Made by a program: the position numbers and the translations under genes. The notes beneath the pieces were generated by a model. That model saw only the letters and a list, made by a program, of their open reading frames with translations, had not been told where the DNA came from and searched no databases. From positions 16,306,001 to 16,370,000 of the forward strand of contig NC_071332.1 in NCBI RefSeq assembly GCF_010183535.1: 64,000 nt of DNA, in the 5' to 3' direction. Shown here in pieces: positions 1 to 64,000 of this stretch (the stretch's first letter is position 1; each line of letters begins with the position of its first letter). Source of the stretch: Caenorhabditis remanei (taxonomy: Eukaryota > Nematoda > Chromadorea > Rhabditida > Rhabditidae).

Positions 1-1579
1 AGAACTGAGGTTTCATTTGTAGATTACTACGAAATGATATCACTTGTCAAGGAGGTGACAGGCACCTTTGCCATCGTCAAGTTTCAGAACGCGCACCCTG
101 GGATAATCGAGATATTCCGCTGGTGGGCCTTCTGATTCCATCAGACCGCCGAACATGAACGATTAACTCCATTTCCCATACGGGGGGAAGAAAATACATT
201 GATGAACGAATTTGAGATGAAATCTCGGTACAAGAGGCTCTTCAATTTCAGTCGCTTGACATCATCGAAGTCGTCACGAAGCCGTGACGTGTAGGGATGA
301 ACGAGGTGTCGTGGTAGAAAGAACTTGTCCCGAAGGCCCTTTTGTCGATCAATTGGACACTTGTGACTAGTTATTCTGTGAGGCGATTAATCCACGTAAT
401 GGCATGTAATCAAATTCCGCTCTTGCGAAATCTGTACCAGTACGCTCCGGTTGCACCAGCTGGTTCAACTGGATTAGAGCCGATGCGCAATAATTTGTTG
501 CATTCGCGAACTTCTGCAGTTATAGCCCCGAAAGGTGTATAGTGCATTAGTTCTTAAGTTCGAGTTCTCGAGGTGATAGCCGGTTGCTCGGCAGTGGCGC
601 TCGAACGAATCTCAATCTCCGAGGGAGAGAGATAAGTACGATTGGCACAGCGGAGGGATCGGGATCATGCTCGATTGACTCATAATTGACCTAGATGCTC
701 GAAATCGTGCTGCAGGCATAGAATTTTCTCGCGAACAGAATTAACTTATCGATTAAAACACTGTGTATTTGACGCACCAAATACACCTGATGTACCAATA
801 ATAGGTACTTCGTCGTCGGTCACTGAATAGTGACATGAAGTATCTAATCTAATCGCAAATCATCATCTACATCCTCCTCCTTCTCTTAGCGTTAGCATCA
901 TAGATCCGGATTATAGTTATTTATCCCGAGGGAATGGACCGGTTTTTAAGATCGTATTGATCACCGACCCGGATTACCCTGAATCTCGGCTTAATCTCAG
1001 GAGCCACCTGAGAGTCATCGCTCCGATTACAGGTCTAGGTTTTTCCAATTGAACGCTTATTCAATTAGACGGGGAGATTGTAACCGATTTGTGAGTCTAT
1101 TTCACCGCAGATGCTCCGAAGTGCAACAAATTGGTGTGTCATCTCATGCCCGGAGGCGCTGGAACTAGTCCAATCGAGTTACGGCGTTAGCTGCCTGCTA
1201 ATTATCTACCCAACAGTGCAATAAATTGCACCAAAATGCACTAAATGAGCCTGAGGGCGTTTACTTAGTGACTGATTTACAAGGTATCATTTTACTCAGA
1301 CACGAGGTCATAGAGACGGATGAAACTCCTTTTAGCCTCACACAATCCGAAGATCGATATGAGTATGATGTTTAACTTCTACCCATAACTTAGAAGAAGG
1401 GGAGCCCTGCGAATTGGCCGGCACTTCCCTGATTCGTGGCATTCAGTTCATGTTTGGACGTCAGATAACGAGGGAGGCAAGTAAATAACGAGGAATGAGC
1501 TAGAATTAAAATAATAATGAGTTTTTACTCATATCATATGCCGGAATTGAGGTCGCGAGAAATTAACAACAACACTGTT
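1..1579. other. Non-coding spacer between genes D and E, copy 1 part
   Basis: This is identical to 26,096-27,674. I find no supported gene. Short frames occur on both strands. The best is a plus-strand frame, antisense to the element, that ends at 133 and is complete at 26,045-26,230 in copy 2. CGAGG is present but thinner than in the genes. Confidence 0.4.
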
Positions 1580-1585
1580 TTTATT
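1580..1585 (-). terminator. AATAAA of gene D, copy 1
   Basis: This is a sense-strand AATAAA about 75 nt after the stop of gene D, repeated at 27,675-27,680. A working poly(A) signal inside the provirus would shorten any full-length transcript. Several units in this element have such internal signals. Confidence 0.5.
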
Positions 1586-1659
1586 AGGGCAGACCCGTAA
1601 AAACACAACAAAAAATAATAAATTTTTAACGGTTATTAGTTAATAACGAGGGCGGTATC

Positions 1660-3643
1660 TCAATTCTTGGCATTTCCGTGCTCTTCCTTGATCGAGTTCT
1701 CCGATTTGACTACTGGAGCCGTTTCTGACTTCTCGACTTTCCTTCCTTTCTTGGCGAATTTGAACTTCTTTCCGCCACGAGTGTGCTTCTGTTTCTTTGC
1801 CTTTGGCTCGTCGCGGTTTCCATTGCTGGAGGTAGCAGCGAGGGCTGGGCGCTTCAACGAAGGCTCGTCTTCCTCATCAGAATCTCCTGATCCATGGATC
1901 ACATGCTCCGGTTTGACGCGGAAGCCACCTGCAGGTTGCGGACCGGTATGATCGAGGTATTTGGCCATATTGCTACTGAATTCCTCATCAGCTACTGGAG
2001 CGATCGAGGTAGCAACAACATCATTCTCTGAGGCCGTGACGACGGCAGAAGAAATTTTCTTCTGATATCGACGAGGGCACAAAGTCTGATGGTGTTGACG
2101 CTCTTCAATGGGCAACGAGGCGGAACAGCTACGACAAACACGGTTGGCGGCCTTGCAGGTTGCTTCGGATCCGTCACATCCGGCTTTTCCGCAGATAAGA
2201 CAGCGGTGCTCATTCAAGAGCTGCTGACGTCTCGAGGGGAGGTCCGGATAGACTTGGCATCTTGCCGCATCATGGTTCTGGTGACAAAAGAAGCATTTCA
2301 CCGAGTTCTGAACAAAACTGAATTAGAAGGGATCTAAAATCACACAAACGTACGAGACGACGGTTCTCGAGAAGCTTGCGCTCCATATGCTCAGTATTCT
2401 TTTGAATCTGTGCGAGTTCCGAGGATTTTTCGAGCGCGTAGATCTCTCCGAGGGCTTGCGAACGATGCTCTTCGGCGGGATCTTCGAGATCGAGGATCTG
2501 CTTGTAGCTGGCCTGTTTCTCTCGGATGTCCGCTACCAGAGTCTTCAGTGACCTGACTTCGTTGGCTTGCTCGAGGGCGGATACTTTGCGGGCGATGTAA
2601 TCCCTCAACGAGTTGTACACGCGTGTGATCTTCAACGAAGTCTTTTCGAAATCTTCACGATCGAACTTGCCCTGGTCAATGAGCTGCTGAACCAGACCGT
2701 TTCCTTGGCCCTGGCGTTTGGAGATACGACGTTGATCCTCCGCGATCGACGTGAGCTGTACCAGGAAATTGTTCATGTTACTGGACAATCCCTGGAGAGC
2801 AGCAAACGGAGCGAGGTTCTCGATCATATTAGTCCAGACGTCGAGGGTGGGCAAACGATCGATGATGTCAGCCTTTTTGACGAGGGTGTCGAGGTCAGAT
2901 TTCAAAGCCAACTTCTCCAGATCCTTCTTTGTCACGAAGTTGTTGAGCTGATCGGGGGTGACAGAAGTATCGACTAAAGTTTGAACCAATTCCAAGATAT
3001 TCTTGAGCTTGTCGTCAATCGAGGGAATCTTTTCCAAATTCAGAAGAGCCTCATTGGTTCGGATCTCGATTTCCGTCATCTCCTCTTCACCGTTTTCGAC
3101 GAATTCGGACACTGGGCGAGGGCCCTGGTCGTTATTCTTCGATTCCTGGAAAAGGGGAATAGGACTTTCAGGTATTCCGTCGGGGTAAACAAAAAAGTTT
3201 AGAGGCCCTTGGATTACCTGCTGATTTGGCGGGATCGTTTCCTCTTTCGAGGGTGAATTTCCGGCAAATTTCGAGGTATCGTCACCGATGTCACTTTCGT
3301 GACCTGAGGACTCTGCTGAAAATAGAGCCAATTAGCCGCGATTCAGAGAGCTGAATTGCACTAACCGTAGTCAAGTTCTTCTTGTTCGAGTGCTTTTCCT
3401 TCCGCTGCGCGTTCAGCGCCTATCCCGAAGACAGACGGTTCAGGCGAGGCTTCTAGAAAAGAAAACTAGTCACTCTCACTCAATGCCAACGATCAAATTA
3501 CCTTTTGGGTCATCGAGGAGCTCATTTTCACGAGCCTTCGATATTTCCGGCAAGGGAATCTGAGAGATTGGCGGGAGATCGGCATCGAGGATGGCGTCAT
3601 TGAGCACCGGCTTCATATCAAAACGCGATTTGCTAGTGGTCAT
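1660..3643 (-). CDS. Accessory gene D, coiled-coil protein with Gag-type zinc knuckles, copy 1
   Basis: There are four exons, 3,643-3,502, 3,452-3,366, 3,315-2,354 and 2,307-1,660, joined by canonical short introns. The last donor is GTACGT. The product is 612 residues. Residues 1 to ~110 are acidic and disordered. About 110-390 is a long helical, coiled-coil-like region. From 402 there is a CCHC knuckle (C402, C405, H409, C414). A second Cys cluster starts at C433/C436, and a third Cys/His group follows. The tail is Lys-rich (KKFKFAKKGRK). The knuckle spacing, with ~20 residues between the first two, is that of BEL/Pao Gag, so I read this as a Gag-related nucleic-acid-binding protein. A TTTAG acceptor is 9 nt before the ATG. 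AATAAA is at 1,585-1,580. Confidence 0.72.
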
Positions 3644-3813
3644 AGTAAGTTGCTAAATCAATATAAAAATAATGATTAATTCACCGAGTCGTAAACGAAA
3701 CAGATATCGAACTGGGTAAAAACCGAGTTACTGAATCACAAGCAATTACGAGAACACAACAAATTAGGCTTTATTTTGACAGAAACAATGAAAAATGTCG
3801 CGATTCGTCGATA

Positions 3814-4601
3814 TTACGGGAATCTCCATTTGAGTGACAAGATCGAATCGAGGGATCTCGATTGTAACTTGTGATGCAGCTGCAACATCGCTTTTTGGGC
3901 GATTTGACGGGTTTTACAGAATTCCGATAGGCCGTTCGAGTCCTGATGTGATAGCGAGGGTAGACATCCGCAGACTGATTCGTTTTCACGGATTAGTCTC
4001 ATCGAGGATAATCTTGAAGTGGAGTAGCGAGGGCGGGGGGCGGTAACATCCACGTAATCAACGATTGCGGAATGCAGCGCCGCCCACTGTTCTGAAGGAC
4101 CCGTGCTTCGAAAAGGACGTACACCAAGAGCCTCCGGAGTCTTCTGGAGAAAGAATTCTCCATTCAACTCGAAAGCCCGAACAGCATGTTCGCGCTGAGA
4201 CTCTACTTCAACCAGAATCCACGTTGACCACACTCGGGAGTGTGACACGAATTGATACGCTCGAACTACGACTTCAATCATCGCGGGGGCTGTAGAAATC
4301 TGAAACTAGAGGCATCATTAGATAAAATTGTCTGCTTTTCTGGCTAACCGTCGATTCCTCGAGGCGTCTGAATTCATAATTACGTGGGCCATATGACTCT
4401 ACAGCTCGAAAGCGAGTGAAATTGGGTTCCGAGATATCCATGAAACTGACACTTTTCTTAATCGGCTTCGCATAGCGAGGGATTTCAGCGAGGGAACGAT
4501 ACGCTGGAAATATCAAGGTTTATCGCTAGGATTTGATCGATTTGGATACTCTGACGAGGGTCCGCATCTTTCCAATCCGAGGGATTCTGCTTGATGTCCA
4601 T
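3814..4601 (-). CDS. Accessory gene C, unknown protein, copy 1
   Basis: There are three exons, 4,601-4,550, 4,503-4,349 and 4,299-3,814, with introns of 46 and 49 nt ending TTTCCAG and TTTCAG. The product is 230 residues. A TTTATTACAG acceptor lies 35 nt before the ATG. The protein has a compact middle region resembling an alpha/beta fold, then a basic, Ser/Arg-rich C-terminal 70 residues. There are no transmembrane segments or zinc motifs. AATAAA on the sense strand (3,777-3,772) follows the stop by about 40 nt. The acceptor of gene D is only ~120 nt further on, which is typical spacing for a trans-spliced nematode operon. A matrix- or nucleic-acid-binding role is possible but unproven. Confidence 0.62.
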
Positions 4602-5309
4602 TCGCTCGTAACGATTCACTCAGAATTAGCCTTTTGCTGTAATAAAAATTAGCCGCAAAAACGTCCCGTTATGTAAAGCGAACAGAACAAAGATATGAAC
4701 GTAAAAAATCACGCTAGGGATCAATGAACACACAAGGGGGCATTTTCGGGGGAACTTTTATCACACCAAAAAACAATTTTTCAAAATGATTTGTGACTTC
4801 TTTACACGAATTTCCGAGGAAATTCGTTCCGGCGATGACGAAACGCTATTTAGCATCGGCAGTTGCTTCTGAAAAACTTTCATAACAACGGAAAGAAATC
4901 ACGGGGGGCGTTACCATCTTCTCTTCATTACTTCACGAAAGAGTTCCGGTCCAACGGAGTTTTCGGGGAGCAAAATTCAATAAAACATAGCATCGAGGTG
5001 AGAAAATACGATAATTTGAACGAGGAACCTGAAACACAACCGGTATAAATGAGTCTTGCTCATGTTAAAAACGACTACACCGGAAGTGCGCAATAGGTAA
5101 CACGCGAAGTGCGTCAGCTGCCTGCTGGCTCGTATAAAGTTACTTTAAAAGTATGCGTACTTCAAAAAACTATCAAATTTCGTAATTCTGGCCTCATGGT
5201 TATCTTTCTTGAACGAAGTGCCTATATTCTTCCTAAAATCAGTAATCGATGGTGCTAAAAACGTACAAGTAGTTAGTAGAACGATCGAGGGAATCCGATA
5301 AACGGGTCC

Positions 5310-5919
5310 TTAGAGATTCCAGGTTGAAAAAGCTCTTCTCAGAGTCGACATCTCGGACAGAGTCTCAGCGCGGGTCGGTCCCGAGGGCCAATAGGTACGG
5401 ATACGAGTAGTCGAGGGCAGCTCAAAGAGGTGCGGCTCGATTTTAATATCCTCCATATTTTTCCCTGCTCGAAGTCCATCGGCAATTACAGCTGCGAATG
5501 CGAGGGCTTGACATTCTGGCGGATCTGAGTGATCGTACAGAGGGTCATCGTACCACGGATCACAGTTGCAACGCGGATGTTCGACTGGAACCGAATTCCG
5601 ATGCCAAGTCGCGAATTCGACCTTCACGAAAAATCCATCCTAAAATACAGAACCATGGGTGAGTCTAACGGAAATTTCTCACGTGAGAATGTGGTTCGGC
5701 GGAGCACTCTGGGGGAGGTCGAGGAGGATGTTCGTGATAGAACACGAATTTATCATCGATCCACTGATACCACTTAATTGCGTCTTCCGTAATGGATTCG
5801 AAGTTAAGCGGATCATAATCAACCCGAACCGAGAGATACGGAACTCCGTGCGACTTTATCGAATTCAAAGTGAACCCGATCGCAGGAAAGCCAAAGTCCA
5901 CACCGTTTGACCCAGTCAT
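5310..5919 (-). CDS. Accessory gene B, unknown protein, copy 1
   Basis: There are two exons, 5,919-5,683 and 5,639-5,310, joined in phase 0 across a 43-nt intron (GTGAGA...TTTTAG), giving 188 residues. The start is chosen because a TTTTCAG acceptor (5,935-5,933) lies 13 nt before this ATG. No signal peptide or membrane segment is visible. The middle has a proline-rich HPPRPPPEC stretch, then a Cys/Asp/Pro-rich stretch containing CNCDPWYDDPLYDHSDPPEC, then a helical C-terminal half. Four cysteines within about 60 residues might bind metal. I do not recognise the family. Confidence 0.65.
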
Positions 5920-6495
5920 ATTCTGGAGGCAACTGAAAATTACACTTCCTGTAACTAATCAATGACAAAATAGCTCTGAATAGCGACAATTCACTTGAAA
6001 AATGGCTAGAGAACACATGACGTCAACGATTTATTACGAGGGTAGCATAAAAGTGACTTAGTTATAGTCTAAGAGAGACTCTAGAGGCGACGTTCCCAGA
6101 CTGAAGCGCGGGTGGGGCGTCCTTCACTACGATTTCATTATCATTCGAAGCTTCGACTGACTCATTCGATTGTTCTCGGAATTCTAAATGGGGCTAATAT
6201 TATCATCATATCAATCACAATAAGGGCTGGTAGAAACCAGATAAATTTGAATGCGGAACAAATTGACCGTAGACTGGTTCGAGGAACGAGTTTATTGAAA
6301 ACCTATTAAGCACATCAAAAACCAAAACTGTGAGATTAGACGAGGCAATTAGGCCGATTGTAGATGTCGTTGAACGCGTGAAGATGGAAAATGTCCAGCG
6401 AGAGAAAGTCAATTGGATTCGAGGTCAACGTCAACAGAGATTCAGATGAGCTAACAACGAGGGGAAATAACAGAAATTTAGTCAACCAGGGGGAT

Positions 6496-7207
6496 TCAGT
6501 TGGCTTGGCCTACTGGGAAGTAATCGATTTCTTCAAGATAACCTGAGAATTCGAGGTTCCCGAAGGCGTTGTCATCCGAATCATCTTTCTCATCATCGGA
6601 CGAAGACGGCGGGTTATCTGAATCAGATTCTCCGGCATCCGAGTCGTCAGAAGAGTCAGACGAATCCGAGGATTCACCACAATGTTCAGACGCAAATTTG
6701 CTGATACAACGATCCACGAGGTGGCTGTCTAAACGTCCCTTGCGAACGTCTCCGAGGACTTTCTCAAATAATCTTGCGATTCTCTGAAACATTTTGGTGA
6801 TGCTGGGATATCTAAATCAGCTTATGGTACCGTGCAGGCCAAAAAGTGTTTTCGCTGTTTGCGAAGGTCCTTCTCGAATTGCGTGATTCCATGATAAGGG
6901 TCACCGAGGCGTGGAGGTGCGAGCTTACAGACTGTCGGGTCAACATCATTGCTGAACTTGCTGCGGAACATCTCGTACATTCTATCGAATTTCGGAGTCA
7001 TGTTTCGGAGCGTGTCGGCAAAGTAATGAAACGAATGCATCAATGCATTCTGACCGGACACCAGAAGGTCGAACTCAATACGCGTCAGAAGCTGATCTAA
7101 AACACCATCATCTGCAATTTCTTTCTAGGTGTTCGGTTAGTCTTACCCTCCGAAGGCTCCGAGGGGTTTCTATTGTCCGAAGGCGGACGAGATCCCTTTC
7201 CCGACAT
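6496..7207 (-). CDS. Accessory gene A, acidic-tail protein, copy 1
   Basis: No known family is recognised. Three exons are inferred from GT..AG borders that keep the frame: 7,207-7,147, 7,111-6,831 and 6,783-6,496. The introns are 35 and 47 nt, and the second ends TTTTCAG. The product is 209 residues. It has a short basic, proline-rich start, a helical middle, and a strongly acidic Ser/Asp run at about residues 145-187 that looks like casein kinase 2 substrate. It ends in an aromatic, acidic peptide. A GCTTCAG acceptor lies 19 nt before the ATG. A sense AATAAA lies near 6,290. It is the first gene after the leader. The acidic tail could be a charge module such as an RNA- or capsid-interaction tail, but that is a guess. 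Copy 2 encodes the same protein. Confidence 0.65.
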
Positions 7208-7612
7208 CGTAGATCGCGAGTGATAGCTGAAGCATAATAAATATGACTCAACTGACTCTGGGAGATACGAGTACAAGAAAAAATCACGGAGGCAGATAAG
7301 AGAAAACTAAATGCGAATTCCTAGAAAAGAAAAACTTGCGAAATGCAAAGCGCCGAGGTTCGAGATGACGAGAGATAGTTAACGACATCAGTCGAAGGAG
7401 TCACCTTCTCAGACATCACTGACTAGAGCTCTACGCGAGAAGTTTCGCCGCAACACGATACTAAACCATCTCAAAGCTCAACGAAAGCTAACTTCATATC
7501 GATCGGGACCGATACTAGGGAAGCAAAAAACAAGAGGCTTCGGAATCATGACAGATTCCGTGATGTAGTTTGTCTGGAGTATAGTGTAATCATTAGCTGG
7601 AATACGGTCTCT

Positions 7613-7644
7613 CTTAAACGTCTATCATTCTCATCGAGTTTAAG
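7613..7644 (-). other. Perfect hairpin in leader, copy 1
   Basis: CTTAAAC and GTTTAAG form a perfect 7-bp stem with an 18-nt loop, conserved at 33,708-33,739. Just downstream in the sense direction, at 7,541-7,560, CGGAATC and GATTCCG form another 7-bp stem with a 6-nt loop. A third hairpin at 8,173-8,191 has an 8-bp stem and an AGA loop. In copy 2 one base of that stem is changed. Confidence 0.45.
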
Positions 7645-10600
7645 TATGACTCGGGGAGTGACTATCCGTGTAGATCGTGGTGGAGTCGAGGTATCGCTAG
7701 CCTAATAAGGCCCTCCGCTTGCCAGGCGGCCGGCCCGTTAATCTAACGATCCGCTTAAGAGTCGCTGCACCGAGGAGTACACTGACAGTCTATCGCCGAA
7801 TCACGCAGAAACGAAACGAAGACTTGAATGACAGAGAGGATCCGTAGTCCAAAAACGACTACTAATAACTACTGAGGGATTCGAGGGTGAGCGGACGGAA
7901 TTACACTTGAAGGGTAGATTACGAATCACTATTCGAAATAGCCACTCTCATCCACACACGAGGAAGACTACATACCAAACTGCTCGATCGAAGATTCGAT
8001 GGAGGCGAGTGAGAAGAGTTTCAGTCGGCGTTCGCACCACAAATCTAGAGACGAGAGGAGTAGGTGGAGTAGATTTGAGCACCAAACTAATGAAATGAAT
8101 ATCAAATGCGCTGCATAGAATCACCAAATCCGATGCATAAAGCACCAAATATGATATCTAGCTACGCTAAATGCTCTGATAGAATCAGAGCAACTTCGAT
8201 ACTCATCTCTCCCGACTGTCCTACTAGCATAACTCCGGCGGCTCGCTCTTATCCGCCTATACCGCAGACTAGTACACCACTTAGTTTATGCTCTTTCTCT
8301 CATCCAGATGTGTTTCTCGAGTGGAATTCAAGACCGGAAGTATTTTCGACAACGATTGTAAACAATCTTCAGATTTCGGAGGAGATTTCTCAATCACTAT
8401 TGTGTCTAAACGACACAAAGCCACGTGACGTGACGAGACATACTCTGCGAAAAACGGTCTAGAATACTCCAAATCCCAGACGGGACAGCGGATTTCAAAC
8501 GAAATTAACGCTTCAAGAATTCCGTTGCAATTAGGGGAAACCTTCTACGTTCCGCTCACGAAGAGGGGAGGTATACTAATTTTGCCCGAACTACACTCGG
8601 TACTCCTCATCTTTCGTAAGATACTCAGAGTTCCGCGTTAAGAATGATAGAATATCTAGGATCTGGAGCCGAAACTCTGGTTCCATACATCATCTACGTT
8701 TTCTTAGCAAAAATTATCCGATAGCACTAGATCTGGTTAAAAACTATCATAGTCAATGGCACCGTGGAGCAGTGAATCCTAGAATTCACGCTCCGGGGGG
8801 CCAGAGGATCCGAGTGCATCGCCGATCCGAAGAATCTCGCTCGATAAGCGAGGAGACACCATCACTTCCGCAAACGGGCAAGCCCGTGTTAAAACACAGC
8901 AGGAAGTAAGCGTCCATCACTAACGAGGGAGGGCTCCGGAGAGAAAATGCACCAGATCGCCTATGGTCGTCTCTAAACCAGACTCGTACTAGAATCCTCC
9001 CGAAACATAATCAATACGCTCCGGGGGGCCAGAGGATGCTCCATAGGGAGTGTCCTCCTCAGATACTTGAGCCAGAATCGGTAAACGAAAGATATCGTCT
9101 CAAACCAATACGGCCTACTCCATTAGTCTTCAGGACGATCCGCAAGCGCGAGTCTTGCGACCTGCTGCGAGGGGAGTGACCTTACGACCCGAAATAACCG
9201 GTTTGACTATTTCAGCTCGTATTTACATACTACTGAATATGTCGGTCGCTGAGGCCTTTCGAATACAGCACCTCAACTAAGTCTTCTGGTAGATAGGTCA
9301 GTTTTCGAACTAACGATGATGGATTCGGTTGAAAATCAAAACGCATGTATCCGAGGAAGGATGCTCAAAAGAGCTTCCGCTCGATACGAAATTCAGCCGA
9401 TTCGATCAGATCAGAACGAACTGGAACCCACTTAATGCTTAGCTCTCCGAATTACAATTGATACGGGTGCGGTCCCTCGCGGTGCTTCGATCTCATCCAT
9501 ACTAGTACGGAGAATAGAAGAACGGAAAGAGAGCGCAGCGTTATCACGAAACGGATGACTCGCTAGCACTAAGCATTTCTCGTAGAGGAGATTCGTTCGG
9601 CTCTGACCGGCAAATCCAGGCGCTTAAAGAAAGCGGCTGTCGGATAGCGGGGCAAAGGCGAGGATTCATCAACCCATGAGAATATATCTATTCCCAGAAG
9701 ACAGTGTGTGAAATTACTCAGTTTTTCTGCGATAGTAGCGACTCACTTAGTTAAAGAGATAAGACCAATCAATCAAGACTATTGACCCATCGTCCATATC
9801 CGGTCAGGGAACAAAGGGTACCGACTGCTCGATCGCCCTCGAATCTACTCACTATGAAACGCATGCGTTCAAAGTTTTTGATTTTAGGCATCAGTCTTAA
9901 CCCTCCAGAATCCTGATACGGAGCTGGGGGACGATCAACAATCGATCGACTGTAATCCACTCTTTATCAGAGGAGTCTGAAAGCGAGGGACGGGTTCGAG
10001 GATACCACTAGTAGACTTAAGAGGTGTGTTATCGAGGTGACGGGGATTCGAAAGACCCGAAATAATCGGGGGAGATCAAATCGCCGAGGCTCGCATTAAC
10101 ACCATCGCAATCAACTAGAACCGCTTGTGTCTCGAGGAACCGATTAGGAAATATCGCTTATTCCCGCTCGGGCTCTAAGATTAGCAGTAAAAGGTCGCCT
10201 CAAACGTATCGCTACGCTATCTACTACGACTTATGAAATTCTGAGCCTTGAGTTGCCCCTCATATAGCAGGTTTTGCTTCGCTCACTCTCAAACGACTGC
10301 CGAATCATCCGAGGACGATAAGGCGAGAGGATAGGCCGAACCTTAAATGAACATCTCATGGAGACTCGTTAACTCGAGGAGGCGGAGTACGAGACAGGTA
10401 TGCACCTGCGCCGTGTCGCAAACAGTCGAGGGGTACTGTAGTCAAATGTATGTCGGAATCCCAAAGGGAGACGGAGATACACTGGGGTTACAGTTCCTAA
10501 TCGATACAAAGATGGAGCACCTGAGGCCAACAGCGACTCCAACACATGGCAGTATGCGGTCTCTTGCCTGGCATCCCTGATACCGATCACTAACGAGTAT

Positions 10601-11299
10601 GCATGAGCATCAAACTATACTCGGAAGCAACACAAGCTTCACACCAGGGGGCTCGCCTGCTCTGCATCAGAATCATACTATTCAACAAATCAGAACGATT
10701 CCGATTAGAATAGAAAAGTACCGAAACTAGCATCAGCCGACCCGAGGTCTGGAGGACAATATCGATGTCGGGGATATCCTTCGCCTCACGAACGGGATCG
10801 CATGCAGTAAAAACTGCTGATCGCGCAATCAGAGGACTGGCAATCGATACTACTCGAGCTCCGGAGAGGGCAAGCAGATCGATAAACCAACAAAGGAGTC
10901 GCCGAATACAACCATGCTCGAAACCAGGGACCCCCAGTTTTCGTTTACATTCTCCTTCCGCTCAAGCTCTCAAAATCTAAACCACGGAGCTACCTTTCGG
11001 CGGCCCCGCAGGAGCTTCTGATTGCTTTAAACTTCCGGAGAATGTCTTGAATCCAAAGCATCGATTGCAGATTATCGATACGGAAGCGAATTATTGATCG
11101 CCGGTCCTATCGGAACTCTCGAGGGCTTCGAATTAATCCGAATCCCGAGAATGTTCGGACGAGGAGGGGATAAATCAATAAAGCTTACGTATGTAACCTC
11201 CAAGTGACACAATGAACCCGCAAGAGGCTCCCTCCGATCCAGCAAGCTGGCATGAAGGGACCTTGACTCTTAATTGTTATTATCTAAAGCGGCTGGTAA

Positions 11300-11503
11300 G
11301 CGAGGAAGACACTCACGCTGATTGAAGAGAACTGATCGGACGCCTACTATGATTTCCGGTCCGAATAGAAGCTCTCAAGGACTTCTCCGAAGAGATTCCG
11401 AGAGCTCCAATCGGCATCAGAAAACCTGAGGCGTCGGAGAATTCCCAAATCAACTATCACTTCCGCAAACGGGCAAGCCCGTGTTAAAACACAGCAAGAA
11501 GTG
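11300..11503 (-). repeat. ~200-bp leader module, LTR-proximal occurrence, copy 1
   Basis: The module starts at GCGAGGAAGACACTCACG and ends with ACGGGCAAGCCCGTGTTAAA and AACACAGC. It contains an ACGGG-CAAG-CCCGT hairpin followed by GTGT-TAAA-ACAC. It recurs in copy 2 at 37,559-37,770 and, diverged, at 34,946-35,150. In copy 1 the second occurrence survives only as 8,848-8,907. A repeated, hairpin-bearing block suggests a functional RNA element such as a packaging or export signal. That role is inference. Confidence 0.5.
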
Positions 11504-11639
11504 AGAGCGTCTTTCGCCAACGAGGCACTAAAGAACAAACAAAAAAGAAGCCAAGTTGCTTCTGCCCGAAGGAAGAAGCGACACAAGAGAAAAAACACGA
11601 ATCCAGCACGAGCGTCATCAAACACGACCATCCACGATA

Positions 11640-12560
11640 CTTCTCCTCAATTTCTACCATTTCTGGCTCGGTCGGGGCTTCGAAAACATTCGAAAATGCT
11701 TCGAAGACGCGAGGAATTCCAGATCCGGTGAGAAACACGAGGGAAGTGGAGCCAAACGACGACATCCGAAGTGAGCGATGCACTAGAATCCATCCACGAG
11801 ACTTCTGATCGCTCTCCGCCTGTTCTGATTCGCCCGGGATATTCGAAGAGGTTCGAAAACGTTTCGAAATCGGGGGGAATTCAGAAGCCGGCGAAAAACG
11901 AGGGAAGTTGACGAAATGACGAAGACTGAAGCACGCGGCACGAGGGAGCCATCCAACACCAATGACAGCTTCCCATGTGTGCGAAGCTTGACGTAGACAT
12001 CCGAAGGAATTTTTGAACAATCTTGCCTCGCCCGACTCGTTCGGGTATTGGAGACATTCGAAAATGTGTCCGCTACGCGAGAGAGTTCGGGGTCTGGCAA
12101 AAATATCACAAAAAATCGACTTACAGACAGAAAACGAAGCATTCGCGACACGAGGGAGCCATCCGAAACCATCAGCGAGACTTCTGATCGATTTCCACCG
12201 GTGTTCCGACCCGTTCGGGATTTTCGAAATATTACGAAATATTTCGAAATCCGGAAAAGGTGGGAATCCCGGCGAAAAACCGAGGGAAGTTGATCCAAAC
12301 ATCAGCAAACGAGGCGTCCGAAACACGAGGAAGCCGCAGCAGGCGATCCATTGAAACTTCTGATCGATTCTGCCGGTGTCCGATTTTTTCGGGATTTTCG
12401 AAATGTTTCGAAAAGTTTCGAAACACTCGAAATCCGGAAAAAATGAGGGATAACGGGTCGAAACGAGGGAAGTGGAACGAAAAAGCAGCAAACGAGGTGA
12501 AGGAAGCCCGAACCATCCGTTGAAATCGACGCGAGGGGGTTCCGATCGAATTCCAGCCAA
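11640..12560 (-). repeat. Degenerate ~180-bp tandem array in leader, copy 1
   Basis: There are about five units of 170-190 bp. Each holds a CTTCTGATCG-like start, a block of clustered TTCGAA/TTTCGAAA palindromes, CGAGGGAAGT, and a CGAGG-containing tail. Units are strongly diverged from one another. A long minus-strand frame spans the array here, but the same array in copy 2 is frameshifted. Repeated peptides in that frame are therefore a by-product of the DNA repeat. Confidence 0.6.
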
Positions 12561-13204
12561 ATTTCAGCAAAAACCGCGGTGAAGCAGCTCGAGGAGTCGA
12601 AATCCATGACGAGGCGTGGTGAATTCGAGGGTAATTGGGCGATTTCGCGTTGAAATGCGCGGAAAGACCGAAAAATCTCGATTTTCCCGAGGGAAAAGAG
12701 TTTTTCAGCCAATCGGCGGAAATCTTGGCGAAAATTGCCGAATTTCTCGAGTATCTGACCGATTTCAGGCCTTTCTCGAATAATTCCGTCGGGAATTCGC
12801 GAAAAAATCACGAAACACGAGGGAGAAGAGAGAGAAACGAGAAAAACGATGAAACGCCCGGAAATTCTGCGCAAAAAGTGGGAAGGCCTAAAGCCGCAAC
12901 GCGGCGCAGCGCTTCGCACTAGAGCGAACTTGCTTCCAAATTTAAAGGTGGGGCCAAAATTGGCGCCAAATTCAAAAAAGGAAAGCAAAATTTCGGGGAG
13001 AAAAACATCGAAAAACCCGAAAATGAAGTTTGCGAAGAAGTTTTTCGCCGTTCACGTTAATTTTCCGAGGGAAAACAAGTGAAAACTGTACATTAAAATC
13101 GAAAAATATCGATTTTATCGGACAAAAAATGGGCAAACCGACTGATTCGTCCGGTCGAGGGGAAAAATCGATAATCTCGAAATTTTCCGCCCGAGCGGAT
13201 ACAA

Positions 13205-13222
13205 CCTGGTCTAGATGCACCA
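13205..13222 (-). promoter_or_regulatory. Degenerate primer-binding site of copy 1
   Basis: This lies at the same position relative to the LTR as the site in copy 2. Only the last nine bases (GATGCACCA) of the tRNA-Gly-like stretch are kept. The upstream half has diverged. If copy 1 carries the ancestral or a degraded site, priming by tRNA-Gly would be weakened here. Confidence 0.6.
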
Positions 13223-13224
13223 AA

Positions 13225-13935
13225 TGTGGCCACCCCTTCTGTCTCCAGAAGGCCGCCGGTAATGTGCCGAGTGGGGTGGGAACATGGCCCAAAATAGACT
13301 TCCGTTTTAGGTGGTTCAGAGGTAAAAGGAAGTGTCCCGCTGTACAGTTAACACGTGTATTAAATAACCGATTTATTCAGGGGAAAAGCATGACCCGCGA
13401 GGGACTGCATTAAAAACCTGATCGATTATTTCCTTTCGGAAATTACATGAAAAGGGAGAAAAAAGGAGTAAGCGAGGTATTCGAGGAGTCGCTCTGGGGA
13501 TTCCTAGCTTGTTAAAGCTTAGGGGTGTCCAGAGAGACGCCGGCGAGGCTCACGAACAACTTCTACAACAAACAACAAAAGAGAGAATTGTTAGAAGAAC
13601 AAAACTAAAAACAAGACTAATTTAATTAATGGCTTTAGGCCAGGTGAGGGTGTCGGTCGATTACGGTCACAGTCGTTGAGGATGTGCGGCGCGGCGAGAC
13701 CCGACGAGGAAACAGCGTGCGCCTTTGACTGAAGAGACGCAGACACGACGGCGGCTTGAATTGGGAATATTACTTCCGCCTGAAATGGGGTTAAAGGGAC
13801 AGGGAAGAAGGGAGATAATTATATGAAAGTAAAATACGTAATAAATATAAACTAAATTAGAATAATTTAGTAATATAAATTACATTTTAGTTTGGAGTGT
13901 GGCAGGGACCTGATTCGGGGACCAGGGGACTGACA
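13225..13935 (-). repeat. 5' LTR of element copy 1
   Basis: Sequence shared with 39,486-40,207 ends abruptly at 13,935, where the two copies' flanks become unrelated. Read on the minus strand the unit starts TGTCAG and ends GGCCACA, giving the TG...CA ends of an LTR. It is 711 bp. Two bases after its end comes the primer-binding site. It contains an AATAAA on the sense strand and several CGAGG pentamers. The flank beyond 13,935 is host DNA. The target duplication cannot be checked because the other end is outside the window. Confidence 0.82.
13372..13377 (-). terminator. AATAAA in LTR, copy 1
   Basis: The plus strand reads TTTATT, so the sense strand reads AATAAA about 150 bp before the LTR end. 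This is where an LTR poly(A) signal is expected. The same hexamer is at 39,634-39,639 in copy 2. Confidence 0.55.
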
Positions 13936-15135
13936 CACGCTGCCGGTAGTCAGTAGGTGTAGGGATCGAACCCATGCTGGCGAAATCGTTTTGTTGATAT
14001 TTTTTAAACATTAATTCTCAATTTTTCAATAAGTTAGGAAGATTTTTTCTGCTTTTTAGGCCTTTGGACAGATTTTAGCACACAGTGTTGCTATTTTAGG
14101 ACAGATTTCTACTATGTGTCTTTATTCGAGTTTCTACTAAACGTTTCGGTATTTTCTCGGTGTGTTTTTCTGAAAATTCATAAATTCTGACCCAGTATCA
14201 ACTGGTTACAAAACTTGGGGGACTTTAGCTTTATATTTCTATAATTATAGTAAAAAATTCAAAACTCGCGCCTATTGTTAGAGTTCAATAGAGCGCATTT
14301 GCAACTTGCCAAATAGTGTCGGATATTTACGTTAGAGTGATTTTAAGTATGAAAATCGTGTTTTTAAGCAGAAAATTCAGTTTAAGCTCCGCCTACTTTG
14401 TAAAAATTGCGTTTGCCTTATTCAGTTGCTTTTTCAATCGAAATATGCTTGAACCCCGGTAAATGAGTGATAAGAATTCGAAACGAGAGAATATTCAATG
14501 AATTCCAACTAGAAAATTCAAAAAAAATTTCAGATTTTTCAAAAAATGGAAAATTCGAAAAATATCGATTATTTTTGCTCAAAATCGAAGAGATTTTACT
14601 GAAATCTGGAGGATATCTGCATGAAGCGACTGAGAAATGCGCAGAAAATTGAATTTGACGAAAAAAATGATGACAAATAGATTTTCAAACGAAATTTCAG
14701 CTTCTAATGGCAAAAATGAATAAAAAACTGTTGAGATAGGTGAAATTTAAGCTTTTAAATAAAAAATTCACCAAAAATCCGTAAAATAGCGCTTTTTTAA
14801 ACGAAAAAAATCAAAAATTTTCGCCGATTTTTTCAAATTCGTTTTTTTGGCGCCTTTTTGCAAGTCCGCATTATTTCGTGACGGTGTATGCGGTCAATGT
14901 GCGAAACTTGACGACGGCGTCATCTTCACAGATTTTCAGCGATAAAAGCTGAAAATTGATCGATTTTCGCAAATTTTCCGTTAAAAAAATGGAAATTGGG
15001 GGTTTAAGAATGTAAAGAAGTGCAAAATTTCAAAAAAATCCCAGAAAAATCAGCGAAAATTAAAACGAAAAAGTCTGATTTTTGTGATTTCTGGGTCATT
15101 TTTCTTCGGATTTTTTCTGGAAAATTGTTAAAAAA
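13936..15135. other. Host intergenic DNA between the two element copies
   Basis: This is AT-rich DNA with many A- and T-runs, typical of Caenorhabditis spacers, and contains no CGAGG that I could find. It marks the limit of element copy 1. No gene is supported; a short plus-strand frame near 14,467 looks incidental. Confidence 0.5.
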
Positions 15136-15181
15136 TTTATTTATGCAAAAATAATCAATTATTGTACAAAAATGGTTAATT

Positions 15182-15242
15182 TTTCTTCTTAAAAAACGCC
15201 TCCAACGGTTTCGATTTCTTCGGTGTTGAGCCGGCGACTTTA
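15182..15242 (-). CDS. Last exon of a host gene, cut by the gap
   Basis: The minus strand from the gap reads a Lys/Pro-rich C-terminus ending KSKPLEAFFKKKN and a stop. SKPLEAFF fits a PCNA-interacting (PIP) box spacing, with Ser where Gln is usual. A sense AATAAA lies at 15,141-15,136. Too little is visible to name the gene. A replication or repair protein is a speculation from the motif. Confidence 0.45.
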
Positions 15243-15342
15243 NNNNNNNNNNNNNNNNNNNNNNNNNNNNNNNNNNNNNNNNNNNNNNNNNNNNNNNNNN
15301 NNNNNNNNNNNNNNNNNNNNNNNNNNNNNNNNNNNNNNNNNN
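15243..15342. other. Assembly gap (100 N)
   Basis: Exactly 100 Ns, a conventional placeholder for unknown length. To the right is BEL/Pao pol without integrase. To the left is the end of a host gene. The missing material could include integrase, the 3' LTR of copy 2, and most of the host gene. Confidence 0.95.
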
Positions 15343-16533
15343 CATATCGGGGGTGCACGAGGATAACTTGGCATTAATGAACTCCGTCATAATCGGACTC
15401 TTCCACACGTGACGCTTGAACAGCTTTAGTAAGCAGTTAAGGGTCGAATGCGTATAAGTCACGACTCTGGCTAGGGAGTTGCTTCGCTCGAATGGAACGA
15501 AAGAAACGTACTGTTCATTACACTGAGTTAGAAGACACATGCCCCGGAGGGCTTCAGTCAGAGCGTTAAACTCTGGCTGATCTGTCGATTTCTCGACAAT
15601 GTCTGCCGATTTCTCAGCAGAACAGTCTACCGATTGCTCAGTAGGGTTTACCGATTTCTCAGTAGAATTTTTGTCAGATTTCTTCCGTGCCGCTATTATT
15701 TCCGAGGAAATAAGTTCGCGGAAGTCCGAAGGGCAATTCACATTGCCTTCGAGGCGACATGGCCATGTACTTGGAGGATTCGTTAAGAAGTCCGGGCCGC
15801 GAAACCATAAAGAGCAATTCTTTAATTCTTCGCTTCCCATTCCTCTCGTGGCAATATCAGCGGGGTTCTGATCGGTAGGGCAATGATGAAATGTGGACGG
15901 AATCTCGAGGGATTGCAGTCGATCACATGCTTCATTGATTGCTTTTACACGATTACTGACCCAGCATTTCTTTTGCTCGTTACGAAGAATCCAGTACAAG
16001 GCGACCATCGCATCAGAGAAGAATCTGACGGAGCTTGGGCGCTCCGAAGTCATCGCCGTTTCTACTGACATAGCAATTCTTGTTCCAATCTCAATCGCGA
16101 GTAATTCGAGACGAGGGATGGTCAAAGTCTTACTAGCCGATGGTTTAATCTTCGATTTTGCGGTCAAGAGACCAACCTTGGGTGGTTTGTCATCATACTC
16201 ATAGAGTATGTACACAGCACAAGCGTAGGTATCTTTGGAAGCGTCCGAGAAAACTAGAAGATGACTCTTCTTGTATGGACCACTAGGTCGCAACATGCGA
16301 GGTATCGTAATTGATGACTCGGAGAATTGCTTCCTAATAGCCTCCCACTGATTAAGTAGGGATCGAGGGACTTTAGACTTCCAATCGATACCGTCCGACC
16401 ATAAGTCTCGCATCAAAAGTTTGAAGGAAACGAATAGTGGAGCTAGAACACCGAGGGGATCGAAGGTTTCAGCCATACGGGAGGCCACCTGACGTTTTGT
16501 CGGGTGTGTCTCTAGCAACGTTGCTAACTTCAC
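15343..16533 (-). CDS. Pol: RT thumb/connection and RNase H, truncated by assembly gap
   Basis: This frame is about 397 residues before the Ns. Residues 1-90 carry the BEL/Pao segment after the RT (MAETFDPLGVLAP). RNase H follows with catalytic candidates D97 (FSDAS), E143 (RLELLA), D174 (FSDAMVALYW) and D226 (DQNPADIATRG). Integrase should come next but the sequence runs into the gap at 15,342. The bases left of the gap are host sequence, so the frame reading across the Ns is an artefact. Confidence 0.8.
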
Positions 16534-16539
16534 CGTATA

Positions 16540-17810
16540 TGTATCTTTTTACAGATCCCAAGTGGTATCCAAGTAGTTTTACTGTCGTTTCGCTTGTGAT
16601 CTCATCCCGAGGGAATTTCGCCATCTCATCTTGGCTATTCGTGATATATTCCCGAAGACACATGTTCATTGAGTTGAACGTCCTTCTTCGAGTCAATCCG
16701 AAGATCTTGTATCTCAGCCTTATTGTTCGAGGTCAACATACGTTATCAACGTAAATGTTCTGCCGAATCCGCTCAGCGATGCCGTCGGTCATTGCATTTA
16801 AAGTAATGATCGATAGTGGCAGCGAGGAGAAACGGAGAACACGTCATTCCGAAAGGAATCCGAGTAAATCGGAACTCGACGATGTTACCTTTAACAGGAG
16901 GCTTCGTGATATCTTTCAACCAGATAAACGAGTACAATTACGATCCTCGGGGACCAGACGTACCTGGTGAAAGGCTTTTTCAATATCACCCACCACGAGG
17001 TAGTCAGATAACCGAGAGCGAATGAGAATGTCGAATAGATCAACTAGCATGGACGGTCCAGGGTCGAGGCATCATTAAGACTGAGCTCACCACCTTTTTA
17101 CTACTTGCATCCAATACAATGCGCAGTTTAGTCGTAAGTGAAGATTCCTTCACTACGACTCGATGCGGAATGTAATACAGCGGATCTGTATCGTTATCCA
17201 TTTCCGGGGTTACCATCTCAATAATACCACTGGCGAGTTGCTTCTTTAGAATATCGTCATAATCTTGCATCAGATTCTTCTTTCTTTTCAGAGAGAGAAT
17301 TAGCTGCTCCAGCCGTTTACCGGCAACGCCGCGGTTTGACGCGAGGCGTGATTGCTTTCCGTTCCACGGAAGGGACACTAGAAGATATCCTTCTTCGGTG
17401 TAGCGGATGTTCTTTTCGAACTCAGCAACGAGGTCTTTGATTTCCGTCTTCTTTCCCTCAATAGGTCCTGGTTCTTCGATCCCAACATTCTCGAGATTCC
17501 ATAGTTGGGAGATCTCCGTATGGAGACGATCCACGGGATCTTTTGAATCCGCCGGAGTCATCAGTGAACCGATGAAGCTTTCACAATGGAATGCGTCAAT
17601 CTCATCACTGATGGAGTCGGACGGGGGAAGTGAAGAACGAGGTGGGGGAAAGATGATCGGAGCAAACTTCGTAAGCTCGACGAATCTTTCTGATGGAAGC
17701 AACAGTCTCTTCGAGGTTCCTAATAATCGTGACAACAAATCGTTACCCAGGATCATATCAATGAACTGTCCGTTAAAGGAACTATCCGCTGATAGTCTGT
17801 GGGGGGTCAA
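16540..17810 (-). pseudogene. Pol: reverse transcriptase segment with frameshifts
   Basis: Hallmarks of a BEL/Pao reverse transcriptase are readable across three frames. These are an N-terminal region ending LRIVLDASSK (near 17,100), a GDIEKAFHQV block with the first catalytic Asp (near 16,970), a RIPFGMTCSPF block (near 16,850) and YVDN at 16,742-16,753. YVDN replaces the more usual YVDD. At least three single-base frame changes interrupt it, mostly at homopolymers (C6, A5). It is therefore a pseudogene, or the consensus has homopolymer errors. It continues into the RNase H frame. Confidence 0.78.
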
Positions 17811-18354
17811 TTTTCTTGTCTCGAAGATAGCTAATATCTGCTGCGTTCAAACGAGGGCACACAAATTTAGTTTTCGGAAGTCGGGGAGCACCTGCGATTA
17901 GCATAGAGAATGGTTTACCATCCGTATGGAAAGATATCTGATAAATATTTGACTGCTCGGTAGTAGTTTTGCTATATCCCGAAATGGTCAAAGTTTTTGT
18001 TGCTAGGATGTCCAGGCCAAAGCGTTCGGCACTCTTATGAGAGAGCACGGAGAGCGATGCACCGGAGTCGACTAGTGCCAAAACCTTGTGACCATCCGTA
18101 GTCCGAAGAGCTACAAATGGAAGTTTCGAGATCTCGCCACAATCTTCAACAAGGGAAGCGTTATACAGGCTTTCTTGTGTCAGACGGTCGAGGAATAGCG
18201 GTAAACTTCTACAGAGGAGTGGATACTTATCAGAATCTGGACCCGAAGGTCTTTCTAGAGGCGCTGTTGCTGGCGAGGCAACAGTTGGAATGCGAGCCAA
18301 GGACGGCCCAGAGTCTACCCCTGGAAATTTATTGCGAGCCCCCGAGGGGGCCAC
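17782..18354 (-). CDS. Pol: aspartic protease segment
   Basis: The frame contains LVDSGASLSVLS, the DSG active-site motif of a retroelement aspartic protease, followed by a region typical of BEL/Pao between protease and RT. It would process Gag and Pol. It has no ATG of its own. The frame is entered near a T-run at the end of frame G and is left near a run of six C (about 17,801-17,806), after which the RT continues one frame away. No intact join is written here. I annotate it as a segment of a broken pol. Confidence 0.75.
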   Translation of the reverse strand: MAPSGARNKFPGVDSGPSLARIPTVASPATAPLERPSGPDSDKYPLLCRSLPLFLDRLTQESLYNASLVEDCGEISKLPFVALRTTDGHKVLALVDSGASLSVLSHKSAERFGLDILATKTLTISGYSKTTTEQSNIYQISFHTDGKPFSMLIAGAPRLPKTKFVCPRLNAADISYLRDKKIDPPQTISG

Positions 18355-19744
18355 GAAAAAATTCAGACAGAATTGGAGCCGGGGCGTCAGATGGATAATT
18401 TCGAGGGTCGCGGTAGTACTCTTTCAGAGTGCAGGCTCCCGTGTTGTGTTTACCTTGACAGTAAGCACACGTACTGAAATTCTTGCAATCTTCGGTACGA
18501 TGGGTCTGCTGAGCACAGTTGTGACAGGACCCAGTGGTACGGAAGTATTGCCGAACTTCGTACGAAGAAAGAGCGCACTGAAGAATGGAGTGACCGGGAC
18601 CACAGATGAAACAGCATTTCGAGGCGATTTCGGAGTCTCGAGGGAAGGTGTGATGAATGAATCTCTCATCATAACCTCTACCGAGCTTATAGCAAGGTTC
18701 GAGCTTTTCTCCGGGTTGTCCTCTCATGCCAGGAATCCGAGGCTTTGGCTTGTCTGTCGACGGGGTTGACGTGGGATGTCCACCTTGGTAGTTCCCGGCG
18801 TTCGGAGCTCCTCTTGGAGTCTGAGGCGGGGGGTTCCCAAAGGCTGCAAAACCATAACTCCGAGGAGTCATATTTCCCTGGTGGGCATTGGGCTGAGCAC
18901 CGAAGTGTCCCGTTCCGGCTTCACCAGGAGAGCCATTGCCGACATTATTCGACTTGGAATTCTTAGAGGCATTCTTAGACTTGCCGTCTCTGTTCGAAGT
19001 AGGCGGGTCGTTATTTCTAACTTTCGGTTTCTTCGAAGAAGAGTTGGCGGAGGGGTCGGTACGAGTACTGACGCCAGAGTTAGAATTACCTTTAGAACTC
19101 TTAGATTTATTCGAGCTCGCGGATACAGTCATCACTGACTCGTCCGGGATCTCTTTCAATCTCTCAGAGGCTGCAGCAGGCCGAAAACGATCAAAGAAAG
19201 CAAGATCTTTATGATAGCTCTCGTATTTATCGAGGATCTGAGTCGTCGTGGGCTGCGCACCGTTGATAAACAACGGTTTGATGAAATTCATCACTGGTAC
19301 CGGGAGTTTTTCCATCAGATTGCGGACAAACGCGGGAGAATCTACATCCTCCCCTAGATCTCGAAGACGTAGGACAAGCGATTTGCCTTCCTGTAGTTGG
19401 CGAGAAGAACGTTTCTGGTCAGTCTCGTGAAAAGTGAGCTCTCTGAAGCGCTTCAGAGCTTCCGTAACTCCAGAAGTGTCACCCTCGAAGGCGGTACGAA
19501 GACCTGATAAGGTAGCTTCGATCGCCTCGGCGGGGACACTTAAGTCGACATAGAAGCGCTTAGCGTCTCCGACAAGCTTCTTTTCCAAGATGGCCAGTCG
19601 CATTTCATCGGAAATTCGCGGATTTTCTACTCCAAGTTTTTCGAACATCGAAATGAACTTCTTGTATCTGAGCGCATCGCCAGAAAATTTCGGTAGAATA
19701 GCTTCGAGGTCGTAATAAGACAACCCCTTGTTACTCGACTTCAT
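18329..19744 (-). CDS. Gag frame G, BEL/Pao Gag (DUF1759-like) with three zinc knuckles
   Basis: This is 471 residues. Residues ~10-185 match the usual BEL/Pao Gag region (pattern LEAILPKFSGDALRYKKF, then helices to ~185). A long Ser/Asn/Gly/Pro linker (~205-345) follows. Then come three CCHC knuckles: C378/C381/H385/C390, C407/C410/H415/C420 and C426/C429/H433/C438. It is the capsid and nucleocapsid precursor. It starts inside the stop of frame F (ATGA). The protease frame follows in a different frame, with the change falling at a run of six T (about 18,355-18,362), so either programmed shifting, a mutation or a sequencing indel separates gag from pol. Confidence 0.85.
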   Translation of the reverse strand: MKSSNKGLSYYDLEAILPKFSGDALRYKKFISMFEKLGVENPRISDEMRLAILEKKLVGDAKRFYVDLSVPAEAIEATLSGLRTAFEGDTSGVTEALKRFRELTFHETDQKRSSRQLQEGKSLVLRLRDLGEDVDSPAFVRNLMEKLPVPVMNFIKPLFINGAQPTTTQILDKYESYHKDLAFFDRFRPAAASERLKEIPDESVMTVSASSNKSKSSKGNSNSGVSTRTDPSANSSSKKPKVRNNDPPTSNRDGKSKNASKNSKSNNVGNGSPGEAGTGHFGAQPNAHQGNMTPRSYGFAAFGNPPPQTPRGAPNAGNYQGGHPTSTPSTDKPKPRIPGMRGQPGEKLEPCYKLGRGYDERFIHHTFPRDSEIASKCCFICGPGHSILQCALSSYEVRQYFRTTGSCHNCAQQTHRTEDCKNFSTCAYCQGKHNTGACTLKEYYRDPRNYPSDAPAPILSEFFRGPLGGSQ

Positions 19745-20928
19745 TTTTCTGCCTCTCTCAGTCGCTCGGCAGGCGTCGTCAGTTTCCTCTTCCGAGGAGA
19801 CTTCGTTTGCGTCCGAGGAGCAAGAGTGCGGTCAGGACCAGAGTGTTCTTTCCTTTCACTGTCAGACAGAGAATGGAAGTTCGATTGAACATGATTACGA
19901 GGAGTAGAGGCTACAATCGGTTTGCACGAGGTTATGAAACGACCACCGTTTTCTGGATGCATCTCATTGATGGCGCCAGAAGGAATAGGTGATAACCCGG
20001 CTTCCCGAATCTGACACTGACGTGACAGGTGATCTGACGACATGCATAGAACGCATAAACCGTTCCTAGCACAATAAGCCGTTAATTTCGGACTTTCACA
20101 GTCGAACAGATCGTGGTTACCTCTACAGACCGGGCACGAGATCGGCAGTCCAGAGGACGCGGAGTTCGGGACCGTTCCGAGAAGCATACTAGAGGCTTCG
20201 TGGTTCCCGGTATTTGAGGAAATAACCGGGGGGACCACTGGAGGAACTTGCGTTCCACCAGAATTGGCGAATCCGACAGACGAGTGATGCTGAGCATTAT
20301 TACGATTCTCGTTGTCTTCATCTTGAGACGAGGGAGCAACATGATTGTTGATCGAATTGAGTTGGGCGATAGTATTGTCCACATATTGTTCCTCATCGTC
20401 TACGGGTGAATTAGCCACAATCTCCGAGATATCCGCTGCGTCAGTGGAGGATACCGCTTCGATGTGGTAATTCTGCTTCTCGAGGATAGTTTGCAGTTCC
20501 TTGATGGTTTTCTTGACGATGGGCAGGGTGATGGTCCGAGGCTTCAGGTCGAGATGAGCCTTAGCCACTTCGCGTAGACCGTTTCGTTCCTTGCTTGACA
20601 AGATTTCCGAGGAGTTCTTGATGGACTCAAAGAAATGAGTATCCGTTTCGATCATTCCTGCAATAACGATCAACTTTTTTCGTAGTTTGTCGATCGTCTC
20701 CAGTGCGAGAGCATCGTGGTCGACAGTGGAGTCGATGAAGGGCTGTGCGTCCTCCGAGGTTTTGAGGCCAGCGGAGCTTGCACGGGTGATGGCGTTCTTG
20801 ACATTGACTTGGGCCTTCTTGAAGTTTTCCGAGGGCTGTCGTTGCATCACGTTGTTGGTTGCGGCAGTTCCTCCAGATGTTGACGAGGGGTCGTTCCGCG
20901 GGGGGTTGGGTTGTCCGGTACCAGACAT
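19741..20928 (-). CDS. Gag frame F, N-terminal zinc-knuckle protein
   Basis: This is a 395-residue protein starting at the ATG after the TTTCAG acceptor. An upstream frame extension exists but lies in the presumed intron. The N-terminus is low-complexity Pro/Ser/Thr. About 35-160 is a helical region. About 165-260 is an acidic/Asn-rich linker. Two CCHC knuckles follow: C265/C268/H272/C277 and C292/C295/H300/C305. The C-terminus is basic (SPRKRKLTTPAERL). Its TGA overlaps the ATG of the next frame in ATGA, a -1 arrangement suited to stop-start coupling. It probably acts as a second capsid or nucleocapsid component beside frame G. Confidence 0.72.
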   Translation of the reverse strand: MSGTGQPNPPRNDPSSTSGGTAATNNVMQRQPSENFKKAQVNVKNAITRASSAGLKTSEDAQPFIDSTVDHDALALETIDKLRKKLIVIAGMIETDTHFFESIKNSSEILSSKERNGLREVAKAHLDLKPRTITLPIVKKTIKELQTILEKQNYHIEAVSSTDAADISEIVANSPVDDEEQYVDNTIAQLNSINNHVAPSSQDEDNENRNNAQHHSSVGFANSGGTQVPPVVPPVISSNTGNHEASSMLLGTVPNSASSGLPISCPVCRGNHDLFDCESPKLTAYCARNGLCVLCMSSDHLSRQCQIREAGLSPIPSGAINEMHPENGGRFITSCKPIVASTPRNHVQSNFHSLSDSERKEHSGPDRTLAPRTQTKSPRKRKLTTPAERLREAEK

Positions 20929-20966
20929 GGTTGATTGTTCACACGAAGGTGTAGGAAGATGAAAAG

Positions 20967-20969
20967 CTG
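20967..20969 (-). promoter_or_regulatory. Splice acceptor upstream of gag (TTTAATTTCAG)
   Basis: The minus strand reads TTTTTTAATTTCAG and the ATG of Gag frame F follows 38 nt later. Equivalent acceptors precede gene A (7,227-7,229), B (5,933-5,935), C (4,637-4,639), D (3,653-3,655) and E (25,642-25,644). They could accept a spliced leader in trans or a common 5' exon from the LTR leader. Confidence 0.55.
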
Positions 20970-22880
20970 AAATTAAAAAAGTATTCTTAAAGAGAATTGA
21001 GACCGGACAGAGGGCTATAAAGATTAAAAAACAGAGAAACAAAACGCTAAAGTCCGCTCTTGTACGGGCGAGTCCTGATGTCCATCCACGAACTGGCCTA
21101 ATTCGAAGCTGAAAACCAGGCTACACGACAAAAGCTAAAATTGTAGCATCAGCTGGGCTCAGTAGGAGGACGAGTCAGGTGAGCTCCGAGGCGTTGCCTT
21201 GGTAGGACGAATACCAAGTTATAATTACGTCTAACTCTAACTTAGTTCATCCTAAATGGATGTTATACAACGCATATCTCGTCATTGCTCAACTGCTCAT
21301 CGACCATCACTCCGGACAGTGAAAAACCTTCACATTCGGAAGTGTCGAGGCAACCAAAAACTAGAATTCCAGAATCGAAGTGGCTTGGGGTGTCGTCGCT
21401 TTACCGTAAGCTAAACACTTTCAGAGCCTCGCAACTCTGAGATTGAGGGGGACCTTTTCAGATAACAGTTCTGAGCTGGCTCTGGGATATCGTTTACCAG
21501 ACGAATACCCATTCAATTTGCGAGGGACCAAAGTTCTACTCATAGGAGTGTCATATACTATGGTATCGCGGGCGTGTTCTCCACTGTCTGGTGGCTTCTC
21601 ACCATAACACAGAGGTCTTCCGACAAAACACTACGAATTTACCCTGAAGTAGTCCGTCAGATGAAACTGGATCTGCTAATAGGAACTTCGGAACCCTTCG
21701 GTGGGGCACTACTACTTGGTGGGAGTGGCTGGTTACCTGTTATATATACCAGTACTCGATCAAGGTTATAGTAGCTTCTGGACAGGGAAGCTAGGCTTGT
21801 CCGACGCTTGTCGGTTTTCAACAAACCCTCTCTAGCAGGTAGCATTTTGAATCGCGGCTCATTATAGATCTCTGATGTATCGAGGATACGTATGAGACAG
21901 GATCTAGAGCTGAGATTGCGTGCTCGGTCCCCTAGAGAAGTCGGGAATATGTCCTCCTTGACCAGACGATCGAAATCGCCCGTTTAATCAACCTTTTACG
22001 ACTACACGGTGTCACCGCAAAAGATTGAGCTAGAGACATGAGATGAAATTGTACGTGTTTCTAACTTGTACCATAGAATAGACTCGGTTATGTGGAACGA
22101 GGGAGGGAATCGACCCACTCATCAACTGGCGGAAAACATTGCGAATATGAATCCGACGCGGAATTACTGTGCTAAGGAGCTCCCCATCTGGCTAAGATGC
22201 CGCTTTCTTCCGTAGACTACCACTTTTCCCAGTGAACCTTTGATTTTTGACGCATCCGATGCTTCAAATATCTCGAATTCTAACCACATCTGTGAACAAA
22301 AAACCGATTTTAACACGCTAGAAAAGCAGTACGATCTCGCCCCAGGACGCTCGAACGATCGTATCGAGCCTGCTTTCTACTCAATCTTGAGTTAATTTCA
22401 TAACATTTTACCCCTTTCAAGAGACTCGCTCTCGAGAAAGGCTTTTTTTTCTCATTACGTGCAGACTTGTAACCTAAAGAGGTGGACGATGGAATTGTTT
22501 AAATCGGTCTACTTTTATTTCTAAAATTAGTTGCTTATCTGTACTTAGCGCACTTGCATCAAATACTAGTAGTCATAAATACTACTACTCTCATCCGTTG
22601 ACGAGGATTCTGATGGAGCTCAAATGCACCGGAAATATCTTATGTCAGCCATAAGTTCACTCTGAGCTCATCGTTCTGGCTATTTGGGAAGGCCGTTCAA
22701 CCTTTGCCGAATACTGATCTCGAGGTCTCAAGGAGTGCCCATTGGGAGCGGAGAGCTATACACGGTCAGCTCCGAGAGCTATTTGCATCTAGGGTCAGCT
22801 CGTGAATGGGTATGGCTAAACATAGGTATTATATGTCTCTGTAATTGTATTTCAAAACTTCTATCAACACACTAAGAACC
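20970..22880. other. Non-coding spacer between gene E and gag
   Basis: This stretch has no supported gene on either strand. It keeps scattered CGAGG and is not obviously repeated elsewhere in the window. It could hold regulatory sequence for gag-pol. Nothing specific was recognised. Confidence 0.4.
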
Positions 22881-22886
22881 GGATCA

Positions 22887-22892
22887 TTTATT
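22887..22892 (-). terminator. AATAAA of gene E
   Basis: This is a sense-strand poly(A) hexamer about 115 nt after the stop codon of gene E, before a 1.9-kb non-coding spacer. Confidence 0.5.
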
Positions 22893-23006
22893 AATAAAAT
22901 GAGCGAGGGGTTAATGGATGATAAAATGGAGGCCGTGCCGTACACAATGGCACAATAAAACTTCAGAAGCAGTCTTTTAGCGAGTAGTGAGAGTACGAGG
23001 GTGTGA

Positions 23007-25639
23007 TTACTGACCTTGCTCGTCTTGACGATCGCGAGGGCGTGTGGAATCTGGGCCGGCGGTGCATCGACAGACATGACCAGAGATTTTCCACAGTTGT
23101 GGAATCAAGGTCTTCTCTATCCAGATGAGCCACCAGTCCCCAGTTTCCCAGCGATAAACACGCATACTCGGGAATGCCAAATCAAGCGAGGTCTTGCCTC
23201 CGTGGAGCATCTCGACAGTGCAATCCGACATGCGAACCGGAGCTGACGCTCCGTTCTCGACGAGGCAACGAATAGCGAGGAGCACTGCTCTCCAAAATTC
23301 GAGGTAGCTCTTGAGACGCGGGTGGGGGCACGTATTGAGACGTTCCGTATGCTCACAGTTGGCCGTCATGGTCAATTGGATCGTCTTGATGCGGTGGATA
23401 ACCTCAGATTTATGTTCGGGGAACGGATAAACCAACATGATGTCGATTACGTCCAGCGAGGGAAATCTAGCGCGGTAGTGGTGGGGTGGGCGAGAAGAGT
23501 CGAGGGTGCGAATAGCTTCCTTAACTTCGAGTTCTCGAGCCCGTTCCACTTCTACAGAAATGCCTTCGTCAACGGGACCACCCAGCTCCTCCGAGTAGGG
23601 GAATTGAGTGGCCGGAGCGTTGAGAATGGCAAATCCTGCGGGTTCCGCCGCCATCCAACGATTCACAATCAAATCCATGGCCGGGTCTGTGAACAAACGT
23701 ATCGAGGGAATCACCTTAAACACCTCTCTATAGTCGGCTGGGATCATCTCGAATGCAAGACGAACATAGCAACGAGGGGAACCTACAAGAGAGTTTCCAC
23801 GGTCCACTAAATATCGAAGATAGCGTGTGATGGTGTCGTTAGACACATCTGCGCCCACTGGTTCGGAATCGTATTGCCCGGTCAGAATCAGCTGCCAAGT
23901 CTGGATCCGCCAAATGATGGCTTCTCTAGAATTGGGAGTCTCGAGGGACTCAAAGCTGTTCACGACGAGGGGGACGACTCCGAAAGAGTGACGATCATCC
24001 GGCATACAATTGACATTGTAGCGGATATAGCGGAGAACGAGGTTACTCAGTTGCTCTTCCATTTGCTGTTCGGCATTCGGGGGGATTCCACCAACTTCCA
24101 TCATAGCTGCGTTGAGTTGGAGATCCTGGTACTCATCCACAATTCGGTCAAATTCCTCATTGAAAGAATCACCAGGCGGCTCCATAATCAACTTGCTCCT
24201 CAGGTCGGTATCCATCACTTGGGGTGGATTAGAGTGGATGTAATTCAGTACAGACTGAACAGCAGCGCTGTTGGCCTGATTAGCCTGAGGTCCATACTCC
24301 TACAAGCTGACAAGAGTTTAACTTGAAAGTTTCATTAACACCAACCGAGGGTTGCGACTGGGACACTCGAGGGAGGGCTCTCGATGAGCTTGCCGTCGAG
24401 GTAGAGGCCAATGGCTTCAATTCCTGTAACAATACTCAGTCAATGGGTCATTTTCACGACTGTCTTACTTCATGAGCGCGGGGGATACTACGTTCGCCGT
24501 TGTTCGGAAGCTCGACTACACGTGCTCCTTGATTCTGAAATCAAGAGACTGTATTTCCTGAGATGGGGGACTGTCATCCGTTCTCACTTGAATCTTTCCG
24601 AGGGCATGAATATCGTCTGGAAACACGGGATCCGGCAGATAACATGTAAGCTTCACGATCAGTGGGATCTTGCCAGAGCGGCGGTTAGTCTTATAGACTT
24701 CTCGTGCTCTTTCCTCGAGCAATATGAACCAATCACATTGCTCATCGTCGAGGTAGACCGGGCCCAGTAATCGAGATGCTCCAGTTCTCTGTTCATGAGA
24801 CCGCGATAAGGCATCCATCGGTATGCATACTCCGGAATAACTCCAAACTCGTCCGCTGCAGGACTAGTAAGTGGTCCGACGCCACGAATGTGTTTTCCAC
24901 GAATCCCATTAAGCACAGCGGAGGGGACATAATCGTTAGGCAACGGGAACGCGAGGTACCCATTCTCGACTAACCAACGGATGCGTTTTCCACGTTTGAT
25001 TCTGATTGTTCGGACCTTTTCTTGGAATTGAAGTGGAGTGAGCTCGAGGTTACAAACACCGTGATAGTGCTGGTGACCCTGCTTGTGGCACTTGCGACAA
25101 TTTCTGGGCATGTCACACTTAGTGTGCGAGGCCGATCGAGAGTTGCAGTAACCACAGAACGCATAGCCATTGGCTACGGCGAACTCCAGTTTCTCCTCGT
25201 TGGAAAGGTAGCGAACGAATCCACAATCATTTTCGCTATGATCCTCGAGGGCAGTGCCCATACACGAGGATCCGCACGCGGAGCATCTGTTCGTCGCGTA
25301 ACGGTTGCCTGGAACCGGACGAGTCTTCGAATAGGTTCCTCTGATCATGGAGCGTATCCAATCCAAGAGTTGCCTATTATTAGCCATATAAGGCTCACGC
25401 TTCGTCACTTCACGAATGAAGTTTGAAGGGTGTGGCAGGTGTCCGGTTCTCATGTACCACAAGAGGTTTCCACGAGACATGGGATCTGTCAAATCTGCGA
25501 GGTCATCGTCACGGATCAGAGGGACGCGTTCAGCGTACGAGCAGAGCTCATCCGGTTGGTTCAAGATGTTGCTTGACACGACCAGTGCCGTCGCTAATTG
25601 CTGCGAGGGGCATTGTGGGAACGGTTGAGAGTCGTCCAT
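23007..25639 (-). CDS. Accessory gene E, triple zinc-knuckle protein with large unknown C-terminal domain
   Basis: Five exons, all joined in phase 0: 25,639-24,842, 24,788-24,588, 24,534-24,469, 24,423-24,346 and 24,299-23,007. The introns are 45-53 nt. The product is 811 residues. Knuckles run from residue 119: C119/C122/H134/C139, C162/C165/H172/C175 and C181/C184/H189/C196. The last is an RNCRKCHKQGH-type CCHC. This triad resembles the end of BEL/Pao Gag but sits near the N-terminus. Residues ~300-375 are Pro/Ser-rich linker. About 380-811 form a large, mostly helical domain that I cannot assign. An ATTCCAG acceptor lies only 2 nt before the ATG. AATAAA is at 22,892-22,887, about 115 nt after the stop. 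The first donor (GTTATT) is weak, so that junction is the least certain. Confidence 0.7.
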
Positions 25640-25659
25640 CTCTGGAATTTACAGATTAG

Positions 25660-27674
25660 CACCGATAAACATTTCGTCTAACCAAAATAAGGCGGGATCA
25701 GGGAGGAGTAGGGTACTGGAAGTGATATAAAAACACGAACTGAACGCTACGAGCCGCTTAATGCCGATCTTACTTTAGCCACGTGGGTTTCAGCCACGAG
25801 GACAAGTTTATTAGCACACGTAAGAGAGGTCACGTTCTTTCGAACGTGGATTACGAGGTTTACACGCACTAATAATTTACGCATAATCTCGTTGTGTCAT
25901 AAATTTCTCAAAGTTTACTAGCTTTCGGTGGTCTTTCGACCGGTGAATGCATCTTCGAGGGGATATGACCACGCATGGATGGTAAATTCGCTTGAATTTT
26001 CATCGATGCATGAAAAAAGGAAGAAAACCTCCTTTTAGAGAGACGTGTTCCTTGATTTTTGCGATACGCTGCAGTTCGATCAAGCAGCATTAGAAAGAAC
26101 TGAGGTTTCATTTGTAGATTACTACGAAATGATATCACTTGTCAAGGAGGTGACAGGCACCTTTGCCATCGTCAAGTTTCAGAACGCGCACCCTGGGATA
26201 ATCGAGATATTCCGCTGGTGGGCCTTCTGATTCCATCAGACCGCCGAACATGAACGATTAACTCCATTTCCCATACGGGGGGAAGAAAATACATTGATGA
26301 ACGAATTTGAGATGAAATCTCGGTACAAGAGGCTCTTCAATTTCAGTCGCTTGACATCATCGAAGTCGTCACGAAGCCGTGACGTGTAGGGATGAACGAG
26401 GTGTCGTGGTAGAAAGAACTTGTCCCGAAGGCCCTTTTGTCGATCAATTGGACACTTGTGACTAGTTATTCTGTGAGGCGATTAATCCACGTAATGGCAT
26501 GTAATCAAATTCCGCTCTTGCGAAATCTGTACCAGTACGCTCCGGTTGCACCAGCTGGTTCAACTGGATTAGAGCCGATGCGCAATAATTTGTTGCATTC
26601 GCGAACTTCTGCAGTTATAGCCCCGAAAGGTGTATAGTGCATTAGTTCTTAAGTTCGAGTTCTCGAGGTGATAGCCGGTTGCTCGGCAGTGGCGCTCGAA
26701 CGAATCTCAATCTCCGAGGGAGAGAGATAAGTACGATTGGCACAGCGGAGGGATCGGGATCATGCTCGATTGACTCATAATTGACCTAGATGCTCGAAAT
26801 CGTGCTGCAGGCATAGAATTTTCTCGCGAACAGAATTAACTTATCGATTAAAACACTGTGTATTTGACGCACCAAATACACCTGATGTACCAATAATAGG
26901 TACTTCGTCGTCGGTCACTGAATAGTGACATGAAGTATCTAATCTAATCGCAAATCATCATCTACATCCTCCTCCTTCTCTTAGCGTTAGCATCATAGAT
27001 CCGGATTATAGTTATTTATCCCGAGGGAATGGACCGGTTTTTAAGATCGTATTGATCACCGACCCGGATTACCCTGAATCTCGGCTTAATCTCAGGAGCC
27101 ACCTGAGAGTCATCGCTCCGATTACAGGTCTAGGTTTTTCCAATTGAACGCTTATTCAATTAGACGGGGAGATTGTAACCGATTTGTGAGTCTATTTCAC
27201 CGCAGATGCTCCGAAGTGCAACAAATTGGTGTGTCATCTCATGCCCGGAGGCGCTGGAACTAGTCCAATCGAGTTACGGCGTTAGCTGCCTGCTAATTAT
27301 CTACCCAACAGTGCAATAAATTGCACCAAAATGCACTAAATGAGCCTGAGGGCGTTTACTTAGTGACTGATTTACAAGGTATCATTTTACTCAGACACGA
27401 GGTCATAGAGACGGATGAAACTCCTTTTAGCCTCACACAATCCGAAGATCGATATGAGTATGATGTTTAACTTCTACCCATAACTTAGAAGAAGGGGAGC
27501 CCTGCGAATTGGCCGGCACTTCCCTGATTCGTGGCATTCAGTTCATGTTTGGACGTCAGATAACGAGGGAGGCAAGTAAATAACGAGGAATGAGCTAGAA
27601 TTAAAATAATAATGAGTTTTTACTCATATCATATGCCGGAATTGAGGTCGCGAGAAATTAACAACAACACTGTT
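25660..27674. other. Non-coding spacer between genes D and E, copy 2
   Basis: This 2-kb spacer follows the poly(A) signal of gene D and precedes the acceptor of gene E. A 61-residue plus-strand frame (26,045-26,230) has protein-like composition but no neighbours or splice sites that would confirm it. Otherwise nothing is recognised. Confidence 0.4.
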
Positions 27675-27754
27675 TTTATTAGGGCAGACCCGTAAAAACA
27701 CAACAAAAAATAATAAATTTTTAACGGTTATTAGTTAATAACGAGGGCGGTATC

Positions 27755-29738
27755 TCAATTCTTGGCATTTCCGTGCTCTTCCTTGATCGAGTTCTCCGAT
27801 TTGACTACTGGAGCCGTTTCTGACTTCTCGACTTTCCTTCCTTTCTTGGCGAATTTGAACTTCTTTCCGCCACGAGTGTGCTTCTGTTTCTTTGCCTTTG
27901 GCTCGTCGCGGTTTCCATTGCTGGAGGTAGCAGCGAGGGCTGGGCGCTTCAACGAAGGCTCGTCTTCCTCATCAGAATCTCCTGATCCATGGATCACATG
28001 CTCCGGTTTGACGCGGAAGCCACCTGCAGGTTGCGGACCGGTATGATCGAGGTATTTGGCCATATTGCTACTGAATTCCTCATCAGCTACTGGAGCGATC
28101 GAGGTAGCAACAACATCATTCTCTGAGGCCGTGACGACGGCAGAAGAAATTTTCTTCTGATATCGACGAGGGCACAAAGTCTGATGGTGTTGACGCTCTT
28201 CAATGGGCAACGAGGCGGAACAGCTACGACAAACACGGTTGGCGGCCTTGCAGGTTGCTTCGGATCCGTCACATCCGGCTTTTCCGCAGATAAGACAGCG
28301 GTGCTCATTCAAGAGCTGCTGACGTCTCGAGGGGAGGTCCGGATAGACTTGGCATCTTGCCGCATCATGGTTCTGGTGACAAAAGAAGCATTTCACCGAG
28401 TTCTGAACAAAACTGAATTAGAAGGGATCTAAAATCACACAAACGTACGAGACGACGGTTCTCGAGAAGCTTGCGCTCCATATGCTCAGTATTCTTTTGA
28501 ATCTGTGCGAGTTCCGAGGATTTTTCGAGCGCGTAGATCTCTCCGAGGGCTTGCGAACGATGCTCTTCGGCGGGATCTTCGAGATCGAGGATCTGCTTGT
28601 AGCTGGCCTGTTTCTCTCGGATGTCCGCTACCAGAGTCTTCAGTGACCTGACTTCGTTGGCTTGCTCGAGGGCGGATACTTTGCGGGCGATGTAATCCCT
28701 CAACGAGTTGTACACGCGTGTGATCTTCAACGAAGTCTTTTCGAAATCTTCACGATCGAACTTGCCCTGGTCAATGAGCTGCTGAACCAGACCGTTTCCT
28801 TGGCCCTGGCGTTTGGAGATACGACGTTGATCCTCCGCGATCGACGTGAGCTGTACCAGGAAATTGTTCATGTTACTGGACAATCCCTGGAGAGCAGCAA
28901 ACGGAGCGAGGTTCTCGATCATATTAGTCCAGACGTCGAGGGTGGGCAAACGATCGATGATGTCAGCCTTTTTGACGAGGGTGTCGAGGTCAGATTTCAA
29001 AGCCAACTTCTCCAGATCCTTCTTTGTCACGAAGTTGTTGAGCTGATCGGGGGTGACAGAAGTATCGACTAAAGTTTGAACCAATTCCAAGATATTCTTG
29101 AGCTTGTCGTCAATCGAGGGAATCTTTTCCAAATTCAGAAGAGCCTCATTGGTTCGGATCTCGATTTCCGTCATCTCCTCTTCACCGTTTTCGACGAATT
29201 CGGACACTGGGCGAGGGCCCTGGTCGTTATTCTTCGATTCCTGGAAAAGGGGAATAGGACTTTCAGGTATTCCGTCGGGGTAAACAAAAAAGTTTAGAGG
29301 CCCTTGGATTACCTGCTGATTTGGCGGGATCGTTTCCTCTTTCGAGGGTGAATTTCCGGCAAATTTCGAGGTATCGTCACCGATGTCACTTTCGTGACCT
29401 GAGGACTCTGCTGAAAATAGAGCCAATTAGCCGCGATTCAGAGAGCTGAATTGCACTAACCGTAGTCAAGTTCTTCTTGTTCGAGTGCTTTTCCTTCCGC
29501 TGCGCGTTCAGCGCCTATCCCGAAGACAGACGGTTCAGGCGAGGCTTCTAGAAAAGAAAACTAGTCACTCTCACTCAATGCCAACGATCAAATTACCTTT
29601 TGGGTCATCGAGGAGCTCATTTTCACGAGCCTTCGATATTTCCGGCAAGGGAATCTGAGAGATTGGCGGGAGATCGGCATCGAGGATGGCGTCATTGAGC
29701 ACCGGCTTCATATCAAAACGCGATTTGCTAGTGGTCAT
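27755..29738 (-). CDS. Accessory gene D, coiled-coil protein with Gag-type zinc knuckles, copy 2
   Basis: This is the same gene as at 1,660-3,643. Exons are 29,738-29,597, 29,547-29,461, 29,410-28,449 and 28,402-27,755, with no disabling change seen. Its poly(A) signal is at 27,680-27,675. Confidence 0.72.
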
Positions 29739-29908
29739 AGTAAGTTGCTAAATCAATATAAAAATAATGATTAATTCACCGAGTCGTAAACGAAACAGAT
29801 ATCGAACTGGGTAAAAACCGAGTTACTGAATCACAAGCAATTACGAGAACACAACAAATTAGGCTTTATTTTGACAGAAACAATGAAAAATGTCGCGATT
29901 CGTCGATA

Positions 29909-30696
29909 TTACGGGAATCTCCATTTGAGTGACAAGATCGAATCGAGGGATCTCGATTGTAACTTGTGATGCAGCTGCAACATCGCTTTTTGGGCGATTT
30001 GACGGGTTTTACAGAATTCCGATAGGCCGTTCGAGTCCTGATGTGATAGCGAGGGTAGACATCCGCAGACTGATTCGTTTTCACGGATTAGTCTCATCGA
30101 GGATAATCTTGAAGTGGAGTAGCGAGGGCGGGGGGCGGTAACATCCACGTAATCAACGATTGCGGAATGCAGCGCCGCCCACTGTTCTGAAGGACCCGTG
30201 CTTCGAAAAGGACGTACACCAAGAGCCTCCGGAGTCTTCTGGAGAAAGAATTCTCCATTCAACTCGAAAGCCCGAACAGCATGTTCGCGCTGAGACTCTA
30301 CTTCAACCAGAATCCACGTTGACCACACTCGGGAGTGTGACACGAATTGATACGCTCGAACTACGACTTCAATCATCGCGGGGGCTGTAGAAATCTGAAA
30401 CTAGAGGCATCATTAGATAAAATTGTCTGCTTTTCTGGCTAACCGTCGATTCCTCGAGGCGTCTGAATTCATAATTACGTGGGCCATATGACTCTACAGC
30501 TCGAAAGCGAGTGAAATTGGGTTCCGAGATATCCATGAAACTGACACTTTTCTTAATCGGCTTCGCATAGCGAGGGATTTCAGCGAGGGAACGATACGCT
30601 GGAAATATCAAGGTTTATCGCTAGGATTTGATCGATTTGGATACTCTGACGAGGGTCCGCATCTTTCCAATCCGAGGGATTCTGCTTGATGTCCAT
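29909..30696 (-). CDS. Accessory gene C, unknown protein, copy 2
   Basis: This is the same three-exon gene as at 3,814-4,601. Exons are 30,696-30,645, 30,598-30,444 and 30,394-29,909, all in frame, with the same poly(A) signal and spacing to gene D. Confidence 0.62.
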
Positions 30697-31404
30697 TCGC
30701 TCGTAACGATTCACTCAGAATTAGCCTTTTGCTGTAATAAAAATTAGCCGCAAAAACGTCCCGTTATGTAAAGCGAACAGAACAAAGATATGAACGTAAA
30801 AAATCACGCTAGGGATCAATGAACACACAAGGGGGCATTTTCGGGGGAACTTTTATCACACCAAAAAACAATTTTTCAAAATGATTTGTGACTTCTTTAC
30901 ACGAATTTCCGAGGAAATTCGTTCCGGCGATGACGAAACGCTATTTAGCATCGGCAGTTGCTTCTGAAAAACTTTCATAACAACGGAAAGAAATCACGGG
31001 GGGCGTTACCATCTTCTCTTCATTACTTCACGAAAGAGTTCCGGTCCAACGGAGTTTTCGGGGAGCAAAATTCAATAAAACATAGCATCGAGGTGAGAAA
31101 ATACGATAATTTGAACGAGGAACCTGAAACACAACCGGTATAAATGAGTCTTGCTCATGTTAAAAACGACTACACCGGAAGTGCGCAATAGGTAACACGC
31201 GAAGTGCGTCAGCTGCCTGCTGGCTCGTATAAAGTTACTTTAAAAGTATGCGTACTTCAAAAAACTATCAAATTTCGTAATTCTGGCCTCATGGTTATCT
31301 TTCTTGAACGAAGTGCCTATATTCTTCCTAAAATCAGTAATCGATGGTGCTAAAAACGTACAAGTAGTTAGTAGAACGATCGAGGGAATCCGATAAACGG
31401 GTCC

Positions 31405-32014
31405 TTAGAGATTCCAGGTTGAAAAAGCTCTTCTCAGAGTCGACATCTCGGACAGAGTCTCAGCGCGGGTCGGTCCCGAGGGCCAATAGGTACGGATACG
31501 AGTAGTCGAGGGCAGCTCAAAGAGGTGCGGCTCGATTTTAATATCCTCCATATTTTTCCCTGCTCGAAGTCCATCGGCAATTACAGCTGCGAATGCGAGG
31601 GCTTGACATTCTGGCGGATCTGAGTGATCGTACAGAGGGTCATCGTACCACGGATCACAGTTGCAACGCGGATGTTCGACTGGAACCGAATTCCGATGCC
31701 AAGTCGCGAATTCGACCTTCACGAAAAATCCATCCTAAAATACAGAACCATGGGTGAGTCTAACGGAAATTTCTCACGTGAGAATGTGGTTCGGCGGAGC
31801 ACTCTGGGGGAGGTCGAGGAGGATGTTCGTGATAGAACACGAATTTATCATCGATCCACTGATACCACTTAATTGCGTCTTCCGTAATGGATTCGAAGTT
31901 AAGCGGATCATAATCAACCCGAACCGAGAGATACGGAACTCCGTGCGACTTTATCGAATTCAAAGTGAACCCGATCGCAGGAAAGCCAAAGTCCACACCG
32001 TTTGACCCAGTCAT
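31405..32014 (-). CDS. Accessory gene B, unknown protein, copy 2
   Basis: This matches the gene at 5,310-5,919. Exons are 32,014-31,778 and 31,734-31,405, with the same acceptor upstream. The only nearby difference between copies is one base at 6,041 against 32,136, outside the coding part. Confidence 0.65.
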
Positions 32015-32589
32015 ATTCTGGAGGCAACTGAAAATTACACTTCCTGTAACTAATCAATGACAAAATAGCTCTGAATAGCGACAATTCACTTGAAAAATGG
32101 CTAGAGAACACATGACGTCAACGATTTATTACGAGGTAGCATAAAAGTGACTTAGTTATAGTCTAAGAGAGACTCTAGAGGCGACGTTCCCAGACTGAAG
32201 CGCGGGTGGGGCGTCCTTCACTACGATTTCATTATCATTCGAAGCTTCGACTGACTCATTCGATTGTTCTCGGAATTCTAAATGGGGCTAATATTATCAT
32301 CATATCAATCACAATAAGGGCTGGTAGAAACCAGATAAATTTGAATGCGGAACAAATTGACCGTAGACTGGTTCGAGGAACGAGTTTATTGAAAACCTAT
32401 TAAGCACATCAAAAACCAAAACTGTGAGATTAGACGAGGCAATTAGGCCGATTGTAGATGTCGTTGAACGCGTGAAGATGGAAAATGTCCAGCGAGAGAA
32501 AGTCAATTGGATTCGAGGTCAACGTCAACAGAGATTCAGATGAGCTAACAACGAGGGGAAATAACAGAAATTTAGTCAACCAGGGGGAT

Positions 32590-33301
32590 TCAGTTGGCTT
32601 GGCCTACTGGGAAGTAATCGATTTCTTCAAGATAACCTGAGAATTCGAGGTTCCCGAAGGCGTTGTCATCCGAATCATCTTTCTCATCATCGGACGAAGA
32701 CGGCGGGTTATCTGAATCAGATTCTCCGGCATCCGAGTCGTCAGAAGAGTCAGACGAATCCGAGGATTCACCACAATGTTCAGACGCAAATTTGCTGATA
32801 CAACGATCCACGAGGTGGCTGTCTAAACGTCCCTTGCGAACGTCTCCGAGGACTTTCTCAAATAATCTTGCGATTCTCTGAAACATTTTGGTGATGCTGG
32901 GATATCTAAATCAGCTTATGGTACCGTGCAGGCCAAAAAGTGTTTTCGCTGTTTGCGAAGGTCCTTCTCGAATTGCGTGATTCCATGATAAGGGTCACCG
33001 AGGCGTGGAGGTGCGAGCTTACAGACTGTCGGGTCAACATCATTGCTGAACTTGCTGCGGAACATCTCGTACATTCTATCGAATTTCGGAGTCATGTTTC
33101 GGAGCGTGTCGGCAAAGTAATGAAACGAATGCATCAATGCATTCTGACCGGACACCAGAAGGTCGAACTCAATACGCGTCAGAAGCTGATCTAAAACACC
33201 ATCATCTGCAATTTCTTTCTAGGTGTTCGGTTAGTCTTACCCTCCGAAGGCTCCGAGGGGTTTCTATTGTCCGAAGGCGGACGAGATCCCTTTCCCGACA
33301 T
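32590..33301 (-). CDS. Accessory gene A, acidic-tail protein, copy 2
   Basis: This is identical in structure to the copy at 6,496-7,207. Exons are 33,301-33,241, 33,205-32,925 and 32,877-32,590. It is open throughout with the same splice sites. Retention of an intact spliced frame in both copies, next to a leader that has drifted, supports coding. Confidence 0.65.
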
Positions 33302-34945
33302 CGTAGATCGCGAGTGATAGCTGAAGCATAATAAATATGACTCAACTGACTCTGGGAGATACGAGTACAAGAAAAAATCACGGAGGCAGATAAGAGAAAA
33401 CTAAATGCGAATTCCTAGAAAAGAAAAAACTTGCGAAATGCAAAGCGCCGAGGTTCGAGATGACGAGAGATAGTTAACGACATCAGTCGAAGGAGTCACC
33501 TTCTCAGACATCACTGACTAGAGCTCTACGCGAGAAGTTTCGCCGCAACACGATACTAAACCATCTCAAAGCTCAACGAAAGCTAACTTCATATCGATCG
33601 GGACCGATACTAGGGAAGCAAAAAACAAGAGGCTTCGGAATCATGACAGATTCCGTGATGTAGTTTGTCTGGAGTATAGTGTAATCATTAGCTGGAATAC
33701 GGTCTCTCTTAAACGTCTATCATTCTCATCGAGTTTAAGTATGACTCGGGGAGTGACTATCCGTGTAGATCGTGGTGGAGTCGAGGTATCGCTAGCCTAA
33801 TAAGGCCCTCCGCTTGCCAGGCGGCCGGCCCGTTAATCTAACGATCCGCTTAAGAGTCGCTGCACCGAGGAGTACACTGACAGTCTATCGCCGAATCACG
33901 CAGAAACGAAACGAAGACTTGAATGACAGAGAGGATCCGTAGTCCAAAAACGACTACTAATAACTACTGAGGGATTCGAGGGTGAGCGGACGGAATTACA
34001 CTTGAAAGGGTAGATTACGAATCACTATTCGAAATAGCCACTCTCATCCACACACGAGGAAGACTACATACCAAACTGCTCGATCGAAGATTCGATGGAG
34101 GCGAGTGATACGAGTTTCAGTCGGCGTTTCGCACCACAAATCTAGATCGACCCGAGGGTGGAGTAGATTTGAGGCACCAAACTAATGAAATGAAATATCA
34201 AATGCGCTGCATAGAATCACCAAATCCGATGCATAAAGCACCAAATATGATATCTAGCTACGCTAAATGCCCTGATAGAATCAGAGCAACTTCGATACTC
34301 ATCTCTTCCGACTGTCCTACTAGCATAACTCCGGCGGCTCGCTCTTATCCGCCTATACCGCAGACTAGGACACCACTTAGTTTATGCTCTTTCTCTCATC
34401 CAGATGTGTTTCACGAGTGGAAGTCAAGACTGGAAGTATTTTCGACAACGATTGTAAACAATCTTCAGATTTCGGAAGAGATTTCTCAGTCACTATTGTG
34501 TCTAAACGACACAAAAGCCACGCGACGTGACGAGACATACTCTGCGAAAAACGGTCTAGAATACCCCAAATCCCAAACGGGACAGCGGATTTCAAACGAA
34601 ATTAACGCTTCAAGAATTCCGTTGCAATTAGGGGGAAACCTTCTACGTTCCGCTCACGAAGAGGGGAGGTATACTAATTTGCCCGAACTACACTCGGTAC
34701 TCCTCATCTTTCATAAGATACTCAGAGTTCCGCGTTAAGAATGATAGAATATCTAGGATCTGGAGCCGAAACTCTGGTTCCATACATCATCTACGTTTCC
34801 TTAGCAAAAATTATCCGATAGCACTAAATCTGGTTATAAAACTATCATAGTCAATGGCACCGTGGAGCAGTGAATTCTAGAATTCACGCTCCGGGGGGCC
34901 AGAGGATCCGAATGCATCCTCGATCCGAAGATCCTCGCCCGATAA

Positions 34946-35150
34946 GCGAGGAGACACTCACGCTGATTGAAAAGAATTGATCGGACGCCATCGATTCTCT
35001 GGTCCGAATAGAAGCTCTCAAGGACTTCTCCGAAGAGATTCCGAGTGCCCCAATCGGCGTCAGAAAATCTGAAGCGACGGAGAATTCTTCAATCAGCTAT
35101 CACTTCCGCAAACGGGCAAGCCCGTGTTAAAACACAGCAAAAAGTGAGAG
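34946..35150 (-). repeat. ~200-bp leader module, gene-proximal occurrence, copy 2
   Basis: This is a diverged second occurrence of the module at 37,559-37,770 within the same leader. A TCGGAC...GTCCGA stem, a TCAGA...TCTGA stem and the terminal double hairpin are all present. Copy 1 has an internal deletion of about 110-170 bp at the matching place (near 8,855). Confidence 0.5.
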
Positions 35151-37558
35151 CGTCTTTCACTAAACGAGGGAGGGTTCCGGAGTGAAAAATGCACCAGATC
35201 GCCTATGATCGTTTCTCAACCAGACTCGTACTAGAATCCTCCCGAAACATAATCAATACGCTCCGGGGGGCCAGAGGATGCTCCATAGGGAGTGTCCTCC
35301 TCAGATACTTGAGCCAGAATCGGTAAACGAAAGATATCGTCTCAAACCAATACGGCCGACTACTCCATTAGTCTTCAGGACGATCCGCAAGCGCGAGTCT
35401 TGCGACCTGCTGCGAGGGGAGTGACCTTACGACCCGAAATAACCGGTTTGACTATTTCAGCTCGTATTTACATACTACTGAATATGTCGGTCGCTGAGGC
35501 CTTTCGAATACAGCACCTCAACTAAGTCTTCTGGTAGATAGGTCAGTTTTCGAACTAACGATGATGGATTCGGTTGAAAATCAAAACGCATGTATCCGAG
35601 GAAGGATGCTCAAAAGAGCTTCCGCTCGATACGAAATTCAGCCGATTCGATCAGATCAGAACGAACTGGAACCCACTTAATGCTTAGCTCTCCGAACTAC
35701 AATTGATACGGGTGCGGTCCCTCGCGGTGCTTCGATCTCATCCACACTATGTACGGAGAGAATAGAAGAACGGAAAGAGAGCGCAGCGTTATCACGAAAC
35801 GGAAGACTCGCTAGCACTAAGCATTTCTCGTAGAGGAGATTCGTTCGGCTCTGACCGGCAAATCCAGGCGCTTAAAGAAAGCGCCTGTCGGATAGCGGGG
35901 CAAAGGCGAGGATTCATCAACCCATGAGAATATATCTATTCCCAGAAGACACGTGTGAAATTACTCAGTTTTTCTGCGATAGTAGCGACTCGCTTAGTTA
36001 AAGAGATAAGACCAATCAATCAAGACTATTGACCCATCGTCCATATCCGGTCAGGGAACAAAGGGTACCGACTGCTCGATCGCCCTCGAATCTACTCACT
36101 ATGAAACGCATGCGTTCAAAGTTTTTGATTTTAGGCATCAGTCTTAACCCTCCAGAATCCTGATACGGAGCTGGGGGACGATCAACAATCGATCGACTGT
36201 AATCCACTCTTTATCAGAGAGAGTCTGAAAGCGAGGGACGGGTTCGAGGGTACCACTAGAAGACTTAAGAGGTGTGTTATCGAGGTGACGGGGATTCGAA
36301 AGACCCGAAATAGATCGGGGGAGATCAAATCGCCGAGGCTCGCATTAACACCATCGGAATCAACTAGAACCGCTTGTGTCTCGAGGAACCGATTAGGAAA
36401 TATCGCTTATTCCCGCTCGGGCTCTAAGATTAGCAGTAAAAGGTCGCCTCAAACGTATCGCTACGCTATCTCCTACGACTTATGAAATTCTGGGCCTTGA
36501 GTTGCCCCTCATATAGCAGGTTTTGCTTCGCTCACTCTCAAACGACTGCCGAATTATCCGAGGACGATAAGGCGAGAGAAACTAGGCCGAACCTTAAATG
36601 AACATCTCATGGAGACTCGTTAACTCGAGGAGGCGGAGTACGAGACAGGTATGCACCTGCGCCGTGTCGCAAACAGTCGAGGGGTACTGTAGTCAAATGT
36701 ATGTCGGAATCCCAAAGGGAGACGGAGATACACTGGGGTTACAGTTCCTAATCGATACAAAGATGGAGCACCTGAGGCCAACAGCGACTCCAACACATGG
36801 CAGTATGCGGTCTCTTGCCTGGCATCCCTGATACCGATCCCTAACGAGTATGCATGAGCATCAAAACTATACTCGGAAGCAACACAAGCTTCACACCAGG
36901 GGGCTCGCCTGCTCTGCAACAGAATCAGTACTATTCAACAAATCAGAACGATTTCCGATTAGAATAGAAAAGTACCGAAACTAGCATCAGCCGACCCGAG
37001 GTCTGGAGGACAATATCGATGTCGGGGATATCCCTCGCCTCACGAACGGGATCGCATGCAGTAAAAACTGCTGATCGCGCAATCAGAGGACTGGCAATCG
37101 ATACTACTCGAGCTCCGGAGAGGGCAAGCAGATCGATAAACCAACAAAGGAGTCGCCGAATATCAACACTATGCTCGAAACCAGGGACCCCCAGTTTTCG
37201 TTTACATTCTCCTTCCGCTCAAGCTCTCAAAATCTAAACCACGGAGCTACCTTTCGGCGGCCCCGCAGGAGCTTCTGATTGCTTTAAACTTCCGGAGAAT
37301 GTCTTGAATCCAAAGCATCGATTGCAGATTATCGATACGGAAGCGAATTATTGATCGCCGGTCCTATCGGAACTCTCGAGGGCTTCGAATTAATCCGAAT
37401 CCCGAGAATGTTCGGACGAGGAGGGGATAAATCGATAAAGCTTACGTATGTAACCTCCAAGTGACACTATGAACCCGCATAGAGGCTCCCTCCGATCCAG
37501 CAAGCTGGCATGAAGGGACCTTGACTCTTAATTGTTATTATCTAAAGCGGCTGGTAAG

Positions 37559-37770
37559 CGAGGAAGACACTCACGCTGATTGAAGAGAACTGATCGGACG
37601 CCTACTATGATTCTCCGGTCCGAATAGAAGCTCTCAAGGACTTCTCCGAAGAGATTCCGAGAGCTCCAATCGGCATCAGAAAACCTGAGGCGTCGGAGAA
37701 TTCCCAAATCAACTATCACTTCCGCAAACGGGCAAGCCCGTGTTAAAACACAGCAAAAAGTGAGAGCGTC
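37559..37770 (-). repeat. ~200-bp leader module, LTR-proximal occurrence, copy 2
   Basis: This is the counterpart of 11,300-11,503. Comparing it with 34,946-35,150 in the same leader shows that the stems are kept and the loops vary. Confidence 0.5.
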
Positions 37771-37889
37771 TTTCGCCAACGAGGCACTAAAGAACAAACA
37801 AAAAAGAAGCCAAGTTGCTTCTGCCCGAAGGAAGAAGCGACACAAGAGAAAAGACACAAGAATCCAGCACGAGCGTCATCAAACGCGAC

Positions 37890-38830
37890 CATCCACGATA
37901 CTTCACCTCAATTTCTACCATTTCTGGCTCGGTCGGGGCTTCGAAAACATTCGAAAATGCTTCGAAGACGCGAGGAATTCCAGATCCGGTGAGAAACACG
38001 AGGGAAGTGGAGCCAAACGACGACATCCGAAGTTAGCGATGCACTAGAATCCATCCACGAGACTTCTGATCGTTCTCCGCCTGTTCTGATTCGCCCGTGA
38101 TATTCGAAGAGGTTCGAAAACGTTTCGAAATCGCGGGGGAATTCAGAAGCCGGCGAAAAAACGAGGGAAGTTGACGAAATGACGAAGACTGAAGCACGCG
38201 AGGCACGAGGGAGCCATCCAACACCAATGACAGCTTCCCATGTGTGCGAAGCTTGACGTAGCCATCCGAAGGAATTTTTTGAACAATCTTCGCCTCGCCC
38301 GACTCGTTCGGGTATTGGAGACATTCGAAAATGTGTCCGCTACGCGAGAGAGTTCGGGGTCTGGCAAAAATATCACAAAAAATCGACTTACAGACAGAAA
38401 ACGAAGCATTCGCAACACGAGGGAGCCATCCGAAACCATCAGCGAGACTTCTGATCGATTTCCACCGGTGTTCCGACCCGCTCGGGATTTTCGAAATATC
38501 ACGAAATATTTCGAAATCCGGAAAAGGGTGGGAATCCCGGCGAAAAACCGAGGGAAGTTGATCCAAACATCAGCAAACGAGGCGTCCGAAACACGAGGAA
38601 GCCACCGCAGACGATCCATTGAAACTTCTGATCGATTCTAGCCGGTGTCCGATTTTTTCGGGATTTTCGAAATGTTTCGAAAAGTTTCGAAACACTCGAA
38701 ATCCGGAAAAAATGAGGGATAACGGGTCGAAACGAGGGAAGTGGAACGAAAAAGCAGCAAACAGGTGAAGGAAGCCCGAACCATCCGTTGAAATCGACGC
38801 GAGGGGGTTCCGATCGAATTCCAGCCAAAT
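37890..38830 (-). repeat. Degenerate ~180-bp tandem array in leader, copy 2
   Basis: This is the copy 2 equivalent of 11,640-12,560. It has the same unit order and the same TTCGAA-rich cores, with indels that break every long frame seen in copy 1. Confidence 0.6.
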
Positions 38831-39465
38831 TTCAGCAAAAACCGCGGTGAAGTAGCTCGAGGAGTCGAAATCCATGACGAGGCGTGGTGAATTCGAGTGT
38901 AATTGGGCGATTTCGCGTTGAAATGCGCGGAAAGACCGAAAAACCTCGATTTTCCCGAGGGAAAAGAGTTTTTTTCAGCCAATCGGCGGAAATCTTGGCG
39001 AAAATTGCCGAATTTCTCGAGTATCTGACCGATTTCAGGCCTTTCTCGAATAATTCCGTCGGGAATTCGCGAAAAAATCACGAAACACGAGGGAGAAACG
39101 AGAGAGAACGATGAAAAACGCCCGGAAATTTGCGCAAAAAGTGTGAAGGCCTAAAGCCGCAACGCGGCGCAGCGCTTCGCACTAGAGCGAACTTGCTTCC
39201 AAATTTAAAGGTGGGGCCAAAATTGGCGCCAAATTCAAAAAAGGAAAGCAAAATTTCGGGGAGAAAAACATCGAAAAACCCGAAAATGAAGTTTGCGAAG
39301 AAGTTTTTCGCCGTTCACGTTAATTTTCCGAGGGAAAACAAGTGAAAACTGTACATTAAAATCGAAAAATATCGATTTTATCGGACAAAAAATGGGCAAA
39401 CCGACTGATTCGTCCGGTCGAGGGGAAAAATCGATAATCTCGAAATTTTCCGCCCGAGCGGATAC

Positions 39466-39483
39466 TTCCCGGTCGATGCACCA
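39466..39483 (-). promoter_or_regulatory. Primer-binding site, tRNA-Gly(GCC) type
   Basis: The plus strand reads TTCCCGGTCGATGCACCA, two bases before the LTR. From memory, the 3' end of metazoan tRNA-Gly(GCC) with its CCA is TTCCCGGCCGATGCACCA, so 17 of 18 positions agree. The minus strand is therefore complementary to that tRNA, exactly where reverse transcription of a minus-strand LTR element would be primed. This fixes both the LTR boundary and the orientation. Confidence 0.85.
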
Positions 39484-39485
39484 AA

Positions 39486-40207
39486 TGTGGCCACCCCTTC
39501 TGTCTCCAGAAGGCCGCCGGTAATGAGCCGAGTGGGGTGGGAACATGGGCCCAAAATAGACTTCCGTTTTAGGTGGTTCAGAGGTAAAAGGAAGTGTCCC
39601 GCTGTACAGTTAACACGTGTATTAAATAACCGATTTATTCAGGGGAAAAGCATGACCCGCGAGGGACTGCATTAAAAACCTGATCGATTATTTCCTTTCG
39701 GAAATTACATGAAAAGGGAGAAAAAAGGAGTAAGCGAGGTATTCGAGGAGTCGCTCAGGGGATTCCTAGCTTGTTAAAGCTTAGGGGTGTCCAGAGAGAC
39801 GCCGGCGAGGCTCGCGAACAACTTCTACAACAAACAACAAAAGAGAGAATTGTTAGAAGAACAAAACTAAAAACAAGACTGATTTAATTAATGGCTTTAG
39901 GCCAGGTGAGGGTGTCGGTCGATTACGGTCACAGTCGTTGATGGATGTGCGGCGCGGCGAGACCCGACGAGGAAACAGCGTGCGCCTTTGACTGAAGAGA
40001 CGCAGACACGACGATGGCGGCGATTTAAATAAAGTGGAATATTACTTCCGCCTGAAATGGGGTTAAAGGAACAGGGAAGAAGGGAGGTAATTAAATGAAA
40101 GTAAAATATGTAATAAATATAAACTAAATTAGAATAATTTAGTAATATAAATTACATTTTAGTTTGGAGTGTGGCAGGGACCTGATTCGGGGACCAGGGG
40201 ACTGACA
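39486..40207 (-). repeat. 5' LTR of element copy 2
   Basis: This is a 722-bp LTR homologous to 13,225-13,935, with the same TGT...ACA ends. Differences from copy 1 are a few per cent by eye, including indels near the middle. At 40,208 the sequence switches at once to a LINE, so the element sits at or in the 5' end of that LINE copy. No 3' LTR of this copy is seen. It would have to lie in the gap at 15,243-15,342 or be lost. Confidence 0.85.
39634..39639 (-). terminator. AATAAA in LTR, copy 2
   Basis: This is the sense-strand poly(A) signal within LTR copy 2, equivalent to 13,372-13,377. Confidence 0.55.
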
Positions 40208-42030
40208 ACACCTCCCCCAAAATACCTCCACTTTACGTCAATAATCAACTGATATCCTCCAACGCATTTAAATCATCCATATTCTCGTCTGTATTTTTTA
40301 GCAACTACAACTGTTCCCCTTCCAGCTCGCTTATCCCAGGATCGAACAATTCTAGTAATAATATCTCAACTTCTGAGCTTTTTCTTCCCTGGATCATCGA
40401 GAACACGCTTCGTAAAGTCCCTCCCCGTTGCGGTTTCACAACCCATCATGCCAACTTCTATATCATTCGTAACTGCGCTACCACCCTTGCTATCCCGTTG
40501 TCAATAATCTACTCTGACTCCTTCCTTAGGTCACACGTCCCTGCCTCTTGGAAACACGCTATCATCACCCCAATTCCCAAAAAAGGATCCTTGACCTCTC
40601 CTGAAAACTACCGCCCGATATCGCTCACAGACCCTTTTTCTCGTGTCTGTGAGCGTATCTTGTGCAATTATATTAAGATTAATCTTTTCCGCAATATAAG
40701 CAGATTTCAACACGGGTTTCTGTCTAAACGATCTTGCTCTAGCTCACTTGTCCACTCTATCTCTGAATACAGATTATTACTCTCCAGTCACAAGTCTCTT
40801 GACGTTGTCTATTTCGACTTCCGCAAGGCATTCGATCAAGTGGACCACCAATTTCTTATTTCGAAACTTGTCAGCTTCGGAATCCCTAGTAATATCATTT
40901 CCTGGCTTACTGATTTTCTGTCTGATCGAACATTCTCTGTCAAGATTGATGACTTCGTTGGCACTCCCTCTGCTTCTATCCCCTCCGGTGTCCCCCAGGG
41001 CTCCGTCTCTGGCCCTCTCTTGTTTTTAGTCTTTATTAATGATCTCCTGCTCAAACTTGCTGACATTTCATCGCTACGTATCGCAGCTTTCGCTGACGAT
41101 ATTAAGCTGTACTCTCATGATCCTCTAGCACTTCAAATGGGAATAGACTTGGTAGAGTCTCGGGCTTCTGATAACTCCTTACCTCTGGCCCACTCTAAGA
41201 CTGCCCTTCTTCGTCTCGGACCTCGAAACTCTTCTCACCCGTACACTATTGGAGGTTCCCTCATTGATTCCGTTGATTCTGTTAGGGATTTAGGTTTATT
41301 AATAGAACCTAATCTCAAGTTCACTAGACACATTAATCGGGCTGTTGCTCTCGCCTTACTCCGTTCAAAACAACTACTGAAATCTTTCAAATCCAACTCT
41401 CCCCAATTTTATATCTTCTTATTCAAAACTTACGTACTCCCTCTAGTTGAATACTGCTCCGTCGTTTATTCACCTCCACCATCATCTAAACTAGCGCACA
41501 AGCTCGAAACTCCTCTCAGATTCTTTTCGCGGAAAATTCTTCAACGCTGTAACACACCTTATTGTTCCTACTCGGATCGCCTCTCCCAACTTGACCTCTT
41601 TTCTATGCGCCACCGTAGGCTCAAAGCGCAACTACTTCTCTTATACAATCTTATAATCGGCGCCTCATATTTTCCTAGTCTTGAGACCCATGTCAGGTTA
41701 AGTTCCTCCCGTCGCCCAATGTCTCTTATCTGTATAAATCCTAATTGCTCTAATTTTTTCTCAACTGTATTACCTATTTGGAACGCCTTAACTATTAATG
41801 TTCCCCATTTCCTTTGCCCATCGGAATTCAAGTCTCTTCTTGTGAATAATATTGCACGATTCTGATTTTTTTTCTTTCTTTATTCTCCCTCCCCCTTGCC
41901 CAACACCTATTTTTTTTTAATTCCTTATTTCCCGGTTTCCTTTCTAAGGTTTAGTCTCGTGAGAGACTTTACCTGACCTCCAGTGACTTTTTCTGTATAT
42001 TTAAATAGTTAAATAAATATCAATATCAAT
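40208..42030 (+). mobile_element. 5'-truncated LINE (non-LTR retrotransposon), copy A
   Basis: One long frame to the stop at 41,863-41,865 encodes a non-LTR reverse transcriptase. Visible motifs are SWKHAIITPIPKKGS, ENYRPISL, the YFDFRKAFDQVDH block, PSGVPQGSVSGPLLF and FADDIKLYS (near 41,090), then the CR1/Jockey-like C-terminal region. The endonuclease is missing. The 3' end after 41,990 is a short AAATA/ATATCA-rich tail. The left end abuts the LTR at 40,207. Copy B begins at nearly the same internal point. Confidence 0.82.
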
Positions 42031-42050
42031 ATTTTAATTGATTGTCATCC

Positions 42051-42198
42051 CGAGAATCTCGCGAGACGAACGTGAGTTCTGTTCTGTCATTTTCAGCATC
42101 TATTTCGTGAAAAAAAAAAGTTTAATGGATAAAAACGTCAAAATTATACATATTTCTTCATGTGAATGAAGGGGCATTCCTGTCTTGCGAGATTCTCG
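42051..42198. repeat. 148-bp inverted-repeat element with TCTCGCGAGA ends, copy 1
   Basis: The ends are CGAGAATCTCGCGAGAC and GTCTTGCGAGATTCTCG, inverted 17-bp repeats with one mismatch. A paralogous unit lies at 44,387-44,533, both ~370-520 bp upstream of duplicated receptor genes. It may be a MITE or part of the duplicated promoter. Confidence 0.6.
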
Positions 42199-42571
42199 CG
42201 ATTTCCAGCAAAAAACTATGTGGGAATGAAAAATAATTGAAACGTGCTGGGAAATGAATGTTTCTGGAGTGTATATGCCTGGAGGTCTCATCATACTCGA
42301 CTATATCGTAAATGTTGTTTCAGAACAAGGCTTTCATTTATTATATGGTAATTATGTTGGTGGCGAAGATGGGCACGCATGGACTGTGGTACACATTTTA
42401 AGTCATGACGGGAAACACTATACATTTCTGTTTCTTTTGATATAGTCTAGCCCTTTTCATTATTTTCGCCCACAGGAAAATCATCTTTCTTTGTTTTTCT
42501 TGCTCCGGAAATTGAAAAACTGTGTCGACTATACATACAATGATATAAATCAATGTTGTCCACTCTTCAAA

Positions 42572-43770
42572 ATGCCCACCAGTTTTCTTCGCCTAGTTTC
42601 TATAGCTCAAACAGTTGGAACGTTTTCTTTTTTAATCAGCTCATTTTTTGGAATTATTGTGATATTTTTGACACTTTTTGGGGTTCGAAAAATATTCGGA
42701 ACGTACAAATACCTTATAGTGACTTTTACTACAATCGGTATTGGTTTCACATGCTTGGAAGCAGTTTTTCATCCGAATTTTCATTTTTATAATAATGGAT
42801 TTGTTTATTTCACCTTTTCACCTTATCTTCCCCATTTGGCTTGAGCAAAAAGACTTTGAAAGTTATTATATGTAAGTTGGCAATTAAAAAAAATTATTTG
42901 ATTATAATTCTAGCAATGTATACTGGAGTCTACACTGTGACTATATCTCTGTTAGCTGTACAGTTTATTTATCGGTATTGGGCGTTGTTTAGGTATTTAG
43001 TACATTTAAACACCCCGTTATAAAATATTTTACAGTCTTGATCACCTGAGATATTTCAGTGGCTGCAAATCTCTTGTGTGGGTTGTTTATTGCATATTCT
43101 TCGGAGGAATTTGGTCGATGGGAGTTTATAATCTATTGGAAATTGATGACGTTGCAGAAAAATATTTCGAACAAGAAATTCTCATTCGATATAGTGTTTC
43201 AATTAAAGAAATTCCAGTGAAAACCTTTCTAGCTTACGACTCACAAGATGGTTCGATTAGGTGGAAGAATGCTTCGGATACAATTTTGATGAACTCAATA
43301 ATGACCTTTCAATACGGATTAATGATTTTTTGTGGATGGAATATGCATTCGAAAATGGAAGAGAAAATTGCTAACTTTTCTGTTACACGGAAACATCATA
43401 ATAGACAATTATTCAAAACTTTAGTGTTCCAAGTATGAAATTCCTAATATCTATGTAGAATATCTTTCCAATTTCTTTTTCCAGATCAGCACACCCACAA
43501 TATTCCTATTTTCCCCTCTGATTCTCTTTGTCAATCTTCCATATTTTCAAGTCGAATTGAGTCTTCCTGCCGGTGCGATAATGAGTTTGTTCAATATGTA
43601 TCCAGCAATGGACTCAATTATTATATTAATTATTGTTTCGGAATATAGAATTGCTGCGAAAAGTGGGATAGATAGTTGTTGTTAATAATTTACATGTATG
43701 ATTTGTTTTAGAAATGTTAAATGCTGTGATAAGAACCACTTCAGCAGTGTTCAGAACAAAAAGCATGTAA
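42572..43770 (+). pseudogene. Str/Srj-type 7TM chemoreceptor, paralogue 1 (8-bp duplication)
   Basis: Exons are about 42,572-42,870, 42,914-42,992, 43,036-43,432, 43,485-43,662 and 43,712-43,770. It has hydrophobic segments in 7TM order, an FGTYKYLIVTF block after TM1, and a HNRQLFKTLVFQ block before TM6, both typical of the Str/Srj nematode chemoreceptors. These act in ciliated sensory neurons. An exact tandem TTCACCTT duplication at 42,809-42,824 shifts the frame in exon 1 relative to the paralogue at 44,904. The rest of the gene is clean, so the lesion looks recent. Confidence 0.72.
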
Positions 43771-43779
43771 TTTTAACTT

Positions 43780-44386
43780 TTTCAAGCCGGACTTTTCCGG
43801 AAATTACCAAAATAAAATTATTTTCTCATAACTTCTTTCAATCTTTATTTATGAAAATTCATCAAAAAAGTTCACACTTTTTCACTGAATTCATGGGTGA
43901 TCCAACTGGACAATTAAATGCTTCAGAAAACTCTTTCTTATTCGCAAACACTCCATTCACACGAAAGGTATTTGTTGGATGATTTCTAGCCAGCTGTTCC
44001 TTCGACGGCTTGGCATTTCTGGCACTACTCCAGTTCAGAAAAATGGGAACTAATGATGATCATTTCAATATTCTCCTTGTCGATATGATAGCGGGTAAAC
44101 ACCCGAAGAGCGGCAAGTGGAAGCTTCTCAATTGCTTTCTCTGCACAGTTATATTTCTCCTTCGGATTGATCGCGAAAACTTTTTCAACCCACATACGGT
44201 AAGTAGAGTCTCGTCTCGCGAGAATCAGCTTTAGCTCTTTGCGAGAATTCCAGCTGAATCCAGCATCTTCTTGTCTCGTTTTGTCTTGTTATGTTCAGCA
44301 TTTTCTCGTTCAGCATAGTTCAGCTTCAGGATATTCCAGCACGTTTTAATTATTTCTCATTCCCGCATAATTTTTTGTTAGCTTGA
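43780..44386. other. Spacer between receptor paralogues
   Basis: This holds no supported gene. A short plus-strand frame near 44,010-44,234 has protein-like composition but no splice context. The segment is flanked by the duplicated receptor units. Confidence 0.35.
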
Positions 44387-44533
44387 CGAGAATCTCGCGA
44401 GACGAACGAGAATGCTTTATCTATTATTTTCAACGTTCGTTTCGTGAAAACCTGTTTGAAGAAATGGATGAAAACATCAAAATTACATTTATTTATGAGA
44501 ATGAAGGGTCATTCTTGTCTCGCGAGATTCTCG
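44387..44533. repeat. 147-bp inverted-repeat element with TCTCGCGAGA ends, copy 2
   Basis: This has perfect 17-bp inverted ends (CGAGAATCTCGCGAGAC). It was duplicated together with the downstream receptor gene. Confidence 0.6.
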
Positions 44534-45209
44534 CAATGTCCAGCAAGAAACTATGTGGGAATGAAAAATAATTGAAACGTGCTGGGAAATGAATGTTTCT
44601 GGAGTATATAAGCCTGGAGGGCTCATCATACTAGACTATTTCGTAAGTGTTGTTTCAGAACAGGACCCCGACTTGTGATATGGTAATAATGTTGGTGGCG
44701 AAGATGGACTCACATCGACTGTGGTACACAATTTAAGTCATGACAGGAAATACTATACATTTCCGTTTCTTTAGATATTGTCTAGCCCATTTCGTTGTTT
44801 TCACTTACACAAAAATCGTTTTTCTTTCTCCTTCTTCTACCGGAAATTGAAAAACTTGTGATAAAGATACAATAATAAAAATCAACGTTGTCCATTCTTC
44901 AAAATGTCCACCAGCTTTCTTTACCTAAATTCTATAGCTCAAACAGTTGGAACGTTTTCCTTTTTAATCAGCTCATTTTTCGGAATTATTGTGATATATT
45001 TGACACTTTTTGGGGTTCAAAAAATATTCGGAACGTACAAATACCTAATAGTGACTTTTACTACAATCGGTATTGGTTTCACAAGCTTGGAAGCAGTTTT
45101 CCACCCAAGTCTTCATTTTTATAATAATGGATATGTTTTTTTCTATTTGTCTTCTCCATTTGGCCTGAGCAAAGAGATTTTGAAAGTTATTTTATGTAAG
45201 TTGCCAACT

Positions 45210-45433
45210 GAGTTGAGCGGAATGCGGTTTTTGAAAAATGGCGGAAGGCGGAAGGCGGAAAGCGGAATGAAAAAAGTGCCAAAAGGCGGAAGGAGGAATA
45301 AAATATCATTTTTAAGAAAATTATTGTATTCTTATTTTATTGTAAAAAACGCTTTAAAAAAATTTGAAAGAAAAAAGTGGCGGAAAGCGGAAGGTGGAAG
45401 GCGGAAGGCGGAAGGCGGAATTCCGCTCAACTC
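45210..45433. mobile_element. 224-bp MITE with GGAAGGC-rich interior
   Basis: The inverted ends are GAGTTGAGCGGAAT and ATTCCGCTCAACTC. The interior carries purine tandem repeats of GGCGGAA/GGAAGGC on both sides. It lies in intron 1 of the receptor pseudogene and is absent from the paralogue. Confidence 0.72.
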
Positions 45434-45856
45434 TGGTTTTCAATTAAAAAAAAAACAAAGTGACAATAATTCTAGCAATGCATACTGGTGTCTACTCTGT
45501 TACTATATCTCTGTTAGCTGTACAGTTTATTTATCGGTATTGGGCGTTGTTTAGGTATTTAGTAAATTTAAACTAGGAGCTCTGTAATAAAATAGATTGC
45601 AGTCTTGATCACTTGTCATATTTCCGTGGCTGCAAATCTCTTATTTGGGCTGTTTATTGCATATTCTTCGGAGGTATTTGGTCGATGGGAGTTTATAATC
45701 TATTGGAAATGGATGACGTTGCAGAAAAATATTTTGAACAAGAAATTCTTATTCGATATAGTGTTTCAATCAAAGAAATTCCAGTGAAAACCTTTCTAGC
45801 TTACGAGCCACAAGATGGTTTGATTAGGGGGAAGAATGTTTGGCTCTTTATGATTT

Positions 45857-45982
45857 AACGGGGGTTTTAAGAATTAACGGGGGTTTTAAAAATAGACGGG
45901 GGTTTTAAGAATAGACGGGGGTTTTAAGAATTGACGGGGGTTTTAAGAATAGACGGGGGTTTTGGGAATAAACGGGGGTTTT
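45857..45982. repeat. Subterminal G-rich tandem repeats, left Merlin arm
   Basis: Seven to eight units of about 18 bp with core ACGGGGGTTTTAAGAAT. The inverse lies in the right arm at about 48,285-48,410 as C-rich repeats. Runs of five G separated by 13-14 bases could form quadruplexes and may be transposase binding sites. Confidence 0.75.
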
Positions 45983-46175
45983 CGACAAGTTTTATTTACT
46001 TATACTAAGAAAACCCCAAACTGGTCAGAAATGACTACACTCCCTCCAGTATACATTTTTTCATAAGCTTTTCCAATTTTTTTGGTTTTTTTTTTGTTTT
46101 TTCTGCATTTTCTCATTTACTTATCTATTTTGTACGTCGCATAGTTTTTTGATCAGAGAAGTGTAATAATTGTCC

Positions 46176-46420
46176 TCCTTCTTCTTTTGCTCTACATTTG
46201 AAATCGACGAAACGGCGATGTTTCGGGCGAAATATAATCGGTATCATATGGTAGATCGTCCAACTGTTTGGGTTTTTGGATTGCTGGAAAGGAAGACTAA
46301 TAAGGTAGATTTGATAATCCTGCTGCCCATAATCAGACGTAATCGGAAACCTGGTATGATCTCTGAAAAAAAATACCTAAAAAAGAGATTTTTGCATGAA
46401 CAACGATTATCAGCGATAGG
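46176..46420 (+). pseudogene. Merlin transposase fragment, left arm
   Basis: This is an ISXO2-like DDE-type segment: IDETAMFRAKYNR with the first Asp-Glu, then WVFGLLERKTNKV. It is a fragment only, truncated where the arm ends. The mirror copy is at 47,851-48,098 on the minus strand. Confidence 0.7.
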
Positions 46421-47180
46421 GGCTTTGTTTAAGGAGGGAATGAAGAGCGCCAACATTGAAAAACGTCTTGACATTCCATCAGCATCAGTATGATGTTGTT
46501 ACCTTCAAAAAGGATGGAAGTCTCTAAGAAAGGAAGAAAATCCGGCCGAGCAACAGGCAACACTTGTAGGACTCGAGGAATAAAAAAATTAAATTAAAAA
46601 AATCTCCCGCAATTATGATATCAGCATAAACAAGATCGCTATGGTTCTAAAAAACAATCGTGGGAGTGTCCAAATTATCGTCAAAAGGCACTTCGAGCTC
46701 AAGTCCAACAAACTATGTCAAAGACAGTCTTTTTTCGTCCAATTACAAGCTTCACAACTTGAAAAATCGAAAAGTTGCTTTTCAAGGTCCGCGCTCCCCG
46801 CATCGCGGAATCCCTTCAAAGACATCTGCTAGAAATCGGTGAGCTTCCAGATTTACTTGGAAAAAAGGTTAATAGAGCTAAGACAGAAGCTTCTGAGTCG
46901 GGCACCGACCCAGAAGAATTCGAGTTCCGATTATTGACGAAAAGAAAGGTATCATAGCCGACCTTCTTCGTATTATTATATAATGGACTATACTGTATTT
47001 CATGAATTGAATTCATGGTAACGTATCTCAAAACGGAAAATTATAGAAAGATCTATCAGTTACTGAAAAGAATTTATAGAATAAAAATTCCAGCAATCAG
47101 TTTCTAAGCGCTCAAGTGTACGTGGATCTTCTTCGTACAATAAAAATCAACAACCAACCTCTTTCGGATGTAACACCCCA
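46421..47180 (+). pseudogene. Transposase-like remnant in Merlin centre
   Basis: The frame from the left arm runs into a helix-turn-helix-like peptide (ALFKEGMKSANIEKRLDIPS, near 46,425-46,490). This resembles the N-terminal DNA-binding region of Tc1/mariner transposases, followed by broken frames. It is a captured or nested fragment with no catalytic part. Confidence 0.4.
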
Positions 47181-47270
47181 GATGTTGAAAACGATTTGAG
47201 TGATACGGTTAAGTCATCTGGTTGAAGAGTACAACAACTCTTCGATAACACACATAACACCAACAACACA

Positions 47271-47684
47271 ATGTTTCGTGCTAGTAATCGACTAGCACGA
47301 AACACGCCAAGATATCCAACTAACACCGAATTCTCTAAAAAACATGAACATTCGGCATACAGAGGAAACTCTCAAGATGCCCGTAATGTGCAAAATCCAG
47401 AAACCAATCTGGAACGTTCGAGGAGTCATAACAATGAGTCCGTCTCAAATCAACAACGGTTTCTTCAAAATTATCCACGCTTCACTAGTGAGTCCAACCA
47501 CCAATTAGTCTCGAAGGTGAACAGCAACATCGACCAAACTACATGCGAACTCTGCCAAGGCAGACATCCTCTCTCCGCCTGCACAGTGAATAAGGATGTA
47601 CTCATGAGACACTGTGCCACGACAGAGAGATGTATGGAATGTACGTCCCTCCTATACGCAATCCACAACTCCCTCTACGTCTGA
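47271..47684 (+). pseudogene. Gag zinc-knuckle fragment captured in Merlin centre
   Basis: A 137-residue frame, Asn/Ser-rich, ends with a CCHC knuckle (CELCQGRHPLSAC) and the start of a second (CMEC), in the arrangement of BEL/Pao Gag. It is not closely similar to the knuckles of the giant element by eye. It stops early and has no pol. Confidence 0.55.
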
Positions 47685-47850
47685 TGAAAAAGGTAGACGA
47701 ATGACAGCTACGAGAAAAAAAGATGGAGCTGAGACTACTTAAAAATTCTAACTCAGCAGAATGCCTGGGTTGTGTTAGTAAAGGAAGCCCTTTCTTTAGT
47801 ATCCACAACATACCAGGAATCTGGGATATTCTTCTGTATGCGGCCCAGCC

Positions 47851-48098
47851 ATCGCTGATAATTGTTGTTCATGCAAAAATCTCTTTTTTAGGTATTTTTT
47901 TTCAGAGATCATACCAGGTTTCCGATTACGTCTGATTATGGGCAGCAGGATTATCAAATCTACCTTATTAGTCTTCTTTTCCAGCAATCCAAAAACCCAA
48001 ACAGTTGGACGATCTACCATATGATACCGATTATATTTCGCCCGAAACATCGCCGTTTCGTCGATTTCAAATGTAGAGCAAAAGAAGAAGGAGGACAA
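47851..48098 (-). pseudogene. Merlin transposase fragment, right arm
   Basis: This is the inverted duplicate of 46,176-46,420, with nearly identical protein sequence. It shows that the terminal inverted repeats grew inward over part of the transposase gene. Confidence 0.7.
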
Positions 48099-49149
48099 TT
48101 ATTACACTTCTCTGATCAAAAAACTATGCGACGTACAAAATAGATAAGTAAATGAGAAAATGCAGAAAAAACAAAAAAAAACCAAAAAAATTGGAAAAGC
48201 TTATGAAAAAATGTATACTGGAGGGAGTGTAGTCATTTCTGACCAGTTTGGGGTTTTCTTAGTATAAGTAAATAAAACTTGTCGAAAACCCCCGTTTATT
48301 CCCAAAACCCCCGTCTATTCTTAAAACCCCCGTCAATTCTTAAAACCCCCGTCTATTCTTAAAACCCCCGTCTATTTTTAAAACCCCCGTTAATTCTTAA
48401 AACCCCCGTTAAATCATAAAGAGCCGAATGTTTCGCATTCAGTTCTGATAAACTCAATAATGGCCTTTCAATACGGATTAATGATTTTTTGTGGATGGAA
48501 TATGCATTCGAAAATGGAACAGAAAATTTCTCATTTTTCTCTTATACGGAAGCATCATAATAGACAATTATTCAAAGCTTTAGTGCTCCAGGTATGAAGT
48601 TCTTAATATCTAGAATATCTTTCCAATCTCTCTTTTTCCAGATCAGCACTCCCACAATTTTCTTAATTTCCCCACTGATTATCTTTATCTGTCTCCCATA
48701 TTTTCAAATCGAATTGAGTCTCCCTGGCGGTGTGATAATGAGTTTATTCAATATGTATCCAGCAATGGACTCAATTATTCTACTAATTATTGTTACGGAG
48801 TATAGAATTGCAGCAAGAAGTGATATAGATAGTAGCTTATAATAATTTATATCACTAATTTGTTTCAGAAGTGTTAAGTGGTGTGATGAGAAAATCTGCA
48901 GCAGTATTCAGTGCAAAGAGCAGCAGCACTTCTCAAACTACCGGACAAATTCAGTTGCCCACAATCAGAACTATTTTGTAGTTTTAACTTTTTCATACGC
49001 TTTGCCGGCTTTTCCGGAAATTACAAAAATGAAACTATTTTCTCATAAATTGTGTCAATAAATTGTGTCAATATTTGAAAATTTATCAAAAAAGGTCATA
49101 CTTCTTCACTGGATTCATGGGTGATCCTACCGGGCAATTGAATGATTCA

Positions 49150-49741
49150 GAAAACCCATTACAGTAACATTCCAAAATCGGGAACAGGGATATCAGTTGC
49201 GAGGAAAGAGTGAGTAAAACAATTAATCTTAATCTTTTATATTGTACTTTTGTAATTTTTTTTTCAAAATTATCAATAACCCTGTGACATCATCGAGAAT
49301 AAAACAAATTTTTGTAAAATACAATTCTAAATTAGCAGCTACAAGAAGGCTGATGTTGATTTACGTCAAAGAAAAACATTTCGACATTCTTGTTATTTCA
49401 CAGACAGGTGGAACTATATGGAGAAATATTTGGACTGAACTAAATAACTTCTGAATTCTTTCTGTATGTACCAGTGGATATTTTTCCTCATGATTTTATA
49501 GCGTTGAGTGAAACAAAACAGGTTTAATTGAATATTATGCTCAATTCAAGAAACCACAATCATATTATTCGATATAGTGTTTATGGTACTCCGTCTTGGC
49601 TGAAACTTGATATCTTCCTACATTTTCTCAAATTAGTAAAGTGCTTACCACTTGAACATTAAACACGTGGAAACCAGTTGAAAAGCGATTTCTGAAATAA
49701 TAGGCTAGAACTGTTGCTGTACAATTTTTACAAACTCATAA
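49150..49741. other. Receptor-locus duplication remnants
   Basis: Short matches to the minus-strand receptor locus are visible: 49,155-49,200 resembles 53,666-53,710, and 49,500-49,580 resembles 52,760-52,840. No reading frame is supported. Confidence 0.45.
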
Positions 49742-52414
49742 CTATAGTTGAGCCCACCTGAACAAAATTTTAAACGAGGAGTCATCCAGATGAAAATTAT
49801 AGCATTCACTGAGGAATGAAGTGCGCAGATATTGAGTGTGATTTGTGTGAAGACTGGACGTGTTTTTGGTAGATTCTTGCCAATATAAAATTGTCAACAA
49901 ACCTTGCGCATTTTTGAACCGGCCGAACGACAGAAACAGGAATCCAATCAAAGGTATGATCAGCATAACAGACACCGCCAATTGGGCAATTAGGCTGCGA
50001 ACTGCTGAGCGAAATCTTTGAAAGCTAGTCGCTGACACTGTTTTTTTGAGAGCCTGCACCATTTTGAGCATGTCAATTGTTGTAAAAATATACAAAAACC
50101 CGCAGACTCCTCCCTCCCTCAAAATACCTCCCTCAAAATACCTCCTCTTTACGTCAATAATGAACTGATATCCTCCAACGCAGCTAAATCATCCATATTC
50201 TCATCTGTATTTTTTAGCAACTACAACTGTTCCCCTTCCAGCTCGCTTATCCCGGTGTCGAACAATTCTAGCAATAATATCTCCCCTTCTGAGCTTTTTC
50301 TTCCCTGGATCATCGAGAACACGCTTCGTAAAGTCCCTCCCCGTTGCGGTTTCACAACCCATCATGCCAACTTCTATATCATTCGTAACTGCGCTACCAC
50401 CCTCGCTATTCCGTTGTCAATCATCTATTCTGACTCTTTTCTTAAGTCACACGTCCCTGCTTCTTGGAAACACGCTATCATCATCCCAATTCCCAAAAAA
50501 GGATCCTTGACCTCTCCTGAAAACTACCGCCCGATATCGCTCACAGACCCCTTTTCTCGTGTCTGTGAGCGTATCTTGTGCAATTATATTAAGATTAATC
50601 TCTTCCGCAATATAAGCAGATTTCAACACGGGTTTCTGTCTAAACGATCTTGCTCTAGCTCACTTGTCCACTCCATCTCTGAATACCGATTATTACTCTC
50701 CAGTCACAAGTCTCTTGACGTTGTCTACTTCGACTTCCGCAAGGCATTCGATCAAGTGGACCACCAATTTCTTATTTCGAAACTTGACAGCTTCGGAATC
50801 CCTAGTAATATCATTTCCTGGCTTACTGATTTTCTGTCTGATCGAACATTCTCTGTCAAGATTGACGACTTCGTTGGCACTCCCTCTGCTTCTATCCCCT
50901 CCGGTGTCCCCCAGGGCTCCGTCTCTGGCCCTCTCCTGTTTTTAGTCTTTATTAATGATCTCCTGCTCAAACTTGCTGACATTTCATCGCTATGTATCGC
51001 AGCTTTCGCTGACGATATTAAGCTTTACTCTCATGATTCTCTAGCACTTCAAATGGGAATAGACTTGGTAGAGTCTTGGGCTTCTGATAACTCCTTACCT
51101 CTGGCCCACTCTAAGACTGCCCTTCTTCGTCTCGGACCTCGAAACTCTTCTCACCCGTACACTATTGGAGGTTCCCTCATTGATTCCGTTGATTCTGTTA
51201 GGGATTTAGGTTTATTAATAGAACCTAATCTCAAGTTCACTAGACACATTAATCGGGCTGTTGCTCTCGCCTTACTCCGTTCAAAACAACTACTGAAATC
51301 TTTCAAATCCAACTCTCCCCAATTTTATATCTTCCTATTCAAAACTTATGTACTCCCTCTAGTTGAATACTGCTCCGTCGTTTATTCGCCTCCCCCATCA
51401 TCTAAACTAGCCCACAAGCTCGAAACTCCTCTCAGATTCTTTTCGCGGAAAATTCTTCAACGCTGTAACACACCTTATTGTTCCTACTCGGATCGCCTCT
51501 CCCAACTTGACCTCTTTTCTATGCGCCACCGTAGGCTCAAAGCGCAACTACTTCTCTTATACAATCTTATAATCGGCGCCTCATATTTTCCTAGTCTTGA
51601 GACCCATGTCAGGTTAAGTTCCTCCTCCCGTCGCCCAATGTCTCTTATCTGTATAAATCCTAATTGCTCTAATTTTTTCTCAACGGTAGTACCTATTTGG
51701 AATGCCTTAACTATTAATGTTCCCCATTTCCTTTGCCCATCGGAATTCAACTCTCTTCTTGTAAATAATATTGCACGATTCTGATTTTTTTTTCTTTCTT
51801 TATTCTCCCTCCCCCTTGCCCAACACCTATTTTATAATTCCTTATTCCCGGTTTCCTTTCTCAGGTTTAGTCTCGTGAGGGACTGTACCTGACCTCCAGT
51901 GACATTTTCTGTATATTTAAATAGTTAAATAAAATATCAAGACTCCGATACAACAAATACCATAAATTGTCAATACATAAAACCAGTTGTTGCTGAAATC
52001 ATAAACAACGAAATTAGAAAGGCTTGCGAATTGAACAATGTAGTTGGAATATTTGCCACGAATGAAAGTCAGTTGCTCTTCTCTGTTCATCCCAATTTTG
52101 TTGAAACAGAAGTATGAAAAAAGGATAGTAAATGCAAGAAGAGTGAAACCAACATTATAAATATGATCAGATATAACATTGTGTATTGAAGAACTGTGCA
52201 AGCGCTGCATAACTAAAAAATGTTTCGTTGAAAAAGGTTTGAAAATAACTTTGTTTACTTGATAAAGAAGGATGAAAGAGGTGAATCTTGCATCTTTTTA
52301 GTTCCCTCTTAAAACTATCAATAAGACTGTGAAAGCTCCAAGAATAAAGGATACAACACCTACAATGTAAAAGTAGACAAGGGTCCACGTATTGGTTTGG
52401 AAGTTGGTATTCAT
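49742..52414 (-). pseudogene. Srh/Sri-like 7TM chemoreceptor split by LINE copy B
   Basis: The N-terminal part (52,414-51,947) and C-terminal part (50,103-49,742) align with the intact paralogue at 52,977-53,955 and are separated by the LINE with its AGACTCC duplication. It also has a stop codon in the first exon (GN-stop-KDA, near 52,300, where the paralogue has Tyr) and lacks one middle segment. It is therefore a pseudogene irrespective of the LINE. Confidence 0.8.
50111..51939 (+). mobile_element. 5'-truncated LINE, copy B, inserted in a receptor gene
   Basis: This is nearly identical to 40,208-42,030. The RT frame runs from the 5' end to the stop at 51,782-51,784, with FADD near 51,005. 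It is flanked by AGACTCC at 50,104-50,110 and 51,940-51,946, a 7-bp target duplication. The uninterrupted paralogue at 53,295 has the same bases once. The insertion splits a minus-strand 7TM gene. There is no endonuclease domain, and the frame is open at its 5' edge, so this is a truncated copy. Confidence 0.88.
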
Positions 52415-52561
52415 TTTAAGAAATAGAAAAAAAGAAGTAAAACATTGCCAGAGGTTTTGTTATCAACAGGTGATATTGGATACATCCAGTAATTGAATTT
52501 TGTCATGATGTGTTACAATAGAAGAACCTGGTTTTGAAGTGAGTTAGTTACAGATGTACAC

Positions 52562-52635
52562 TGCAGAGCTGTGCGGAAGTAAAATTTTCAAAAATGGGAA
52601 TCGAAAGAAGGGATTCTGCACAGCTCTGCGGTAGA
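52562..52635. repeat. Small hairpin with 11-bp arms
   Basis: CAGAGCTGTGC and GCACAGCTCTG are inverted around a ~50-bp centre downstream of the intact receptor gene. One arm-like stretch with GCTGTGCGGAAG recurs near 54,102. It is probably a short MITE. Confidence 0.5.
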
Positions 52636-52976
52636 ACTATATGGAGTCTTTACGTCTCAGTGGCGTTTTACAATTTTCAGACTTTCAGTAAGTTCTGAAT
52701 TCTTTCTGTATGTACCAGTGGATACTTTTGCTCAGGTATTTATAGCGTTGAGTGAAATATGACTAGTTTGAATGAATATTATGCTCAATTCAAGAAACCA
52801 CAATCATATTATTCGATATAGTGTTTATGGTACTTCCTCTTTGTATTCTTCTTACAACAGGCTGAAAATTTATATCTTTTGATATTTTTCGCAAAAGTCC
52901 CTACCTCTTTAACATTAAACACGCCGAAACCGGTAGAAAAGTGATCTCTAAAAAAAAGATGATTAAAACGTGAAAC

Positions 52977-53955
52977 CTAGGCTACCCACCTGAACAAAAG
53001 TTTGCGAAAAGGAGGAGTCGTCCATATAAAAATTATCGCATTTGTAGAGGAATGAAGTGCGCAGATATTGAGTGTGATTTGTGAGAAAACTTGCGCATTT
53101 TCGAACCGACCAAACGACAGAAATAGGAATCCCATCAAAGTTAACAATAACATAGCAGACACCGCCAATTGGGCAATCAGGCTGCGGACTGCTGAGCGAT
53201 ATCTTTGAAAGCTAGTCGCTGACACGGTTTTCTTGAGAGATTCCAACATTTTCAGCATATCAATTGTTGTAAAAATATACAAAACACCGCAGACTCCGAT
53301 GAAAAAAATACCGTAAACTATGTATACATTGAACCAGATGTTGTTGAAATCATAAACTACAAAATTGGAAAGGCTTGCGAATTGAACAATGTAGTCTGAA
53401 TATTTGCCACGGATGAAAGACAGCTGTTCTTCTCTTTTCATCCCGATTTTGGAGAAACAGAAATATGAAAAAATAGTAGCAAATGCAAGAAGAGTAAAAC
53501 CAAGATTATAAATATGATCATGTATAACATTGTGTTTAAGAACTAATCCAATACTTTGATGCTTGAAAATAAAACAAAACACAAGGCATCCAACTTGAAG
53601 AATAATAGAGGATAGCAAGAACCCCAATAGATGATGGAGCCATATACCGAAATACTTTGCTGGAAACCCATTACAGTAACCTCCCAAAATTGGAAACAAA
53701 GATATTGGCTGCGTGAATATAGTGTATTGAAGAACTGTGCAAGCGCTGCATAACTAGAAATATTTACGTTTTAAAAAAGCTGAAAAAGAACTTGTTTACT
53801 TGATAAAGAAGGATGAAAGAGGTGAATCTTGCATCTTTATAGTTCCCTTTAAAAATGATCAATAAAACTGTGAAAGCTCCAAGAATAAAGGAAACAACAC
53901 CTACAATGTAAAAGTAGACCAGAGTCCACGTACTGGGTTCGAAGTTGATACTCAT
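52977..53955 (-). CDS. Srh/Sri-like 7TM chemoreceptor, apparently intact
   Basis: Two exons, 53,955-53,800 and 53,753-52,977, are joined in phase 0 by an intron ending TTTCTAG. The product is about 310 residues. It has several hydrophobic segments, a loop SATSFQRYRSAVRSLIAQ before TM6, and a final TM7 followed by TTPPFRKLLF, a tail pattern common to the Srh/Sri/Str superfamily. It should be a sensory-neuron receptor at the cilium. Family assignment between Srh and Sri is uncertain. The gene may end a little differently if a final small exon exists. Confidence 0.72.
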
Positions 53956-53959
53956 ATTG

Positions 53960-54770
53960 GGAAATAGAAGAAAAGAAGTAAAAAATTGTCAGAGGTTTTA
54001 TTATAAACAGGTGATATTAGATACATCCAGTAATAGAATTTCGTCATGAAGTGTTAAAATAGAAGAACCTGGTTTTGATGTGAGCTCGGATGTGCACTAC
54101 ATTGCTGTGCGGAAGTAAAATTTTCGAAAAAAAAGAAGTCAGAGGTCGGAAGTCAGCTCTGGTCCATTCATGAAGCTCTAAGTAGTAATGTGGAGACGGC
54201 AAGCGCTTCTGAAAAATATGGAAAGGAGTTTCTGTAAATTTTGAATTTTTCGCAAAATGTTTCTCGGATGTCGGAACCGAGCCCTGGAATCAGTATTCAA
54301 AGGGAGACCCGACACGGCCAGAACGTGTTCCAGATTTAGAACCGGGCCCATTTTTTCTCCTATAAATATACGACTACTTTCAGACAAGATCACGATTTTC
54401 CATGAATTTTCTGTAGTCTATAATCAATTGTACACTTTTCATGTACACCCAGTAATTTTCCATAGATGGAGACGCTCTGGAGAAGACAAGGCTCTTTGAC
54501 GACCCAGCTATTCTGTTGTTTAGTTGGTTGCTCGCAATGAGATATGCTATCAACTTTAAATACCGGAATATCTAAATAATACTGGTATCAGTTTATAAAC
54601 AAAATGTTTTTTATTTGAATGAAAAAAAGATTCTCTTCGTGATGTCTTGGTTTTCATTTTTAGTTGTCCCCTTTGGTAAACACAATTATAAGACAACTGA
54701 TAATTAGAAATTTTTTTTTCGTGCGATCTATTGCTCTTAAGGTTTCCTTCCTTTATAATACTCTCATTCC
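53960..54770. other. Spacer before Srd-type gene
   Basis: No supported gene. The first 150 bp resemble the region upstream of the pseudogene at 52,414-52,560, as expected from the locus duplication. Confidence 0.4.
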
Positions 54771-54774
54771 AAAA

Positions 54775-56193
54775 ATGGTTACCGACGTCGAGTTGGCCAA
54801 CTATTTCCGAATAATCCATCTAATGTTCGGAGGTACTGGTTCTATTCTGAATCTCTGCCTGCTATACCTCGCAATTTTCCAAACCCCGAAAGCTATCCGT
54901 TTGTACTCCACACTTATAATTAATTTCGCTGTGACAGATGCTCTGACTTGTCTTCTAGACATTTTTATTGAGATCAGGTCAGGAAAAATTCCATACTTGT
55001 TCAGGGCCCGAACCATGTCAGCAAAGTTAAGGCCTATGATTCAGAATTGGAAGAATTTTTTAGAAATCATGAAAAATGTTCACATTTTCGATGAAAAATT
55101 GGAAAAATGTCAAAAAATGTTTTTAAAAATTGGTTCAAAAGTTTCCGGACGTTGGGGACAAGTATGAAAATTTCAAGCTAATTTTCTAGATTCAGAGTTC
55201 TTCCCTACCCAAATGAAGATTCCATGGCACATATTATGAATGGAGTCTGCAAAAATTTTGGGTTAACCACTTGTGTAATCGGGTACTGGTTTGGAAAACT
55301 CTTCTCTGATTATCTTTTTGTATTTTCAGATTCAGTCTATATCTTCACACTTTATCCCATTCTATCTGGTCATTACTAATATCTTTCGGCTACCGATATC
55401 TGATTCTTTTCAACACTTCATTTGTGAAATGCAGCAGTGTTACGTTGGTTATTCTTGCGTTTTACCTTCCCTCATTTTTACAGGCGGTACGGTAGTTTTA
55501 TTATCATAATTAATAATAATATAGCTAGCTTTAAGATAACTTACTGGACAAACTTTGTGGAACGCTCTGAAATTCTACCTGTAATTGAAAGAGTGCACCC
55601 AGATTATGATTTCAGTGAGAACGTGGGTCTCCTTACTGGGATAACAGACTTGTCATCGGTGTCCGTAGTTTATGGAATGATACATACCACTCTTCCAATC
55701 ACTCCTGTCTACATCTCAGTTTTCGTAATTCGCTGGAAAACTGTGAAGATCTTAACAAAAAAGAGGGATTTCATGTCGCAAGACACCAAGATTATGCACT
55801 CTCAGTTGCTGAAAGTGCTTACTCTTCAAGCTATTCTACCTGCAACCACTTTCGGAACATCCTACTTATTCATTGGATGTAAGTCTATATTTCTCTCCAA
55901 AAAAAGTAATCACCAGTTACAGTAAGACTCGGAATCTTCAGCGGTCAAATCTATGAGCATTTGGTGTTTTCTATAGCGATTCTGATGCCAGTGGTATCTC
56001 CTATGACATATTTTGTGTTCGTCAAACCTTATAGGCAGTTTTTTATAAAGTAAGTTCAAAATGGTCAAACATTCCGAAGAATGTGTCTTTCAGAAAATTT
56101 TGTAAGAAGTATTACCAACCTCCGATTCAAGACATTGCACGTACACGGATGTATAGTAATCAGGAACAAACACTTACTGCAAACAGGAGTTAG
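54775..56193 (+). CDS. Srd-type 7TM chemoreceptor
   Basis: The gene starts with an Srd-like first segment (NLCLLYLAIFQTPKAIRLYS). Further exons lie near 55,190-55,270, 55,330-55,493, 55,495-55,878, 55,923-56,050 and 56,093-56,193. The fifth contains the typical VVSPMTYFVFVKPYRQF end of TM7. HSQLLKVLTLQAILP precedes TM6. Exon borders are approximate. No lesion was seen. It is on the opposite strand to the preceding receptor gene. Confidence 0.68.
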
Positions 56194-56200
56194 ATATTTA

Positions 56201-57550
56201 TTAATTATCACATTCATACTTAATATCTTCCAATTCATCATCAGTACATAATTCAACAGTCTTTATTGCATTAGCCAGCGTGCCTTCTTCATCTTTGTCC
56301 AGTGAATTCATAGTAATCCCTCCCAAATTCTTGTCTCTTACATAAATAGACTTCTCCCGAAAGCTTCTCTCATTTTCAAAAGTTGCGAACATCCGTGAAC
56401 TTGATTCCCAAACGAAAGGTAGCCTTGATTTCTCACCCATGATACTGAGAAACTCGACCATGGCTCCCGTTTCCACAGCCTCCAAGCCATCTCGTACGGA
56501 CCTTGAGCATCTAGTTTAGGTGCGGGAAACGCTTCATTCAAAGAGTATGTTACATTAGTCCAGAACAGTCCGAATAGCGGTACCACCAAATTAAATTTAC
56601 TCGGTCGTTTCGTTTGACACACCAAATACTTCATTGTTGCATCCAAGCTGAGTTCCGGATTTCCTAATAAAGGCGATATCGGACCTATTAGCTTATTACT
56701 ATACTGGTATTCATCAGTAAGCACATTCACGAAATCCACATATTTCAGAATTTCATTGAAATAGTAACTATTCAAATCGGAAATATTTCTGGGAGCAGTG
56801 ATGCTCAGCACATAGTCATCTGCTCTACCTTTGACTATTCTATGCTTTTCAAGATGTTCCCGGATATCTCGGATCAACATGAAGTAGGGAACTCTGGAGA
56901 TATATGGAGGCCACATCCAGGAAATTTCAATTCCATCGATCTCATAATGATCGATAACAGCGATGATGGAGTTCAAGAATTTTCTGAAAACTTTCTGACT
57001 TATATCTCTTTACGATCCTGTCACTATCTTGAAAATCTCTTACGTTCTGGTTTCTTTACTTGCTGTCAGCGAAGTTATCTGTCGGAATTCTGAGTCTGCT
57101 TGGTAACCACCGACAGCAAACATCATCTTTAATCCGTTTTGTTTTGCCTCGCTGACCGCTTTTTTCATGTCCCAAATCTTTGTTTCAGCGTACGTCTGAT
57201 CGGTTTTCACAACCAATTCTTTTTCAATTCGGACAAACATAAAAATGACATGCGTCAAATTGTTCAATTGCCAGGGTTGAAGATCAAAAAATCCCCAAAA
57301 TGTGAAGTATCCTACCACTCGTTTTGCACATGTTTCAGTAATGTTTTTGGAGGGGAGAGATTCTGGAAACCTTTTTATTTTCAAAATTTTTAATAGAATT
57401 CAGCTGTTCAGCCTACCCCAATCCAGCAAACCAGTTAGCATGGAAGTTAGAAAATATGCGACGGGAGCGCACACCACACAAATCAACAAAAACACTATGA
57501 AATTGGTATATATGGTTTTTTGAGAGCAGAGAGGATTGGCGAACCTATAA
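56201..57550 (-). pseudogene. Chitinase-like (chil-type, GH18) gene with one frameshift
   Basis: The minus strand encodes a short N-terminal hydrophobic anchor (FIVFLLICVVCAPVAYFL, near 57,500). A GH18-like barrel follows: CAKRVVGYFTFW, then LTHVIFMFV. After an intron with donor ACGTAAGA comes DGIEISWMWP at the active-site strand. In true chitinases this strand is DGxDxDxE. The acidic catalytic residues are missing, as in C. elegans chil proteins. Near 56,430-56,470 the frame shifts by one base relative to its paralogue at 58,073, so it may be a pseudogene or contain a sequence error. The stop is at 56,201. The first exon is uncertain. Confidence 0.65.
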
Positions 57551-58072
57551 AAATGTAGATTGTTTTGACATCATTTGTCTCATAAACCTTCTATTGTTCG
57601 GTCCATATGTAGTTTCATTCGGCATTATTAAGCGGAGTGAGTAGACGCAGAAATAAAAAGATTATGATTAATTATCGTCATTGGGGGATACCGATGAGTA
57701 AGTACTATGATTGCAGTTATGAAAACGGTGTGAAAATCAGTTGTGACAGTCAGAACCACAGACAAACGCTCGGAAAAACTTTATATAGAATAACATTTTG
57801 ATTTTCTAATGATAAGGAATAGTCACATGATTCATCACTGGTCTTACTGCAGTGAGATCATTATATTCCTCAGCGATAGACCCGTTTATTTATCGAGAGA
57901 AAAATATAGGAAGTTTTTTTCGACCAAGGGCAAACAGCGTGTCTTGTCGAAAAATGGGTGGAGCTAAAGGGGGTTCCCTGACTCATAGACAAGGTACTTG
58001 CTCAGAGTTAATTTTTCTTTATAACTCCTACAAGATGTCCAACATGATTTCATTTACTCTATTTATTCCCTA
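57551..58072. other. Divergent spacer between the two chitinase-like genes
   Basis: About 0.5 kb between the minus-strand and plus-strand chil-type genes. It probably contains both promoters. No gene is supported. Confidence 0.4.
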
Positions 58073-59562
58073 ATGTCTTGCTACCAACCACTACTACCTA
58101 ATATCCATGACATGGACCAGAAAAAGAGATCAGCAGTTACACTTTGTAATGTGCTTCTGACGATTTTCGGATTCTTTTTCCTATTCTTTTGGTTTTCCCA
58201 ATTCCATAAAAGTCACCCGGAAGACGATTTGGAGCTTGAGCCAATGCCTTTAAGATTCCAGAGACCTGAAACGACTACGGTAGAGCCACGGACTGAAAGT
58301 AAGGATTTCCCTTATCTTAAACTTCTAAACTCCTAGTTTTTCCAGCGGCCGCCACACTGTTCCCTGCCAGAACCACCACATTTGACTCGTTCCAAAATGC
58401 CTACTCCGGATTCCAATTCACCAAACCCATCGCCTGTGGTAAGCGAATCGTCGGCTACTACAACGGATGGAATGGTCAGAAGCTGACGGATTCGCAGCTT
58501 CAAAAAATCACTCATCTCGTTTTCGCATTCATGAAAATCCATAAAAACGGGACGGTTTCTTTCGAGAATGACGAGAAGAAATCGCTATTTTTGGAGATGA
58601 AAAAGATGGCGAAGGAGGTGAACGAGGAGGTGAAAGTGATGTTTTCAATTGTCGGAAAGTATAATTCCGAGTTTTTTGGAAAGTTGAACGCGGATTTTAA
58701 GAAAAGAAAGTGAGTTTTTAAACGAGAGAATTCACTGCGTAGCGACTCATCTCTGATACGTAGCTTCTCCTTTTTCAGAACGCTCATCAACTCCATCGTC
58801 TCATTCCTCCAAGAAAACCAATTCGACGGTGTCGACATATTCTGGAAATGGCCTACAAGCCAAGACAAAGCAAACTACGTCTTCCTGCTCCGCGAGCTCC
58901 GACAGAAACTCCAGAATCTGGATCTCCAGAATCCCAAAATCCTGTCAATCGTGACACCGTCAGTCGGTCTCGAGCTAATGGACGGATTCCATTTGAATGG
59001 AATTTTGAAATATGTAGATTTTGTGAATGTGGAGACCGACCGGACCACCGGCGCGCTCACCGGCGCGCCAGCTCCTCTCTTCTCGGAAATCGGACAGTAC
59101 AAGGAATTCAACGTGGACTGGACAATGAGACATTTGGCATGTGTAACCGGGAAGCCGTCTCAGCTGAACATGGGCGTTCCATTCTATGGAAGATACTGGA
59201 AAGGGGTCGAGGGAGCAGTGGAAAAAGGGGATGACATGTGGAGGACTACCGGTAAAGACGTGGCAACCGGAACGGTATTCTGGCGGAATATGGAGAAGGA
59301 GGGGTGGTCGAAGTCATCGGCCACGTGGCATCAGGAATCAAGGACCCCCTATATTTGGGATGCCAAGAATCGGATGTTTTTGGGATTCGAGAATGAGAAG
59401 AGTGTCGGTGAGAAGTTGAGATATACAATCGATAAAAATCTAGGCGGATTGACAATATGGACACTTGAAATGGATGATGACGTGGATTCTCTTCTGGAGG
59501 CTGTCACGACAACGTCAGAGGATTGCGGGGGCTCGGAGGAGTTACAATATCAATGTAATTAA
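58073..59562 (+). CDS. Chitinase-like (chil-type, GH18) membrane protein
   Basis: Three exons, 58,073-58,298, 58,346-58,709 and 58,779-59,562, give 457 residues. A single N-terminal membrane anchor (residues ~22-44, rich in Phe/Leu) suggests type II topology. The GH18-like domain starts at CGKRIVGYYNGW. The active-site strand is DGVDIFWKWP, lacking the catalytic Glu of DxxDxDxE, so chitin hydrolysis is unlikely. It continues through FVNVETDR, GVPFYGRYW and NLGGLTIWTLEMDDD, as in C. elegans chil genes. That family is known to be induced by oomycete exposure and to alter the cuticle. The frame is intact. It is divergent from a damaged paralogue. Confidence 0.82.
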
Positions 59563-59611
59563 TTTTTGTTTAAAAAAATACATTTTTTCTGATCAAATGA
59601 AACAAATATTT

Positions 59612-62600
59612 CTACTGAGATCCGACAAGTTGTGACCAGATATCTTGCGACATGTCCAATTGCACCGTTTCCTCGGGTTTCTTCGCTGGTTGTGTGCTCT
59701 GCGACAGGTTGATTCCACCCAACGACGACTCGTCCCCATTTCCTCTTGGAATTGTTCCAGTACCTCCACCAGCCAGAATCGTCTCATTTATCGTTGACGT
59801 GTTATCATCCATTGTGGACATTTCGAATTCGGTGAGCGGGTCATCTGGATTTTCAGTCTGGTCGAATGTGACGGAGCCGGTGGTGGTGGAGTCGCCACGG
59901 ATTGAGGAGATCTGGAAATTGATTTTGTTAATGAATAGAAGTAACGTCTTCACCGATTTTATACTAAATTCAGCTTCGAAAAACCTTAAACTTTGAAACA
60001 CTAAATGCGAAAAAAATACTGAAAACAGACTTGTCAAAAATCGGGCCGGGCCGGGCCGAAATTTCTCTTGGCCCGGATTCAAAAATGGGTAACCATTTTT
60101 TACCAAATTTTTTTGAAATTTTTCGAAAAAAAGAGTAAAAATGCTTAAATTATCATACATATTCACATTTTTATTCAATTTTAAATTTTTATTCGAAAAC
60201 TATACTTTTTTCAAAAATTTCAAAAAATTTCCAAAAATTTCCAAAAAAAATTCAAAAACTCAAAATGTTTTGAAAAAATGTTTAGTATTCATGATAATTC
60301 AAAGTGAACCTATGCAAACGCGCTTTGTTGAGACTACATTTTTGGTCATATTGTTTTAAGCCTAAATTGCTTTTTTTTTAAATATGTTTTGTTCTTTCAA
60401 AAAATTGGCCTTTCTTGGTTATATTTCTTCTTAAACTATTTCTTGTCAAAGTTCTTCAGTTTGAACAAAAAAATTTAGGTAAGCTATTTTTTTCAAAAGA
60501 GCGCGTGGGTTCACTTTGAATTATCGTGAGTATTTCAAATCGTCCTGGAGAAAAACACTAAATTTTTGATTGCAAATAGTCGAGATTAGACAAAATTATA
60601 ATTTTTGGTGGAAAATTCGAAAATTGAGAAATTCGAACGAAAAATAAAGATTGTTTTTTTCACAATTTGGCATTAAACCTGAAATTGTCCTTTTTTATTT
60701 TACATTTCAATTATTTCTAACTCCCCCGGATTTGAAATTATCTTTCACTGATTGTTTTTCCAACGTTTTTTCTTCTCATTTTTCAAATTCAATGGTTTCC
60801 AAAAATCAATTATGAATTTCAAAAAAAATCATGGTTGTCAAGGCCCGGCCCGGCTTAAATGAACCTTTTTTCCAAAATTCTCAAATTTTCATCGAAAATG
60901 TGACCATTTCTATTGATTTTTCAGAATTTCTTCTAGTTCTGAATGATAGTCAAAAATTTGCCTTTTCGCGAAAAAAAATTCAAAACTTCCAAAAAATTTG
61001 AAAATTTTGAACTTTGGCGTCAATTTACCCGGGCCTTGACAACTATGAAAAAAATGGATCCGCGACATTCCGCAACTCACGTAGATTTCGCAACTGCGAC
61101 ATTTCGCAACTGAACCGCCATTTGCATATTTGGGTCAGTTGAAAATGTTGAGTGTATCGAAGGGTCTGGGGACATATTTGAAAACAATTAAACAGAAGAA
61201 AAAGTTGTCTGACACATTTTCTGACAAAAGTAGGTTAAACTATTGCTAGTTCTATGGCTGCGAAACGTCGCAGTTGCGGAATGTCACAGTTGCGAAATGA
61301 ACAGTTGCGAAGTGTCGCAGTTGTGAATTGTTTTTCTATTAGCACGGTCCGATTCTTACACCCGCGCTCTACCGAAACCGATAAAAATTGTGTGCGAAAT
61401 TGAGAGGCTCAGAGAAAATGAGACATTTTTCAAGAGGATTCTGGTGGAGCGCAGTTGTAATAACTGTGCCGAACTAATATTATGATCAAAAAATCTGCTT
61501 TCTAAAAACCAGGTATGTGCCTGGGTGGCGTTGAGCGCCTCGCATTTCTTCATAGTGTGATGAAAAAACTCGAAAATGCGAAAAGAGAGAGTGTGAAAAA
61601 AGGAGAGACGATATCTGGCCAATCTCGCGCTGATTGGCTGATTGAAAGGGGCGGAGTCTCTCGCTGAACGCTGATTGGTCGCTTGAGATTAAGCATGAGC
61701 AATATTCGCATTTTTGCCGTGGCCGAAGCGGAAACTAGTCCCCCTCGCCAGATATCGTCTCTCGATTCTACACACTCTCTCTTTTCGCGTTTTCGCACAC
61801 TTTTGATTTTCTCAGCGCCCAAAGCGCCTCTATAGGCACATCCCTGCTAAAAACTTCGTCTGTCCGTCCATCGATCGATCCCGATGTCCCTACCTCCAAT
61901 TCTTGATCCTCCGAATCGTCGCCTCTAGAATCTGTGGATCCTCTCAAATCCTCTAACGTCGATCTCTTCTTCACAATCACCCGAATCTTCGCTTTTGGCG
62001 TCTCATTCAGTCGTTTTCTCTTCTGAATTACAGTAGTCACTCGTTCTCGAACCTTCTCCAAATCTACTTGTTTCGCGTATCGTTCCAGTGCGGGCGGTGG
62101 ATTCCACTCTCCATTTTTATTGTAATCCTCGAAGACGATGGTGAAAAGTGTGTCGAGTCGGATGAGTGGCAGCTGGAAATTTCAGATTTTTGGGTGAAAT
62201 TTTTTTGTTTCATATTTAGAGTTCTAACCTGACTTCTCCGTTGGTTATTTGAGGGCACTTTTATCGAAAATCGAAGATATGCCTCATATACATAGATTAG
62301 CTTATTTTTTAGTGTTGCCGGTGGGTCTAAATGCTGAAAAATCGCTTTTTCAGCACCAGCGAAACGTTTTCGGAACGTTTCGTTGACGTTTCGAGGTTCT
62401 GGAGGGTCGATCGAGTTCTCGCGGCATCTGAAGTCAAATTTCTTTGAAATTGAGTTGGGAAAACTAAACAAATTGGCAAATATCTATGGAAAACCAATTT
62501 TCTGGGTGAAAATATTCAAAATTTTGTCTTTTTTTTAAATTTTATATATTTTTCGACTCAATACGATCAATTTTCCGAAATTTTGATTTTTGCATACATG

Positions 62601-63106
62601 ATGAGGCCCGAACGCCAGAGTTCATAAAAAGTTCCAATTTTTGACATTTTTTTTCAATTTTTCGTCGAAAATGTGAACATTTTTGATATATTTTTTCAGA
62701 ATTTCCTGAAACTCACAGTGATAGTCGAAAATTTGACTTTTTCGCAAAAAATTTCGAAAAAATCTAAAAAAAATTTGAATTTTGGAACGAAGTACCAGGA
62801 CCGGACATTGATAAGTATGGATTTTTGGGAACTTTTAAAAATTCCATTCGTGTTTTTTCATTGTCTTCCCTCCCTCACACTAACTTATTCCTGAACACTT
62901 TCCAATCGAAATTTTTCGGCGAAAACTTGTTATCCCCACTCTCGATGACCGATTCGAATAGCATTTTCAACATGAATATTCTTTGTTTCGGTGCCAAATA
63001 CAGTGTGTCCACTTTCTCGTGTTTCGCGAATTTTCTCTCGAGAAAACGGGGCGGAATTCGAAGAGTTTCAGAGATTTCGGCTAGCGATTCGTCGTTGTCG
63101 AGGCGT
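59612..63106 (-). CDS. Unrecognised multi-exon host gene
   Basis: Exons supported by splice sites and frame are 63,106 to about 62,885, 62,429-62,229, 62,172-61,801 and 59,911-59,612. Further 5' exons may lie beyond 63,106. The protein has a helical segment (LAEISETLRIPPRFLERKF), a segment with NGEWNPPPALERYAKQ, a Lys/Arg-rich stretch (KAKIRVIVKKRS), an acidic Ser-rich stretch, and a Ser/Thr/Gln tail ending QDIWSQLVGSQ. The composition suggests a nuclear protein. I cannot name it. The long last intron (1.9 kb) hosts two inverted-repeat elements. Confidence 0.55.
60834..61043. mobile_element. 210-bp MITE with GTTGTCAAGGCCCGG ends
   Basis: The 15-bp inverted ends are perfect. The interior is AT-rich. 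Diverged relatives are at about 60,025-60,110 (GGGCCGGGCC core) and 62,600-62,815, all in introns of the same host gene. Confidence 0.75.
61062..61330. repeat. Inverted repeat built from GTTGCGAAATGTCGCA units
   Basis: The left arm has CGACATTCCGCAACT and GCAACTGCGACATTTCGCAA. The right arm has three inverse units (GTCGCAGTTGCGGAATGTCA and similar). The centre is unique. It is probably a MITE, lying in the long intron of the host gene. Confidence 0.65.
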
Positions 63107-63357
63107 CTGGAAGAGAAAATGTAAAGAATTTCTATCTTTTCTGTATTGTTCTGGCTGGAAATGAATCAATTGTGAAAATCTGTCGGAATTACGGAAATTC
63201 TAGAATTGAAATCATTAATTTTTCGATTTTGTTCAGAGATTCTGGAATTTACTAAAATCTTGATCTTTTCGCTAAAAATTAATTATTGTTAAATTAGTTT
63301 TCCTTGAAACGCATAGTTTTTCGACATTATTTTCGACACAGGTCTCCCACACAGCGA

Positions 63358-63908
63358 GAAAGAACTGAAAAAAAAACCGTGAAGCCGATTTTTTAACGTT
63401 TTAATTCAATTATTTTATTTATGCACTGAAAATCCGGTAATTTCAGGTTTTCAGACGTCGCAATGGGAGAAAAAAGGTTCCATCCATCAGAATTGTGGAA
63501 AATTAAATTCTCTATGAACCAGAAAACGTGAATTTTGGTCAGAAATTGACTTTTTTGATACAGAAAAAAACTATTTTCAGAAAAATGAGATTTTCAGCCA
63601 TTTCAGCCATTATTTCCTCAACTACAACATGTGCAATTGCTCTTGGAAAATCTTTTTTGCCAAAAAAGTTATACTCACTTATCTGAAAATCGGTTTTTCT
63701 GTATCAAAAAAGTCAATTTCTGACCAAAATTCACGTTTTCTGGCTCATTCGATAGAGAATTTAATATTCAACAATTCTGATGGGCGGGACCTTTATTCAT
63801 CAATTGCAACGTCTGAAAATTTAAAAATACGGCATTTTCAATGATAAAAATATAAGAATTGAATTAAAACGTGAAAAAAATCGGCTTCACGTTCTTTGAG
63901 TTCTGTTT
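63358..63908. repeat. ~550-bp foldback repeat
   Basis: Two arms of ~200 bp (about 63,365-63,565 and 63,690-63,905) are inverted copies. For example, AACCGTGAAGCCGATTTTTT on the left pairs with a stretch at about 63,880 on the right, and GTCAATTTCTGACCAAAATT with its inverse. The spacer is ~120 bp. There is no coding frame. Confidence 0.7.
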
Positions 63909-64000
63909 CGCAAATATTAAAAATTTCGTGAAGACTTGAACGTGTTTCAAATGAAAAACTAAAATAAAAAAACAAAAAAGTTTTCTAGTAGTTTGCGCAA

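What the first reader, a model, noticed from the sequence alone, without database searches (positions are those of the whole stretch)
15343..40207. A ~25-29 kb BEL/Pao-like element with five extra genes and a 6-kb leader
Seen directly: LTR, tRNA-Gly-type primer site, long leader, five accessory genes, two Gag frames and BEL/Pao pol, all in one orientation over 24.9 kb and partly repeated in a second copy. BEL/Pao elements are known as 5-10 kb gag-pol elements, some with env. An element this size with spliced accessory genes has no counterpart I know in nematodes. Inference: it may be a giant retrovirus-like lineage.
Basis: partly seen in the sequence, partly recalled or inferred. Interest (0 to 1): 0.95.

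Follow-up and report, generated by a model that had tools for sequence, protein, structure and literature searches.

The report
Giant multi-gene BEL/Pao retrotransposons in nematode
A roundworm genome carries young, 24-28 thousand-letter relatives of a normally small kind of jumping gene, each with several extra spliced genes of unknown job placed before its structural and enzyme genes, which challenges ideas of how large such an element can be and what it needs to copy itself.

Summary
The giant element is real. In the window it lies on the minus strand from the 5' LTR (40210) to an assembly gap (15343). The same genome (C. remanei) holds relatives at separate loci: LTR pairs bounding 28.2-28.3 kb (two sites), 22.3-26.6 kb (six), 18.5 kb (one) and about 12 kb (four). 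All 10 insertions whose two complete ends I read have exact 5-bp target duplications; 8 of those 10 LTR pairs have no substitution. The window's 'second copy' is an assembly join: its 5' part and flank belong to a chromosome-C3-type insertion, and the window element's true 3' end is at C5:16291754. Before gag-pol lie four spliced accessory genes (A, B, C-D, E-F), not five, in constant order, mostly with dN/dS below 1, and mixed by recombination. C-D carries a zinc-knuckle domain homologous to Gag's. E-F relatives also sit upstream of pol in divergent BEL/Pao families, one of them about 19 kb. I found no sign of an envelope protein, so 'retrovirus' is unsupported. Best reading: an old, recently active lineage of giant BEL/Pao elements with spliced accessory genes whose function is inferred, not shown.

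The parts
40211..40215 (-). Target-site duplication GGAGG at the 5' end (the other half is at the 3' end of the assembled copy 1, left of C5:16291754)
39486..40210 (-). 5' LTR, 725 bp, TGTTG...CCACA
   Evidence: pairs and ends in other copies
39466..39483 (-). Primer-binding-site candidate TGGTGCATCGACCGGGAA, 2 nt after the LTR; resemblance to the tRNA-Gly 3' end is recalled; E1 and other copies read TGGTGCATCTAGACCAG or similar
33302..39465 (-). Leader of 6.2 kb, no gene recognised; 95% identical between E4 and E6 over the first 7.9 kb of the element
32590..33301 (-). Accessory gene A: exons 33301-33241, 33190-32925, 32877-32590 (204 aa in E4)
   Evidence: GT..AG introns of 50 and 47 nt; relatives in E3, E4, E6, E7 at 89-100% and more distant ones
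31405..32014 (-). Accessory gene B: exons 32014-31778, 31734-31405 (188 aa in E4)
   Evidence: intron of 43 nt; relatives at 83-86% in E8-E11; no hit in E6/E7
27755..29426 (-). Accessory gene C-D: helical region (353-codon frame 28365-29426) spliced to zinc knuckles and basic tail (frame 27755-28417); intron 28448-28403; a further 5' exon is likely
23007..25639 (-). Accessory gene E-F: exons 25639-24588 (three zinc fingers; frame broken in this copy), 24534-24469, 24299-23007
   Evidence: agrees with C. remanei gene models CRE_03401, CRE_20081, CRE_06247
18329..20928 (-). gag, two frames in this copy, one ORF in E4; knuckles, DUF1759-like region, knuckles
15343..18423 (-). pol (protease, RT, Pao domain), frames broken in this copy and cut by the gap; integrase and 3' LTR missing here
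15243..15342 (.). Assembly gap of 100 N
13936..15242 (-). Host flank that belongs to the C3 (E4) locus: sign of an assembly join
   Evidence: 99.6% over 1312 columns
1..13935 (-). 5' half of the second assembled version ('copy 1'): left part equals copy 2, right part is E4-like

Best explanation
It is a BEL/Pao LTR retrotransposon of a giant, multi-gene lineage in C. remanei. Shown: copies of 23.6-28.3 kb (LTR, leader, accessory genes, gag, pol, LTR) with exact 5-bp target duplications and near-identical LTR pairs, so they inserted recently; accessory genes in fixed order before gag, mostly with dN/dS below 1; introns present in inserted copies, so the reverse-transcribed RNA was not spliced at them; C-D shares the Gag-type zinc-knuckle domain. 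Inferred: one transcript from the 5' LTR serves unspliced as a genomic RNA of about 27 kb, primed by a tRNA; subgenomic mRNAs made at splice acceptors just before A, B, E-F and gag (cis-splicing from the leader, or spliced-leader trans-splicing) yield the accessory proteins; C-D and perhaps E-F act as extra nucleic-acid-binding, Gag-like helpers that bring a very long intron-containing RNA out of the nucleus and into particles; recombination between co-packaged RNAs shuffles the modules; copies that lack the Pao domain and integrase, some also RT, are moved by complete ones.
For: LTR pairs at separate loci; TSDs in 10 of 10 insertions with both complete ends read, LTR substitutions 0 in 8 of 10, 3/724 in E6, 1/723 in E13. 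Full Pol order with the Pao domain, E 9e-55. dN/dS of C 0.11-0.30, D 0.16-0.39, E 0.16-0.44, F 0.36-0.54, like gag 0.20-0.40. GT..AG introns; E-F gene models. D against Gag knuckles: hhalign 97.66%, E 2.4e-12, score 62.9, versus 16.6-32.4 in 10 C/H-preserving shuffles. Constant order A-B-(C-D)-(E-F)-gag-pol wherever present and C-D/E-F-like genes before gag in a distant family. TT.CAG within 60 nt before the ATG of B, E-F and gag in E4, against 37 of 440 ATGs overall. Deleted copies with TSDs: E10, E13.
Against: No RNA or protein data; the function of the accessory genes is analogy only. A has only CTTCAG before its ATG, the E3 gag lacks the acceptor seen in the other gag copies, and the start of C-D was not resolved. 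E's zinc fingers are not detectably related to Gag's: score 10.3, below all 10 shuffled controls. F has no fold match and low-confidence models. Some copies lack B, E-F or all accessory genes. B has too few changes for a selection test; A exon 3 is 0.55-0.62 in two of four pairs with a ratio or count. The primer assignment is recalled.
Confidence: 0.78

Rival explanations
1. The length is an artefact: nested insertions or an assembly join have put ordinary elements side by side.
For: The window itself has a gap and a chimeric second copy; E3 is followed by a duplicated LTR stretch.
Against: The same layout between paired LTRs with exact TSDs at sites on C1, C3, C4, C5 and C6; internal parts do not occur with boundaries of their own in the searches made.
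Confidence: 0.03
2. The extra genes are passengers, captured and carried without helping the element.
For: B and E-F are absent from E6 and E7; E13 has none of A to F, yet it has moved; E-F is a relict in E8 and decayed in E5.
Against: dN/dS below 1 for most exons; relatives in the same order in a family only about 20-30% alike; the profile search found only three proteins, all C. remanei, no host-wide family. Elements without some modules could be served in trans.
Confidence: 0.12
3. The accessory proteins act mainly against host small-RNA silencing or degradation, not in RNA export and packaging.
For: Fast divergence between copies (C 41-49%, A down to 32%) is what conflict with a host would give; nothing shown here excludes it.
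Against: C-D carries a Gag-type knuckle domain, which fits RNA binding and packaging more directly.
Confidence: 0.3
4. It is an endogenous retrovirus whose envelope is one of the unknown proteins.
For: Size, spliced genes and young insertions recall complex retroviruses.
Against: No 19-residue window above 1.58 in A, B, C, D, E-F, Gag or Pol; no envelope family in Pfam for E-F, C, D, Gag or Pol; extra genes lie before gag, not after pol.
Confidence: 0.03

Closest known systems
BEL/Pao (Belpaoviridae) LTR retrotransposons, e.g. [quoted passage not shown]
   Same: Pao domain, Pol order, zinc-knuckle Gag, LTRs with 5-bp TSDs
   Different: 24-28 kb instead of one or two ORFs in a far smaller element; four spliced genes before gag; 6-kb leader
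Burro giant elements of planarians (PMC6431247, passages)
   Same: animal LTR element over 20 kb with extra coding capacity
   Different: Burro is Ty3/gypsy-like, in thousands of copies, with the extra domains mostly in one huge polyprotein and env homology
Ogre elements of plants (PMC6431247, passages)
   Same: 16-25 kb with one or two extra ORFs of unknown function
   Different: Ogre's length is largely LTR; here the LTR is 0.7 kb; Ogre is Ty3/gypsy (recalled)
Cer1 and its CERV protein in C. elegans (PMC10309623, abstract and passages)
   Same: Caenorhabditis LTR element that makes a spliced, fast-evolving accessory protein; unspliced genomic RNA must be exported
   Different: Cer1 is Ty3/gypsy-related with one such protein; no homology between CERV and A, B, C-D or E-F was tested
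Foamy-like endogenous retroviruses of fish (PMC6431247, passages)
   Same: accessory ORFs enlarge the element, up to 17 kb
   Different: retroviral pol and env; smaller

Membership tests
BEL/Pao LTR retrotransposon | Pao domain (PF05380) in Pol | tested here: met
   E 9e-55, 185.5 bits against a cut-off of 22.3, E4 Pol 642-804; window fragment E 2.8e-56
BEL/Pao LTR retrotransposon | Pol order protease, RT, Pao/RNase H region, integrase | tested here: met
   protease 110-161, RVT_1 464-590, A17 642-804, Integrase_H2C2 1093-1147 (24.6 bits, just under its cut-off of 25.5), DUF5641 1391-1480
BEL/Pao LTR retrotransposon | Paired LTRs TG...CA with short target duplications | tested here: met
   10 of 10 with 5-bp TSD
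BEL/Pao LTR retrotransposon | tRNA primer site after the 5' LTR | tested here: inconclusive
   TGGTGCATC... 2 nt after the LTR in the copies read; the tRNA was not matched by a tool, tRNA-Gly is recalled
BEL/Pao LTR retrotransposon | Gag with BEL/Pao-type domain and zinc knuckles | tested here: inconclusive
   knuckles present; DUF1759 21.3 bits, below its cut-off of 25.4
BEL/Pao LTR retrotransposon | RT phylogeny within BEL/Pao | not tested
   no reference set of named RTs was held; no tree was built
Burro-type giant Ty3/gypsy element | Ty3/gypsy Pol with extra domains fused in one polyprotein | tested here: not met
   Pao-type Pol; separate spliced genes
Retrovirus or env-bearing LTR element | envelope glycoprotein with membrane anchor | tested here: not met
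   hydropathy of seven translations, no Pfam envelope match
CERV-type regulated element | spliced accessory protein needed for export of unspliced genomic RNA | not testable with these tools
   needs RNA and mutant data

The most novel reading that the evidence does not exclude
A whole clade of nematode BEL/Pao elements has evolved a complex-retrovirus-like programme without an envelope: a genomic RNA of about 27 kb, a battery of spliced regulatory and Gag-like helper proteins (at least one built on the Gag nucleic-acid-binding domain) that export and package it, and a cloud of RT- or integrase-deleted 12-25 kb derivatives that live on the helpers of complete copies and exchange modules with them.
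Probability: 0.45. Interest if true: 0.88.

Novelty: new variant of a known kind. Interest (0 to 1): 0.78.

Why it matters
Retrotransposon length was thought to be held near 10 kb by transcription, RT processivity and packaging (PMC6431247, passages); the large animal retroelements named in the passages I saw are Ty3/gypsy-like, Penelope-like or foamy-like retroviruses. These would be giants of BEL/Pao type, with accessory genes kept over long divergence, in a genus that can be studied at the bench. They make it testable what a retroelement needs to export, package and reverse-transcribe an RNA of about 27 kb that contains introns.

Tried and rejected
Independent tandem copies in the window: rejected, because flanks and identity steps show a join. 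Third LTR after E3: a duplicated stretch with the same flank on both sides, not a further insertion. An open frame of 163 codons between B and C (window 29909-30376): in E6 only 88 codons aligned, so not counted as a gene. E as a Gag knuckle: not supported. Fold of E-F and of F: low-confidence models (mean pLDDT 55.7 and 65.7); F gave no match at E of 0.001 or below in 'pdb' (52 at E up to 10) or 'viral' (92). Profile of E-F against sequences of solved structures: three matches at E 0.55-0.96, not meaningful. Rfam at gathering threshold on window 13000-40400: none. Single-protein search with E: none at E 0.001. Papers: the nine answered searches listed nothing on giant BEL/Pao elements or such elements in C. 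remanei as far as titles, abstract starts and the passages I read show; most subscription papers, Repbase and Dfam were not searched. Dropped rows: one search used 58 of the 139 A17 rows and 32 of the 37 rows (five short weak rows left out). The LTR searches scored 40 of 85 and 40 of 90 candidates, so copy numbers are lower bounds.
Full report
WHAT WAS CHECKED. The window is C5:16306001-16370000 of a 130-Mb assembly. The host is taken as Caenorhabditis remanei, because the accessory protein E-F finds only C. remanei proteins; that the assembly is strain PX506 is recalled from chromosome sizes.

ANATOMY IN THE WINDOW. On the minus strand: 5' LTR 39486-40210, primer-site candidate from 39483, 6.2-kb leader, gene A from 33301, B from 32014, C-D 29426-27755, E-F 25639-23007, gag from 20928, pol from 18423 to the gap. 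Element G+C is 45-50% in 2-kb steps, most of the DNA to its right 33-42%.

INDEPENDENT COPIES. The window LTR finds 40 places, 40 of 85 candidates being scored. Same-strand pairs: E1/E2 (window); E3 C4:23603134-23631404, 28,271 bp; E4 C3:16124079-16152303, 28,225 bp; E5 C4:21665434-21683952, 18.5 kb; E6 C1:4201733-4225584, 23,852 bp; E7 C6:5474669-5498278, 23,610 bp; E8 C5:14.09 Mb, 26.6 kb; E9 C5:11.92 Mb, 22.3 kb; E10 C6:11.21 Mb, 24.9 kb; E11 C4:8.58 Mb, 22.4 kb; four of about 12 kb on C4 (E13-E16). Exact 5-bp target duplications: E1/E2 GGAGG, E3 ACAAC, E4 CAGCG, E6 TCATC, E7 GCCTC, E8 GATCT, E9 TAAAT, E10 TGTTT, E11 GGAAC, E13 ATAGG, that is 10 of the 10 with both complete ends read. E5 has a truncated 5' LTR and was not testable; E14-E16 were not fetched. 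LTR pairs: no substitution in E1/E2, E3, E4, E7, E8, E9, E10, E11 (E8 and E11 one gap column each); 3/724 in E6; 1/723 in E13; 6/723 in E5.

THE SECOND COPY. Window about 2.2-7.2 kb equals copy 2 at 99.9-100%; further right, to 13935, identity is 96-98%. The rest of copy 1 to the left of the window start equals copy 2 at 99.7-99.9%. The flank 13936-15242 is 99.6% identical to the 5' flank of E4 on C3. Copy 2's 5' flank and copy 1's 3' flank share the duplication GGAGG, and those two LTRs are identical, while copy 1's own two LTRs are not. So one insertion was assembled twice, with a chimeric contig end. The last kilobase of copy 2 before the gap is 100% identical to E4 while most of its neighbours are 96-99%, a further sign of mixed reads. 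Window copy 2 has the E exon, gag and pol split over several frames; the other assembled version of the same insertion has E 377, F 430 and pol 1965 codons open, and gag open in two overlapping pieces.

GENES. Four spliced genes precede gag. Six introns measured in the window are GT...AG: 43, 46, 47, 50, 53 and 169 nt; the same sites were seen in E4 for A, B, C-D and E-F. E-F as one gene agrees with the gene models CRE_03401 (808 aa), CRE_20081 (803 aa) and CRE_06247 (699 aa), the only proteins found by its profile. C-D joins a helical region to a triple zinc knuckle; nine D and five Gag knuckle sequences align by hhalign with probability 97.66%, E 2.4e-12, score 62.9, against scores of 16.6-32.4 (probability up to 87%) in 10 controls that shuffled every residue but C and H. 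E has eleven invariant C/H positions (C122, C125, H137, C142, C165, C168, H175, C184, C187, H192, C199) in 9 sequences 19-63% identical to the first, but homology with Gag knuckles was not found: score 10.3, below all 10 controls. Pol has the BEL/Pao order and a tail of some 480 residues without a Pfam match.

SELECTION. Nei-Gojobori dN/dS. C: 0.11 (E4/E3, E4/E2), 0.12 (E6/E7), 0.23 (E4/E6), 0.30 (E4/E8, E4/E10). D: 0.28, 0.35, 0.16 and 0.39, two pairs saturated. E: 0.44, 0.28, 0.22, and 0.16 with E5. F: 0.52, 0.54, 0.36, 0.39. A exon 2: 0.26, 0.26, 0.32, 0.40 with E5, one pair with 0 synonymous and 3 nonsynonymous changes; A exon 3: 0.55, 0.62, 0.14, others without a ratio. B: too few changes (all pairs together 5 synonymous and 4 nonsynonymous). 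Gag 0.20-0.40; pol 0.02-0.16, apart from its tail (0.34-0.58), the broken copy 2 (0.32) and the deleted E5 (0.65-2.0).

MODULES AND MOSAICISM. Gene A: 11 hits: E1-E4 98-100%, E6/E7 89-90%, E8-E10 and a C6:1.45-Mb copy 32%, E5 39%. Gene B: 13 hits: E1-E4 99-100%, E8-E11 and the C6 copy 83-86%, four weak ones elsewhere, none in E6 or E7. Gene C: 18 hits: 13 at 41-100% (E1-E4, E6-E11 and three more loci) and five at 28-29%. E-F: 46 hits in E1-E4, E10, a relict in E8, a second subfamily (C4:4.07 Mb, C4:19.19 Mb, C15, C31, C100) and distant ones. Nearest relatives change along the element: E4 is closer to E6 in LTR, leader, A and pol, but closer to E10 in B, C, E-F and gag. That is the mark of recombination.

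DERIVATIVES. E10 keeps gag and part of RT but no Pao domain and only the very end of the integrase region; E13 keeps gag, protease and Pol tail but no RT, Pao domain or integrase; E5 likewise lacks RT. No Pao-domain match in the list falls within E5, E9, E10, E11 or E13-E16. E9-E11 and E13 have TSDs and near-identical LTRs, so they moved recently, presumably in trans.

WIDER FAMILY. A BEL/Pao family about 20-30% alike in these proteins has the same order: D-like knuckles (E 1.4e-4), E-like 563 codons (E 7e-17), F-like 418 codons (E 2e-4), gag 929 and pol 1746 codons; places like its presumed LTR lie about 19.0 kb apart at four sites and about 14 kb apart at five others; no TSD was read there. 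Of 32 E-like loci taken from the 37, 23 have a Pao domain 5.7-14 kb downstream on the same strand, 2 have it upstream and 7 have none among the 58 (of 139) pol hits used.

MECHANISM. Shown: intron-containing DNA copies with TSDs, so the reverse-transcribed RNA was unspliced at those introns. Inferred: subgenomic mRNAs by cis- or trans-splicing. In E4, TT.CAG lies within 60 nt before the ATG of B, E-F and gag; A has CTTCAG; the chance rate is 37 of 440 ATGs; the E3 gag lacks the site. A role of the accessory proteins in export and packaging is by analogy with CERV of Cer1, a spliced protein needed for genomic-RNA export (PMC10309623, abstract and passages). No protein looks like an envelope by hydropathy or Pfam; the highest 19-residue mean, 1.58, is close to the usual cut-off of 1.6 (recalled).

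NOVELTY. The 2019 review of giant transposons (PMC6431247; 12 of 18 passages shown) names Burro, Ogre, foamy-like fish retroviruses and Terminons, and in those passages no BEL/Pao giant. The BEL/Pao survey of 2011 (PMC3118150; passages) does not contain the word remanei. My nine answered paper searches listed no such element. I file it as a new variant of BEL/Pao.

Noticed in passing
window 40207-42023 and 50123-51940: Two copies of a LINE-like reverse-transcriptase gene, 96.8% identical; the giant element sits at the 5' end of the first.
   Followed up: partly
window 45839-46417 and 47851-48428: Inverted repeat of 579 bp, 99.3% identical, each arm with a 19-bp tandem array.
   Followed up: no
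C4:23643877-23645174 (L015): Exact duplicate of the E3 3' LTR with its flank, 13.5 kb downstream; real duplication or assembly error.
   Followed up: partly
C2:2810417-2829397 and three like it; 14-kb pairs on C3, C4 and C5: Another BEL/Pao family of about 19 kb with C-D- and E-F-like genes, and shorter likely derivatives of about 14 kb.
   Followed up: partly
C3:1895437, C4:6473051, C1:15586063, C1:2704572: Weak gene-B-like hits (30-31%) in open frames of 181 codons, perhaps a further element family.
   Followed up: no
Pol tail, E4 element about 26150-27548 (L018): Tail of Pol after the integrase region is rich in repeated short motifs, varies between copies and runs into the 3' LTR.
   Followed up: no
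window 37555-38800 (leader): Diverged repeats of roughly 130-230 bp in the leader, 70-75% alike, plus one stretch (37555-37784) about 90% like 34943-35169.
   Followed up: no
C4:10673933-10685918 and three other 12-kb elements on C4: Short derivatives; the one read (E13) has gag, protease and Pol tail but no RT or integrase, and is a recent insertion.
   Followed up: partly
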